From Rhytidiadelphus loreus (lineage: Eukaryota > Streptophyta > Bryopsida > Hypnales > Hylocomiaceae), in contig OX344764.1 in the NCBI GenBank assembly GCA_947034895.1, forward strand, positions 15,872,001 to 15,936,000: 64,000 nt of DNA, written 5' to 3'. The position numbers and the translations under genes are program-made. Below the pieces are notes generated by a model. That model made no database searches. It was not told the DNA's origin and was given only the letters and a program-made list of their open reading frames with translations. Below are positions 1 to 64,000 of this stretch, piece after piece. Numbering within the stretch: the stretch's first letter is position 1; every line of letters begins with the position of its first letter.

Positions 1-23
1 TATCGCAAGACAACCGTAGAGTT

Positions 24-131
24 TGTTAAGAAATATCTTCTATTAATACGCTCTCTACTGTAGTTTACTTTAGTTCTACTAGAATCTAGGGATTATATTA
101 GAATCCCTAGGACCAATAGAAGAGAAGGATT
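24..131 (+). repeat. Left LTR fragment of Copia I
   Basis: This stretch matches 9299-9409 nearly base for base, including the palindromic part TAGGGATTATATTAGAATCCCTAGGACC. The match stops at 132, where an AT-rich dispersed repeat begins. A short tail resembling the LTR (TAATAAAAAACTCTTT) resumes near 610, so the LTR was split by insertion. Confidence 0.8.
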
Positions 132-608
132 GCTAGAACAATCCCACCATTTGGATTATTGTAATTCAATCCCATCTAAGATCTATTAACAATTTAGTTT
201 TTCTTTCAATCTTGGACCTACTTCTACTTGACAATTTTTTGAAGTATGAAAATCAAGTTTTTATTTTTTGAATTTTTTTCCCTAGACTCCCAACTCAATT
301 CCTCAACACAATAAATTTTAAATTCAAATTCTATAGTGTACATTTTTTCCACAAATAGAGACCAAAGTCATCTAAAATTGTAGTCTAGTGTTAAAAAAAA
401 CTTGTTTTTTCAACTTTGAATGCTTATATCTCTCAATCTGTACGGTCAAACTTCACGAATTTATTACCATATAATCTCAAACAAGTAAAGCTCAAGATCC
501 TATGGTTCAGATCCCAAAAAAAAAAAAAAAACTTTTTTTGGACAAACGTAGTAGAAATGACAGTTTTGAGTGGTTTTTGATAGAAAAATGGCCTTGGGAC
601 TTTAGGGT
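132..608. repeat. AT-rich dispersed repeat inserted in the Copia I left LTR
   Basis: The segment contains CACCATTTGGATTA followed by CCTACTTCTACT and a closing 'GTTTTGA..GG..TTT..GA' block. The same order of blocks appears near 23362-23830 and 40670-41130. It ends with 'GGACTTTAGGGTTTAATAA' near 600, like other copies (for example 32766-32785). It carries no coding sequence and its family is not recognised. Confidence 0.55.
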
Positions 609-1186
609 TTAATAAAAAACTCTTTCTTGAAAGAAAGCAAAAGCAAAAGCAATCTTTTATAGGATGTGGTTGTGAAAACTTACAATTGGAGGCTGCTCAA
701 GAAGCTTGTCAAATGTGACACTTTGAAATAATTGCTTTGTAATCTTTTGCAAATGCAAAATTTTAACAAAATTTACCATGGCTAACACTTACGATAGTTG
801 TTAGTAGATGAAGATGTCAAAGTCCTCACAGTAAAAAGAAAAATATAAAAAGAAAAATATAATTATATATATGAATAAAAATAAAAATAATTGAAAATGA
901 GGGATGAAGGAATAGCTTGGGTCTTCTTGTGCTCTGAGCAGTAGTCAAAGAATAAGTGGCTAGATAAACAATAGTTGAGGATGCTTAAACTTCCTCCAAA
1001 TAAAATAAAATAAAAGAGGCAAAGAAGCCACAAGCTTAGGGTCTTTGGCAGGGTCGAAGAGTAAGCAACTAGGGAGCAATGATCAAAGAGCACACGGCTA
1101 GAAGAAGCAATGACTAGAGAAAGGGAGGAGATAGAGAGCTCGAGAAAAAAGAGCAAAAACAAATCTCCCTAAAAGAAAACTAAAAC

Positions 1187-1207
1187 CAGGGTTGTCATAC
1201 CGGACGG
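1187..1207 (+). repeat. Left TIR of the 6.17-kb hAT element
   Basis: Perfect inverted match to 7332-7352, immediately preceded by the target duplication ACTAAAAC (1179-1186). Confidence 0.93.
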
Positions 1208-1287
1208 ACGTCCGGTTTGCCCGTCCGTCCGGTTCGCCCGTCCGATAGAGGTCTCGCCCGTCCAATGTGGTCAACACTAAAGTTGAC

Positions 1288-4200
1288 TTTTTTTAACCCT
1301 TAAAGAACCGTCACTATGTTTTCACCAAAAACTCTCTAAAACTGTCATTTCTAGTACAACTACCAAAATTTTGATTAAAAACTTTTTTTGACGTATCTAA
1401 CCGTAGGATGTTGTATTATATAGTATCAAAAACTTGTGGTAAAAATTTCAGACATTTCCACCGGGTGGATTGCAAGATATAAGCATTCAAAATTTGAAAT
1501 TAACAAAAATCATTTTTTTGACCCTGCGAAAAGCAGGGCAGCTGCACTTCACAAGCTCACATTTCTATGAAAAAATGACCTAAATGGTGGTGCTTCTTTG
1601 GATTTTTTTTCCTAGACAAGTTGGCCACATGCTTGAAAAATTTCAGATCATTTGGAATAGTACAACATATAGGAAAAAAATAGTAAGTAGGTAGTACTAA
1701 AGAATGATTAAAAATACTAAATTATTTACAATTTAAATATGGAATTGAAAATTTACAATTCCAATGGTCGAAATGTTGTAATAATGTATGTACATCCTAT
1801 AATTTTATTTTTGTCCAAAAATATTGAAAATTGGATAAGATAAAGGATGTCAAAGTTTATTTTAGAGCAGGAAATCCAAAACTGCCCGCAAACAGAAAAT
1901 CCTCATAATTTTGACTCATTGATCAAAACGGAATGATTCTAAGCTTTTTGTGTATATCAAACTCTAGAAAATCAATTCAAACATAATTAGTTGTTTGCTA
2001 CTTGTTTACTACACATTCATAAATTCACAGAAGTCATACAATATTACAATTGTCATGATGGAAGAAAGACCAAATTGCATATTACAAGATTTTCACCATA
2101 TGTTCGTATCTTTATGTATGAAATTTGTAGCAACCGTGAAATACACATGCTTGATGCTCTTCTAAGCAAAAATGTGTCATCATGTCATCATGTATCTAAG
2201 CAATAATGTATCATCATGTTTTGCATTTGAGAGTAGAAATGGGAGTTCATTATATATTTATATGCATATGAGGTGGTACTGTGGTAGGATCACTAGGATG
2301 TACAACAACGCACATGAGAATGATGAGGTATATAAATTAAAATTAGTACTCAAGAGTTCCATTCCCGAGGGGAACACTTATGATTTTTAGAAAACTACGT
2401 GAGTTAAAAGATAGGGTTCATTTAATTCAAAGGGGGCAAATTTTATATAATTTGTAGAGCTACTATAAGGTTCATGAAATGCTACACACTCTAATATATA
2501 TAAATTAGGGTATGTAAAAACATCATATAATAGGAATTTTTATTAATAAGTTAGCCTTGACAAATAGAAGTCATGCAAATTTTTCATAATATGATGAGTA
2601 TAGATGTAGACAAATAATTTCATATGGGTGATAAAATGGACATATTCAAGAAAATCTATGATGAAAGGCGGTCCACTAAAATTGTGCCATAGTACTTGTA
2701 GTGTTATATAAAAACAAACTAAATGTAAATGTAAGACATCAACTAAAAGTGGAAAAATTGTCACATTGTATGAATAGGAAGATTTACCTTTGTGGGTTCA
2801 ACAAACTGAAAATTGTACAATATGAAGATAGAATTAATAGTTCATTTAACTCTAAGCTTTGAAGCCATAAGGTAGCAACGCCCATAACCATTAGTGTACC
2901 CATACTTCGATAGTAGAGTTCCCTTAAAGTGTCTCCAAATGTACTTTGAAACCGTGCCAATTCTTAATTGTGGTTGGTAGGCTCTAATTTTTTTAGATTT
3001 TGGAACTACAATCAAGGCAACTTTAGTAGAGTGTGGTTTAGGGTGCTTTAGTGAGTTCTACTTTGAAAATTCACAGAAATTAGATGCCTTATCCAAAAAT
3101 TCTAATTCTTTTTTTGAAAATTCATGATTTTCAGTTGCTAATACTAAAAAAATATTTTTTCTAAAAAAAAGTGCCTCCAACTATGTTGAATTGCTTAATT
3201 TGACAGTTATGGGTGTTGCTACCTTATGTGTTAATCACACTCATATTGAATGAGATTTTCATGGAATAGTTTCATTAGGAATTCTAAAGTGTTCAATGTT
3301 ATTAACCCCTAAAGACTAGAGGGTGTTTTGGAAGAGGAAGAATCCAAAATTGCTAATTTTGATGCATTGTCTAAAATAAAAAATTATTTGAAAAAAATCC
3401 AATTGTATAAAAGTGTATTATGTAGTTATAACAACGTGTAGAAACAATTCAGCCCATTTGACCATGTGGATTGAAAGATTATAATGTTTGAAGTGAGAAA
3501 AAAAATCTTTATTTTCATTCTTGCAAACTAGGATCAACAAACTTCAAGCCCTCTTAGAGTAAAATATTTGGTCTACACAAAAATGAGGATTTTGACTATT
3601 TATAAATATATGATGTTGGATTCACTCATAAAAAATCTGAATCAACTTGCAATGCAAAGAGGTTAAATGCATTGGCAATACACTAGTCTTTTTTTGATGA
3701 TTTCTTGTGCAAAGAGATATTTTTTAATTTGGAATCCAAATGGTTAAAAATTAGAGACAAATATTTAGAATATTTGGGAAAAATTTCAAAAACTTTGACT
3801 TCACATATTGCAAGATAATAAGGCTTGAGGTTAGAAGAAAAGGTTATTTTTCTTGAAGCCACCCTAACATAGCTAATAAAGTTTGACTCCTTTGAGAATG
3901 TGATTTGAGAACTAAATTACTTTTGATAATTGTATGCCATATTTTATTAGTAACGTAAATGCCAAATTTCAATAGTTGATGAGATTTTTTGCAAAAGACG
4001 CCCCAAAGATGCTCAAATTGCAAGGGCTACCAAAAAAATTTAGGGCAGAAAGAAATTATATTTCCACTAAGAAGATACATGTTCACATCTTGTGTCAAAA
4101 TTTTATGAACATTTGACCAAAATTGACTTCATAGGGACCTACCTAAAGTTTCAATTGTTCATTCAATGGACAATTGGCCTTTATGGGTTAAAAATTGCCA

Positions 4201-4550
4201 CTTGAATTCAATTGAGTATTGTTAATTTCACAATGTCTACCCCATACATAGTTGCAGTAGATGGAAGAGAAAATTTGTGAAGAAAGGTGGGGGTGGGAGA
4301 AAATTGGACATTTAAATTTTATATGTAAGATAGATCCATTTAAAAACTTGCATGAATGAATTTATAAAAACTATAAGGTATTGGAAATATGCCCTTTTTA
4401 GCTTTTTATGTAAAAATACGGTCATCTTAAATGCAATAATTAAGGTAAATAGCCCCACATAAAATACCCTCTTAACTCATGTGTATACCTTAAATTACAA
4501 GGAGTGATCCCCCCAAATTTCAAAACTTTGTTTCCTTTCCAAATCCTTGT
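1288..4550. other. AT-rich interior of the hAT element, no gene seen
   Basis: About 3.3 kb with dispersed-repeat similarity at its left end: 1288-1700 resembles blocks near 31070-31630 and 34900-35200, including GCAGCTGCACTTCACAAG. Short ORFs here (up to about 73 codons) have no motif and AT-driven composition. I see no RNA gene. Confidence 0.5.
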
Positions 4551-5195
4551 AGCCTCTATTTTCAAAAATAACCCTTAAATTACATTTGAATACATTGTAA
4601 TACATTAATGATGTGAATTCAAAACCCTTGTAGATCCAATTATCAAAAATAATTGAGAAGTATTAGAACTCTACAAAATATAACTTGTGTTTCATTTTTT
4701 TAGAAAACTCCAAACCGTTTTATTTTCTATTTGGAGAACTCTAAAATTCATCCTTTAAGTCTTCAACTTGAATTTTTTAAAATGTGTACCTTGTTTTCCG
4801 TTACGAATCCAAAAACTTCTAGCATCTAATTATATTTGTTTTCTTGAAAGTATGCAAGTTAGTTTTAATTTTCTAGAAATCTCATTTTTTGGGTGTGGGG
4901 ACTATTTCTCAAGTCCTTGGAGAAGCGAAGAAGGACAAGGGCGACACATGAAAGGAGACACATCCTTCCATGAATTGTCTTTCAACTCAAAAAGTGGTTG
5001 GACCTCTTAATACAACCATTGACTTCAAGATATTCCCCGGGCTCAAATTCATGGTTGACTACATTAATTGGTTTCCCACTTTCCCTCTCTCCATGGGAAG
5101 GAAGAATTCCATGCCAATTTCAAATCTGAAGGTCAATTTCACTCCCCCCCATCGTTGGTGGACGGAATTCTTGCATATTTTTTCCTCCAAGGGTC

Positions 5196-5296
5196 AGGGC
5201 GCGGACGTGTGGACAGGGGCGTGGACATCTGGACAGGGCGTGGACGCTAGGGCGCGGACGTCCCGACAGGGCGGGGACGCCAGGGCGCGGACATCC
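5196..5296 (+). repeat. GC-rich minisatellite (GGGCGCGGACGTC-like units)
   Basis: About six imperfect units of GGGCG(C/T)GGAC with GT/AT/GC variants stand out from AT-rich surroundings. A related array with unit CCGGGCGGGGACG lies at 7068-7155 in the duplicated segment near the right TIR. Confidence 0.7.
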
Positions 5297-5441
5297 ATTC
5301 AAAATTCCAATTTTAAAGCAAGTCTTCAACTCCCTCCTTCAACTCCTTCCAAGCCAATTTTGAACTCTCTCCAAGCCAATTTTGAACTCCCTCCAAGCCA
5401 AATTTGAACTCCCTCCAAAGGTTTGAAGATTCCATGCCCAA

Positions 5442-6377
5442 AATAATTAAATAAACCGTTGACCATGAATTAAAAAATCACTTAATTAGTATTTCATTTC
5501 AATATTATCCACTCCTAAGTCCTAGAGTTTAGAGTTCTAGGATCCCATTACACAAATTAAAGGATGGAGTCCAATGATTGAATATTTGAAATCGTAAACA
5601 ATTTGGGTAATGCTTCATTTCATTCCCAAAGACCCAAACCACTTTGCTATCCTCATACGCAAAATAAACCATTGCCCTTGAATTAAAAAATCACTTAACT
5701 AGTATTTCATTTCAATATTATCCCCTCCTAAGTCTTAGACTTTAGAGTTTAGAGTTCTAGGATCCCATTACACAAATTAAAGGGTGGAGTCCAATGATTG
5801 AATATTTGAAATCGTAAACAATTTGGGTAATGCTTCATTTCATTCCCAAAGACCCAAACCACTTTGCTATCCTCATACGCAAAATAAACCATTGCCCTTG
5901 AATTAAAAAATCACTTAACTAGTATTTCATTTCAATATTATTCCCTCCTAAGTCTTAGACTTTAGAGTTTAGAATTCTAGGATCCCATTACACAAATTAA
6001 AGGGTGGAGTCCAATGATTGAATATTTGAAATCGTAAACAATTTGGGTAATGCTTCATTTCATTCCCAAAGACCCAAACCACTTTGCTATCCTCATACGC
6101 AAAATAAACCATTGCCCTTGAATTAAAAAATCACTTAACTAGTATTTCATTTCAATATTATTCCCTCCTAAGTCTTAGACTTTAGAGTTTAGAATTCTAG
6201 GATTCCATTACACAAATTAAAGGGTGGAGTCCAATGATTGAATATTTGAAATCGTAAACAATTTGGGTAATGCTTCATTTCATTCCCAAAGACCCAAACC
6301 ACTTTGCTATACCCATATGCAAAATAAACCATTGCCCTTGAATTAAAAAATCACTTAACTAGTATTTCATTTCAATA
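5442..6377 (+). repeat. 220-bp tandem satellite, about four copies
   Basis: The block ACTTTGCTAT recurs at 5641, 5861, 6081 and 6301, giving an exact 220-bp period. Each unit contains GAATTAAAAAATCACTTA, TTTAGAGTTCTAGGAT and AAATCGTAAACAATTTGGG. Units 2-4 differ at only a few positions; the first is the most diverged. It lies wholly inside the hAT element. Confidence 0.92.
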
Positions 6378-7059
6378 CCGACCCCTTTTATTTTTCCCAT
6401 GACAAGAATTTGTTGTTAAAGTCTTCAAGACCTAAATCCTTGTAGCCTTTTTTTCCAGAAAAAAACCCTTCAAGCATATTTAAAAGCATTATAATTTGTA
6501 TTTGATTTAAATCTGAAAGCTTGTAGCTTCGTATTGAAAAAATGAAGACTTAAACCAAAAGCTTGAAAAGTATACGTTGGTAATGGTTTGATTTGTAAAC
6601 TTTGAATCCAAAATCACAAATACCTTTTCTTTAGAAGCATAAAATATAAACCCTTAAACTCAAATTTAAACAAATATGTACCTTGACTTTCATTAGGACT
6701 CCAAACCCTTTGGGATTTTTTTCACACAAATTTTGCACTTCTTGTTTGGAAGTTCAATTTCATTTTCTAATTTTTTTTTGGTTTCCAACTTTACATGGGT
6801 CCTACTTCTCAAGTGCTTGATGAAGGCAAGAACTTGAAGTCCGGCCTCAAGAAGGGAGTGACATGCTTCAATACGTTGTCTTTGAACTCAAAAAGTGGTT
6901 GGACCTCTTAATGTAGCCATTGACTTGAAGATATTCCCCGTGCTCAAATTAAGGGCTGACTACATTAATTGGTTCTCCTTCCTCTATGGGAAGGAAGAAT
7001 CCCATGACTAAATTCATACCAAAGTTTAGTGTGGGACCTCCGTTCCCTGCCGTCCGGGA

Positions 7060-7155
7060 ACGTGACAAGGTCGGGGTGGGGACGCATCTTGCCCGGGGCG
7101 GGGACGCGAAGGGGCCGGGCGGGGACGTGAAGGGGCCGGGCGGGGACGTGTAGGA
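7060..7155 (+). repeat. GC-rich minisatellite near the right hAT terminus
   Basis: About five units of (G)GGGCGGGGACG(TGAAGGGGCC), internally near-perfect between 7095 and 7155. It corresponds in position within the duplicated segment to the 5196-5296 array. Confidence 0.7.
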
Positions 7156-7331
7156 ATGATGTGACGTTTGCGCCTTGCCGTCCGTGCCCCGGTAGACTAA
7201 AACTGCCCTTCGTTGATGTCCCCACCCTTGACGGAAACGTTCGCACTTTGATTTCAGTGTTGGAAAATTTCAAAAATGAAAGGTGTCCGAAGCGTCCGGA
7301 CCGTCCGTTCGTCCGGTCCGATCACTCCGAC

Positions 7332-7352
7332 CCGTCCGGTATGACAACCCTG
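7332..7352 (-). repeat. Right TIR of the 6.17-kb hAT element
   Basis: Reverse complement of the left TIR, immediately followed by the target duplication ACTAAAAC (7353-7360). Confidence 0.93.
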
Positions 7353-8131
7353 ACTAAAACGGAAGTTTTAATCTTAAAAAATTAAAAATCAAAGTACCAA
7401 TAACCTCTCTCAAAGCAAAAATAAAATAAAATAAATGCAAAGCTCAAGATACAAATGATCAAAGAACGTGCTGATAACGCTTGATGGCTTCAATAATGTA
7501 CCAAGAATTAGTACCAAGATTCCGTTGAATGAAGTTCAAAACATTAGAGGAGATTTCAGGCTACGAGAGGGTTGCGAGTTCCCAGCTTGTTCCCAACGCT
7601 TCCGCAACACAGTGACGTGGCATAGAGACTACCACGTCATTTTTTGAAAAAAAGAATTTTATTTAAATTAAATTAAATTATTATTTTTTCATTTTGAGAA
7701 GTAAATTTTTTTTTTTTAAATTTAGAAAGGTGACGTGGCAACGCTCACGTTCGTAGGAACTGCTGGAAACTAGGCATTGAGAGGTGCTTGAAACAACCCT
7801 CTTGGACCCCAGAATCTCCTCTAATGATTCTTTCAACTTCAACTCTTCAAACAATGAGCAAACATTCTCGTGGACTAGATGAACAACTACACAAGTGCAA
7901 AACAATATATGATGATATTATTTCTTTTATATTTACAACCACCACACTTATTTGGGATTGATCAAATCAAACTCTCCATCCGTGCCTAATATCACTATAA
8001 ATCTTGAGAGAGGAGCTCTTGTTCATGAACAAGAGAAACCCAAGTTGAATACAAAGATATTTGTGATGTATTGCGATACAAGTAATATATAGGATAGAGC
8101 AACAATTGAAATTGATGAATCATTTATTTGT

Positions 8132-9032
8132 ATGATTGTTGACAATCTTTTTTGTGAGAAAGATAATCCTGAACCACTCCATACTGTTGAACAAGCAATG
8201 TGTTGCCCTAATTGGTTAAAATGGAAAGTTGTCATCAAGGAGGAGTATGCTTCTTTGTGCAAGAGACAAGTCTTTGGACCGATTGTGGAGAATCTTTCTT
8301 TTCGACCTCTTGGATACAAATTGGTATTTGTGCGCAAATGCAATGAAAAAGGTCAAATTATCCGTTACAAAGTTTGTTTGGTTACTCAAGATTTCTTACA
8401 AAAAATTGGCATAGATTATGATTCTACATATTCATCAATAATGGATTCTATTACTTTTCGATATCTTATTGGAATGGCACTGCATACTATGTTTGAGATG
8501 CGTCTTATAGATGTAGTCACTGCTTATCCTTATCGTCCTTGCGAGGAGGAGAAAAAATTATTGGGTGAACAATATCCATACCTCGTTGCCGTTGGAGCAC
8601 TTTTATATTTGTCTACATATACATGCCATGATATTGCATTTGCAATCAATGTCCTTGGAAGGCATAGGGCTCGTCCCACATTACAACATTGCAATAAAAT
8701 TATTGTTTTACATGAAGCATCTTGGGGATGCATCTAGTTGAGATCAATTGATAAGTTTATTCAAACAAATTGTGGATTACCATATGATGATTCTCCAACT
8801 ATCTTATATAAAGACAACAATGCTTGTGTTGCACAAATGTGATCAGACTAAACATATTGATCCAAAATATTTCAGCTATATCCATGACTTGATTACAAAG
8901 CAAGCGCTTGAAATCAAGAAAGTTATATCAGTAGAAAATCTTACGAATCTCTTCACCAAAGCTCTTCCATTATCTACTCATTGTCAACTTATTCATGACA
9001 TTGGAATGCGACAACTGAATACTTTGGAATAA
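8132..9032 (+). pseudogene. Copia I pol remnant (RT and RNase H pieces)
   Basis: The reading starting at 8132 matches the reverse transcriptase of Copia II (16670-17000): WLKWKVVIKEEYASL, VFGPI, YKLVF, RYKVCLVTQDF, DYDSTYS, MDSITFRYLIGMA. At about 8527 it jumps from DVVTAY straight to the YRPCEEE segment, which in Copia II lies some 170 codons further on, so the YVDD active-site region is deleted. A second deletion joins RPTLQHCN to LHEASWGC of RNase H at about 8693. The last piece (8748-9032) keeps the RNase H tail (DQTKHIDPKYF, FTKALPL). The protein would be inactive. Confident as a fossil; the exact deletion endpoints are by eye. Confidence 0.85.
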
Positions 9033-9284
9033 GAAATTGAATAGATTTTATTATTATTCTAGAAACCTTTGATATTCTTCCATGGTTTTTTCCCACTAGG
9101 TTTTGCCATGAGAATAAATTGATAAAAGTGTTGTACTCTTTTTCCTTAATTTGTGCTTTTATTCTTGATTACAATCAAGGTTTCCCCGGATAAGGTTTTA
9201 ATGAGACAACAACCGTATATCCTGTAAGATTACATGCAATAGCACATAGAACATTGCGTATAATTTGATTTAATAATGTTATGT

Positions 9285-9298
9285 CGAGCGAGGAGGAG
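9285..9298 (+). other. Polypurine tract of Copia I
   Basis: CGAGCGAGGAGGAG ends exactly where the right LTR begins. Copia II has the same arrangement (18333-18345). Confidence 0.75.
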
Positions 9299-9563
9299 TG
9301 TTAAGAAATATCTTTAAATAATATGCTTTCTACTGTAGTTTACCATTTAGTTCTACTAGAACCTAGGGATTATATTAGAATCCCTAGGACCAATAGGAGA
9401 GAAGGATTTCACCTTCTCTCCCTTGTATATATTTGATACCTCCATGGTTAATAAAAAAACTCTTTTATACTTGCATATTTTGGTTATATAATACTTTGTA
9501 GTTTTGTTTCGTTTGCTATTCTCATTACTTGCAAGCGCACTTCGTCATCTTAACTGCGACAAG
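9299..9563 (+). repeat. Right LTR of Copia I
   Basis: Begins TGTTAAGAAATATC after the polypurine tract and matches 24-131. It continues through CCCTTGTATATATTTG, a candidate TATA region, to an uncertain end near GCGACA. Confidence 0.65.
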
Positions 9564-9643
9564 TTTCCTTTTGCGTTAAATGGTTCAATCTCTGAGAAGC
9601 AGAAGCATATATTCAAGTCGCTTGTAGTGTCACCTAAGCTTAA

Positions 9644-9878
9644 TGTTGAAGTAGTCATTGACTCAGAAATAGAATAGTAGATGCTATTTCTAGATGACAC
9701 TAGAATAGAAGGTTTTATCTATATAGAGCGATCTACTAGTTACTTTAACTTTAACTTTAACTTTTACACACCTGTATTGGATAGTATATAATGACCTTTT
9801 CCATGCTCGGGGAGGATATATTTCTCTTGTTCATTTGTGTTGTTTGTTATGCTTAATGTTTGTGCCTTCACCTTAACA
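9644..9878 (+). repeat. Left LTR of Copia II
   Basis: 235 bp, TG...CA. It contains an extra AACTTT unit in a short tandem run and a TATATAATG box at about 9785. The following CGTTATCAACACGAG (9879 on) is the probable primer-binding region. Confidence 0.93.
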
Positions 9879-9983
9879 CGTTATCAACACGAGACTCTCC
9901 TTGATCTCTCAACTTTTATTTTAGTTTTCATTCTCTCTTGTTTTTAGAGCCTTTGCCGTCGGCCGTCCTAGTTTTCTCTATCG

Positions 9984-11009
9984 ATGGCGATGCCTGTAGC
10001 AAAACGTCCCAAGGGAGGAAAAGGACGAGTTCAACCTTTACTTTTTGAGGCGTTAGAAGCTGACGGGAGCAATTACTTAGAGTGGAGCATAGATGCCAAA
10101 TCCTATTTGTGTGCGGAGGAGTTGGATGGTACTTTGACGGCAGAAAGGGGCGATCATTTGCATTTGGAACCATCATCTTTCAAGTGGAAGGCGCTTCTTA
10201 TTCTGAGACGGCACTTAGACTTCTCCCTTTGACAACAGTACATTCAAGTTGATCATCCTGCCAAATTGTGGAAGCAGCTTGAGGCCAGATTTCACCATGA
10301 GAAGACAATTTTTCTTCCTCAAGCCCGCAACGACTGGATTCATTTGCGTGTCCTGGATTTTTCTGACCTCTTGGCATTCAACGCAGAGCTGCACCGGATC
10401 ACCGCCCAGTTGCGCTTGTGTGGAGAGACAATCACCGATAAGGAACTCATTGATAAGACTCTCTCCACCTTCCCTCTTGCTTCTGCTCTTTTAGCTCAAC
10501 AATACCGAAATATGAGGTTTAAAACTCACTCTCGGTTGATGTCCTATCTTTTGCTTGCGGAAAAGCAGCAACAACTTCTCTTGAAGAATGCTGAGTCCAA
10601 GCCTGCCAAGGAAGCGCACACGGTGGAGATACTAACACGTAGGCCAAGGGACATGAAGACACATCGGTGGAAGCAACATCAAAAGCAACTGTCTTCATCA
10701 AAACCTAGAGATAAGTCCAAAATCTCTGACAAACCCTACTCATCTAATTCAAAGTCTCAGGATACCCGTACATGTCACAAGTGTGGTAGGGTAGGCCATA
10801 TTGCTAAAGACTGTAGAGCTTCCGATTACCTTTCAAAAATGAATAAGGAGTTGCAACAGCTTAAGGCTGCGCAGAGAGAGGCTCATACCCTTGATGCCCC
10901 CTCGATAGAGGAGACAGATGTAGAGAATTATATGGTGAGCACCGTACAGTCCGTAGATCAACCTGATGTTGCTCTCTTGGATAGTGCTACCACGCATACG
11001 ATCTTGTGA
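9984..11009 (+). pseudogene. Copia II gag and protease start (interrupted)
   Basis: The ATG at 9984 opens a Gag reading frame. It shows the copia-type Gag core (NYLEWSIDAKSYL; KLWKQLEARF; RVLDFSDLLAFNAELHRI) and a zinc knuckle CHKCGRVGHIAKDC at about codons 263-276. The aspartic protease motif appears as DSATTHTIL at the end. The frame is broken by a TGA at 10230-10232 and a TGA at 11007-11009, both in frame with the continuing sequence. Gag packages element RNA in cytoplasmic particles; the protease would cleave the polyprotein. The stops make full-length product unlikely. Confidence 0.9.
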
Positions 11010-12028
11010 GATCAAAAGTATTTTGACTTTTCCGGCCTAGCCGAGTCCTAGCAAAAGTATGGTATTACAACCATTGCAGGAAAACGGGACATGATGTTCC
11101 GTGAGGGCCAGACAACACTGATTTTGCCTAGGGAGACCCCCCTCCAAATTGCAAAAGCAATGTATGCTCCAACAGCCCCCCGGAGCCTGATCAGCTACCG
11201 GGACCTACGGACAAACGGAGTCCACATTCTCACTACGGTGAGGAATAGTGAAGAGGTTCTGGAGCTCAGGCAAGGACAAAGATTCCTAGCCACTGCACGT
11301 ACAGGAGCCAACGGCCTATATGCAATTCACATCAGCGGTACTACCGGACCGGCTCTGATGCTTCCAGCTACTGGAATTAAGCAACCTACGGGCTCTGCTT
11401 TTTTTGTCATGTTTCCAGCCAAGACTGGATTATGGCACAGCAGGTTGGGGCATCCTGGAACTACAATATTCAGGCGTATGTTGCCGTTGCTAGCAGGCCA
11501 TAACATCTGCCCAGCGACGCTGACAAGGTGGGGGAGTGCGCTGCTTGTTCCCAAGGAAAGCTCATCAAGCGCCCCTCGAGGTGGAAACTACCAACGGAGC
11601 TTCCACCAAAGCTACAACGCTTACAAGGTGATGTTTGCGGACCCATTAATCCTATTTCTGGACCTTTCAGATATTTTCTAGTCCTTGTAGATGCGTTTGG
11701 GACTCATTCTGAGGTATCATTGCTTAGCACTAGAAATATGGTTTTTTCCAAGCTATTAGCTATGTTAATCAAGTACCGGGCTCATTACCCGGACTACCCC
11801 GTGAAAACTCTTAGGATGGATAATGCCCAGGAGTTTCAGTCACGACACTTTGAAGACTATTGTGTAGCCTCTGGGATTACCTTGACCTATTCAGTTCCAT
11901 ATGAACACTCCCAAAATGGCTTAGCTGAAGCATTCATTAAGAAAATTCAGCTAATTACACGGCCACTTTTGCTGCATGCAAAGCTATCCCCTACTTTCTG
12001 GGGCCATGCCGTTCTTCATGCCGCTACT
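11010..12028 (+). pseudogene. Copia II protease end and integrase (interrupted)
   Basis: The Gag frame continues past the TGA at 11007 with one more in-frame TAG near 11050. It reaches GLWHSRLGHPG, the histidine part of the integrase zinc-binding HHCC region. At about 11525, in a G-rich run, the frame shifts and the cysteine part follows (CAACSQGK). The integrase core follows with GDVCGP, RMDNAQEF and NGLAEAF, giving the D, D, E catalytic residues. Integrase joins element DNA to the chromosome. The region stops at HAAT, exactly where the 3.95-kb element is inserted. Confidence 0.88.
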
Positions 12029-12359
12029 TGTGGGCGCTTAATTACCCACCCTTGGTAATTAATCGGACACAACCAGGTTCTAGAGGTTAACTAAATTCTA
12101 ACCTAACGGGTGACTAAGCGTAGGTCCATTGTGCCTTCCAAGCAATGGATCTTCTTTACTAAGTTCCTAATTTCCGCAGGTGACAACGGAGTTGCCCCAA
12201 TTGGCGAGGGATTAGTTCGGGCTAACCGTCCCCTAACGGCAACCTATGCGAACTACCACCGAATCTATCCTAATCTATGGGAATCTGAGGCTAAATGACC
12301 TTTCCTAAGACTGAGGAAGGATTACCTAAGTCCCTTCCATGGTTTCCTAAGTTGATTGG

Positions 12360-12790
12360 TTTTTTTTTCTAATCTAAATTATCTTCCTTCTAATTTAATT
12401 TATCGTTTCGCTAATTTAGCTTCTAATTTAATTTATCTTTTCTCTAATTTATCTTCTAATCTAATTTATCTTTTTTCCTAATTTAATTTATCTTTTTTCC
12501 TAATTTAATTTATTTATCTTTTTCTAATTTATCTTCTAATTTAATTTATCTTTTCTCTAAGTTATCTCCTAATTTAATTTATCTTTTTTCCTAATTTATC
12601 TTCTAATCTAATTTATCTTTTTTCCTAATTTATCTTCTAATTTAATTTATCTTTTCTCTAATTTATCTCCTAATTTAATTTATCTTTTTCCTAATTTATC
12701 TTCTAATCTAATTTATCTTTTTTCCTAATTTAATTTATCTTCCTTCCTAGGTTATCTTACCTTTTAATCTAATTTATCTTTTACTTCCTA
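12360..12790 (+). repeat. Tandem repeat, CTAATTTAATTTATCTTTT-type units
   Basis: About 20 imperfect units of roughly 19-25 bp (CTAATTTAATTTATCTTTTTTC and the shorter CTAATTTATCTT), arranged in a two-unit higher-order pattern. It lies inside the 3.95-kb inserted element. Confidence 0.85.
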
Positions 12791-13979
12791 CCCTAAGTCT
12801 TTATTACCTAAGGCAATTTTTGATTTGCTAATTTAACCCTAACTCCTATTTGGATTATTTTGTCCTAATCTAGTGTTTACTTCTTGGTTGAGTTCTGACC
12901 TTAACGGTTACTAATTCCTAGTCCTATCCTATCTTAGTCTAATTTGGTTGCTTTTATGGTCAACTTCTATGTATGAGATGGGTTTGGATACTTCTAGTCC
13001 TATCGATAAACTTCTATGTCTAAACTTAAGGTCCCCCCTAATTCCTATTTGCTAATTGAAATTAATCACTACCTAACAGAATTTAGCGTAAATTAAAAGA
13101 AAAGCACCGGGGATTAGTTTACTGACTCACCTGATCGTTGTTGGCATGCGCGGCATTTTCCTCCATACCTCCAGCCGCGTGCTCGTATTCCATAGTGGAC
13201 ACGTATTTTGAAGCGGTCAAGTGCCTACGGCTTAGTCTTTGGCGAAGTAGTACACTCTAAAGACCTTAATGGTCCCTTTCTTTCTCTTTGTCTCCCCCTC
13301 TTTTACTCCACACTTTTCCTACCAAACTCTTAATGGAGTCTTACAACTATGACGCTAACTTCTTGCGAGCCTAACTACCATCTTACGTCGTCATGTTCCG
13401 CGTCATTCTCATCCTTCCTCTAATGGTTGGAGAGGCCCTTTTGGGGATTTCCTTACACCCCTAAGTCTACTTTACTATTGATCTTCTCTCTCCTTCCTCC
13501 CCTACTTAGTCATGTCCCTCTCTAATCTCGCTCCATTGTTTGTTTTGTCTTGTTGGAGGGATGTGAGAGCGTTTGGTTGCATGTGCAGGTCGGGCGTGCG
13601 AACGGCGACTTCTTTTCCTCCCTCCTCCCTTTGTTTGCTCTTAGGATTGATCAACTTTTTTTTTATACCCACTAACTGGACCCCCAGTTTTTAGACCCGT
13701 TGTGGTAAAAATCCAAAAAAAAAGTAGATTGGGGCCCCGCAGGGCATCGTCCCGTTTGGTCTGGAGCAACCAGATTGTGAGAGCAACCAACTGTGAGAGC
13801 AACCAGCTGCTGGAGAGCAACCGGCTGCTGGATCAGCTGTTGTACTGGCACTGTGTACCGGCCGCTAGACTGGTGGGCTGGCTGGCTAGCTTGGCTTAGC
13901 CCAAAAACTCCTCACCCTCGGGTTCCCGTATGGGAACCCACTTACACAAAATTAAACCGGATCCCGTTTGCCTAGGGTC

Positions 13980-14320
13980 AAGGTCAAAGCTTCGCCGTGG
14001 GGGTTAAACTTGGACTTTGTGACTCTTAATCTCGCTATCTCGTGACGGGGAGGGATGCTACTTTCCTACAACCTAGGGCAACTCTTTGGGGCTAAACTTT
14101 GGCTTTTCCCAAGAAGATCTTGGGAACTAAACTTTGGAGCCAAAAAATGTATGGGGTGCAAAGCTTCGCCGTCAAATTGGTTTTGACACCAACTCTAAGA
14201 CTTGGAATGCCCCTGGGTCCAAGGCTCCACCGTCTAAGGCCTGTTTTTGACACACACTCTAAGACTAGGGTAGTTTATAGGTTCAAAGCTTCGCTGCCTT
14301 CAAGGCAGTGGGGCCCACAC
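13980..14320 (+). repeat. Short dispersed units, AAAGCTTCGCCGT
   Basis: The motif occurs at about 13987, 14160 and (as AAAGCTTCGCTGC) 14284, with a diverged copy near 14221. The spacers share ACTCTAAGACTNGG. This is a degenerate tandem structure within the inserted element; no gene is seen here. Confidence 0.5.
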
Positions 14321-15987
14321 ACAAACAACACGGAAGGTTGACTATAGTTAGGATTGAAATACAAGGCAACCATGCCCACAAGGTAAGCATAAACAAGGCC
14401 AGACTTACATACTAAAGGCCCCCCAAAGTGGCATCGCCAAGGTACGGTGGGGGGTGACTTTAGGATTAGTACAAGGTACAACGAGGACACGTAAGCGTAA
14501 GTAAAACTCACTCAACCCACAACAAGGTACAAGGTAAGATAGAAGGGCCCAAAGGGACCTTCGAAAGCTTGAAATAGAACAACAACGGGAGCCAAAAGTG
14601 CTCCAAAAACACCGTAGAGGTTTTTTGGCTTGAAACGCCAAAAATTCCAAGATAACTTGGACCCACGGACCCAAAACAAGTATTGGGGGTGTTTTGGGAG
14701 AGAGAAGGGCCCCCTTTTATAGGTTTCCAAGGGTCCACTCCCCCCCTCGACGAGTAACCTCATCCATCCGGATTTTCATCCAAATTTGAGATTTTCACCT
14801 AATTTTGGGTTTTACGCTGGTCCTAACCTCTAACTTTTGGAGTTTAGCTCGGAATTGCAAATGGATTGCGCCAATGGCTTCAAAATGCCATTTTTAGCCT
14901 AAAGAACCCCCTACCCCTATTTCTATCACAAAAAACCCATCGGAAACTAGTGCCAACTGGAGCCAATTAAAAGGGTAAAAACCTAACTTTTGGGGTTTAC
15001 CTCTTTTAGCTTGGGTAACTAGCTAGGGTTTTTGGGGAGGCTCTAGGGAGTAAGAAAAGGCCCCTTGATGTCTTCGTTCCGACTTCGTATGCTCCCGAGA
15101 CGCCGGTCAACCCCGCAAAGATCCTGCCGTAATTATTAATTGGGGGAATGTTGTCAGTTTTGGCTGCTTCCCGCTATTGGAACATCATGAAATTTGTCGG
15201 GGCGCGTTATTAACATAAAAGATGCTAGTCTAATTTTTAGTGAGATTTTACCGCGGCCTGGGTATTTTCCATGAATTTCCCAATGTGGCCTTTGGCGGTT
15301 GACTGCTCGAAAAAAGATCCTTTGGAGATCAGAAAAAACCGAGACTTTTTGGGGAACCTCTCATGGAGTCCCCCAAGCCACGTGCCAAGTCTTAGGCTAT
15401 TCTGGCACACAGTTGGTGGCGTGGTGAAAAACTGACTTCGGTTGAATCACCGGCAGTCAGGGAATCTTTCACATGTGAGGGAATCTTGGCGAATGGGTTT
15501 TGCCGTGGACATCCCGACATGTTCCAGATCCGAGAACACTATCCGGCGGCTGTGGATTCCTCCATGCGGCCTGTCTGGGACAAGTAACACCTGCAAGCTA
15601 ACAATTTGGATTCTTAATGTTTCGTCGGTGGAATGGGAAAACTAGAACCTATCTTTGGAGATTTACGTGGGGACCTCCCTAACTCTCCTAAGACTAATTT
15701 AGCCTATCATGGTCACATGCACTAGGTTTGGGCTATTTTGGGCAAGTTCCCAGTAGCCCTATTGTTTCCCACTAATTACGGGTTCTAACCTATATACAAG
15801 TGGGTTTTATGGGTAATCTATGGATAAAAGGCTATTTATGATCAAATGCTATACTAGTACGTGACATACCTATTTTGGTTCTACACTCTTGTTTGGGCTT
15901 TTTGTAGTACTTTATGCCTTAATTTGTAATAAATTAAAAAAAAGAAAACAATGAGTCCCAAGTGACAAATTTGGGGCTCACACTACT

Positions 15988-18211
15988 CTCTTTAATGATC
16001 ATTCCCCTTTGGAGTTACTTTCGGGACAGGTTCCTAACGTTTCTCATTTTAGAACTTTTGGGTGTAGAGTATGGGTTCCTGTAGCTGAACCACATAGGAA
16101 AACCATTGGTAACCACCGGCAGGAAGGAATATACGTAGGTTTTGATTCTCCTAGTATCATTCGCTATATCTCCCCTTCTAGTGGAACTCTGCAAAGAGCT
16201 CGGTTTCAAAACTGTCACTTTGAAGAAATCCATTTTCCCACTGATCTCTAACTCCAAATCTAATTCTGCTTTAGACTTTCAGTCACCTGAAACGTTCACT
16301 CTTAATCCAGACCTTAGAACTGCCCTAGTAGACTCAGAAGTTCAGAAACTTCTTAACCTAAAATCCTTAGCTGAAAAGCTTCCAGATGGTTTCACTAATA
16401 CTATGAGGATTACTCGTAATCCACTTCTTGGAGCCGGCCAGCCATCGATTAGTGTTCTTCCCGAGAAGAGAAAACCTACTCAGTTAACATCTTCCTCCAA
16501 ACAGTCAAAACTTGATCCCCTTAGCCTTCATAGTGATTTTTCTCCTGATTCTCATCCGGATCCATTGTTTCCTTGTACCCCAAGTGAAACAACCTTTGTG
16601 AATACCTTTATCACTCGGATTCTCACCTCAGACTCTGATCCAATCACCTTAGTTGACGCAAAATCTAGATCTGATTGGCCTCAATGGTCTGATGCCTTAC
16701 AAGCCGAGTACTCATCTCTCAAGAAACACAAAGTCTTTGGGCCCCTAGATACAAAGCTTCATACTAAACCCATCGGTTTCAAGCTAATCTTCACTAAAAA
16801 GAGGAATGCTCAGGGACATGTTGTTAGATACAAAGTCCGATTAGTTGCCCAAGGTTTTAACCAACGCCTTAGTGTTGATTATGACTTTACATATTCTCCT
16901 GTTATGGATTCCGCGACATTTAGATATTTGCTAGGGATGGCTGTTCAACTTGGATTAGAAACCCGTTTGCTAGATATTGTTACAGCCTACCTCTATGGTC
17001 CCCTAGATGCCACCATCTATATTAGACCACCACCTGATTTTCTTGACAATACCCCACCGGATGACAATCCGGGATCCTATTCTGGACTGAAAATTCAGAA
17101 AGCTCTTTACGGCCTTAAACAAGCAGGTAGAATGTGGTACAAACACCTTTGGGATTTCTTACTCCACCACGGGTTCAAACATGATCCATCCCTACCTTGC
17201 ATCTTTATACTTAAGAATGATACAGGCTTTGTAGTGATTGTTGTTTATGTAGATGACCTCAATCTAGTAGGCACCCCATCCACTTGTAGTCATGCTATAA
17301 GTCTTCTAACCTCTCAGTTTGAGATGAAGTTACTAGGTCAGACTTCTTTCTGTCTTGGCCTTGAAGTGACTCACTTACCAGATGGAAGTATTTTTCTCCA
17401 TCAAACCGGCTATACCCAAAGACTTCTCAAGAAGTTTCAAATGGATTAAGCTAGTCCTCTTTCCGCTCCCATGATGGGACGGAGTCGAATTATGGATGAC
17501 CCCTACCGTCCTTGCGAGGAGGAGGAGGAGGAGTTTTGTGACAAAACTCGGTACCTTGCAGCAGTAGAAGCTCTCCTTTACTTGTCCACAAATACCAGGC
17601 CTGACATTTCTTTTGCTACAAGTGTGTTAGCTCGTCATAGCCAGAGACCAGCAACTTGTCATTGAAATGGTGTCAAACACTTATTCCGATACCTCTGGGG
17701 GACTGAAGACTTGGGACTCTGTTATTCCAAAGAAGGGACCTCAAATATCATAGGTTATGCTGATGCCGGATTCAAATCCAACGAGAGTATTGGGAAGTCA
17801 CAAATTGGATACATATTTTTGAAGAATAACTCTCCTTTTTCATGGAAATTAGTGAAGTAGACGGTTACTGCTACTTCCTCAAACCACTCTGAACTTATTG
17901 CTTTCCATGAAGCAACCTGGGAAGCAGTATGGTTGAGGAACATGAACAAGATCATCATGGAGCAATGCGAAATTACTCAAGAATTCAAGCCGACTATCAT
18001 CTTTGAGGACAACTCTGCATGTATAGCTCAAGTGGCGTCTGGCTTCATCAAAACTGACCGCACCAAACACATTTCTCCACAGATATTTGGCTTCACCCAA
18101 GACCTCATTCAATCTGGGCAAATAGAAGTCAAGAAGATCGAATCGGCGCACAACATTGCAGACATGTTGACCAAAGCTCTTCCGGCCTATACTCATAGGA
18201 GATTAGTATAA
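15988..18211 (+). pseudogene. Copia II integrase C-end, reverse transcriptase and RNase H
   Basis: After the insertion the frame resumes with SPLELLSGQVPNVSHFRTFGC, the integrase C-terminal region, then shifts near 16240. The RT runs 16670-17450 with WPQWSDALQAEYSSL, RYKVRLVAQGF, DYDFTYSPVMD, ALYGLKQAGRMW and the catalytic VVYVDDLNLVG. A TAA at 17447-17449 closes that stretch. The same frame continues with YRPCEEEEEE and TRPDISFA, a TGA at 17663-17665 and a TAG near 17860. RNase H has YADAGF, HSELIAFHEATWEAVW and MLTKALP, ending at 18211. The stops look like C-to-T decay of Trp and Gln/Arg codons. Confidence 0.92.
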
Positions 18212-18332
18212 GAGGCTGGCATGCGTTTGTTGCATGAGATAGTTCCTCAATAGAGGTTACACTCTTTTCTGTCTGTGGGATTTTTCCTAATTTAGGTTTT
18301 ATCACAGATCAGTTTTTAATGAGGTAACTATA

Positions 18333-18345
18333 GATCGAGGAGGAG
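18333..18345 (+). other. Polypurine tract of Copia II
   Basis: GATCGAGGAGGAG directly precedes the right LTR, as expected for the plus-strand primer. Confidence 0.85.
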
Positions 18346-18574
18346 TGTTGAAGTAGTCATTGACTCAGAAATAGAATAGTAAATGCTATTTCTAGATGAC
18401 ACTAAAATAGAAGGTTCTATCTATATAGAGCGATCTACTAGTTACTTTAACTTTAACTTTTACACACCTGTATTGGATAGTATATAATGACCTTTCCCAT
18501 GCTGGGGGAGGATATATTTCTCTTGTTCATTTGTGTTGTTTGTTATGCTTAATGTTTGTGCCTTCACCTGAACA
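18346..18574 (+). repeat. Right LTR of Copia II
   Basis: 229 bp, ends GAACA, followed by the TSD CTTAA at 18575-18579. It lies 47 bp upstream of the small HSP start codon and could act as a promoter for it (inference). Confidence 0.94.
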
Positions 18575-18621
18575 CTTAAGTTGGCTCTCCGTGTGCATTC
18601 GATCCGTTTGAGTATTTGACA

Positions 18622-19083
18622 ATGACACTCTCATCGTTTCTCAGACACCGGATCAACTTCTGGGATGCCGACTGGAAGGAGACGCCCGTAGAGCACAGAC
18701 GCCGGATCTACTTCTGGGATGTCGACTGGAAGGAGACGCCCGCAGAGCACGTGTTCAAGGCCAACCTGCCGGGGTTAAAGAAGGAGGAAGTGCAATTGCA
18801 GGTGGAGGGCGAAAGGACGCTGAGCATCAGCGGGCAGCGCAACAAGGAGGAGGTGCAGAAGACGGATACATGGCATCGCGTGGAACGGAATAGCGGCCAA
18901 TTCATACGCAAGTTCAGGCTCCCGGAGAATGCGAATATGGATCGCATGACAGCGAAGATGGGGGACGGAGTGCTCACGGTGGTGGTGCCGAAAGAGGAGA
19001 AGAAGGCCAGCAAGGAGCGCAGCCTTGAGATCGGTGGCCATGATGGGCAGCAAGGGGACACTGCGAACAAAAAACCCTCGTAG
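18622..19083 (+). CDS. Class I-type small heat-shock protein (HSP20)
   Basis: 153 codons from the ATG at 18622. The alpha-crystallin domain is plain: [20 protein letters not shown], the [18 protein letters not shown] region, and [12 protein letters not shown] near the end. This is the pattern of plant cytosolic class I sHSPs, ATP-independent chaperones that bind unfolding proteins. The N-terminal arm is odd: [18 protein letters not shown] is followed by [18 protein letters not shown], an in-frame tandem duplication of about 48 bp. In-frame codons upstream of the ATG read AFDPFE, as in the usual sHSP N-terminus, but meet a stop at the Copia II target site, so the N-terminus is probably shortened. 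The Copia II insertion separates the gene from its original 5' flank. The product may be functional but abnormal. Confidence 0.88.
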
Positions 19084-20015
19084 GGAGCTGCCGAGTGATT
19101 GGTGAAGTAATGCGTCCCGGAGACCTGTTGTGTGGATTTGCGGGCTTTCTAAGCTTGCAATTGAATCAAATTTCTGGCTCCGCGGGCACTCGTGAAGTAG
19201 AAGTTTCTCTTATCATTTCAGACCCTCCCTAATCTTAACAGGCAGAAATCACTACTATGTAGCATCGGTTGTATCGAGCTTGGTGATTCTGCTTGTACTG
19301 TACATGAGATTTTTTTGCGTGTGAGAATAATAAACACCAGATTCTCTAATTTCTTGCAATTGTCCATGAACTCTCGATGTTCCATGCCTCTGTATGTCAA
19401 GCTTGCGGGGACTGTAGTGCGAACTTTGAGGGCGATTCAAATGCCTTTAGTTTGGCACCAAAACCGTATAGAGACTTTTGTGACCTAATCCTGCAGAAAA
19501 ATGAACGAAGGTTGTAAATCTGAAACATCCTAACACCTGTATTATCGTACCTGGCTATAGAGATCGGCACTTCATGCCACTCAAAACATAACACCGCTCA
19601 AAACATAGATATTTCTGAATATTCAATCTTACATTTCGCAGTCTTCAAAGAGATAAGGCTGTACCGAACTTACATTCAAAGCGTTTCATCAATCTCCTAT
19701 ACAGTAAATTCTTCTTGGATTTGTTTCAAATCAGTTCCCAGTGCCCTACTACAATGTGTCAAAGCCACATATGGCTGTACCAGTGGTATACAATATGGCT
19801 GTTCTGTACAGTACGTTACTACGCACGCCTATGGACTGCGCAAACTCACACCTAAAAACTGCAGAACGCAGCAAATGAATTGAATTGAAACCAATGGATT
19901 GGTTTCATATCCACCTAAATACTGGACGACATGGTGGCTAATTTGCCCCCGAAATCTTGGAATTGACCCAAATTAGCCCCATCTACATAACATGATTAAA
20001 TGCAATCATGCTGAA
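19084..20015. other. Intergenic, no gene seen
   Basis: 3' flank of the small HSP gene, with AATAATAAACACC near 19326 as a possible polyadenylation region. It is also the 3' side of the convergent minus-strand gene at 20016. Short ORFs on both strands lack any recognisable motif. Confidence 0.5.
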
Positions 20016-20621
20016 CTAAAAGATTTTATAATCACAGACTGTCTTCGGGTCTTCCAGAAGTTCGCGTTCAAGAGTATCGTACTGTACATTGGAATAATCA
20101 AACATTTCGAAGTTGTCGTCGGTGAAAGATCGAACACGCCGATGCTTGAGTGCTGAATCTCCTGGATCACACGCTGTGTCTACTTCCATATCAGAGTCGG
20201 AATCTGTGACATGCAATTCTTGAAATTGCAAGTGCAATAGGGAAACGTCGGCCAGAGAATCAGGGTTCGACTTGCCCTTGACGATCATCGGATGTTGAAC
20301 CTGAGGTTGGTGGTGGCAGTCTCGATTGTGAGTGAAGGGGCAACAGGTGATCATGTTGCCCACATTGGATCCATACTCATTGCCTACTCCGGGAGCTTCC
20401 TTACTTTCTCGCTGTTGGCTTTTCTGCCAAATGAGGAAGCTCGTGCTGTTGAATGGCGCGGCAGTGGGTGATAAGCTGCTGACATGAGTCCATTTCATCC
20501 TCTTTGGGGGGTTCATGTCTAGCGGGAGTTTGGTGAGGCCGCTGCTACTGGGGCGGCCGCTTGCTGACGGGTGTCTTTTGAAGTGTGTCTTTTGCGAAAT
20601 GCCACGTGTTTTGAAACCCAT
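20016..20621 (-). CDS. Unrecognised 201-residue protein
   Basis: The ORF starts with ATG at 20621 (MGFKTRGISQKTHFKRH) and ends DPKTVCDYKIF. It is basic and Ser/Pro-rich at the N-terminus, has a Cys/His-containing middle (TCCPFTHNRDCHHQ), and an acidic part with SDSDMEVD and DDNFEMFDYSNV near the C-terminus. There is no signal peptide or membrane segment. The composition is that of a real, soluble, possibly nuclear protein rather than a chance ORF: its GC content and balanced codons differ from the AT-rich flanks. I do not recognise the family and assign no function. It is convergent with the small HSP gene. Confidence 0.6.
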   Translation of the reverse strand: MGFKTRGISQKTHFKRHPSASGRPSSSGLTKLPLDMNPPKRMKWTHVSSLSPTAAPFNSTSFLIWQKSQQRESKEAPGVGNEYGSNVGNMITCCPFTHNRDCHHQPQVQHPMIVKGKSNPDSLADVSLLHLQFQELHVTDSDSDMEVDTACDPGDSALKHRRVRSFTDDNFEMFDYSNVQYDTLERELLEDPKTVCDYKIF

Positions 20622-20639
20622 TTGCAACTACTTCACTGC

Positions 20640-21310
20640 ACGATCAAGTTTTAGGGTTAGAATCTGGAGTTGAGGTTGCCGTCTCTCTGTTGAGCATGAA
20701 AGAAATTAGGAAGCCCGAGTACACAATAGGGAAGCCCGAATGTTTAATTGCTAAGTAAATGTGAACCTGGGGGCTAGGGTTTTAGTGATTAGAATACCCT
20801 GTCGACTTTGAGTGCGGCTAAATTTCCTTGAAAGTCGATTGTCGCTGTGATTCGATCTCCAATTGCTTTGCTACTGCTGTAGCACCGAGATAGGTCAAGA
20901 GTTACAGTACCTGGCAATGAAACTCGCCTAATGATTCAAATCGACAGTAATCAAGACAAAGATGGATGAACCAGCACAATCTCACTCACAATCGAATCTA
21001 AGCTCAAATTAAACCGACATAGTCACCAGCAGGAAATGAACACAGCAGACATTAAGCTCTCGCATGCAACATGCCTGAAAGACATTGATATTACAATGGC
21101 GTTCTTCGTGGTTACGCTTCCGTTGCTTGCTGAGCAATGAAGGCATTCCGCTTATACTTTCCCACAGACACAAGTGAATCAATCAACTTCCATTTCCGAT
21201 GCAAACTGGCGAACGTCAAATTGCGTGAAAGCTATGAAACTTACCTCATGGAAATAGAAATTAAGTATCAACTAAATTTGATAGCACAAACAGAGTAATT
21301 AAAAAAATTC
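20640..21310. other. 5' flank of the minus-strand gene, no other gene seen
   Basis: Mixed-composition sequence upstream of the gene at 20016-20621, probably promoter and 5' UTR. I see no repeat structure or RNA gene. Confidence 0.4.
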
Positions 21311-21317
21311 GCAAATT

Positions 21318-21799
21318 ACGAGGTGAGTTTCAATTCATAGCTTCACGACACTGACGTCATTTAAGTGACGCACCCAAAAACCTCGTGAATTTTGAGTAGG
21401 TCGCGAATGAAATCAAATACCACATCAATCTCGTACAAGAATAATGCGACTGACTTAGCTTGTAATTAATCACAATCACACACAAGGACCTGTCATGACG
21501 CAATTGAGCTTGCTCACGAAGCAACTATTCGAACTCACCTCCTTTCGAGGTGAGTTTCAAATTATGAGGTGAGTTTCAATTCACAGCTTCCACGCCACTG
21601 ACGCCATTTAAGTGACGCATTCAAAAACCTCGTGAATTTTGAGTAGGTCTCGATTGAAATCAAATACCCCATCAACCTCGGAAAAGAATAATGCGACTGA
21701 CTTAGCTTGTAATCACAATCACACACAAGGACCTGTCGATCATGACGCAATTGAGCTTGCTGACGAAGCAACTATTCGAATTGAACTCACCTCCTTTCA
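21318..21799 (+). repeat. Tandem duplication, two copies of about 235 bp
   Basis: Copy 1 runs about 21318-21547 and copy 2 about 21562-21799. Both start GAGGTGAGTTTCAATTCA, contain AAAAACCTCGTGAATTTTGA and GCGACTGACTTAGCTTGTAA, and end ACTATTCGAA..GAACTCACCTCC. They differ by a few substitutions and small indels. An extra partial GAGGTGAGTTTCAA sits at the junction. No convincing protein is encoded. Confidence 0.85.
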
Positions 21800-21879
21800 A
21801 AACAATTTGCCTATGCGAGCCGTGACGGTGTCAATGCAGCACAATCTCGAACACAAACACGAAAAACGGCGCTCATGAT

Positions 21880-22212
21880 TTACGAATCGCACTGCCCTGT
21901 ATGTCGCCTCTGCAAAACATAAGCAGGAAGTCCACTCGCTCCTCTACAGTACTGATGAGCCCCCTTCCCAAGACCGGCAGCAAGCCAAGCAGGGTGAGTG
22001 TGAACGCGATGAATGTGAACCCCGGGTCTGATAGTCTTCCCTCTTTGAAAATCCAACGGCTTCAAGTGCACCTCATTGTGGAATGTTTGGAAAACAATCC
22101 CATGCATCTACATTCTTGTCTAAAATGTAATACCAATGAACATGAGAGCTCAGGGTCAATTTTGGGTGAACCTATTTTTGACACTATGAAAATTCATGAA
22201 TTATTCATATAG
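21880..22212. other. Mixed-composition block, coding status unclear
   Basis: A plus-strand ORF (21901-22212, 103 codons, SPLPKTGSKPSRVSVNA) and an antisense ORF overlap here. Neither has a recognisable domain. The GC content drops sharply after about 22100. It could be an exon remnant; I cannot support a gene. Confidence 0.25.
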
Positions 22213-22901
22213 TGCCCCAAAATGGATGCATGTTCAAAGAATGTAGAATTTTCTTTTGACTTCCAATTAATGAGATTCAACAAAAAAAAATTAAACATTT
22301 AATAATGGAAACCAAGCTCAAATGCTTATTTGATTGATATTACATGCACATTAGAGAAAAAATGAGGCCTCTGGAGGGCTGCTCCACAACCAACTAAATT
22401 ATCCTCCCATCTTTTTTTTTTGGCAAATTTTTTTTTTCCCCTTAAAATCGCCCACCACAAACCTGCAGTTTTCAATGTTTCCAGTGGCACAAAACTTGGT
22501 TTTACATTTTTTTTTTTCAAAATAAAAAAAAATTCAATCGCAGAAAAAGAAAACTAAAAGACAAAAAACTAAAATCATTAGAGAAATTCTCAGCCTACCA
22601 GAGGGCCGCTCCATAGTGACCAAACCAGTCTATTAATTGTGTAAAAATTAGTAGGGGCATATAGCCGCAATGCATTGTCAAAGTAGGTGAATATCGTGAA
22701 AGACGTTAGAACTCCAATAATGAAAGTGTAGTAAAAGTTTGTTTAATAATCAACCACGTGAACATACAAGGTGATTAATTGGAAAACTAAGCAAATTCAA
22801 TGAAATTAAGCAAAATGAAATGAATTTTTAAGCTAGTTGCCAAAAAATTAAGAAACTCTTACATTTTCCAACTAACTTTTAAAGTCACTTAGTTTAGGAT
22901 G

Positions 22902-23840
22902 TAACCCCTAAAGGACCATTGTCCCTTCAAGGGACAAATGCATTTTTGGGCAGGTACCTATGGGCTGAAATTTTCTCTTAATTTTTTGAAATTTTATTTG
23001 GAGGTAGAAAAATTGATTAGCTTCATGGGAATATAATTTTTTTCAAAATTGGTGCCCGGGAACAATAGTTATGACCAAATAAGCTCAAATGAGGGGATGG
23101 CGGGCAGCTCAAGCAGCCCAAAAAAAATGGACAAAAATTTGAATTTTCTTCTTAATATTATTTTTTCTCATAGATTATATTTTTGTCTATCTGGAAATCT
23201 TTGATTCATTTCATTTGGATATGTTATGAAAAAGTTATAGACATTCTTGTTTTTCGGGCAATTAGAGCATCTTCTTGAAAAAAATAACTTGTAGGATTCA
23301 TTTCTGAATGCAATTTTTAAAATTTTAAAATTTTTCTTTTTGCATGGTCTGATTTACTTGCTACAATAATCTCACCATTTGGATTAGTGCATTTTAATAT
23401 CATCTAAAATATATGAATATTTTAGATTTTCCTTCTATCTCATACCTACTTCTACTAAACAATTTTTTTAAGAATGATAATTAATTTTTTTTTGAATTTT
23501 TTTTTTGACCTAGACTCTCAACTCAATTCTCCACTATAAAGATTTAAATCTCAAAACTCTGTAGTGCAAAAATTTTAAGTTAAAAATGTTCAAAGTCAAA
23601 AAAATCTAGTCTCGCAATGTGCTGAAATTTTTGTTTTTTCTCCTTTAAACGCAGATATCTTGCAATTTGAGTGGTCAAAAATTCTGAAATTTTTTCCACA
23701 AACTCTCATACTAGTTAGGTGTAAGATCCTACAGTTAGATGTGGAAAAGAAACAATGTTTCAATTTCTTTTACTCCTTGCTATAGGTATGGCAGTTTTGA
23801 ATGCTTTCTGGCAAGAAGAAGGCCTTGGTCCTGTAGGAGT
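22902..23840 (+). repeat. AT-rich dispersed repeat ('CCCCTAAAGGACCATTG' family)
   Basis: Opens TAACCCCTAAAGGACCATTGTCCCTTCAAGG and closes with GGCCTTGGTCCTGTAGGAGTTAA. The same opening block occurs at about 32203 and 62312, and a reverse-oriented version ends near 41600. It is non-coding. The ends (TTAACCCCTAAAG...CTTTAGGGGTTAA in some copies) suggest short inverted termini. Confidence 0.65.
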
Positions 23841-23862
23841 TAATAATGAGAAGAGAATCTCT

Positions 23863-24447
23863 TTATGTACACATGGGGTGGTAGGAGGTAGAACAACCCA
23901 TGTGGGATATGTAGTTTAGAATTTGTAGTTTTTCAACCGCTCATAGTTAAGTTTAAAATATGAATTGTGTTAAAACTAGAATTTCAGACCTCATTTAGGC
24001 ATAATAGAATAATTTTTATCAAAAACCTTTGAACTAAATAAAGTTGAAAAATCAAGGTAGTTTTCATATCCAAAAATCCGTTTGAATTTTAGAGCCTCCA
24101 ATAAAAAGTTATGGGCAAAATTTGGAGAAGGTTTTTGAAAATGTCAAAGAAAATCTCCCTTTGAACTCCTTTTAGAATTTTGTCCATAACTTTTTATTGG
24201 AAGCTCTAAACATCAAGTGGATTTTTGGACATGAAAACTAGTTTGATTTTTCAACTTTATTTAGCTCAAAGGTTTTTGATAAAAATTATTCTACTATGCC
24301 TAAATGAGGTCTAAAATTCTAGTTTTAACACAATTCCTATTTTAAACTTAACTATGAGCGGTTGAAAAACTACAAATTCTAAACTACATATTCCACATGG
24401 GTTGTTCTACCTCTTACCACCCTATGTGTACATAAAGATATTCTCTT
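23863..24447. repeat. Long hairpin, arms of about 280 bp
   Basis: Left arm (TTATGTACACATGGGGTGGTAGGAGG ... CCAAAAATCCG, 23863-24085 and on) is the near-exact reverse complement of 24215-24447 (TGGATTTTTGGACATGAAAACT ... CACCCTATGTGTACATAAAG), with a short loop near 24120-24190. RNA from it would fold into a nearly uninterrupted duplex. A diverged copy is at 33385-33880. Confidence 0.88.
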
Positions 24448-24929
24448 CTCATCATTAAACACTCTAAATTAATTATTTGATTTTAAAAGCTAGTTGGAAA
24501 ACGTTAGAGTTTTCTAATTTTTTTGGCAATCAACTTAAAAGTTCACTTCATTTTGCTTAATTTCATTGAATTTGCTTATTTTGCAATACCTGAACCCTGA
24601 TTATTTAACTACTTATACTTGAATTTTGAACCACTGACAGTCGTCGGACATCGCAACTTCCAGTGATCGACTATCGAGGGAAAACAAATCATTAAGCAAA
24701 GTTAAATGTAATCTTGGTGTCCTTTCAACTACTCTAGAGCGGCCCTTTGGAAGGTTGAGAATTTCTCCAATGTTTTAGTTGCCAGGGTGATTGCTCTGGT
24801 GATATTCACCCAAGGTGACTTTCCTCTGTAGCTAGATTTTGGCCAGGGACTACTTTGAAAACAATAGCTTGTTTGGTCACTACGAAGCAGCCCTCCGGAG
24901 GCTTGAAATTTTCTATAATGACTTACTTA

Positions 24930-26560
24930 GGTTTATTGTAATAAAGGTGCTACATCAAAAAGGCTAGGTATTAGACCCACAATTTTCACATAAGGTACAT
25001 GCACATAATTGTGACTAGTTTTCAAAACAATCCTTCTAGATTCTTGTCTAAAATATATTATGCATGTCCTTTGAATATGAAATGGTTGATTTTTGATATA
25101 TGCATATCTTCAAAACTTTGAAATTCATAGTTTCTTAATATGTTGTCCAAAAAATGCTTGCAAAGAGAATTTGAAATCCCCATTTAGCTCTTAATAAGAT
25201 CCAACATAAATTTAGGCAAGTTAATAACAACAATGATGCTCAACTTTTTATTCGTACAATTTTAACTACAATTCTTTTAGTTGTTTCTTTAATTACTTTT
25301 ATTTTGACTATGATTTTGATAATACTTAAAATTTTGATCCATTTTTCATCTTTTACCTTCCACAAATCAATTGGTTCGTTCCTCATTTTTTTCCTTTCTA
25401 TTCTTTTCAACTCTTGTAAATATACTAGCCATTGGTTCCCCTCACACCCTTTGGAGATTCTTTTTTCGTCAAAATACTAAGAAGTTTGTAAAATTTTGAA
25501 ATGCAATATTTATAGGAGATGATGTTTGATAAAATAGAAAAAATAATATTTGAGAGTTTTAGGTGTAATAGCTCAAAATCAGATTTTAGAATGCATTTGG
25601 TCAAAGGTTTGAATTCCACTCTTTTGGCAAAATAGTCGTTTACTTATTTTAAAGATCCAACTGTCAATTATCTCAATAATAAGTGAGAGATGTTCTAAAC
25701 ATCTATACACCATGATATGGGAAATTTTGTTAAAATTGTAGTATTCCATGTACCATTTTTCCATTCATTTTATTCTTTAGCTCTAAAGTCTAGGATAGGT
25801 ATAGATTTTAGACCATATGGTTTGTGGAATACCACCATTTTAACAAAAATATTGGTTTGACATGTTTGAAACATGTTTCAACATTATGTAGTACTTTCTA
25901 TATTTTAAGTACATTTGAATATCCAAGACCTCCTTTAGTTTTTATTTTAACCATTAATATCAAATCTAATTTCTAAATCAATGAAAAAAAAAACATTATG
26001 TTATTAATTAATGTAAAAACTGTGCATTAATCCATTGGCAACACTTTGAATCAGGATTCGAAATCCAGGAAGGCCAGAGATCAGATAATCTGCCTGGCTA
26101 GTTTTGAATTGAGGCAACTTGGTCATTACCGCATAAATCTAGTCCTGTTAAACTGGCAGTTGAACAATGGTTGGAAATCTTAGGAATGTCACGTGATTGA
26201 ATAGCCATCGATCCGTTCTCCAGCTTCAATTCTCCAGCTACTAATTTCTGAGTCGGGAGTCGGGACTTGCACCAGGAATAACATATCATCCAAGTGACAT
26301 CATTCAGCCGGTAAATCAGTCCTGTGGCAACATCAGTTGGCATGGAATTGTGGTATCCTATAGTTGTTAGCACTACGGAAGTCACAATCGATCCACTATG
26401 TAAGTCTTAGTTTGCACTCGACCTATATACTCCCTTTGTGGCTTGCAAATGCTTGCTGCCAGAGGAGGCTTTGGAGCCGATTCTAGCTTCACCAACCCTG
26501 CTTCATTTGAAAGTGACGAAATGCACAACTGAAATGCAGCACAACTGCAATTAATCATTC
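24930..26560. other. AT-rich intergenic, no gene seen
   Basis: No ORF with domain features. From about 26040 the base composition becomes more balanced, marking the approach to the 26.6-29.4 kb gene remnants. Confidence 0.45.
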
Positions 26561-26676
26561 ACACCATTATTTCAGCCCATATGCATTCACTTGAATAATA
26601 AATCCGCCGGGCACAGGCACATGGTCTCGCATGCTTACTCATGCAGAAACTAAGATGATCCTGTGACGGCTTACCG

Positions 26677-27108
26677 ATGGCCATATTTATCAAAATGCCG
26701 TTATTCGAAGCTCGAGACTGTACGTGGATACGAACTTCATACATGCGCATGCCCAGAGCTTTGACTTCTAGCGAGAATTCTAACCCAGGCATAGATTTTA
26801 TATATAGCAGAGCCTGCATCCAACTGAAATCCACCGATTTTAATTATTTGGATGAGGTTGCAACTGCTAACAATAAGACCTGCGGATGGTTGGGAGCCAA
26901 TGCGAACTCAGAGAACTTCAAACCTGAATGTGTATATATGGTCGATCGTGAGACAGTTCGCATGCACGCCAATCGCTTCTTTGCATACAAAGCTACAGAC
27001 AGAGAAGACCAGTCTGTGTTAGTAATGCTGGTGGCATGTAAGCTGGTACCTTGGCTGCAAGGACTGGGTAGTGGGTACTTTGCGTCCCCGTACGCGAGCA
27101 TGTTTTAG
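26677..27108 (+). CDS. Possible ORF of 143 codons, unrecognised
   Basis: Opens MAIFIKMPLFEARDCTW and runs to a TAG at 27106. Composition is balanced, but antisense ORFs overlap most of it and no domain is visible. A TATA-like TTTTATATATAGCAG lies inside it at about 26798, so the stretch may instead be promoter or leader of the cyclase remnant that follows. Low confidence as a gene. Confidence 0.2.
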   Translation: MAIFIKMPLFEARDCTWIRTSYMRMPRALTSSENSNPGIDFIYSRACIQLKSTDFNYLDEVATANNKTCGWLGANANSENFKPECVYMVDRETVRMHANRFFAYKATDREDQSVLVMLVACKLVPWLQGLGSGYFASPYASMF

Positions 27109-27427
27109 TTTTTTCTTGATGTACAATTGGCTCTATTTCGGTCCAGTTTTCCCACTCTGGAGTGACCTAATCCACGCATGCTTAAGTCCCTGAATTCCTG
27201 TCTGCTATGATACTATTTATTGAGAGATCTATGCAGTGCAGTATGAGATAACTATATGGTGATTGCTACTCTGTCTGCGTGCAAATAGCGAGATGATGAT
27301 CCAGGTCTGACTGCACGATATGACGAGAGCCAGTGAGGATATTACTTACCGGTAATATCAGCTTAAGTATGTAGGCCTTGCCAGTGGGAGATTGAGTACG
27401 TTGCGAGTAATGTATCGACGTGCGTGA

Positions 27428-29423
27428 ATGGAGACAAACGTGGAGCTGCAGCTGGACCCAGTGATCCAGCGCGGCTTCCAGGATGGAGCTTCCCCGAGCA
27501 GCACGCCCGCGGCTACTGGGTAGCCCCCTGGAGGCGAACAGTTCCCTGGAAACCGAATGGCTTCTGGTCATGCACGTGCTGGGCGTGCGCGACGACCCGA
27601 AATGCGAATCCTTTGTGCGCTGCGCGCATCCGCGGCAAGCAGTGCGCGGACGCCCGCGGTCGAAAACAACAACACCGAATGCTACATCGCCTTGAAGGCT
27701 TTCTGGGTGAGCCCTCGAGCCCAACATGGTCGCCACGAAAGACTGGATCCTGTCGCACGGTGGACTTTCGCGCAATTTCGCGTGTTCACCAAGCTTTGAC
27801 TGGCCACAGTGGGCGAGTGCCGAGTGGTCCTGGGACAACGTGCCGTGCTTATCTCCCGAGCTCAATTCCTGCCGCACCGGCACCCATCAGCATCTACCAT
27901 TTCAGCAACTGGGCGTGCACCATCCTCGTGCCCTTACTTGTGATCTCCTCCCGCCTGCCGTGAGCTTCATGGCGAGTCCGCTCGGGACGCAGTTCCTGTG
28001 CCTGCTACAGCGAGCGCCACCATGGCGGACCGATTCTTCTGCCACTTCGATAAAGTGTTGCAATGGTTTAAGAAGCACAGCCCCGTCAAACTCGATCGTG
28101 AAACGGCCATCCACAATTGCATGCATGGCAAGCTTGGGTTCTGAAGCGGCAGGAAGTGGATGCCCTCACACCCGCGTGGTTATTCTCCCTGGTCGCGTTG
28201 GGCGCACAGGAGTATGACCTCCAGCGCGCATCCCGTTCTCCAGAGGGCACTTCGTGCCTTCGACTCCAAAGAGCAAGCCACAAAAACTGACAACGGCATG
28301 AGCATCGTCCAACCGGGCACTTCCCCGACGTGGGCCACGGTGCTCACGTAGCTAGGATTGTTCGACTGCGGCGTGGAAGTTCGCGACCCGCGGTTGGAGG
28401 TTCGCACGCGCGGCGACTTGGGCCCCAAGGTGCTTTCCAGTATCGTCCCGACTGACTGGTACTTCTACCACGAGAATGCATGAGCTCTACCCGGATGCAG
28501 ACGACAGGCGGTGGCCATGTTGGTGCTCGCGCGCTCCCCCTCCCGCGGTTACCCGGACCCTAATGGCAAGGTGGCGGCCGCGTTGGATCGCGGCCTGGGC
28601 TGGGTACGTAATGGCCATGGTGTGCACGACGGCGGCTGGGGCGCGTTCGACAAAGACAACACGTCCACGTCCGTCACCTCCATCCTCTTCAGCGACTTCG
28701 AGGAGGCTCTCGACCCGCCGTCCTTGGACGTGACGGAGGACGTCGTGGAGGCGCTGAGCTCTGGGGCAAACCATGAAGGACCCATGCCATAACTGAAGAT
28801 GGCGGTGCGCTACTAACGCGCCGAGCAGGAGGTCGACGGCAGCTGGTTCGGCCGCTGGGGCATGAACCACCTCTACGCGTGGGCGCCGTGCTGCAGGCGC
28901 TTCAAGCCTTCGGGGAGGATATGAACGCTGACTACGTGCACAAGGCCTGTTGTTGGGGCTGGAGGCTTATCAGAACGACGACGGCGGCTGGGACATGGGC
29001 GGCGTACATGGACATCACGTTGCGCGTTGTAGGAAACAACACGGCCTCCCAGACTGGGTGGGCGCTCGTGGGGCTCCTCACGGCGGCTCTAGCCATGCAA
29101 TTCTCTAACGCCTCGAAGTATCACAATGCGATTCGCAAGGGCGTGAAGTATCTCATGAGCTCGCAAACAGACCCGGGATCCTGGAGTGACGGTGGGCACT
29201 TCACAGGCGTGGGCTTCCCCGGGTACACGCACGGCTCCCTCATCGATATACCTGCGCACTACGAGCTCCATGCTGCCGGAAGGGATGGAGCTCAGTCGTG
29301 CATTCATGCTGCGATACCACATGTACCAGCACTCACTACTTCCCGCTCATGGCTTTGGGACGTGCCCGCGAGTACTTTGACCAGTTGAAGCTCGATTTTG
29401 GTGAACCAGTGAAACCCCCGTGA
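27428..29423 (+). pseudogene. Squalene-hopene cyclase pseudogene
   Basis: Pieces in all three forward frames follow the order of squalene-hopene cyclase (SHC). N-terminal: METNVELQLDPVIQRGF, QHARGYWVAP and PLEANSSLETEW, then KDWILSHGGLSR. Middle: WATVLT, then the acid motif YPDADD (about 28490-28510), the DXDD of SHCs. C-terminal: DGGWGAFDKDN, FSDFEEALDPPSLDVTE, QEVDGSWFGRWGMNHLY, ASQTGWALVGLL, GVGFPGYTHG, RYHMYQHS and MALGRAREYFDQLKLDFGE. SHCs cyclise squalene directly to hopanoids without oxygen; in plants they are known from ferns and mosses. At least eight frame changes and several stops make it non-functional. It is GC-rich and intron-less, unlike its AT-rich neighbourhood, which fits the bacterial affinity of SHCs. 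The DADD motif argues against an oxidosqualene cyclase. Confidence 0.9.
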
Positions 29424-29429
29424 CCAGTT

Positions 29430-30312
29430 GAGACACGGAAATAAAAATACTGCAACCCATTGCATGGTACCTGACGACAAGTACGAGTCTCTTCGTTCAG
29501 ATCCCTGTTCAATCGATTGTGTGAGTGAAACCTATGACAGATTCCTTGCCAGCTCCTCTGTACATTCCTTCAAATAAAAGCTTCGGTTGGCAAAGTTGGG
29601 GACTTATTATTTGTTTGTTTATCATGCTTGTTTGCATGATGGTACAGTACATTTAGATGCAATTGGAAGTGCGTTTCTGGCAGAGATCGAAAGAACCCAG
29701 TTTCTGGAGAATGATGCAGGCCCATATCTTTTCTGTTTTTGGAAACAACTGAGAAGGATAGCCCAATCATCCCAAGGGAAGCAATTCCATTTCCCTACAA
29801 CACGGAAACTCAAACCTCGTCCTAGAGCTTTGGATTGATAAATTTGTCCCTCCTATCTTTGAACAAAACTTCTCATTATATATAGGTTGCCCAATCAAAA
29901 GTCATTTATCTAAATTAAATAATATTCCTTGACATTTTTTTCGTTTACGAGATTTTGGCTTCTTCTGTTTCAAGTGTCTGATTTTCCTCGTGGATCAGGT
30001 CCTCAGACCTCATCAGCCTCTCAGGTATGGTTCTGGTCTTGCGGAGGCTGGCTTTGTTTTTGAAAGAATGTTTGTGCCATGTACTGCTATAGTGCTCCTG
30101 GCTGTCCTGGCATTGGCAGGTTATTAGGTGACGCCATACTGCCATATCCTAAACCAACTCAACAGAATGTAAAGAGCCTGCTACGTACTTGCGCAGCAGT
30201 GTTGTCAGATAAGTGTTGAAATGCATTTAAGTAAGATTTCCCTCACCAGATTGTTGTCTCAATCACATCAATCTGGAGCAGGTTTTTAAATTTATGTTTC
30301 TGCTTTGTAGAA
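29430..30312. other. Intergenic, no gene seen
   Basis: 3' flank of the cyclase remnant. Short ORFs (for example 29587-29838) have overlapping antisense ORFs of equal length and no motif. Confidence 0.45.
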
Positions 30313-30863
30313 ATAAGGTAAACCAGCCCATAACAGGCAAACCACCCATGACAGACACCTACTGACCCCCCCCATTACAGTCATTTATCAATCTATGAGA
30401 GATTTTTTCTGAAAAATGGGGTTAAGACTGCATTGGGCTGATTTGTAGTTGTTATCAAAGCCTTGGGGTACAGTCATGAAGTTATTAGTAACTGTCATGG
30501 ACACTTATACCAATCTAGTCTAAATTGGTAGTAAAAAATAGTTTTTTTATTTCTTAATGTCATGTCCATGTTAGAAAGTCTTGTAGCCATCTTAGAAAAT
30601 GCTATGACTGTTTTAGGAGGGAAGATGACCATCATGGAAACACTTTTTTGCTGATTTGGGGCAGTCTACAGGCTGTTTTCGGCTTACTAGACAGCACACT
30701 TCAAAAATTCACAAAAAAATTCATATTTTGTACAAAAATTAAAATTTCAGTTGCTTTCTTCATTTCTCACATGTGTCTTTGTATGAAAAAAAATTTGATT
30801 ATTCTTGCTAATGGCAACAGACCACATCAGGCAATCTGCCTGTCATAGGCTGGTTTACCTTAT
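30313..30863. mobile_element. MITE-like element, 551 bp, TIR ATAAGGTAAACCAGCC
   Basis: Left end ATAAGGTAAACCAGCCCATA and right end TATAGGCTGGTTTACCTTAT-like are inverted repeats of about 25-28 bp with one small indel; the shared inner part is ACAGGCA. The interior is AT-rich and non-coding. The TSD is ambiguous because the end itself is palindromic at AT. The superfamily cannot be told. Confidence 0.75.
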
Positions 30864-31146
30864 GTGATAGATCAATTTTATTTTACTGGAACGTCGAATG
30901 GGTTTACACGAGCTTGGCCTCTTAACCCGTAAACGTCAGAGATTATGTTTCCTCCAAAATTGCTCCCAAATTGCCCTTGCAATTACAAGCACTAAATTTT
31001 AGATGAAAAATATTTCTAGACAAATGTAACCATAGGGTCTTGTAGCAAAATAGTTAGAGAAGATGTGGAAAAAAATTCAGAATTTTCCACCGTGTAGATT
31101 GCAAGATATTAATGTTTGAAGTGACAAAAATCCTTTTTTTGGTCTT

Positions 31147-31466
31147 ATGGGCAATTTCGTTAAAATGGCGCCATTCCGCTATTTTGGCAGTTTTCACAAT
31201 TCAGACCGGGCGGTCTGAAATGTACAACTGTCTTAGATGTGTGAAATCTATACCTTTTCTAGATTTCTGAAATCTACTACTATCCTAGATGTCACTTTAA
31301 AAATCCAAACCCTGAAATCTTAAATCTATATATGTCTTAGATCTCTAAAATCTATATAAATCAAAGATTTCTAAAATCTACACATGTTCTAGATGTAACT
31401 TTTACAATTCAGATTGGGGATCTGAAAATGGCACACGGAATACGCCATTCTAACAAAATTGCCCAT
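31147..31466. mobile_element. 320-bp MITE nested in one arm of the inverted repeat
   Basis: Ends are ATGGGCAATTTCGTTAAAAT and the inverse ATTCTAACAAAATTGCCCAT, a TIR of about 25-30 bp. The flanks are TCTT on both sides (31143-31146 and 31467-31470). The opposite arm lacks the element and keeps the empty site, which confirms insertion after the inverted duplication. The interior has repeated 'TAGAT..TGAAATCTA' units. Confidence 0.85.
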
Positions 31467-33384
31467 TCTTGTGAAAATACGGGCAGCTGCACTTCACAAG
31501 GTCACATTTGTATGAAAAAATGTCCAAAATGATGGTTACTCTTTGGATTTAATCCTCAAGTCAAATTCGCTACATGCTTGAAAAAATTTAGATAATTTGG
31601 AATTGTACAACATATAGGAAAAAAATAGTAAGTAGAAAGAAGTAGAGAATGATTACAAATACTAAATTGTTAACAATTTATTTATAGAATTGAAAAATGC
31701 CAATCTCAATGGTTGTAATGTTGTAATAAACAATATACACCTAATGTTTTTATTTTTTTCCAAAAATATTTAAAATTGAGTTAAATAAAGGACTTCAAAG
31801 TTTACTTTAGAGTAGAGATTCTATAACTACCCACAAACTAAACTAAATTAAAATTCCTCATAACTTTCATCTCATTAATCAAAATGGAATGATTCAAAGC
31901 TTACCACATATATAAAAAAATCTAAGGAATCAATTTCAAATTTTTATTTAAAAAAAAGTGATTTCCAAAGAAGTTTTTTTTTCCTGCCCGGGCTACTCGG
32001 TGAACACTGAAAATTACATATCATGCAATAACTTTTGAACCATATAGTCAGAAGTTATGAAAATTGTTGGGCCTTAAAGCTACTTCTTGTCCCTATATTT
32101 TATGAAAATTTCAAAGAAAAACAAGAAAAACTCTGTCTATAGTGAGCTGTCCTAAATTGCTATATTGCTAAAAAAACGTTGTTTGGATGATTAGGGGTTA
32201 ACCCCTAAAGTCCCATTGTTCCTATAGGGGACAAAATGGATTTCGGGTAGGCTCTTATGATCTCAATTTTTACTGAATTTTTTTAAAACTTTCTCATAAG
32301 ATATATGAACTTACGAGCTTTCCATTAATATAATTTTTATTCCAATTGGTGACTAGGAGCAAAAGCTATGCCACAATAACCTCAAAATAGGGGAGACCGA
32401 GCAGTATAAAAAATTCACAAAAAATTGAAATAAAATTTTTAATTTTTTTTCTTCTTGTAGATTATATTTTCTTCTAAATGGAAAGCTTCTATTCATTCCA
32501 TTTGGATTAGTGATGTGAAAGTTATGAAGTTTCTTGTTTTACAAGCAATCATAGCAACTTCTTGAAATAATTTTTTTTCTTCCACTTTGAATGCTAATAT
32601 CTTTCAATCTACAATGTCAAACATCACAAATTTTTTATCATGTGATCTAAGACAAGTGTAGAATAAGATCCTATGGTTAGATTCTATAAAGTATTTTAAA
32701 AATTTATTTCATAGCAGAACGTAGCAAAAGTGATAGTTTTGAGTGGTTTTGACAGAAAAATGGCTTTGGGACTTTAGGGGTTAACAACTCATGGGCGGGA
32801 TTGTACACTTTCCTGTAGCTTAGAAAGTGGATGCCACACCTGTTTGCAAGCCAAATCTCCACCCCATTTTGCAAGCCGAATGATAATGCTCTTGCAAACC
32901 ATTTTCCAACCATTGTAGAAGAACGTGGGCTCTATCACCTAGAGGAATTGGATTGCACAAAATAGAGACCATTATAAGTATTTGACATTTTGAATGTATG
33001 TGCACAAGGAGCACCCAGAAAGTTGTAAGCTCTTTTACTGATTGAGTTGATTTGGCCACGTAGCACAAGGAAGGACTGCCTTCCGTTGGGATATTCTACA
33101 ATTAGTAACTATGTATTCATGCATCACAAATTGTCAAAAAATTGAAGCTCGTTTGCTTCAATACATGACCAAAACTATAGCTATGCATAGTAACAAAATC
33201 ACTTAGTAAAAAAAAAAAGACTCAACTAGGTTAGTGAAAAACGATACATTGCATTGGATTAATAACATAATAAATACTTTTGAATCAAATTTGTAAGAAA
33301 ATAGCATCCAACTTATTGAACTCCATGTTTCAATTTCTTCACTATGTTTTGAAAACTATTCATTATTTGTGGTTTCAAAATGCA

Positions 33385-33880
33385 AAGACAATTCTTTATA
33401 TACATATAGGGTGGTAGGAGGCAAAACAAACAATGTGGGATATATAAATCAAAATTAGTAGGAGCTCAACTGCTCATAGTTAAGTCAAATTGAAGTAGGA
33501 ATTGTATTTAAAGTAAAATTTCAGACCTCATTTAGGTATAGTAGAATAATTTTTTTCAAAAAACTTTGGGCTCAAGAAAGTTGGTAAATCAATTTAAAGT
33601 TCATCTCTAAAATCCTTTTGATATTTGAAGCCTCCAATGAAAAGTTATGAACAAATTTTAGAGAAGGTTTGGAAGGGACAATTCCTTTACATTTTCAAAT
33701 ATCCTCTTTGAAATTTGTCCATAACTTATGATTGGACTCTTGAAATATCAAACAATTTTTTGGAGTTAAAATTCAAATAAATTTACCAATTTTTTTTTAT
33801 TCAAATTTTTTTGGAATTTTTCATTCTACTATGACTAAATGAGGTCTAAAGTTCTACAACAAACATAATTTTTACATTTT
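33385..33880. repeat. Diverged second copy of the 23.86-kb hairpin
   Basis: Left side CATATAGGGTGGTAGGAGGC ... AAGCCTCCAATGAAAAGTTATG, right side GTCCATAACTTATGATTGGA ... CTACTATGACTAAATGAGGTC. Both match the 23863-24447 hairpin with many substitutions. It sits in the loop of the larger inverted repeat. Confidence 0.7.
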
Positions 33881-35320
33881 GATAATGAGTGATGAAGCTT
33901 TCATTTTCAAATTATCCCATATTCTTTGACGACTCATGGCAGACAATTGATTTCAATATAAAATTGACATCACCAACCTTCATTCCTACAAATATCTTCT
34001 AAGAAATTCCTTCATTGAGCCATCAAAATTGGTTTTGATGGCAAAGGGTTAAATGAAATTGGTTTCTGATTCAAAAGTGCTCAAGATTTTATCAAATCAT
34101 CTTGACATTTCTTTCTTGATTTGTTTGGCTTGTCTAATATTTAGAAAAACATAGTGTACACCATATATATCTTCTACCACAATTTTGGTACCTGGTATTG
34201 AAGTTTACTACTTTAATTTCTTATAAGGATTTTTTTTGTGGATGAGGCCTTTGGCAATGTTATTGAAGCTCTTTCTATTTTGGATAGTAGAATTAATTGT
34301 AACAATCCCTCTAGTTTGTACTAGAGGTGTCAAAGGCACGTTTAACCTCTAAAGGTCCAAACAACGTTTTCTAGCAACATAGCAATTTTGGTCAACTCAC
34401 TATAGATAGAGTTTTTCTTGTTTTTCTTTGAAAATTTCATTCAATATGGGGACAAGAAGTAGCTTTAAGGCCCAACAATTTTCATAACTTCTGACTACAT
34501 GGTTCAAAAGTTATTGCATGATATGTAATTTTCAGTATTTAGTGGGCAGTCCCGACAGCCTAGGTAGAAAAAAAAACTTCTTTGGAAATCACTTTAAAAA
34601 AAATTTGAAATTTGAAATTGATTCTGTAGATTTTTATATATGTGGTAAGCTTTGAATCATTCTATTTTGATTAATGAAGTGAAAGTTATGAGGAATTTTA
34701 GTTTGGGTTAGTTTGTGGATAGTTATGGAATCTCTACTCTAAAATAAACTTTGAAGTCCTTTATTTAACTCAATTTTAAATATTTTTGGAAATAAATAAA
34801 TAAATAAAAATAAGGTGTATATTGTTTATTACAACATTACAACCATTGGGATTGGCATTTTTCAATTATATAAATACATTGTTAACAATTTAGTATTTGT
34901 AATCATTCTCTACCTCTTTTCTACTTACTATTTTTTTACTCTATGTTGTACAATTCCAAATGATCTAAAATTTTTCAAGCATGTAGCCAATCTGACGTGA
35001 AGATTGAATCCAAAGAGTAACCATCATTTTGGACATTTTTTCATACAAATGTGACATTGTGAAGTGCAGCTAGCTGCCTGTCTTTTCACAGGGCCAAAAA
35101 AAGGATTTTTGTCACTTCAAACGTTAATATCTTGCAATCTACATGGTGTAAAGTTCTGAAATTTTTTCCACATCTTCTTTAACTATTTTACTACAAGACC
35201 CTATGGTTACATTTGTCTAGAAATGTTTTTCATCTAAACTTTAGTGCTTGTAAATGCAAGGGCAATTTGGGAGCAATTTTGGTGAAAATATAGTCTCTGA
35301 CGTTTAGGAATTAACTAAAA

Positions 35321-36946
35321 ATAATACAAAAAAATAGTACACATAATTCTATGAGACCCAATTTTGGTCCTTCAAGTGGAATTTTGTTTTGTGTTCTCTC
35401 AAATTGTGGCTCATGGTCCCTCATTGCACACTATATAGTTAATTTTGTTGTCTATATTGATACATTCCAATAAACATGTCACAACCCTCATCTTCAAACA
35501 TGTTCATGCCACCTTGGTGAATAAGGGGGATCTTGGAGATGATTCCCCAAGTCTTACAAAAAACGAGGTGTGAGGAATTGAGAGTTTTGACCTTTGAGTG
35601 ATCAAAGCATTGTAGCGCTCTGATAAGAACAAATTGGATGGTGTGTCACATATGTTTGAAAATTTAGTGAGAAGATGCATTTGTGGGTCAAAAGAATGCC
35701 TGTCTTCAAGCTGGAGTTAAAAAATTATGGCTCCTCAAAGTTGACAGTGGCCCGACCGCATCTTGAGGTGTGGGATATGGAAGTCAAGGTTTGAGAGGAT
35801 TATTTTGAACCAAATAGAACATACTGCATATTGTTGGAGAGATAAGAAGACAAGAAATCTAGAATGCTAAGGCTAATGAAGACATGAATTTTGTGCTAAA
35901 AGTTATGGGCATCCAAAGAGGGTGGAAGCTTGGAGAACTACTTTCCTGAGGGACTTAGTCCTTTAGAGGGTTGTAACTTCTTTAATACTTGTTTCATTTG
36001 AAGATATGAATAGTCCATGGTGATCTACAAAAAGATTAGATCATAAAAATGGTAGATTTGGAGTCCAAAGATATTGAAAGTTAGCCTGATGGGAAGATCG
36101 GGAGTCTTTGGGGGTCCGGTTTTAGAGGGACAACTTAGAAATGAGTGGCCTTCCAAGATGGGGAGTGTCTTGGGTGTTCCCAAAGACCCCTAGGATGGCA
36201 GAGGTTGCTGAATCCCGCAGAGAGTAATATGAAGAGGGGTGGTTTCCTTCTTCCCTCCCGAATGGTGAGCCATAGTCGCCACGAATGGTGAGGTTGGTGT
36301 TGAAGCCTCACCACCACTTATATGTTAATGTGGAGTGCTTGTGCACTCCTTGATATTGGTTGGATGTCTCTCGTTTCACACTAGGCCATAGTATAAACCC
36401 AGTGAGTGAGTCTTAAAGTAAAGTGGATTGGGCCTAGTGGGGAGTTGGATACCATTTATGAGTGGTTAGCAGGTGGAGAGTAGTGCCACTACTGAGTGCT
36501 TGGATATCAATGAAAGTTTAACCTCATATTATTAAATGACATGCTTGGTGTCTTGTGGGAGTTAAGTGTTGGAAGTGGATAATAGGGAGTCATGGAGGAA
36601 TGGAACCCTGTGACTAAAGTTAGAAACTAATGTTGCATGTGCATGTCTTATGAAGTAATAAGAGATTGTGACCTTTGATGTCATTAGGAGTTAAATGCTA
36701 CAAGAAGCATTTAGAGGTGAGCTTAAAGTGGTAAATATCATGAAGGGGTGCGACAAAACACACATGAGGTGAAATAAGATAGAAAAACAGAGAGATTACT
36801 ACGAGCCTCACCCAAATTCAGAAGAGTAAGGTAGGTGGTCTATAAAGTGTTTGCAATTGAACTCTAAAAGCATCTTCTAATCAACGCAAAGGTACATTTT
36901 GCTTTCTCATTACATCAGCAATGTACAAAAGAGTGTACATTCCAAG
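35321..36946. other. No gene recognised
   Basis: Moderately balanced sequence without a long ORF. Nothing in six frames exceeds about 60 codons with any motif. It may be an old non-coding transposon body. Confidence 0.4.
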
Positions 36947-37005
36947 CAGGGTTGTTCGCTGCGACAGCGCGACAGACAGACGTCGCGCGACGTCACGAAA
37001 AGTCA
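36947..37005 (+). mobile_element. Putative hAT-like terminus (CAGGGTTGTTCGCTGCGACA)
   Basis: Starts CAGGGTTGT like the proven hAT end at 1187. It is followed by subterminal GCGACAG/GCGCGACG motifs, then by the GC-rich array at 37080. The flank 36939-36946 is ATTCCAAG. No matching inverted end or second ATTCCAAG after a CCCTG was found in the window, so this is one end only, or a relic. Confidence 0.45.
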
Positions 37006-37079
37006 AATTTACCTTTGACTTTACAAGAAATTACCCCCCTCCAGGTGGATGCCACATGGCATCCACTTGGCAAACTGGA

Positions 37080-37400
37080 GGGCGCGTACGGGTAGGAGAC
37101 TGCGGGTAGGGGCGACTGCGGGTGGGCGACTGCGGGTCGACAAGGGCGATTGCGGGTGGGCGACTGCGGGTGGACGAGGGCGACTACGGGTGGGCGACTG
37201 CGGGTGGGCGACTGCGGGTTTGGCAGGGAGACCGCGGGTTCAGGAAGTGTTCTTGGGTGGGCGACCGCGGGTGCGCAAAAGGTACCCAGACCCGGTGGTG
37301 GACCCGAAGTCGCCCAATTTGGACCCGTTGTCGCCCTCTCGAGACCCGCTGTCGCCCTACCCAAACCCGCAGTCGCTGGATATGCAGTTGCCCTATCCGT
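37080..37400. repeat. GC-rich array A1, inverted halves
   Basis: About a dozen forward units GGGCGACTGCGGGT (37080-37275) are followed by about six reverse units ACCCGCAGTCGCC-like (37300-37395). The gene-proximal half has the reverse orientation. It ends about 195 bp before the start codon of the gene at 37593. ORFs read across it are artefacts of the repeat. Confidence 0.9.
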
Positions 37401-37502
37401 ACTCGCCCCCCTAGACCGAAGTCACTCGCCCTATATAGCCAGTAGCCCATCATCATGCTATCACCTTCATTTTCCATTGAGGCTTTCTGTCTTGCAACCT
37501 TT

Positions 37503-37521
37503 GTTGGCTGCATGCGTGACC
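37503..37521 (+). promoter_or_regulatory. Shared leader motif, copy 1
   Basis: TTGGCTGCATGCGTGACC matches the motif GTGGCTGNATGCRTGCC seen upstream of four other genes here. It lies 72 bp upstream of the ATG. Confidence 0.6.
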
Positions 37522-37592
37522 CTTTTGGATAATATATATACTATTTTTTGCTATCATTTGGTTCTTAGAATTTTGCGACGTCCGCAAATCTC

Positions 37593-40100
37593 ATGGCAAC
37601 TGGAGGTAGCAGTGATGGGTCCCTTCCGGGTTTTTCCACTGTACGCACTCTTGGTGCAATTAGGAAGGCTGCCAAAGACAAGACTAGAAAAAGGAGGGGT
37701 AACATTCACAAGAAGCGATGGCATGTGTTGAACAATGATAACCACCTAGCTTTCAAAGAGTGGAACGAGGAGCCAGAGCCTTGGAGTATGCAAGTGTGCG
37801 AAGACTACATTGAATGGTGTCACATCGGGAAGTTCTTTCCGGCATGGCGCCATCATCACAACCGACACAATAACAAGGCAAATTTGAAGTATTGTGAAAA
37901 TCCAGCTTTCATACGAAGGTGTTTAGAATTGTGGCAGGTCCTCTACAAAACCCCTTTTGTAGATAGGAATGAGGCCTCTTTGTTCATTGCTAGAGGTGCC
38001 TATGCTGAGGTCGCCTTGAACAAACAGGTTGACTGGACCACGATCAAAGAAAGTACCTACGTGGAGCATCCAGAAGTTGGAATAATTCCAAGAGGGGTTC
38101 TGAAATTTCCAGAGGGTGGACTTGGGCCTTTTCGAAGTCATCCACAAAACAAAGAAACTCAAGAGGTGGACACGGAAGAATCAGAAGAGGATAATGATTC
38201 AGATGGCACACGGATTCCTAAGCTTGTACGAGTGAAGGAGCAGATTATCACCCCGGTCCAAGTTCTAGTTCCAGTTCCAGTTCCAGATCCAAATGTTCAA
38301 GCCGCTTCATCATCACGGGGAAAGAAGATGAAACATCCTGCCAAGGTGCGACGGTCCACCACGAAAATTAGATTGGCATCAGCCTCAACCACAATTGCGA
38401 CTCCAATCTTGCCACCACAAGACGCCAGCAACGTCTTCGACTTTGCTTTAAGTGACGACTCGCCCGTATGTGCCACAAGTCACATTCCCATTCCACAGTC
38501 TGAATCTGATGTTGTTCACAATGCGATGACGTTGGCGAAGGCTCTCGACCTCTTGAAGACCAAGGATGCACAAATTGCAACCTTAGAAGGTGATGTGAAG
38601 AAATGGCGGTCTACATGTGAACAAAAAAATGCTCTCATTTCTCAACAATCCAAAGAATTACAAGGCCTTCGAGAAAAAGAGCGTCAGACTTTCACATTGT
38701 CGGACATGGACGAAACCTTTGTTGAGCAGGATCCACATTACTTGGACAAGCTTATTGGGGACCTCATCAGCGATGTCATTCACCTTTCTCCCCCTGCCAA
38801 GCGTACGAAGCGTTCTTCAATTCTTCCAATGGCACCACTTCCGTTCGTCTCAAGAGATTCTAGCAATCCGCACGTTGATGGTTTGCAAGGGACTCAGGAT
38901 TCACTTTCGTTTCCTGCCATTCTACATCTACAATCATCAAAGAAACTTGATTTGGCTGAGGAAAATAGAATGCTTCGAGAGAAGTTGGCAGTGTTGGCAG
39001 CGACATACTATCATTGGAAGGTTGCGTGCATTCTCTCTGTGGATTGATCTCAACAAGTTGCGAAAGAGCTAGACAAAGTTTCGAAGAACTTTGTAGCAAA
39101 TGCCCCTAAACAAGAGAATGGATTGACATCATGGGCATTGATGGAGGACATGTTTCCGGATAACATGTCCATGCTTGACGTGGCGGAAAAAAATGTCATA
39201 GACTGGGCACAAAATGGTTGGGACCATGGAAATCAGATGTCTAGTCACTTCAACGAAAAAGACCAAAGTCTATTGTGGCCAAAGCCAGCTCATTTCGTCT
39301 TGGATCATACCAAATGCCCCATATGTCTAGAACAATTTGGGCCAGAAGGAGGATGGGCACTTGGATCATGTACACATGTGTACCATCCTCAGTGTCTCAT
39401 CACTCAATGTCTGATTAGACGACGAAGTGTGATTTGTGCAGCACCATTCCATGATCGCTTGTATACCATGTTCAACTTGATGACTTACATGCCACCTTCT
39501 TGGGAACACAATAGAGACACGACGGCAGAGACACGATTTTGGGGACGAGACTTGCTTTGGAGTTGGCAAGAAGGCCTACATGATCAAGAAATGGGAGCTG
39601 CTGCCTCACAATTGAATTGGGAAACGGACCCGCGTGAAATTCTAAGAGTGGCATTCAACCTTATGGGAAAAGGAGCTCACAATGTAGGGAAGAGGGCGTT
39701 TTTTTTTCAATGCCTTGGTGGATATTTTGATAAGACATCCCAAACCTTCAAGTGGGGTGCTCATCCGAAAGGACACCGTTGGAATTTTGAAGGTGAACAA
39801 GGGGCTAATCGTGATGAAAATGCCACTCCAGAAGACTTGAATAGTATGGCTTACCTCGACTCAACATACGGGCCTTATTATCAAAGCCAAGCACTCGATT
39901 ATCTATTGGAGTTACACTCTCCGCAAACTAAAAGGACACTTGAAGCTCTCAAGAACTCCAATGTCTTGGAATCTATTTTAGAAGCAGATGGACCTGCTTC
40001 AAGGACTCGTGCTAAGAAGAAACTCGTTGTTGGAGAGTCCAATGATTACGAACAAGGTGCAACGAGTGGTTCTCAGAACAATCCAATGGACTTGAACTAA
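37593..40100 (+). CDS. WCHI-family protein with RING-like finger; in-frame TGA
   Basis: The frame runs 836 codons from ATG 37593 to TAA 40100 with one TGA at 39045-39047. Residues 1-45 are basic. The family domain spans about 52-150: EPEPWS, DYIEWCHIGKFFPAWRHHHN, NNKANLKYC and FIRRCLELWQVLYK, with conserved His and Cys that could bind metal. A linker and coiled coil follow (about 330-480). After the stop the same frame continues SQQVAKELDKVSKNF, still coil-like, then a RING-like finger CPICLEQF ... CTHVYHPQC, whose last ligands are unclear. RING fingers usually mark ubiquitin E3 ligases. The TGA may be a CGA-to-TGA mutation, or two proteins are made. Paralogous N-terminus to the genes at 43.3 and 52.6 kb. 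Function unknown. Confidence 0.75.
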
Positions 40101-41765
40101 ATATTTCTGAGATACTTACTTCAACGGTGGTTCTAGTTAATCGTAGTAGTATACAAGATGTAAGGCCCATAGTATAAGGGCCGTAGTATATCCATACTCG
40201 CACACTATAGTACTCTAGCAAAAGTTAGGGTTAAGATGTTGGCTTCTAAAACTATACCGCCTTGGCTGTGTATTGTACTACTATGCTTATGGACAACAAC
40301 CTTCTATTGCTTTGGTTTTGAAGGTTTGGGCATACTTATACATTTGTAGCCTAAAATGTAATTGGTGAAATGCAAATACATTTGTTGTAATGCCTCGCAC
40401 AATGATTCCATACACGGTCCCCACAAAATTGCTATCTTCAAATCTTTTAATGAATTTTTTCCTTTTGGATTTTTTTCTCATACAACATGTTTTGTTTACA
40501 TGGAAAAATTTGATTCATTCCATTCAGATTTTTTATGATAAAGTTATGGACCATTTTGTTTGGTGGGCAACTTGAGTCTACAGCTTCTTCTTTTAAAAGT
40601 TGCTTGTAGGATTTGTTTCTCCAGGCAATTTCTACAATCTAAAAAAAAATTAGGTCCGGTCACATAGTTAACTTCACTTGATAGCACACTCTCACCATTT
40701 TCATTTCATTTTAGAGATATTCATTATTTAAATTTTACAACTACATCTTACCTACTTCTACTCAACAATTTCTTAAAGTATCCAAAATTGTTTTTGAAAA
40801 TTGTTTTTTTCCCACACATAACCATAGGATCTTACACCTTACTAGTATGAGAATGTGTGGAAAAAATTTCAGAATTTTTCATCTTACAGATTGCAAGATA
40901 TCCGCATTTAGAGTGAAAAAAACAATTTTTTCAGCACATTGCTGGACTACATTATTTGACTTTTAACATTTTTCACTTTAATTTCTTGCACTACAGAGTT
41001 TTGAGCTTTAAACAAATATAGTGGAGAATTGAGTTGAGAGTCTAAATAAAAAAAAGGTTTTCAAAAAAACTTAATTTTCATTCTTAAAAAAATTGTAGAA
41101 TAGAAGTACATATGAGATTGAATGAAAATCTATTTTCTTTCTAAGATAGAATTAAAATGCACTAATCCCCACAGTCAAATTGTTGTTGCAAGCAAACTAA
41201 ACCATGTCAAACTTCTTTTCTTGAACAATTGCCAAAATTGCGTTCCTAAATTAATCTTACAAGGTATTTTTCCCACCAGAAGCTCTAATTGCCCAATAAA
41301 CAAGATTGTCCATAACTTTCTCATAAAATATCCAAATGAAATGAAAAAAAGCTTTCCAGATAGACAAAATTATAATCTATGAGGGAAAAAAACTTAGAAA
41401 AATAAATTCAAATGCTTGTCACATTTTTTTGCTGCCCATTCTCCCCTACTTTGGAGTTTGGACTATATGGGCATAACTTTTGTTCCCGGGCACCGATTGG
41501 AAAAAAAGTTATATTACCACAAAGGTAATCATTTTTTCTATCTTCAAATAAAGTTTCAAAAATTCAGTCCCAAATTTCAGCCCGTAGGTACCATCTCTGA
41601 CATCCATTCTTGCAAAGACACCAAATTCATAGCCCTCGTATTCAAAATATAATAAAAACATATGTACATTTCAAAAACAAAGGTGTGAATTTCTTTATTC
41701 CACAAAACCTTTGGAAAATCAAAAATTGGAAGGCCAAATTGTTTTTTTCTACCACACTAGATCCA
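40101..41765. repeat. AT-rich dispersed repeats, no gene
   Basis: From about 40670 blocks of the AT-rich families recur (CACCATTTTCATTTCATTTTAG, CTACTTCTACTCAACAATTTC). A reverse-oriented copy of the 'GGGCAGGTACCTATGGGCTGAAATTT' block ends near 41600. No coding signal. Confidence 0.6.
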
Positions 41766-41769
41766 ACCA

Positions 41770-43259
41770 CTAAGCATTTTTTTCACTATTCACAAAGTCA
41801 CTTTCTTTGGGCTCCGGTCTCATTCTTTGAAGTTCCGCACGGGTGGCACCTATGCCTTCATAGGCCCACTTGCGCCATTCCTTAAAATAAAGGATGTGGC
41901 GCTCCAAGTCCAATATGCCCTCGTGCAACAACTCTTGTTTTTTCTCCAGTAGCTTCACCAAATAAAAAAGCGTTGCTCTTTCTTCTGTATTGCTACCATA
42001 ATCCGGAGCTAAAGCCAAGATGCCCTCTTTTTTGGCTTCTTTTAAGGCATCATCATAATATTCCATCTCTAGCTCACGTATTTGAAGATTCAAGCTTCTC
42101 CTTTCGCTTTGATGGGACCATTTATCACGTTGCAAAAGATCAAGTTTATTTTGAAGCACCGCTAAATCATCGGAAATGTGTGCTCGCCCATCTTCGATCT
42201 TCTTGAAATAATTTACTCTACTTTTGTTTAACTTAGAGTAAATCTTCTCATTTTCAGCAATGGCGTTTTCAGTCGCCTCTAACTCCTTCTTCAACCCATC
42301 CACAACAGTTGGATTCACTGGAAGATGTTGTACCTTCTCTTTCAAATTCATAAGATCCGCTACTGTTGAAGTCAAAGCTGCTCGTGCACTTTCGATCTTA
42401 GTGCCCAACATCTCCAAATTGTCTTCCGAATCATTGTCACTGCTTCCGCTAGACCCAATGTCTGCACCAGAACGGTCCACATTGATCGGTACATGAACAT
42501 CTTCGCTTTGTTTTTGAATCTTGGACAATGATTGCGGCTCCTCAAACTTCCTCTTGCCCTTCTTGTCAACTTGAACGTCTTCAGCCGCCTCTTGTTTTTC
42601 TTTGCCAATGTCTTCGTCGTCACTCTCAAAAGAGTATCCATCGTATTCGTGAGTGTGCTCATCTGAGCTAGAAGTTGAAGACCATTGAACTTGGTCATCA
42701 CCAACAGCCAACTTGCCAAGCTTTGCCTCTAAAAGCTTCTGATTTGCTTGAAGAAGTCCTTCTTCATCCAGCACTATCGGTCTGTCCGGGCGGTCACCGA
42801 TAGGAAGCTCCTTCAAGGTTGTCCAATCTACCTTTTTCTTCAATTGAACTTCAACGTACACCATTTGCACAAGATAGAAAGAGAAGTTGTCATTTCGATA
42901 AGGCTGGGACTCCAAATAGAGTTGCTGCCATACCTCCAAACACCTTCGCTGGAAGACAACACTCTTGCAGTAAGCCAAATTTGCCTTATTAGACTTCACG
43001 TGCAAAGGTGTCGCCAAAACAGGAACAACTTGTTGATGTGGCACCAATCCACATATTTGTTTACAATTTCATATGTCCAAGGCTCTGGTTCTACTTCCCA
43101 TCCCAAAAAGGCCTTCATCTTTGGATGCAACAAGATGGGTACACGCTTCTTGCGAGGTTTGCCGCTCCTTTTACGATCCTTGTCACGAACCGCCTTTTTG
43201 TTGAGCCGAAGTCGGTATCTTGACATACCGTGTGGCGGTTGAGAGTCCTCGCCCTCCAT
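41770..43259 (-). pseudogene. WCHI-family gene with one frameshift
   Basis: ATG at 43259 (MEGEDSQPPHGMSRYRL); an upstream in-frame GTG also exists. The basic N-terminus is followed by EVEPEPWTYEIVNKYVDWCHINKLFLFWRH. There, at about 43020-43025, the frame shifts by one base; the other frame continues HVKSNKANLAYCK and FQRRCLEVWQQLY. Alignment with the 37.6-kb paralog shows a single missing base. Downstream are an acidic Ser-rich linker (SSTSSSDEHTHEYDG) and a long coiled coil (DLMNLKEKVQ, LAVLQNKLDLLQRDKWS), ending SDFVNSEKNA. Without the shift the protein would be about 496 residues with no RING. Either a recent pseudogene or an assembly error. Array A2 lies upstream. Confidence 0.75.
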
Positions 43260-43480
43260 AACGATCACTTCGTCTCAAAAGTAGCCAACTAAGTACTATG
43301 CGGTTTAGGGTTGCAAGCCTAAACCGTAGGTGTAAAAAATGCTAAACGTAATCCTATCACATTTAACATTTACAAAAATACAATGTTCTCGTGAAACACC
43401 CTATGTCATCCAAGCGTGAATAAAATGAGCCGTGCAAAGGGACAAAAATCCCCCCCCACAACTCAAACCCCTAGCTTCTG

Positions 43481-43524
43481 TGCACGCATTTAGCCACGTC
43501 AGCAGGTGAAAGACAGTGCGCAGA
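43481..43524 (-). promoter_or_regulatory. Shared leader motif, copy 2
   Basis: Read on the minus strand: GCGCACTGTCTTTCACCTGC, then GTGGCTAAATGCGTGCA. It lies about 225 bp upstream of the start codon. Order and spacing are as in the copy at 47398. Confidence 0.75.
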
Positions 43525-43544
43525 ATGCCAGGGAAAATTTAATG

Positions 43545-43965
43545 GCGACTGCAGGTGGAGGAGAACGCTGATGTACCCGAGGTCGCCTTGGGGCGCGTGC
43601 GGGTCCTGAAGTGGGGCGAGTGCGGGTCAGCCCAGTGCTCCAGGGCGACCGCGGGTTCGGAAGTGGGGCGACTGCGGGTCAGCGCAAGTGCTCGAGGGCG
43701 ACCGCGGGTCCTAGAGTGGGGCGACTGCGGGTCTGGACAGGTGCTCCAACGCGACCGCGGGTCGAAGGAGCCCGGGCGAGTGGGCGACCGCGGGTCCAGG
43801 GCGACTTCGGGTCCAGGGCGACTGCGGGTCCTAGGCGACCGCGGGTCCAGGACAACCACGGGTCCACTTTGCGAAGGCGACCGCGGGTCCTCGGCGACCG
43901 TGGGTCCTCGGCGACCGCGGGTCCTTGGCGACAGCGGGTCCCAGGCGACCGCGGGTCCATCTATT
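43545..43965. repeat. GC-rich array A2
   Basis: About 20 forward units around GGCGACCGCGGGTCC, with spacers of 2-20 bp (for example after GTGCTC). Read from the minus-strand gene to its left, the units are ACCCGCGGTCGCC, the same gene-relative orientation as the other arrays. Confidence 0.9.
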
Positions 43966-43969
43966 AATG

Positions 43970-45714
43970 CATGGACTTTTCTTTTCTTTCTTAGTACATG
44001 TTTATAGATTGTGATATTTTTTTCCATTTTTCCTTGCGCTGGGAAAGTGGCGATACTAAATGTTACGGAGGGGCTCCAAGCTTCAACATTCATCCACGTA
44101 TTGGATAGAAAATGTGATACTAAGTATCTAAAATTCTATTTTCATTTACATTGTGGCGATTTCATCGAAGACTTTTCTAGAAGTTGAAGTTTTTCTAGCA
44201 ATTTCATCCAAAATTTTCCTAAAAAATTCCTATAGCTTATAGCTAGCCTAAATTTTTTGTTGCTTTTGAGTACCAAATCTCAAGGGAAAAAAAAAGGATT
44301 GTGAGCTCAATCCCATTTGTGTTGCAAAATTTATGGAATACTAGTTTATACTTTATACTATATTTGGGGAGCCATTAGGGTTGAGGTCGGTTGTGGTACA
44401 AATGGATTCCTTATTGATTATCTGAACAAAAGTTAAATCTTTGCAATTGTTTTAGAAGAAGTTCTTGTTAACTAATTTTTTTCTTATTAATTAATTTCAT
44501 TGTTAATTCTTAATTTTATTGTAAATGACTTATTTCATTGTTAATGACTAATTTTATTGTTAATAACTAATTCAATTGTTAATAACCAATGTTATGATTA
44601 TTAACCATTGCAATTGTAACAATAATGTCTTTGTAATTGTTTTGACATGAGATGTTCATTATGTATTTTTGGATGTAGACTCAAATTACATACTATGTTA
44701 CACACACTAATTTTGGTAAATTACATGCCTAATAACTAAATTTCTTGTACGGACACAAATCTATAAATGAAAGTCATTGTTGGACTTATATCATACTCCA
44801 ACCATCTATGAAAGAATGTGTGTTTTTATCAATTTGGATGACATATACCAAAAAAAAGAATATGGTAGGAAAACATTATGCTACTAGGAATAATATATAT
44901 GGTAAAACCAGATTTACATTTATTATTGAATTCATCCAAGTTTTCTCGAATTGCGTGTTTAATAAATGACAAAGATTATGGCTACATATCTTTTTTGCAA
45001 TATCCACTCTTGTTTCATTGTCTCAAAAAAAAAAAAGGGTCGCAAGAAGTCAATGAACTTCCTTTTTCCAAATAAAATAAATAGGAAGAGAGCGAAAAAG
45101 GTTAAATAAATAAATAAAAACATCTCTCATCTATTTTGAAATAGGTAAAGTACGAATAAAAAGGAAAAGTCTAAAAAAGTCTAAAATGTATGTTTCCTAT
45201 ATTTGAATTAGAATAAATAGGAAAAAAAAACCAACTTGCTTTTATTTTTGGAAATAGAAAAAATAATAAGAGAATGTAAATGATGTATGACTTACATTTT
45301 TTTAGGGATTGAAAAAACAACTATTTGAATTCAATGACCATGAAAGTAAAACTCCTTTCAAGTGCATACTAGCACATTTTATTCAAGAAATAATACAAGT
45401 CTTCAACATCAATTACCAACTAATTTATTTTCATTTTCTTATTTTCCTTGCGTCCATTATATACTACGGAATCAAAAAGGACCAAGAACATTTGAATTCA
45501 AAAATTGTTATACTTTGCATAACAATGTGTAAAAGGCCATATTCAATATATACAATTTGACAAATAGCCCATTGAGTAATTGTTTTTCTAAAGACAAGGC
45601 GCGTAGCATAAAATTCCTTCATATATTATAGGAAAATATTACAAAGTAAGCAACACATAATTGGCCACCAAGCTCATTGCTTGAAGCACTAAACTCTTGC
45701 TCTAGACTATCCTA
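43970..45714. other. AT-rich intergenic, no gene seen
   Basis: Low-complexity AT-rich DNA with runs of ATTGTTAATAACTAATT-like units near 44490-44600. Short ORFs lack motifs. Confidence 0.45.
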
Positions 45715-47307
45715 TTACAAAGGTGAGTCTCGGAACACCAATTCGGGGGGCATCATGGACCATGGTGGAGACATAAGGGAATTTGTGATCTCTATACACG
45801 TTGGTCTCTTCTTTGGGTCAGTGTTCACGAGTTCACGCAACTTCATTCCAAAGTACATTGATCCCTTGCGGTTCTTGAACAAATCCTTGTCCCAATCGTC
45901 CATATCACCAATTCTCATCCATTCGGTCAACTTCCCAATAGAATACGAGTCTGACTGTTGCGTATATTTATACCGTTGTTGCATGATCGGTATGCTTGTA
46001 TCGGAATTTGGAGGTCCATATGCATAAAACAACTCCGGGGCAACCCACCAACGACCTTCTCGGTATTGATCCCTCTCGGCCTCAGATGGCTTTCCAAAAT
46101 GTGAAGGCGCGTTTTCGTCAAAACGACTTGATATTCCAAAATCACAAATTCCAATGTTGATTATGTCGTTTGAATAATCCGGAAAATGCAACATGATGTT
46201 CATGGGAGACAAGTCATTGTGTAGCACGCGGCACTTGTGCATGAGATTTGTCACATATACTAAAGCCCATGCCAACTTTGCCTTGTGCCTTCGGAAGAGA
46301 CCAAGTTCTTTTTGTTTCTCTTCAGGAAGTCTTGTGGCTTTTTGCATTTCATGCCAGTCAATGGTTGGTGATACAGAACGATCTAAATGCCTCAACTCAT
46401 TCAAATGGCCCCCATTCCACCACAAAGTGTACGCTTCATTCGTGCGAGAATGAATGGCAAAAAACTTAATGATGCCAGGGTGGTTCAAGGGGCATGCAAG
46501 GGCCTCCATGGATCGTTGCGCTCTCCCCTCGCGCGGGTTTATTGCCTTGGATACTTTCCCAGCAAAAGCGATGTAGCTTGGAATTGTATCCATTCCTTCA
46601 ATGCGTACCTTACGCACTTTTGCATACCCCCCTTCACGTTCAAAAGCACTAAGGGGCACCACTTTCGCCGTATCGGGGATCCACGTGATACACAATCCAC
46701 CATCTCGTGCAAATGCTACCTGCACCGCTGCATTTTTCCACTTAAAACCCCTTGCCGAGCCTCTTGCCAATTTCTTCACTGCGCTGGACCACCACTCCAT
46801 TTTTTGGCGGAATGCCTTGATGTCTTCTGATTCCTCTACTATCGGAAGAAACGGTCGATGTTCCTCCATCAATTTCTTGGTATTGAACATCACCGCTTTC
46901 AATGTGTTATCAAGCCATTCAAATAGTCTCGAAGAATATGTCAAGTCAATGTCTGCGAAATCATCGGATCCCTTTAGCTTGGTTAAAATCCGTGCTTGTA
47001 AATCGTTTGGCAAGGCCACACTACCAGTTGTAGGACACCTCAAATAGCTTGCCTCCAAGAATTGTATACTTTTCCCTGCGTACCACTGGAGACACGCTTC
47101 GTATGCATATCGGGTATAACTCGGGGGAGGATAGTTGGAGTCCTTGTCATGTGCTGACTTCTGCTTCTTGCCCTTCCGTCGCTCTTGACTCCCTCCTTCT
47201 TCGTTTTCATTTACAGCTATCGGAACCTCGAAAAAAATTGGATCATCGAGGTCCAGATTCCATAAAGACTTTCTCCTTGTAGTGTTGCCTTCATGTGGAA
47301 AAGCCAT
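45715..47307 (-). CDS. Divergent protein-kinase-like protein
   Basis: Intact 530-codon, intron-less ORF from ATG 47307. The basic N-terminus (RRKGKKQK, about 43-50) precedes a unique region with WYAGKSIQFLEASYLR (about 75-90). A kinase-like C-lobe is clear: VLHNDLSPMNIML (361-373), ICDFGISSRF (387-396) and the WWVAPELF activation-segment end (420-427), then a RPTCIEI helix near 501. The catalytic HRD is HND here, keeping the Asp; DFG and APE are kept. The N-lobe is weak: the ATP-binding Lys could be in FAGKVSKAI (248-256), and no clear Gly-loop is seen. It may be an active atypical Ser/Thr kinase or a pseudokinase. Array A3 and the shared leader motif lie upstream, as for the WCHI genes. Confidence 0.8.
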   Translation of the reverse strand: MAFPHEGNTTRRKSLWNLDLDDPIFFEVPIAVNENEEGGSQERRKGKKQKSAHDKDSNYPPPSYTRYAYEACLQWYAGKSIQFLEASYLRCPTTGSVALPNDLQARILTKLKGSDDFADIDLTYSSRLFEWLDNTLKAVMFNTKKLMEEHRPFLPIVEESEDIKAFRQKMEWWSSAVKKLARGSARGFKWKNAAVQVAFARDGGLCITWIPDTAKVVPLSAFEREGGYAKVRKVRIEGMDTIPSYIAFAGKVSKAINPREGRAQRSMEALACPLNHPGIIKFFAIHSRTNEAYTLWWNGGHLNELRHLDRSVSPTIDWHEMQKATRLPEEKQKELGLFRRHKAKLAWALVYVTNLMHKCRVLHNDLSPMNIMLHFPDYSNDIINIGICDFGISSRFDENAPSHFGKPSEAERDQYREGRWWVAPELFYAYGPPNSDTSIPIMQQRYKYTQQSDSYSIGKLTEWMRIGDMDDWDKDLFKNRKGSMYFGMKLRELVNTDPKKRPTCIEITNSLMSPPWSMMPPELVFRDSPL

Positions 47308-47397
47308 GTTGTACTTAAAAACAATTCAAAACCGTAGTTCAAAATTCGTAGATTGAAAGGGTAAAAATTCCCCCCCCAATTGAAACCCCAGCCCACG

Positions 47398-47445
47398 GGC
47401 ATGCATCCAGCCACCTGAAGGTAGGTGAAAGACAGTGCGCAAGGC
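47398..47445 (-). promoter_or_regulatory. Shared leader motif, copy 3
   Basis: Minus strand reads TTGCGCACTGTCTTTCACCT, ACCTTCAG, then GTGGCTGGATGCATGCCC. It is about 90 bp upstream of the kinase-like start codon. This is the clearest copy. Confidence 0.8.
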
Positions 47446-47504
47446 TAAAGTAAGGTGAGAATCGGAAGTGGGGCTAACGCTTAAGTACCCGAAGTTGCCT
47501 CAGG

Positions 47505-47975
47505 GCGCGTGCGTTTGGGTGACTGCGGGTCTGAAGTGAGGCGACTGCGGGTCTGAGGAGGGGCGACTACGGGTCTGAAGACAGCGGGAATGGGCGACTG
47601 CGCGTTTTTGGAGCGTTGAAATGGGCGACTGTGCATCAAGGGCGACTGCGGATCGTGGGCGACCGCGGGTACCAACTAAACCATCCCGAAACTTGCACAC
47701 GCGGTCGCCCACAAAGAAGTCTCTTCGACCCGCAGTTGCCCCCTACGCGCAGTCGCCCCACTGGAGATTGAGTTTGCATTTTCCAAAAAATCAGTCTCCC
47801 TCCTTGACCCGCAGTCGCCCCCTACGCGCAATCACCCTACTGGAGATTGAGTTTGCATTTTCCAAAAAATTAGTCTCCCTCCTTGACCCGCAGTCGCCCC
47901 CTATGCGCAGTCGCCCTGATTCAAATGTGTTTTTTGCTTCGTCGATAACCCGCGGTCGCCTCTGACCCGAGTCGC
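47505..47975. repeat. GC-rich array A3, inverted halves with higher-order repeat
   Basis: Forward units GGCGACTGCGGGTCTG (47505-47675) face reverse units ACCCGCAGTCGCCCC (47700-47975). In the reverse half a longer unit of about 85 bp repeats: CTGGAGATTGAGTTTGCATT plus TCAGTCTCCCTCCTTGACCC. Confidence 0.88.
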
Positions 47976-48144
47976 CCTAAACCAACAACCAATCTGACCC
48001 AACACTAATTAGCATCTGCAGCATATTCTAATTGATTTTTCCTTATCTCACATCCAAAATTGGTAATAAATGTTAGGCGTCAGTTCATATCAAAGACATA
48101 GCAAGGCAATGGAAGAATTATTCTCACAATGTGAAGGGTTTCCC

Positions 48145-48175
48145 AAACCCTAAACCCTAGACCCTAGACCTTGGA
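48145..48175 (-). repeat. Short telomere-like run
   Basis: CCCAAACCCTAAACCCTAGACC carries two to three AAACCCT units, an interstitial telomere-like or telo-box sequence. Confidence 0.5.
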
Positions 48176-48281
48176 AAACAATAATACAACTTTTATCTAG
48201 AATCAAATCCTTAAACCTACATAAAATACTTACACATCCTACACGAGATGTAGTGTTTTAGACCTAAAACAGAATCATGTC

Positions 48282-48617
48282 TTTTTTGTCTTGTTGAATT
48301 TGTAAACAAAATGGAGGAAGTAACATATGATTAAAGGAAATTAGAAACAATAAGGGAGAGGTCCCAAAAAAAACACCATCTCGTGAAACATGCCCAAATA
48401 AATCTAATTACACCTCCCCACTATTAGAATGTACATAAAACTTTCATTTGGAACTTCTTGCCAAAGGAGTGTTGGAGAGCTAATGCAAAACCTAGGATTT
48501 GTTTGTCTTGTTGAATTTGTAAACAAAATGGAGGAAGTAACATATGATTAAAGGGAATTAGAAACAATAAGGGAGAGGGGTCCCAAAAAAAAATTAATCT
48601 TGTGAAACATGCCCATA
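48282..48617 (+). repeat. Direct duplication of about 118 bp
   Basis: TTGTCTTGTTGAATTTGTAA ... CTTGTGAAACATGCCCA occurs at 48282-48397 and 48501-48613, nearly identical, separated by about 100 bp. The second copy abuts array A4. Confidence 0.85.
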
Positions 48618-49270
48618 CCCGCAGTCGCCCAAAGTGCAGTCGCCCTAGAACCCCAGGTCTGATTTTGGAAGTGATCTGGGGACCCGCAGTCGCCCTGATG
48701 GAAGGGGGGAGATTGCATTTTCGAAATTTCTGGTGTCTCCCACCTTGACCTGCAGTCGCCCCCTACGCATGGTCGCCCTGATTGAAGGGGGGAGATTGCA
48801 TTTTGAAATAGTTAGGTTGCTCCCACCTTGACCCGCAGTCACCCCCTACGCGCAGTCGCCCTGATGGAAGGGGGGAGATTGCATTTTCGAAATTTTTGGT
48901 GTCTCCCACCTTGACCCGCAGTCGCCCTGATAGAGGGCGGAAAAGTATTTGGTGTCTCCCTCCCCTTCTATATGGGCAATTGCGCGTAGGGGGCGACTGC
49001 GGGTCAAGGAGTTTGCATTTTCTCCTTGACCCGCAGTCGCCCCCTATGCGCAGTCGCCCTGATGGAGGGGGGATTTTGAAATGTGTTTCCCCCTCGAGGA
49101 CCCGAGGTCGCCTTGACCCGAGGTTGCCCTCACCCGAGGTCGCCCTTGAAAGACACGAGGGATCCTTGGACCGGACCCGCGGTCGCCCCACGCGCAGTCG
49201 CCCCATGCGTTGTCGCCCTAGTATCCGTGTTAGGGTTAGCGCATGCGCCCCTGGCGACCGCGGGTATTTC
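48610..49270. repeat. GC-rich array A4, mostly reverse, with higher-order repeat
   Basis: Units ACCCGCAGTCGCCC are interspersed with a larger unit of about 85-100 bp, GATGGAAGGGGGGAGATTGC...GGTGTCTCCCACCTTGACC, seen about four times between 48690 and 48960. Isolated forward units occur at 48970-49010 and 49253-49266. It lies upstream of the multi-exon gene at 49.8 kb in the standard gene-relative orientation. Confidence 0.88.
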
Positions 49271-49318
49271 ATGGGCTGTTCCAGCCTGTGGTCCATAATT
49301 TTCATAACTGCGCCTTGT

Positions 49319-49352
49319 AGTTCACCTACCTTGTAGTGGCTGAATGTGGGCC
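49319..49352 (+). promoter_or_regulatory. Shared leader motif, copy 4
   Basis: AGTTCACCTACCTTGTAGTG then GGCTGAATGTGGGCCC, matching TTTCACCTACCTT and GTGGCTGNATG of the other copies. Confidence 0.65.
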
Positions 49353-49465
49353 CAATGTTGTGGAGGTCTCGTTGTTTTTTTGGTTTCCCACAAACAGCCA
49401 ACAATACAGCAGACACTTCTTGTATACTTCAATGAACCCAAAATCTTTTCCATTAGTTTAGGATA

Positions 49466-49620
49466 GTGAGAATATCAAAGCCATTTGATGTAGAGGGCCT
49501 TGAAACGGCAATTGCATTCATTGTAGCAAAGTTGTTGAATAATAAGGATGCACACACAAATGGGTGTGAAGTCACCAAAAAAGGGTACACTAAATTCACA
49601 TTTAAAACAATTAGCAATTC
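49466..49620 (+). other. Possible upstream exon of the 49.8-kb gene
   Basis: An open stretch reads RISKPFDVEGLETAIAFIVA and continues TKFTFKTIS, without an ATG (it opens at GTG). A splice acceptor TTAG precedes it. It could be a coding exon, but no donor site fits well. Confidence 0.3.
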
Positions 49621-49765
49621 AAATGAAAATGATTCATTTGGTTCTTCATTGATTCTCTTTCATTTTTGGGTGTTATAGTAACGTAGGGGGGCCTCAATTG
49701 TTATGTAGCCTATTCAAATTTAATCTTCTTGCATTGCTAATGATTAGTTATTTGGCTCCTTACAG

Positions 49766-50781
49766 GCTTAATGGCAGGTGTTCAATTTAGCAAGTGCTCA
49801 GAGGAAGTCATAATTATTCTCGACCATGAATATTTCCGGTAAAAATTTGTTTAGTTTGCCTTTGACTTCCTTATTGTCATCCACTTGTATTGTAGACAAT
49901 GTCTTTTTAATAGGTGGGAGAATCACCATGACAATGACTATTCTATTGGAATTGATTTGTGATCTTTGAAATAGGATTAAGGACTTTTGGAAAGGCTACA
50001 AATTGTATTGCTTTGCTCATTATGGCCAATGCAATGAGTCCAAAGGCCATTTCCAAGCCAGCAAAATGGGTGAGTAAAATATTGCCCTTCATTTTGTATA
50101 GGTGATTTGAATCCTTGAATAATGAAATGAACATGTATTAATGAACATTTCTAGTTGGATAGTTGGTGGTAGACATTTCATCTCACTATTAGTGCTTATT
50201 TGCTGCAGGACGAGTGATGTGTTTGATACAAAACACACGCGATATTGTTTGGGGAGCCAAATTTGATGAGGCCATTAGGGAGGGGTGGGCCATGATGGAA
50301 GAATATGTGTGGGTTCGGCAAAGAAAAGATTGCACAAACCTCAGGTTCGGTTGTTCTAGTATAGAACTTGTATTATAAGATTATATGCTAAAAATACCCA
50401 TATGTAGTTGTTATGTTTTAATATTCATTGATATGGGGGGCCGGGAGATGCAGGGCTTTATTAGAAGAATTTGAGGATGTCGAGAAACTTTCCGAGTCTG
50501 AGAATGGATGCTTGTTGTTACAACTCATTAAGGTTAGTGCAATACCACAACACGAGTTAATATACTTGCTAGGTTAGTATTGTTTGTACCCCATTCTGTG
50601 AATATCATATGTACTAATGACAATTCCACCTTAGGATGATGAGCACGGGACAGAACGCGCATTTACACAATCTCTGAGCGTTCAAATCAACACCACGGAT
50701 ATCTTTGAGCAGACCAATAATAGGTTAAACCAAGCTCGCGCAAACTTGGACAACCTTGTGCCACGGGCAAATCGTTCGTGA
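49766..50781 (+). CDS. Multi-exon gene, unrecognised product
   Basis: Exons with GT-AG boundaries that keep one frame: 49766-49838 (ATG at 49771), 49914-50069, 50209-50344, 50454-50532, 50635-50781 (TGA). Junction phases agree at each intron: CCG|GTGGG, ATGG|GACGA, TCAG|GGCT and AAG|GAT. Readings include KCSEEVIIILDHEYF, DFWKGYKLYCFAHYGQCNE, DIVWGAKFDEAIREGWAMME, ALLEEFEDVEKLSE and a Gln/Asn-rich helical tail ending NLVPRANRS. One problem: 49959-49974 (16 nt, GT...AG) must be skipped for the second exon to stay open. No known domain is recognised. Array A4 and the leader motif lie upstream, so it belongs to the same cis-regulated set. Start and upstream exons are uncertain. Confidence 0.55.
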
Positions 50782-50789
50782 CTAGAGAC

Positions 50790-52030
50790 ATTGTTGTGGT
50801 GCATCAAACGGCAGCCTTGTACCATGGCATAAGACCCTATTTTGATTTTTGAGTTGGGATCATAAAAAGAAATAAGTTATTATGAAGATAATAGTACTAA
50901 AGTCATGCTAGACATGTGAAATAGCAATGTGCTTGACAAAGAACTTCATTTTACATTTCTATACTATGATTTTGCTAAACAATGCATGGATTGTTTATCT
51001 CAGATGGATGATCATATTTTGCTAAACAGTCCATGGTATATGAATGTTTAATTGATTAGTGCCCAATACTTTAATGGTTTACATATGTGACCCCTCCCAA
51101 AAAATATATACCCATAAATGTGACCCCCCCAATAAAATATATACCCATAAATGTTGTGGCTTGTTATTCTTGGTTCACAAGTTTGAAATCCCCACATATT
51201 GAAAATGTACAAATGTATGCCCTTGATTTAATCCCTTTGTTTGTAAATATGATGGCTACACTTTTAATTAATATGAAACAAGTTTTATTGTTTGGATACC
51301 TATGAATGTACAGATAAATAAAATTTGAACAAAACCATGAAATCAGCTGGGAAATAGCTATAACAATTAATTGTGACAATTAGTTTCCAACTACATCTTC
51401 ACGGTGCTTGATGAAGCACATGATGAAAGTTATATGGGAGCTCATGCTGTCACACCCAATCCTTATGAGATATTTGAACAACCATCTTACTACACCTATC
51501 CTATGCATTGTATAATTGATTATATTGAGTTTTGTTCTCTCACGCAATTTATAATGTGTCAATCACACTTGACCATAAATGAATAAAAGGTATTTATCCC
51601 TCAATTCCCAAACCCCTTCTTTTGGAGCTCTCCGAAAGTGGTCTACATTGATCAAGAATCCCACATTCTTCATAGTTGGATCTTGTTTTACAATGGATTC
51701 ACCATACAAATTCAAACTAAACATAATAGAGATTGCATTGGAAAATAAAATGCAACCATGTGAATCATGGATGGTAAATTTCTTATGTTTGATTATTTTC
51801 TTATTGAAATTGTAGAAGTGATGTTAGGGTGGGAATCCTCTTTTTGCATGTCAAATCTAATAAGTTGCAACAATAATTAATAAAATGGCTAAAGATGCAT
51901 AACCCAAATTTTTAAATAAAAGATGAAAAGGTGCAATACATTTTTATGAAGTGCATTGGTAACTAAAATTTATGTCCACAATTTTGTGTAAGAGAACTTC
52001 AAAGTGAAAGTCTTAGAGGTTCAGAAATTC
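50790..52030. other. AT-rich intergenic, no gene seen
   Basis: 3' flank of the multi-exon gene. A short tandem GTGACCCC(T)CCC..AAAATATATACCCATAAATGT occurs twice at 51087-51155. ORFs of 60-78 codons have no motif. Confidence 0.45.
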
Positions 52031-52034
52031 AAAA

Positions 52035-52330
52035 TCCCGCCCTGTACCCACAGTCGCCTACACGCGGTCGCCCCACCCGCGGTCGCCCCACCCGCGGTCG
52101 CCCTACTCGCGGTCGCCCCACTGTAGGGGTCCAGAAATTACTCTGTGGTGCCCCACATGCGGTCGCCCATCCCCAGTAGCCCCAGACCCACAGTCGCCCT
52201 ACCCGCAGTCGCCCTACCCGCAGTCGCCTTCGCAGTCGGCCCTTAGACCCGCAGTCGCCCTACCCGCGGTCGCTCTCAGACCTGCACGCGTCCCTTCCCG
52301 CACTCGCCCCAGGGCGATTGCGGGTTAATT
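52035..52330. repeat. GC-rich array A5
   Basis: About 16 reverse units ACCCGCGGTCGCCCC / ACCCGCAGTCGCCCT, some directly abutting (52065-52120), ending in one forward GGGCGATTGCGGGT (52311). It lies about 225 bp upstream of the ATG at 52554. Confidence 0.9.
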
Positions 52331-52377
52331 AGCTGTCTCCCCACCCGACTTCGCCACTTTCCCTTCTTGCTGCATAC

Positions 52378-52416
52378 TGCCTTTCACCTACTTTACAGTG
52401 GCTGATTGCGTGCCAG
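52378..52416 (+). promoter_or_regulatory. Shared leader motif, copy 5
   Basis: GCCTTTCACCTACTTTACAG followed by TGGCTGATTGCGTGCCAGG. It is about 140 bp upstream of the start codon. A telo-box-like GCGGTTTAGGGTT follows at 52501, matching one at about 43300 upstream of the 43-kb paralog. Confidence 0.75.
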
Positions 52417-52553
52417 GGAGCTTGGGTTTTGAGTTTCACTTACATGTGGCTCATGTTCTTGATTTTACTCCATCACTCACTAATCGCTAAATAATACTTT
52501 GCGGTTTAGGGTTAAGTTTAGATTCCTTGCCCCAAATCTCAAGAGCATCTCCA

Positions 52554-54161
52554 ATGGCGGACCACAAGAAGAAGACCAAAGCAAAAGGAGCCATGCACCC
52601 TAGGCAACGACGCATCCTTTTGGACCCAGCGTGTGTGGCCTACCGAGGTTGGGATCGAATTACGGGCCACTAGACCGCCAAGACTTGTAAGTCCTTCGTG
52701 GGGTGGTACCACATCGACAAGTTATTCCCCTATCATCGGCACTACACGAATCGGCGCAACAATACGGCCAATTTGCATCCATGCCGTAATGATGCATTTG
52801 TGCAACGTTGTATTGAAATTTATCGATACTTGTATGGCACATATTCAGTGCCCATGAGCGAAGTCCCGTATTTCATATGTGCAATGGTGTATGCGGAACT
52901 CATTTTGTTTCGAAGCGTGGATTGGAGTTCAATCAAGGGAGTGAAGCATGCTCGCCTTCCACCGACAAAAGACATCCCAAGGGCGGCTCTATCTGCCAAT
53001 CCACGTGAAGGGCTAGGCCAGAAGAAAAACTTGAAGGAGGGAGTGCCCGATGAGCAGTTTCATTGGACGTCATCTGATTCATCTTCGGGAGAGGAAGACA
53101 ACCTTGGTGAAGACCCTCCAATGCAGCCCCAAAACATGGCGATGGTGGCTTCTACTTCACAAAATTTACCTCCCCCGAGAATGGAAGAAGAGGGTGAACC
53201 AACTAGGCAACCACAAAATCTTGATATTTTGCCTCTTGCTATGGTGAATCCGATTACAGTCCCTCGCACTGAAGAAGACGAAGTTTTGCAGTATGTGCTT
53301 GCATGCATGCAAGAAGCAGAAGATGATGTTTTTTGGACAGAGATGGAAACAGAAGAAGATGTGAAGCCTTCTTTGTTCCAATTGGATTGTGTTGATGACA
53401 TATACCGAAGTGAGGAATTTGTTGAAGATGGAACTGTCCCTGACACAGTAATGTTGGACACCAAAATTGTTTACAAAGCTCAACTCAAGAAGCTTCTAAA
53501 TGAGTTGGATGAAAAGCATCTAGAATGTGAGAAGCTTCGCAATCAAGAAATGCAAACTTTGAGTGGAGATATTGTGAATAGCTTACGTGCTGAACTTGAA
53601 AGTCGGCAAGTTCTTTTGTCAACGCAAATAACAAAGATTTTAGACTTGGAAGCATTTTACCTTAGATTCTCTTCTCGGCATGCTGGAGGATCTAGTTCTT
53701 CTAGCAATGAGTTTGCGAAAGAACGGCTTGCCAAAATTATGGAAGCATGCAAGCTGGAGGAAGATCAGATAGACTTGGAGAAGCGAGGGGTGGAAGAAGC
53801 ACGATCAAGATTAAATTCCTTGAAAGCATTAAAGGACAAAGCCCCCCTTGACCGTGTTGCAGAAATGTGTGGTTGGAAAGACATGGCTACTAAACAAGCA
53901 TTGTCTCTTACGGAAGTAGTTGACTTGAAAAGGAAACTTGGGGTTTCTTTGTCATTGGATCCAAAATTGGAAGAACATCGGGATGCACTGAAGGCGCTTT
54001 TGAAGTTCCAAAAATCATACAAGCAATTTTGGTTGGAAAAGAAGTTGGGGAAGGATGACCGATACCTTAGGAATTTGCAGTTGGAAGGTAGGAAAGTCTT
54101 GTATGAGATGGAACGTGAGGCTCATGACCGCAAAGAAAAGGCCAAAATGGATGTTGAATGA
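52554..54161 (+). CDS. WCHI-family coiled-coil protein; in-frame TAG
   Basis: ATG at 52554 (MADHKKKTKAKGAMHPRQRR) opens 536 codons, with one TAG at 52671-52673. By exact alignment with its paralogs (EPWT, 11 residues, then DW) the TAG replaces a conserved Trp, a TGG-to-TAG change. The family domain continues VGWYHIDKLFPYHRHYTNRR, NNTANLHPC, FVQRCIEIYRYLYG. An acidic linker follows, then long coiled coils (KKLLNELDEKHLECEKLRN; EEDQIDLEKRGVEEARSRL) and a basic end. The C-terminal half matches the partial gene at 63.5 kb (FYLRF, GGSSSSSN, AKIMEAC). Function unknown; the basic and Cys/His-bearing N-terminus with coils suggests a DNA- or RNA-associated dimer. The single TAG may be a recent null mutation. 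Confidence 0.75.
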
Positions 54162-54169
54162 TTTTCATT

Positions 54170-54635
54170 TTTAGCACATTTTTGAGGACTATGTATATTC
54201 CATCTTATGTATATATAAAAGGATATTATCCATTTTGAACATTCCAATGCAAGCACATTGAATTCTATGTAGTTCCTTGACAAGAGTACATAAATATAGA
54301 TATGAATTTTTGGTTATTTATGTTTGCAATGTTGTGAATACTTGAATATTCTAGGAATTTTGGCAGGAAAATGACCTTGGGAGTTCGGACTTTCGGAATT
54401 AAAAGAGAATTAAAAAAAAAAGGAAAATTCAAAACTTGCCGGATTGGAAAAGAACTTGTTATTGAAGTTGAGAGCAATTATCACGGCTAGGGTGAATTGA
54501 CCTACTCATTGCCACTCCAGGGTAAACACTAGAATTTTTTATTTTCAAGGCTTATTTTTTTAGTGGAAATTCTAAATTCATAGTTTCAATTATAGGCCCC
54601 AAATTACCCCAGGGGATGTAAGAATTATCCAAACA
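54170..54635. other. Intergenic, no gene seen
   Basis: 3' flank of the 52.6-kb gene with TATGTATATATAAAAGG near 54210. Otherwise AT-rich. Confidence 0.45.
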
Positions 54636-54639
54636 AATG

Positions 54640-54905
54640 GCAGTCGCCCGTTCCTGGACCCGAAGTCGCCCATTACTAGACCCGCAGTCGCCCGTTCCTG
54701 ACCCGCAGTCGCCTGTTTCTGGACCCGCAGTCGCCCATTACTGGGCCCGTGGCGCCCACTTCTGGACCCGCAGTCGCCCACTCCTGGACCCGCAGTCGCC
54801 CACTTCTAGACCCGCTGTCGCCCAATCTTGGACCCGTAGTCGCCCATCACCTGACTGATTTCAGGTTTTTGGACCCGCATTCTCTCATGGGGCGACCACG
54901 GGTCC
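54640..54905. repeat. GC-rich array A6
   Basis: About 11 reverse units GGACCCGCAGTCGCCCA with 2-6-bp spacers (TTCCT, TTACT, TTCT), then one forward GGGGCGACCACGGGTCC at 54890. It lies about 250 bp upstream of the hAT gene start at 55155. Confidence 0.9.
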
Positions 54906-54984
54906 AAGGAGTTTTCTTGTATAAAGTTCTAGGGGTACCCCTTGTTTTATCACCTTGGCTCCGTTGATAAAACTCTTGTCTTGG

Positions 54985-55154
54985 ACCTTCGAAAGAGGCT
55001 TCATGCGGACGTTTAACTTCTTCGGAGGGCAACAACCGTGTTTAGAAGGGTTTACAAGACCACTCTAAGCGGGTTGCTTTGTCATTACATCTTCCATAGT
55101 ATTAGTGTGATTATTGTAGTCATTTTCTTTGAAGACCCAGTGTTGATCTACTAC
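54985..55154 (+). promoter_or_regulatory. Leader shared by the two hAT genes, copy 1
   Basis: GGCTTCATGC, then TTCTTCGGAGGGCAACAACC, a 30-40-bp variable part, and AAGCGGGTTGCTTTGTCAT. The same blocks lie in the same order upstream of the minus-strand hAT gene (61655-61755). It differs from the WCHI-type leader. Confidence 0.75.
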
Positions 55155-57536
55155 ATGGTTGGACAAGGTGTTGGGAGGGGGGGGACCATGAATAATACGT
55201 GGAGGTCCACAAAGGATTGGGACCCTTGGCTAGTACCGTGTACCCCAATTGATAATTCCCCCCATGCTCGAAAATGCGTGTTTTGTGGGTGGAGCAAAGC
55301 ATTTGTACGAAAGAGAGCATTGATTCACTTTGGCTATGGCGGCTCGACTACATCGGAGCGTTGTAAGGAGATCCCTAGAATTGTACGAGAAAAGTTTCGG
55401 ACTGGCGAGGGGCAAGTTCCAAGGTCCATGAGTTACGAAGAGATGTATGATGCACCGACTAGACATGATGCACCAGTTAATGTTGCAGAGTCTATTGTCG
55501 CACCTGCGTTGGATGTCGAAGAAGAAGGGTCTCTCAATCCCTTTAAATCAAATGCAAGACCAAATCCTACGCTTGATTCAGTAGATTCTACTGGAACAAC
55601 GCTTGAGAGAAGGAGGAACATGCCATCTGTTTCTCGGCAAAGAAGCATGGATGAATCATTACAAATGGGCCGCAGACAAGAGTTGGATAGGTTGTGGGCT
55701 TCTTTCTTTTACGAGGCGAACATTTCATTTAATGTTGTGCGCCACCCGGCCTTCATGAATGCTGTTAAACAAACTGCAGCAGTTGGATTCGTGTACCAAC
55801 CGCCACCGTATAATGCGATTCGCACGAAAATGATAGATGTTAAGAAGGCATCGGTTGAAGCCATGGTCTCGGAGCGGACGAGGGTTTCAATAAGTCAGTA
55901 TGGAGCGACAATTTGTTCAGATGGTTGGTCCGATACTAATTCGCGGCCGTTACTAAATATGATGTTGGTGTGTCCCGCCAGGGATGTCTTTTTGGGATCA
56001 GTGGATAGTACTGGGGAGAAGAAGGATATATCTTACACGACTGAGACGATGGCACGATACATTGAGGAAGTTGGGCCTACCAACGTTGTGCAATTGTGTA
56101 CGGACAATGCTGTAGTCATGACGGGGGCGATGGCAAGGTTGGAAGAAAGGTACCCTCACATTTATAGCCAGGGTTGTGCGGCACACATTTTGGACTTACT
56201 CTTAGAAGACTGGGGAAAGGATCAGAGAGTAAAGGAGTTGGTAAAAAAGGCTTCATCAATTGTGAAGTTCATCAAGAAATACCAACATACTTTGGCGTTG
56301 TTTCAGAGATTTTCACCAAACAAAGTGTTGAGACTTCCAAGCAAAACACGTTTTGCCACAAATTTCTTGATGATTGATCGTTTGGTAGACTGCAAGCAAG
56401 CAGTGCACAACGTGACACTGGATGAGACATACATGACGTTTGAGTTGAGTTTGCAAAACCGCAAAAATGGACATTTCATTATGGGCAAGGCCAAACTTGC
56501 AAGGCAAGATATCCGTTCAAAAGAGTTCTGGGTTCAGTGTGACAATTTCCTCCATATGATAGAGCCTGTGCTGCTTTGTCTTCGTCATTTTGATGGAAAA
56601 GTCCCGGCAATGCCAAAAGCTTTAGTAATGATGACAGCCTTGAAGGAGCACATTTATTCTCTCAAGAATGCTCCATTTTTCCTTGATCCAGTGGTGGCAA
56701 CACGATATGAGAAACAATTTGATGCTCGCTAGAAGTTGATGATTACTGACCTACACTATGCGGGGGCACTACTAAATCCATACTTGAGTGACGTGGAGGC
56801 TATTCATAACAATGGCTACGCGAAGGGAGCTTTGAATCGAGTCATACGAAAACTGAGCGTACCATTGAACGTGTCAGTGGTGGAAGCAATGTAGGAGCTA
56901 ACTCAATTTGAAGAGAAGACAGGTGCATTCGATCCTTTACATGAGGCTCTCGATATCATTGAATGTCAATTATTGCCTCATCAATGGTGGAATCGTGTGG
57001 GGGGCAATGCTCTTCCAAAAATTGCAAAGCAAATTCTCGGTTTAACGTGCTCTGCATCTTCGTGTGAAAGGAATTGGAGCATGTATTCCTTTGAGCACAA
57101 TAAAGTGCGAAACCGCTTGGCCACGACAAAGGCAGAGACATTGGTGTATATCTACGCGAACAACAAACTTGAACGTCAAAAACGTGGACACAATCCAGCC
57201 ATTTTTTACGACCAGATGCTTGCAGATGGAGATGATGAGGACGAGCGTGATGGGCCTTTGTCTTCAGGGGAAGAAGACGACGTTGTTCCATATTTTATGA
57301 GAGAACGCAAGAACCGCAGGGATGAAAAGGATCGGTTGCGCAACAATCCTTGGAATGCAATGGTTAGGCCGCCACATAGTCCTCCACGACCAGGGTTGTC
57401 TTGTCTGACAGAATTTCGAGTTTTTGTGTCTAATAGACGTCGCATGTCGCATGTCGAATTGTCGAGTTGTCGAGTAAGGGCGGTTTTTGTTGTCGTGTAC
57501 GGATTTCGGATTTCAAATTTTTTTACCCCTTGGTAA
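55155..57536 (+). pseudogene. hAT transposase (DUF659) gene with two in-frame TAGs
   Basis: The ATG at 55155 (MVGQGVG) aligns with the start of the intact paralog at 61591. It shows a BED-type finger (CVFCGWSKAFVRKRALIHFG), DRLWASFFYEANISFNVVRHP, and DUF659 with CSDGWSDT and CTDNAVVMTG. The C-terminal dimerisation domain has LPHQWWNRVGGNALPK and CSASSCERNWSMYSF. The catalytic D, D and E are kept. TAGs at 56730-56732 (replacing the Trp of DARWKLM) and near 56892 break it; between and after them the frame is open. After about 57390 homology to the paralog stops where CAGGGTTGTC begins, so the 3' end looks cut by an insertion. The remaining codons to 57536 are unrelated. Confidence 0.88.
57391..57480 (+). 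mobile_element. Putative hAT-like terminus interrupting the hAT gene
   Basis: CAGGGTTGTCTTGTCTGACA starts exactly where paralogy of the hAT gene ends. Subterminal repeats GTCGCATGTCGCATGTCGAA and TTGTCGAGTTGTCGAG follow, and array A7 begins about 185 bp inside. The flank is TCCACGAC (57383-57390). No partner end or second TSD was found in the window. Confidence 0.5.
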
Positions 57537-57574
57537 AACGGACTGTCCTATGTGGCTGTGACGTGGCGTGCTTC

Positions 57575-57780
57575 CTGAGGGGCGACCGCGGGTAGGGGTG
57601 ACCACGGGTAGGGGCGACCGCGAGTAGGGGGGCGACCACGGGTAGGGCGACCTCGGGTCCAAAATCCTAGGCGACTGCGGGTCCGAATCCAGGGCGACCG
57701 CAGGTTCGAAGTCCAGGGCGACTGCGGGTCCGAAATCCAGGGTGATTGCGGGTCCGAAATCCAGGGCGACCGCGGGTCCT
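57575..57780. repeat. GC-rich array A7
   Basis: About 11 forward units GGGCGACCGCGGGTAG / GGGCGACTGCGGGTCCGAAATCCA. It is the only array not upstream of a gene start; it lies downstream of the broken hAT gene and inside the putative terminus at 57391. Confidence 0.9.
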
Positions 57781-57784
57781 ACTT

Positions 57785-58303
57785 CATGGGCTACAAGTCT
57801 GGGGCCCCCACAACATTTTTTTTCCAATATTTATTCTTCAACCAACATATTCCACGGCAAATCGGCAATATATAAGCATTGAATTATATGCTCGGTACGT
57901 ACCAAAGCAAATGAACATGCATTATGTAATGATATATCATGGGACAATCAATTCATAAGCCTAAAACATAATAATAATAAAAACCTTGGACAATAATCAT
58001 ATTAATTTAAATGGAACTGCGTACATACATAGGGATGATCTTCACAATTGAGTACCAAGACCACTCCTGTTTGAAATTGCACACTTATTTGCAAAAAATA
58101 CGAATACCTTCATTAATCATCATCGTCAACACCAAAGTACCTTTTACAATCTTCCTGACTTTGTGAAGCCAAGTGATGGACTACACAAAATTCAAAATCT
58201 ACCTATTTCATTACAAGCTTTGGCAACAAATCTTCACTACAAGGCATTGATGTTAAATCCTTATAGTACTATTTGAAGGCCTCTACATCTATAATGCAAC
58301 ACA
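57785..58303. other. Intergenic, no gene seen
   Basis: AT-rich 3' flank of the minus-strand hAT gene. No ORF or repeat recognised. Confidence 0.45.
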
Positions 58304-61300
58304 TTACATTGTGAAGGTAGAATCGCTTTCCGCTTCATCTGCATTGGGGTGGGTGTCTTCATGTGGCCCACTACTGTCACTAGCTCCTGAGACCTCGTTT
58401 TCATCATGCTCTCTGCTTGTAGGTTGAAGGATCACCTCACGTTCCACCTCAGAGTTCAAATTTCGCACTTGTGTTTCTAAACCACCAACAACTTTGGCTA
58501 GCACTAATCGCTTTGTCAGTCTCGATGCATCAGTGGTTCCATTGATAATAGGGCCTGTCGGTCGCTCAAGCACCTGCTGCCCAACATGTTGACGCTCTGC
58601 TCTCGCTGCTGCGCTTGATGGCCAAGGATTACGAGTGGAATTTCGTTCTCCAATGACAAATGGATGGATCGCATGGTTTTGACGCTTGGGGTTCCGTGTC
58701 AGTCTGTCTTGCGTCTTGCGGGTTCGTTTATTTCTTGATTTGGAGTGTTCACGCGATCGCCTGGATGATTCTCCAGAGCCTGACATCAACGAGGCCGGAG
58801 TAGGTTGTGGAGCTGAGCCATGAACTCCTTCATCAACGATTTGTCGTAGATCATTATGTGTCGGCGACCTTGTTAGAGGAGTTGGTACTATCCTCGATGT
58901 TGTGGCAATGTCTACACTTGCAGGGCGATTGGACCCACGGGTACGAGTCTCGTTGAATACCACTTGCAATGGCGCATCTGAATCGTACACCCTAGTTTCT
59001 GTTGCAGTGTTGTTGGTCGGTGCTAAACTTGGACGAACTGCAGGTACCTCTTCAATATGCGACACCTCTTCTTGCCTTTCACCCTGTACATTAACTCGTA
59101 CACCACTTTGGAGGTTCATTGGCATACTAGGCGGCAGACATGTGGCAATTGGAGACCTTACAAGCTCCACTTCATCTGCCACTGGAATATCTGCACCGTC
59201 ATTGTTGTCATCAGGAGTTCTTTCCCTCGTTGGGTCTGCATTGATTACCGGAAATGCATCCCAAGCCGATACATGAGGGGCTTCGTCTCTGCGGTGGTGC
59301 GACGCCTCTGGAGAGCTCAATCCATCATCATCACCCACGAAAGTGTTGTGGTATCGTCCTCGTGGAGGACTACCTACACGGGGCACCATACCAGCCCACC
59401 TATTTCCACGGAGGCGTTCTTCTACTACCACACGTCTCTGTTCTTCTCTCAAATCTCTAAACCTAACTTCATCTTCGTCCTCCGAAGAATATGGTTCTTC
59501 ATTCTCTTCATCTGTATCTCCATCTACAAGGTACTTTTCGTAGAATAGTACTGGATTGTGTCCTTGTTTTTCACGTTCCAATTTGTTGTTGGTGTAGATA
59601 TACACCAACATCTCAGCCTTCTTTGTGGCTAGGCGATTACGCACTTTATCGTGTACAAACGAATACATGCTCCAGTTTCTTTCACAAGATGATGCTGAGC
59701 ATGTCAAAGACAAAACTCTCCTTGCTATTTTTGGAAGAGCGTTCCCATCCACACGATTCCACCATTGATGAGGCAACAAGTTACATCGAGTAACATCTGG
59801 AGCCTCTTGTAATGGATCAAAGGGACCCGACTTCTCTTCAAATTCCGTCAACTCAGCAATTGCTTCATCTTCATCCACATTCAATGGTCCGCTCAATTTT
59901 CTGATGACTCGATTCAATGCCCGCTTTGCCTCTCCATTGTTATGAAGCTCTTCCACATCTGTCAAATACGGGTTCAACAATGCCCCTGCGTAATGGAGGT
60001 CCGTGCGCATCAACTTCCAACGAGCATCAAATTGTTTTAGGAACTTCGTCGCGGTCTGCTCATCAAGAAAGAACGGAGCCTCTTTTAAAGTGCACACGTG
60101 CTGACGAAGGCTACTCATTATTATCCAAGCTTTCGGCATCGCCGGTATTTTGCCATCGAACTGGCGCAGAGCAAGAATCACTGGAAGAACCATGTGCTGG
60201 AAATTACCGCATTCCACCCAAAACACTTCCGAAACTATGTCCTCTCGCGCTTTACGGGCCCGCTCTCTTGTAATGAGTCCGTTTGTTCTGCTGACCAAAC
60301 TATTCTCAAATGGCATATACGTCTCGTCCCCCACCACGAATTGAAGCGCTTGTTTGCACTCTACCAAACGGTCTATCATGAGAAAATGCACTGCGAAGCG
60401 TGTGGCCGCGGGAAGTCTCAATGACTTCTTCAGCGAGTACTTACGGAAGAGACCCAAAGTCAAGTGGTACTTCTTTATAAACTTCACAATTGCCCTGGCC
60501 TTATCCACTAGATCTTTGATCCTTTTTTCCTTTCCCCAGTCTTCCAAAAGTAAGTCCAATATATGTGCGGCACATCCTTGCGTATACATGTGGGGATACC
60601 TTGCTTGCAACTCGCGCATTGACCCTGTCATTACGGAAGCATTGTCTGTACACAATTGGACAATATTTCCTGGTCCCACCTGCTCTATGTAGGTAGCCAT
60701 TGTATTCACCGTATACGCCATGTCTTTCCTCTCTCCTGTAGTGTCCACCGATCCCAGGAAGACATCACCCGCAGGGCAAACGAGCATCATATTCAACAAG
60801 GGACGGTGATTTGTATCTGACCATCCATCTGAACAGATAGTGGCTCCATATTGGGTAATAGAACTCTTTGTTCGACTACTGACCATTTTCGTAACAGCCT
60901 CCTTCTTCACATCAAGTAGTTTAGTGCGCACCGCATTGTACGATGGCGGGGAATATGGAAATCCACATGTCGAAGTTGCTTTCACAGCATTCACAAAGGC
61001 TGGGTGCCGCACCACATTGAATGCAATGTTAGCCTCATAAAAGAAAGAAGCCCATAGTCTGTCCAAGTTTTGTCTTTCATTGACCCGGAATGATTCATCC
61101 ATGCTTTGTTGACGAGAAGTCGAGGTTGAGCGCATCCTTCTCACCGTCACAGGAGTAGAATTCGTTGAATCTGGATTACGAGGCGGTGCATTAGGTGCTT
61201 CTGTCCTGTCGCTTGGGTCCACAGACCCTTCCACTGATGCATCCACAGTATACCCTGCAACGGACTCAGCAACAACATCAACCTCAAGATCTACTCCATG

Positions 61301-61591
61301 CATCTCCTCCAAACTCATTTCTTTTGGTACAATCCCTTCACAGTTTCTGAATAATTCGAGGACTACGGATGGAATACGTTTACAACGTTCCACTGTTGAT
61401 GTACGGGGGTAACCAAAGTGACCAAATGCCCGCTTCCGCACGAAAACTTTGTTCCAACCACAAAAAATACAAGTCCTCGTATTTGCGGAACGAGCGGGGT
61501 TCATTTCAATAACCAACCAGGGATCCCACTCCTTTGTGGCTCTTCGAGTATCATTTATGTTCGTCCTCCTCCCCGCTCCTCGGTTTGCCAT
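58304..61591 (-). CDS. Intact hAT transposase, DUF659 type, with long C-tail
   Basis: 1095 codons, no intron, ATG at 61591. BED-like zinc finger: C41, C44, with His near 58 and C70. DUF659 covers about 180-370. The hAT RNase H-like catalytic residues are visible as D255 (CSDGW), D316 (CTDNA) and E637 (SSCERNW). The Dimer_Tnp_hAT region is about 600-680 (LPHQWWNRVDGNALPK, VRNRLATKKAEMLVYI). It would cut and paste elements with matching TIRs, leaving 8-bp TSDs. Residues 680-1095 are an unusual extension: acidic stretches, Ser/Arg-rich low complexity (SGSGESSRRSREHSKSRNKR) and a short coil (KVVGGLETQVRNLNSEVERE). It could be active, or a domesticated DNA-binding protein. Array A8 lies upstream. 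TIRs for this gene were not identified. Confidence 0.93.
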   Translation of the reverse strand: MANRGAGRRTNINDTRRATKEWDPWLVIEMNPARSANTRTCIFCGWNKVFVRKRAFGHFGYPRTSTVERCKRIPSVVLELFRNCEGIVPKEMSLEEMHGVDLEVDVVAESVAGYTVDASVEGSVDPSDRTEAPNAPPRNPDSTNSTPVTVRRMRSTSTSRQQSMDESFRVNERQNLDRLWASFFYEANIAFNVVRHPAFVNAVKATSTCGFPYSPPSYNAVRTKLLDVKKEAVTKMVSSRTKSSITQYGATICSDGWSDTNHRPLLNMMLVCPAGDVFLGSVDTTGERKDMAYTVNTMATYIEQVGPGNIVQLCTDNASVMTGSMRELQARYPHMYTQGCAAHILDLLLEDWGKEKRIKDLVDKARAIVKFIKKYHLTLGLFRKYSLKKSLRLPAATRFAVHFLMIDRLVECKQALQFVVGDETYMPFENSLVSRTNGLITRERARKAREDIVSEVFWVECGNFQHMVLPVILALRQFDGKIPAMPKAWIIMSSLRQHVCTLKEAPFFLDEQTATKFLKQFDARWKLMRTDLHYAGALLNPYLTDVEELHNNGEAKRALNRVIRKLSGPLNVDEDEAIAELTEFEEKSGPFDPLQEAPDVTRCNLLPHQWWNRVDGNALPKIARRVLSLTCSASSCERNWSMYSFVHDKVRNRLATKKAEMLVYIYTNNKLEREKQGHNPVLFYEKYLVDGDTDEENEEPYSSEDEDEVRFRDLREEQRRVVVEERLRGNRWAGMVPRVGSPPRGRYHNTFVGDDDGLSSPEASHHRRDEAPHVSAWDAFPVINADPTRERTPDDNNDGADIPVADEVELVRSPIATCLPPSMPMNLQSGVRVNVQGERQEEVSHIEEVPAVRPSLAPTNNTATETRVYDSDAPLQVVFNETRTRGSNRPASVDIATTSRIVPTPLTRSPTHNDLRQIVDEGVHGSAPQPTPASLMSGSGESSRRSREHSKSRNKRTRKTQDRLTRNPKRQNHAIHPFVIGERNSTRNPWPSSAAARAERQHVGQQVLERPTGPIINGTTDASRLTKRLVLAKVVGGLETQVRNLNSEVEREVILQPTSREHDENEVSGASDSSGPHEDTHPNADEAESDSTFTM

Positions 61592-61654
61592 ATTGTTTAT
61601 CTGATATGCGTTATTCCAAACCGAAACGTATATGTACCCAAGTGCTTCGGAAAA

Positions 61655-61755
61655 AAAAATTATGACAAAGCCACCGCTTCGAGTAGTTTTCTAACCACTC
61701 AAAGCAAGGTTGTTGCCCTCTGAAGAATATAACATTGCATGAAGCCTCTTGAGAA
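61655..61755 (-). promoter_or_regulatory. Leader shared by the two hAT genes, copy 2
   Basis: Minus strand reads GAGGCTTCATGC, TTCTTCAGAGGGCAACAACC, then GAAGCGGTGGCTTTGTCATA, parallel to 54985-55090. Confidence 0.75.
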
Positions 61756-61879
61756 GATCCAAGCCATATGTTCATCAACAGAGCAATGGAAATCCAATGT
61801 TGTTCCTCTACATTTATAGTGCTTTCGGTCTTCCCTCCACACGCTCCAAGGATGGTTTTAGGGCGCCGCTACCAAACTC

Positions 61880-62290
61880 TATTACACCCGAGGTCGCCCT
61901 ACCCGACCGCTGGTCCACCTCCAGGCATATGGAGGCGCGCGCCTTTGCAGTAGTCGACTTCGGATCACATGGTGCGAACGCGGGTTCCGGCAGGCGACTT
62001 CGGGTCCGAAATAGGGCGAACGCGGGTCTAGGGAGGGCGACTTCGGGTCCAGGTGGGGCGACTTCGGGTCCAGGGGGGCGACTTCAGGTCCAGGGAGGGC
62101 GACTTCGGGTCCAGGGAGGGCGACTTCGGGTCCCGGATGGGCGACTTCGGGTCTCAGACGGGCGACTTCGGGTCCCGGATGGGTGACTTCGGGTCTCAGA
62201 TGGGCGACTTCGGGTCCCACATGGGCGACTTCGGGTTTCATGGGAGACTTCGAGTGCCATGGGCGACCTCGGGGGAAAGAAGGGCGACTT
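61880..62290. repeat. GC-rich array A8
   Basis: About 20 forward units, mostly GGGCGACTTCGGGTCC, with regular alternation of spacers (CAGGGA, CGGAT, CAGAC) at 62080-62230. Here TT replaces TG in the core. Read from the minus-strand hAT gene the orientation is the standard one. Confidence 0.9.
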
Positions 62291-62311
62291 CATGTGCATA
62301 AAGATTAACTT

Positions 62312-63470
62312 AACCCCTAAAGGACCATTGTCCCCTCAAGGAACAATATGGATTTTGGGCAGGTTCCTATGATCTCAATTTTTAATGAATTTTTTGGAAA
62401 CTATCTCATAATATACAAGAGCTTATTACCTTTATGGGAATATAAATTTTGTTGCAATTGGTACCTGGGATTCCGGGAACAAAAGTTATGGCATCTTTAA
62501 CATAATTTGTAAGGAAGTAAGGAACGTCTCAGGGCAGAAAAAGAAATCTACAATAATTTGAAATTAATTTTTTAATTTTTTTCTTCTTAAAGGTCATATT
62601 TTTGTCTACATGTGTAGCTTTGATTCATTCCATTTCGATTAGTAATGTGAAAGTTATGAACAATATTGTTTGGCAAGCAATCAAAATGAAATGATTCAAA
62701 GTTTTTCACATAGATATAAATCATAAGAAATTAAGAACCAATTTCAATATCAATTTTGTTATTGGAAATGCCTTGTCATTTGTGAAGAATATCATTAATT
62801 TTTCAGGGGACCAACTGAATGCTAAGTATTGAAAACTACTTATCATACAAAAACATTTGAACCACGTAGTGAGAAGTTCTAAAATTTGGTAGGCTTCGAA
62901 TTTAATCCTTTAAAAAATGTTGTGCCAAAGGAGATACTACAAATTTTATTCATGTTTCCCTTCTAAATATCACTATGATGCCAAAACAAACTATTTCACT
63001 CCTTACGGGTTTAGGATTTAGGAATATCTTCAAATCTATAGTAAACTTTATTTATTTTCACATCGTAGGAAGATCTTGCAATTGATGTACATGGCAAACT
63101 AGAAATTGTATGAAGTTGTTCAAATATAAATAATTGTTTGGATGTTCGGTATGAATTTCTTAAAAAGACAATGGTATTATTACATTGTTGGTATTTTGTG
63201 TAAATGAAAGCACAAAAGTCTACGTAGAAAACTGACCTACAACACATGCAATAAATGTATTTGACATGTGACATCAAGAATTAGATCTTCAACACATAAA
63301 GGCTAATTCATATAGGAATATTTATATATCTTTATTGAAGAAACAAAACATAGACCCCATTGTACAACATGAGGTGGTTCTAAAGGTCAAAGCAACCCTT
63401 CCGATACACACAAGTTTAGAAAAACAACTACCTATTAGTCTATTATTTACTAGAAGACTACCTCTAGCCC
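62312..63470. repeat. AT-rich dispersed repeat, no gene
   Basis: Opens TTAACCCCTAAAGGACCATTGTCCCC, as at 22902 and 32203, and continues with the same block order (GGCAGGTTCCTATGATCTC, CGGGAACAAAAGTTATG). The part after about 63010 is unique AT-rich sequence. Confidence 0.6.
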
Positions 63471-63474
63471 AAAA

Positions 63475-64000
63475 TCATGCAACATCCGTATTGGCCTCCT
63501 CTTCCCTTTTCTTCTTCATGACTTCAAACTCATGGGCCGCAATTCTATAAGCACTCTTCAAAAGGGGTAGGTCATGGTTCCACATCTTGTTTTTGATCCA
63601 AAAATTCTTGAACGTTCTCGCATAACCAATGTGTGCAGTCCGGAAATCTATTTGCTTCTGAAACTGGTGTTCAAGCTTCTTCAAAGAAACTAACTTCTGC
63701 TTCAAGGAAGCTACCTCTGATGTCAGCACACAATGCTCTTCATCTACTAATAATGCATCCAAAGCCATTGGAAGGTCAATGGGGCCTACAACCGTGGTTT
63801 CTTTTAGGTCATTCAACTTTGACTGCGCCTCTTCCACATCTTTCCTTTTGGTATTCAATCGGTTTTCTTCTGCCAAACACTCTTCCATTATTTTGGCCAT
63901 TCGTTTATCCAAGAACGGGGTGGAATTTGAGGTAGAGCCTCCATCTTTGCCTTTATTGAATTTCAAATAAAATTGCTCCAGCTCGTCCATTTCCTTTTGT
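63475..64000 (-). CDS. Partial WCHI-family gene (C-terminal part), runs off the edge
   Basis: Stop at 63475; the frame is still open at 64000, so only the C-terminal ~175 residues are here. It reads FYLKFNKGKDGGSTSNS, MAKIMEECLAEENRLNTKR, VEEAQSKLNDLKE, ASLKQKLVSLKKLE, and ends KKREEEANTDVA. This parallels the end of the 52.6-kb gene: FYLRF, GGSSSSSN, LAKIMEACKLEEDQ, VEEARSRLNSLK, VDLKRKLG. It is a coiled-coil-rich family member with an intact reading frame as far as seen. The N-terminal domain, and any GC-rich array upstream, would be beyond the window. Confidence 0.8.
   Translation of the reverse strand, partial: QKEMDELEQFYLKFNKGKDGGSTSNSTPFLDKRMAKIMEECLAEENRLNTKRKDVEEAQSKLNDLKETTVVGPIDLPMALDALLVDEEHCVLTSEVASLKQKLVSLKKLEHQFQKQIDFRTAHIGYARTFKNFWIKNKMWNHDLPLLKSAYRIAAHEFEVMKKKREEEANTDVA

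Follow-up and report, generated by a model that had tools for sequence, protein, structure and literature searches.

Genes of the locus

The window, i.e. the whole 64-kb stretch of DNA that was analysed, resembles plant genomic DNA and carries WCHI genes, a protein-kinase-domain gene and two hAT transposase relatives, listed here with the neighbouring reading frames.

37593-39044, plus strand: WCHI1, an open reading frame followed by a TGA stop at 39045-39047
39048-40097, plus strand: RING-finger open reading frame, in the same frame as WCHI1 and after its stop
41770-43259, minus strand: WCHI2, with a frameshift between 43008 and 42993
45715-47307, minus strand: protein-kinase-domain gene, 530 codons from the ATG at 47307, open
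49.3-51.5 kb, plus strand: 49.3-kb locus (the "multi-exon gene"), with array and box; coding content putative
52554-54161, plus strand: WCHI3, interrupted by an in-frame TAG (52671-52673) and open from there to 54158
55155-57389, plus strand: hAT1, with DUF659 and hAT dimerisation domains and two in-frame stops
58304-61591, minus strand: hAT2, open from the ATG at 61591 over 1095 codons and a stop, with DUF659 and hAT dimerisation domains
63481-63984, minus strand: C-terminal part of a fourth WCHI relative, whose start and promoter are past the window end

Because stops or frameshifts interrupt four of the six supported genes (WCHI1, WCHI2, WCHI3 and hAT1), part of this gene set may be dying. 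Synonymous differences between paralogues amounted to 0.67-0.92 per site. The hAT transposase with its DUF659 and C-terminal dimerisation domains occurs in a broken form (hAT1, which is also without about the last third of hAT2) and in an open form (hAT2). Pfam returned no zf-BED domain in either protein (E up to 0.01), and their N-terminal C-C-H-C pattern can be read as a putative BED-type finger. Ten pieces of the 49.3-kb locus, which contains 60 ORFs of at least 28 aa, were tested; none reached the Pfam cut-off and two showed sub-threshold DUF matches.

NCBIfam gave two weak matches only, both to WCHI2, Rfam detected no RNA family in the window, and a PDB sequence search returned nothing for hAT2 alone or for WCHI3. 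The same search with the hAT alignment returned innexin-6 (E 0.019) and Hermes (E 0.22), neither of them convincing, and the predicted structures were too poor for use (mean pLDDT of 36 for hAT2 and 41 for WCHI1). One weak hAT fragment was matched in a search with hAT2 and WCHI2 as queries. A virus-derived island was considered and rejected: viral_contigs held no relatives of hAT2, of the WCHI alignment or of the kinase and no tandem core, one scan yielding 36 stretches that matched the pattern with none confirmed. As viral_contigs scans reach close relatives only, this rejection is weak.

The core repeat and its arrays

A scan of the 64-kb window with the 14-bp core GGGCGACNNCGGGT returned 117 matches at up to two mismatches, 116 of which lie inside eight clusters or at their edges between 37.1 and 62.3 kb, as compared with a mean of 1.1 and a maximum of 4 in 100 shuffles. 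At up to one mismatch, all the 58 plus-strand and 44 minus-strand window matches to GGCGACNNCGGGT fall in the eight clusters, five block shuffles giving 0 to 2 matches each. The clusters span 37095-37377, 43544-43956, 47487-47960, 48617-49265, 52046-52355, 54658-54903, 57581-57777 and 61886-62274. Scan and shuffles confirmed the presence of the eight arrays, A1-A8, at the positions reported by the first-pass annotation; A1 and A3 are split here into an inner and an outer half.

37080-37272, minus strand: A1 outer half, 11 leftward units, the last being the variant ACCCGTACGCGCCC at 37080-37093
37302-37408, plus strand: A1 inner half, 5 units aimed at WCHI1
43543-43956, minus strand: A2, the WCHI2 array, 17 direct units, an inverted unit at 43575-43588, then one direct unit; variant unit ACCCGCACGCGCCC at 43591-43604
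47487-47670, minus strand: A3 inner half, the kinase array, 6 direct units and an inverted unit at 47487-47500; variant unit at 47503-47516
47697-47961, plus strand: A3 outer half, 7 rightward units
48617-49265, plus strand: A4, upstream of the 49.3-kb locus, with 15 direct units and two inverted ones (internal 48991-49004, terminal 49252-49265); variant unit at 49237-49250
52046-52356, plus strand: A5, the WCHI3 array, 12 direct units, an inverted unit at 52312-52325, then one direct unit; variant unit at 52280-52293, separated from the inverted unit by one ordinary unit
54658-54903, plus strand: A6, the hAT1 array, 8 direct units and an inverted unit at 54890-54903
57580-57777, minus strand: A7, 10 leftward units at the hAT1 3' end, without inverted unit and without box
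61886-62295, minus strand: A8, the hAT2 array, 17 direct units and an inverted unit at 61886-61899

The unit length of 14-17 bp first assigned to the repeat proved too narrow, the periods ranging from 14 to 24 bp with longer compound units, for example of 48, 53, 79 and 83 bp, around a constant core. The proposal that each array has its own consensus and expands locally holds for the spacers, whose sequence varies from array to array, and fails for the core, which is the same from one array to the next. Over 127 units from all eight arrays, the spacer positions flanking the core carry 0.01-0.36 bits while the core bases are conserved, and the non-G bases of the core (A5 in 125/127 units, T13 in 123/127, C9 in 120/127) are as well conserved as its G's.

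These data bear on the possibility that the arrays act by structure or CpG content alone, as a G-quadruplex or an unmethylated CpG island with no specific binder. G4 motifs (loops 1-7) in six of the eight arrays and a CpG observed/expected ratio near 1 (0.79-1.07 in the arrays vs 0.14-1.04 in the flanks) agree with such an explanation; however, A3 and A6 contain no canonical G4 motif with loops 1-7, and the core bases A5, T13 and C9 are kept while the spacers drift. A G-quadruplex as the sole cause was rejected on both grounds, and action by structure or CpG content in general is very improbable. On the same grounds, the role of a binding platform, among those originally envisaged for the arrays, is favoured and that of a purely structural CpG or G4 element is disfavoured.

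Position of the arrays relative to gene starts

All six supported ORFs (WCHI1-3, the kinase gene, hAT1 and hAT2) have an array 180-295 bp upstream of the start. Among 20,000 random placements, none equalled six of six with an array within 300 bp upstream; the test took in these six starts and not the 49.3-kb locus. The start positions used for WCHI1, WCHI2 and WCHI3 deviate by 1-3 bp from the correct ones, with no effect on any conclusion. The earlier count of seven gene starts preceded by an array stands for the six supported genes, the "multi-exon gene" being without family support though its promoter block is shared. Once A1 and A3 are split, the bulk of the units is oriented to the gene in all seven gene-facing arrays, as had been described, and six of the seven also possess a gene-side inverted unit, which had been missed.

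The A1 outer half looks like the array of a divergent promoter; no leftward gene for it was recognised in the ORF list. Since the A3 outer half and A4 have a compound unit in common, they are probably a single array interrupted by an AT-rich insert; 19 spacer 7-mers, of 95 and 262 respectively, are also common to the two.

Promoter architecture

In gene orientation, six of the seven gene-facing arrays consist of direct units followed by the inverted unit at the gene side, where it is the last or last-but-one unit. Five promoters have, toward the gene side of the array, a variant unit close to ACCCGCACGCGCCC or else the comparable element GCGCGCGCC. The motif GCRYGCGCCC at up to one mismatch gave 14 matches, ten in the arrays and four in a GC-rich stretch at 27.6-28.6 kb; some of the ten are ordinary units, and the variant-unit pattern alone is weak evidence.

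A second box, GTGGCTGNATGCGTGCC, is common to WCHI1-3, the kinase gene and the 49.3-kb locus. Five matches at up to two mismatches were found in the 64 kb (shuffle mean 0.02), all on the gene strand and all at these promoters.

37504-37520, plus strand: box of WCHI1, 2 mismatches
43481-43497, minus strand: box of WCHI2, 2 mismatches
47398-47414, minus strand: box of the kinase gene, 1 mismatch
49336-49352, plus strand: box of the 49.3-kb locus, 2 mismatches
52398-52414, plus strand: box of WCHI3, 1 mismatch

The distance from inverted unit to box is 90, 85, 83 and 85 bp in the four promoters having both, which agree in how far apart the two elements stand. One of the two parts is absent from WCHI1 and from the hAT genes. 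A TATA-like TATATAG occurs at 37432, downstream of the A1 inner half (WCHI1), a TATAAAG at 54920, downstream of A6 (hAT1), and a TATAAAT at 61818, on the gene side of A8 (hAT2).

Similarity extends to the blocks adjoining the arrays. Identities of 69/89 (WCHI2-kinase), 62/80 (WCHI2-WCHI3) and 51/65 (kinase-WCHI3), i.e. about 78%, were each reached by 0 of 300 shuffles. The WCHI1 block is weakly related to that of the kinase gene (7/300 shuffles as good) and showed no detectable similarity to the other promoters. Significantly similar blocks occur in five of the seven promoters, or in four without the weak WCHI1-kinase match. The 49.3-kb stretch used in the block comparison ends at 49456, which is not a known start codon. 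The leaders of hAT1 and hAT2 are identical at 100 of 129 positions. Set against the synonymous divergence of the genes, the conservation of the hAT leader exceeds neutral, and the promoter blocks too have changed less than synonymous sites.

Within the window, a common element lies at gene starts in fixed orientation. The first-pass proposal that one cis-element precedes coding families with no relation to each other has good support there, because all six supported starts have an array, the internal architecture is common and the adjoining blocks are similar.

According to a neutral explanation, the minisatellites would have grown in a duplicated promoter and been carried along by gene duplication. 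GC-rich minisatellites are common, and the spacers are homogenised locally, as such an origin would have it. The identical core in arrays of unlike period, upstream of genes with near-saturated synonymous sites, and the promoter blocks common to unrelated families make it extremely improbable.

The arrays might also serve mainly as a recombination platform that allows gene bodies behind a common promoter to be exchanged or converted, in the manner of the trypanosome 70-bp repeats, which, in the part of PMC4858185 considered here, lie proximal to members of a diverse gene set and have had their directionality studied. The fixed orientation upstream of diverged gene copies and the end of the hAT1 homology 191 bp short of A7 fit this analogy, as does the discordance of promoter and coding kinship, since promoter similarity does not track coding kinship. 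On the other hand, the spacers differ between arrays, and therefore long-tract exchange among them is not recent; moreover, for the conserved inverted unit and box a function in the promoter has to be assumed besides recombination. Whereas the trypanosome repeats are described in that part of the source as serving recombination, a conserved box stands here at a fixed distance in front of unrelated families. A mainly recombinational role is decidedly unlikely.

Comparison with transposon ends

The main rival to a promoter function holds that a family of hAT-type transposons has the arrays as its subterminal repeats and carries the genes, as transposase or cargo, between these ends. Portions of the literature describe subterminal repeats bound by hAT transposases (PMC10368747) and, at CACTA ends, clustered repeats with a GC-rich part (PMC2613891). 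Clusters of short sites, CGG or CGC motifs in many proteins and the hAT genes nearby are features that our arrays have in common with the hAT subterminal repeats as presented in the available portions of PMC10368747, on Hermes, and PMC8097297. Both hAT1 and hAT2 are hAT transposase relatives, and hAT1 is flanked by A6 and A7, both pointing inward. In addition, one pair of inverted repeats, 13 bp long with 2 mismatches and flanked by 3-bp duplications, brackets A6, hAT1 and A7 in two overlapping registers (54543/57884 and 54544/57883); such a bracketing pair occurred in one of 40 shuffles.

Several observations argue against this origin. An inward array on the 3' side was found at hAT1 alone among the six gene units. 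The 3-bp pair is one match in 42 tests of unit by setting, and hAT duplications are not 3 bp long; ten terminal-repeat matches with 2-4 bp duplications were obtained altogether, among them this candidate pair and four pairings of array units. No terminal inverted repeats with an 8-bp or 9-bp target-site duplication were found around the six units in about 470-850 bp searched per side, the result for 8 bp being the same under both settings, and this sets the arrays apart from the hAT subterminal repeats, as does their occurrence before non-transposase genes and, A7 excepted, at promoters only. Furthermore, a common box at a fixed distance resembles a promoter, the arrays show none of the CpG depletion of a long-methylated element, and the coding divergence is old. 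We consider transposon ends an unlikely explanation. The earlier suggestion that the arrays are a hallmark of co-dispersal finds partial agreement in the promoter blocks similar across families and none in the searched ranges as regards terminal repeats with 8-bp duplications.

A probable shared promoter cassette

Taken together, the sequence comparisons make it probable that these genes have in common a cis-regulatory promoter cassette with clustered sites for one protein, the arrays forming its upstream portion. Toward the gene, it consists of the site ACCCGNNGTCGCC repeated 5-18 times in direct orientation between variable spacers, a variant unit or GCGCGCGCC element (five promoters), an inverted site (six of seven), the box GTGGCTGNATGCGTGCC (WCHI1-3, the kinase gene and the 49.3-kb locus) or a TATA box (hAT1 and hAT2), and a 5' leader; in the six supported genes, 180-295 bp separate the array edge from the start codon. 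This anatomy is conserved and, in the window, restricted to these loci. Counting against the cassette are the internal second inverted unit of A4, the WCHI1 promoter without an inverted unit, the hAT promoters, which have only array and inverted unit in common with the remaining ones, and A7, which is upstream of no gene and lies between the 3' ends of hAT1 and hAT2.

The arrangement suggests that a single DNA-binding protein controls all these genes; this sequence-specific protein would occupy the clustered sites cooperatively and co-regulate the gene set. Because promoter similarity does not follow coding kinship, the cassette may have reached the kinase gene by ancient promoter duplication or exchange, perhaps through recombination between arrays.

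The hAT proteins of the same stretch are obvious candidates for binding the core, which contains both GCG and CGG trinucleotides. As described in parts of PMC8097297, a preference for CGG or CGC trinucleotides is usual among CGG-binding proteins of hAT origin, and in four hAT proteins the motif agrees with the protein's own subterminal regions. CGG is not read by every hAT finger: some hAT proteins bind AT-rich motifs instead (same parts of PMC8097297) and the Hermes BED domain reads AAGT, according to a section of PMC10368747. A candidate parallel is DAYSLEEPER, a plant hAT-derived BED protein which, in the portions considered of PMC8616336 and PMC3499209, binds the upstream Kubox1 motif of the Ku70 promoter; there one motif and one promoter are described, whereas here arrays stand at several unrelated genes and the binder is putative. 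A hAT protein with the putative N-terminal zinc finger might conceivably be the binder, for instance hAT2, which would then regulate its own gene. A further step, possible yet rather doubtful, is that a domesticated or still mobile hAT family runs a regulon via former transposon-end sites; the arrays would then be portable promoter cassettes at hAT genes and unrelated families (WCHI/RING and kinase), exchanged among them, and the inverted unit would determine where the core promoter lies.

Relation to known systems and significance

Regulons with clustered homotypic binding sites in a shared promoter are known, and the present arrays resemble them in that several genes carry a single type of site, in many copies, immediately before the core promoter. 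The arrays differ in being minisatellites, with the bulk of units aimed at the gene, a mostly gene-side inverted unit and a regulator that is only a candidate. The apple MYB10 promoter reportedly contains a minisatellite, likewise a tandem repeat in a plant promoter, but apparently at a single gene and not as a cassette common to unrelated families. A limited literature search found no comparable system in print.

To our knowledge, it is uncommon for the promoters of unrelated gene families to have more than short motifs in common. In the present case, three coding families (WCHI, kinase and hAT) possess the oriented site cluster, in most promoters with a gene-side inverted unit, and a second box with its surrounding block is common to two of them (WCHI and kinase) and to the 49.3-kb locus. 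With one candidate protein, one 14-bp core and several promoters, a direct test is made possible. If a local hAT protein binds the core, the locus would represent transposon-end recognition turned into a regulatory network, with the donor protein and its targets still adjacent.

Core arrays and their specificity

Eight arrays of one core (A1 to A8) lie between 37.1 and 62.3 kb of the 64-kb window from which all the results are drawn, as the first-pass annotation had proposed. The 14-mer GGGCGACNNCGGGT, searched with up to 2 mismatches, matched at 117 places in the window, and 116 of these lie inside the arrays; shuffled sequences gave a mean of 1.11 and a maximum of 4 matches. Scanning with a weight matrix derived from these matches showed no site scoring at least 12 outside the arrays, and one scoring at least 10. 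Over 127 units the core positions carried 1.2-1.9 bits and the two central ones 0.8, figures that are partly circular since the units were picked by matching the core. The flanking positions carried 0.01-0.36 bits, with the exception of the G directly before the core (1.05 bits), which was not used for picking. Spacers differ from array to array in both length and sequence, and the array-specific consensus claimed earlier applies to the spacers and not to the conserved core. A neutral repeat is a less likely explanation of the arrays.

Transitions at the two core CpGs (23/508) were not clearly commoner than at the other core C/G sites (22/635), and the CpG observed/expected ratio of the arrays was 0.79-1.07; on these grounds the array sequences bear no sign of long methylation decay. 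An action of the arrays via G4 or CpG structure is also less likely.

Genes of the array stretch and position of the arrays

The following coding features were considered:

WCHI1, WCHI2 and WCHI3: three ORFs mutually related by sequence comparison, with no Pfam family above its cut-off; one in-frame stop each in WCHI1 and WCHI3, a frameshift in WCHI2
63984-63481: fourth WCHI relative, entering at the window's right end
45.7-47.3 kb: protein-kinase domain (Pfam), ORF open
hAT1, plus strand: DUF659 and hAT dimerisation domains (Pfam), two in-frame stops
hAT2, minus strand: the same two domains (Pfam), ORF open

The ORF after WCHI1 contains a RING finger barely at the Pfam cut-off. The two ORFs share a frame and are separated by a single in-frame TGA (39045-39047), which might reflect a lesion, a read-through site or the edge of an intron. 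The "multi-exon gene" previously annotated at 49.3 kb found no Pfam support in the 10 pieces tested and is handled here as a locus.

Between hAT1 and hAT2 a fraction of 0.69 of the synonymous sites differs, and dN/dS is 0.16 over 770 codons; both genes have therefore evolved under constraint for the greater part of their history. Roughly the final third of hAT2 has no counterpart in hAT1, the homology ending 191 bp before A7. Between A7 and the hAT2 stop, a weak plus-strand match to hAT2 residues 496-550 (58124-58288; 31%, 55 residues, E 0.005) is perhaps a third hAT remnant.

In all six supported ORFs (WCHI1-3, kinase, hAT1, hAT2) the start codon follows the array edge, taken from 1-mismatch clusters, at a distance of 180-295 bp, which confirms that an array precedes each of these gene starts; the 49.3-kb locus is not part of this count. 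When eight arrays, each with its original length, were scattered randomly over the non-coding sequence of 36.0-63.4 kb, 6/6 was reached in 0 of 20,000 trials within 300 bp and in 3 of 20,000 within 400 bp.

Promoter architecture

Direct (D, ACCCGNNGTCGCC) and inverted (I) units were located with up to 2 mismatches.

Order of units read towards the gene
WCHI1: D5
WCHI2: D17-I-D
kinase: D6-I
49.3-kb locus: D7-I-D8-I
WCHI3: D12-I-D
hAT1: D8-I; TATAAAG at 54920, 235 bp before the start codon
hAT2: D17-I; TATAAAT at 61818, 227 bp before the start codon

In 6/7 promoters an inverted unit comes last or second to last before the gene, WCHI1 showing no inverted unit at up to 2 mismatches; the 49.3-kb array has an additional, second inverted unit internally. 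A GTGGCTGNATGCGTGCC box (up to 2 mismatches) occurs 5 times in the window, with a shuffle mean of 0.02, at WCHI1, WCHI2, kinase, the 49.3-kb locus and WCHI3, in all 5 between array and gene and on the gene strand. In the four box promoters with an inverted unit, subtraction of positions gave unit-to-box distances of 90 (WCHI2), 85 (kinase), 83 (49.3-kb locus) and 85 bp (WCHI3). The hAT1 and hAT2 promoters have no such box at up to 2 mismatches; their common leader begins 34-38 bp past the TATA elements, at the position expected for a start site.

A third, weaker feature is a variant unit marked by matches of GCRYGCGCCC (up to 1 mismatch). Ten of the 14 matches are in arrays, including some ordinary units, and the remaining 4 in a GC-rich stretch at 27.6-28.6 kb. 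The variant unit stands towards the gene in the arrays of five promoters (WCHI2, kinase, 49.3-kb locus, WCHI3, hAT2) and also occurs at the left end of A1.

The opposed outer halves reported for A1 and A3 were recovered, with 11 and 7 units respectively pointing the other way. The outer units of A3 share 19 spacer 7-mers with A4 and, because of this common spacer, are probably part of the 49.3-kb locus array. In A1 the outer units finish in a variant unit (37080-37093) resembling that of other promoters, and no leftward gene beside A1 was recognised in the ORF list. A CG-rich segment dense in GTCGC/GCGAC lies left of A1 (36963-37010). Within the AT-rich insert that separates A3 from A4 lies a short telomere-like run of TTTAGGG-related repeats (~48140-48170), near a direct repeat (48252-48396 / 48468-48615, 86%).

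Promoter and coding kinship

The array-to-ATG stretches were compared by local alignment in 21 pairs, with 300 dinucleotide shuffles each.

Promoter pairs above chance
hAT1-hAT2: 100/129 identical, z 34
WCHI2-kinase: 69/89, z 21
WCHI2-WCHI3: 62/80 (78%), z 19
kinase-WCHI3: 51/65, z 16
kinase-49.3 kb: 30/38, z 7.8
WCHI3-49.3 kb: 26/32, z 7.2
WCHI2-49.3 kb: z 4.2
WCHI1-kinase: z 3.1

The other 13 pairs were at chance, among them WCHI1-WCHI2, WCHI1-WCHI3 and all hAT versus non-hAT pairs. The WCHI2 promoter is thus closer to that of the kinase than to that of WCHI1, its coding relative (44% over 93 codons); promoters and coding parts do not share one history. Between WCHI copies, counting the fourth relative, 0.67-0.92 of the synonymous sites are different, while the WCHI2-WCHI3 promoter block retains the identity tabulated. 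A role of the arrays as a recombination platform is less likely.

The main rival explanation is that the arrays are transposon ends. One 13-bp inverted pair, accompanied by 3-bp duplications, flanks the A6-hAT1-A7 unit, and such a pair arose in 1/40 shuffles; A7 fits this explanation best, because it faces A6 across hAT1. However, no unit with terminal repeats and an 8-bp duplication was found in the ranges searched, and 5/6 genes have no inward-pointing array on their 3' side. Equally, A7 may have served a gene that has since been lost, given the truncation of hAT1.

Other sequences of the window

The window also holds ORFs for reverse transcriptase, integrase and zinc-knuckle of copia type, together with an HSP20 gene and the C-terminal domain of a squalene-hopene cyclase; to judge by this combination, it resembles the genome of a land plant. 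The cyclase domain (28.8-29.4 kb) lies in a GC-rich stretch (27000-29400, up to 62%), where four neighbouring ORFs had no Pfam match and near which the 14-mer scan of the window found no GGGCGACNNCGGGT-core array. Two short GC-rich arrays of GGGCG-GGAC type, unlike the GGGCGACNNCGGGT core (5195-5296; 7096-7154, with G4 motifs), each follow a 78% repeated block (4896-5122, 6796-7016) at a distance of ~70-80 bp, and a 220-bp unit occurs in 4.3 tandem copies, 97% alike, at 5449-6377. Long, mutually related imperfect palindromes in AT-rich DNA (23840-24458, 89%; 33500-33870, 71%, region 33341-33870) are possibly a foldback-type repeat. A dispersed AT-rich repeat family occurs in both orientations (22.9-23.8, 31.0-35.3, 40.5-41.6 and 62.3-62.9 kb) and also adjoins the WCHI1 and WCHI2 3' ends.

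Proposed mechanism and candidate binder

In the most likely reading, the array pattern fits clustered sites for one sequence-specific protein, with the sites lying just ahead of the core promoter; the inverted unit probably serves as a boundary on the gene side or determines polarity. The candidacy of a hAT protein as binder is weakened since some proteins of the set in PMC8097297 bind AT-rich motifs, the Hermes BED domain reads AAGT (PMC10368747) and Pfam reported no BED finger in hAT1 or hAT2. Nevertheless, domesticated hAT-class relatives are described as usually preferring CGG or CGC trinucleotides, four hAT proteins have motifs that match their own subterminal regions (PMC8097297), and the plant hAT-derived DAYSLEEPER was discovered via Kubox1-motif binding to the Ku70 promoter (PMC8616336). 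As hAT proteins are encoded in the array stretch itself, the class preference and the DAYSLEEPER precedent make hAT2 a candidate binder of the core, and nothing more.
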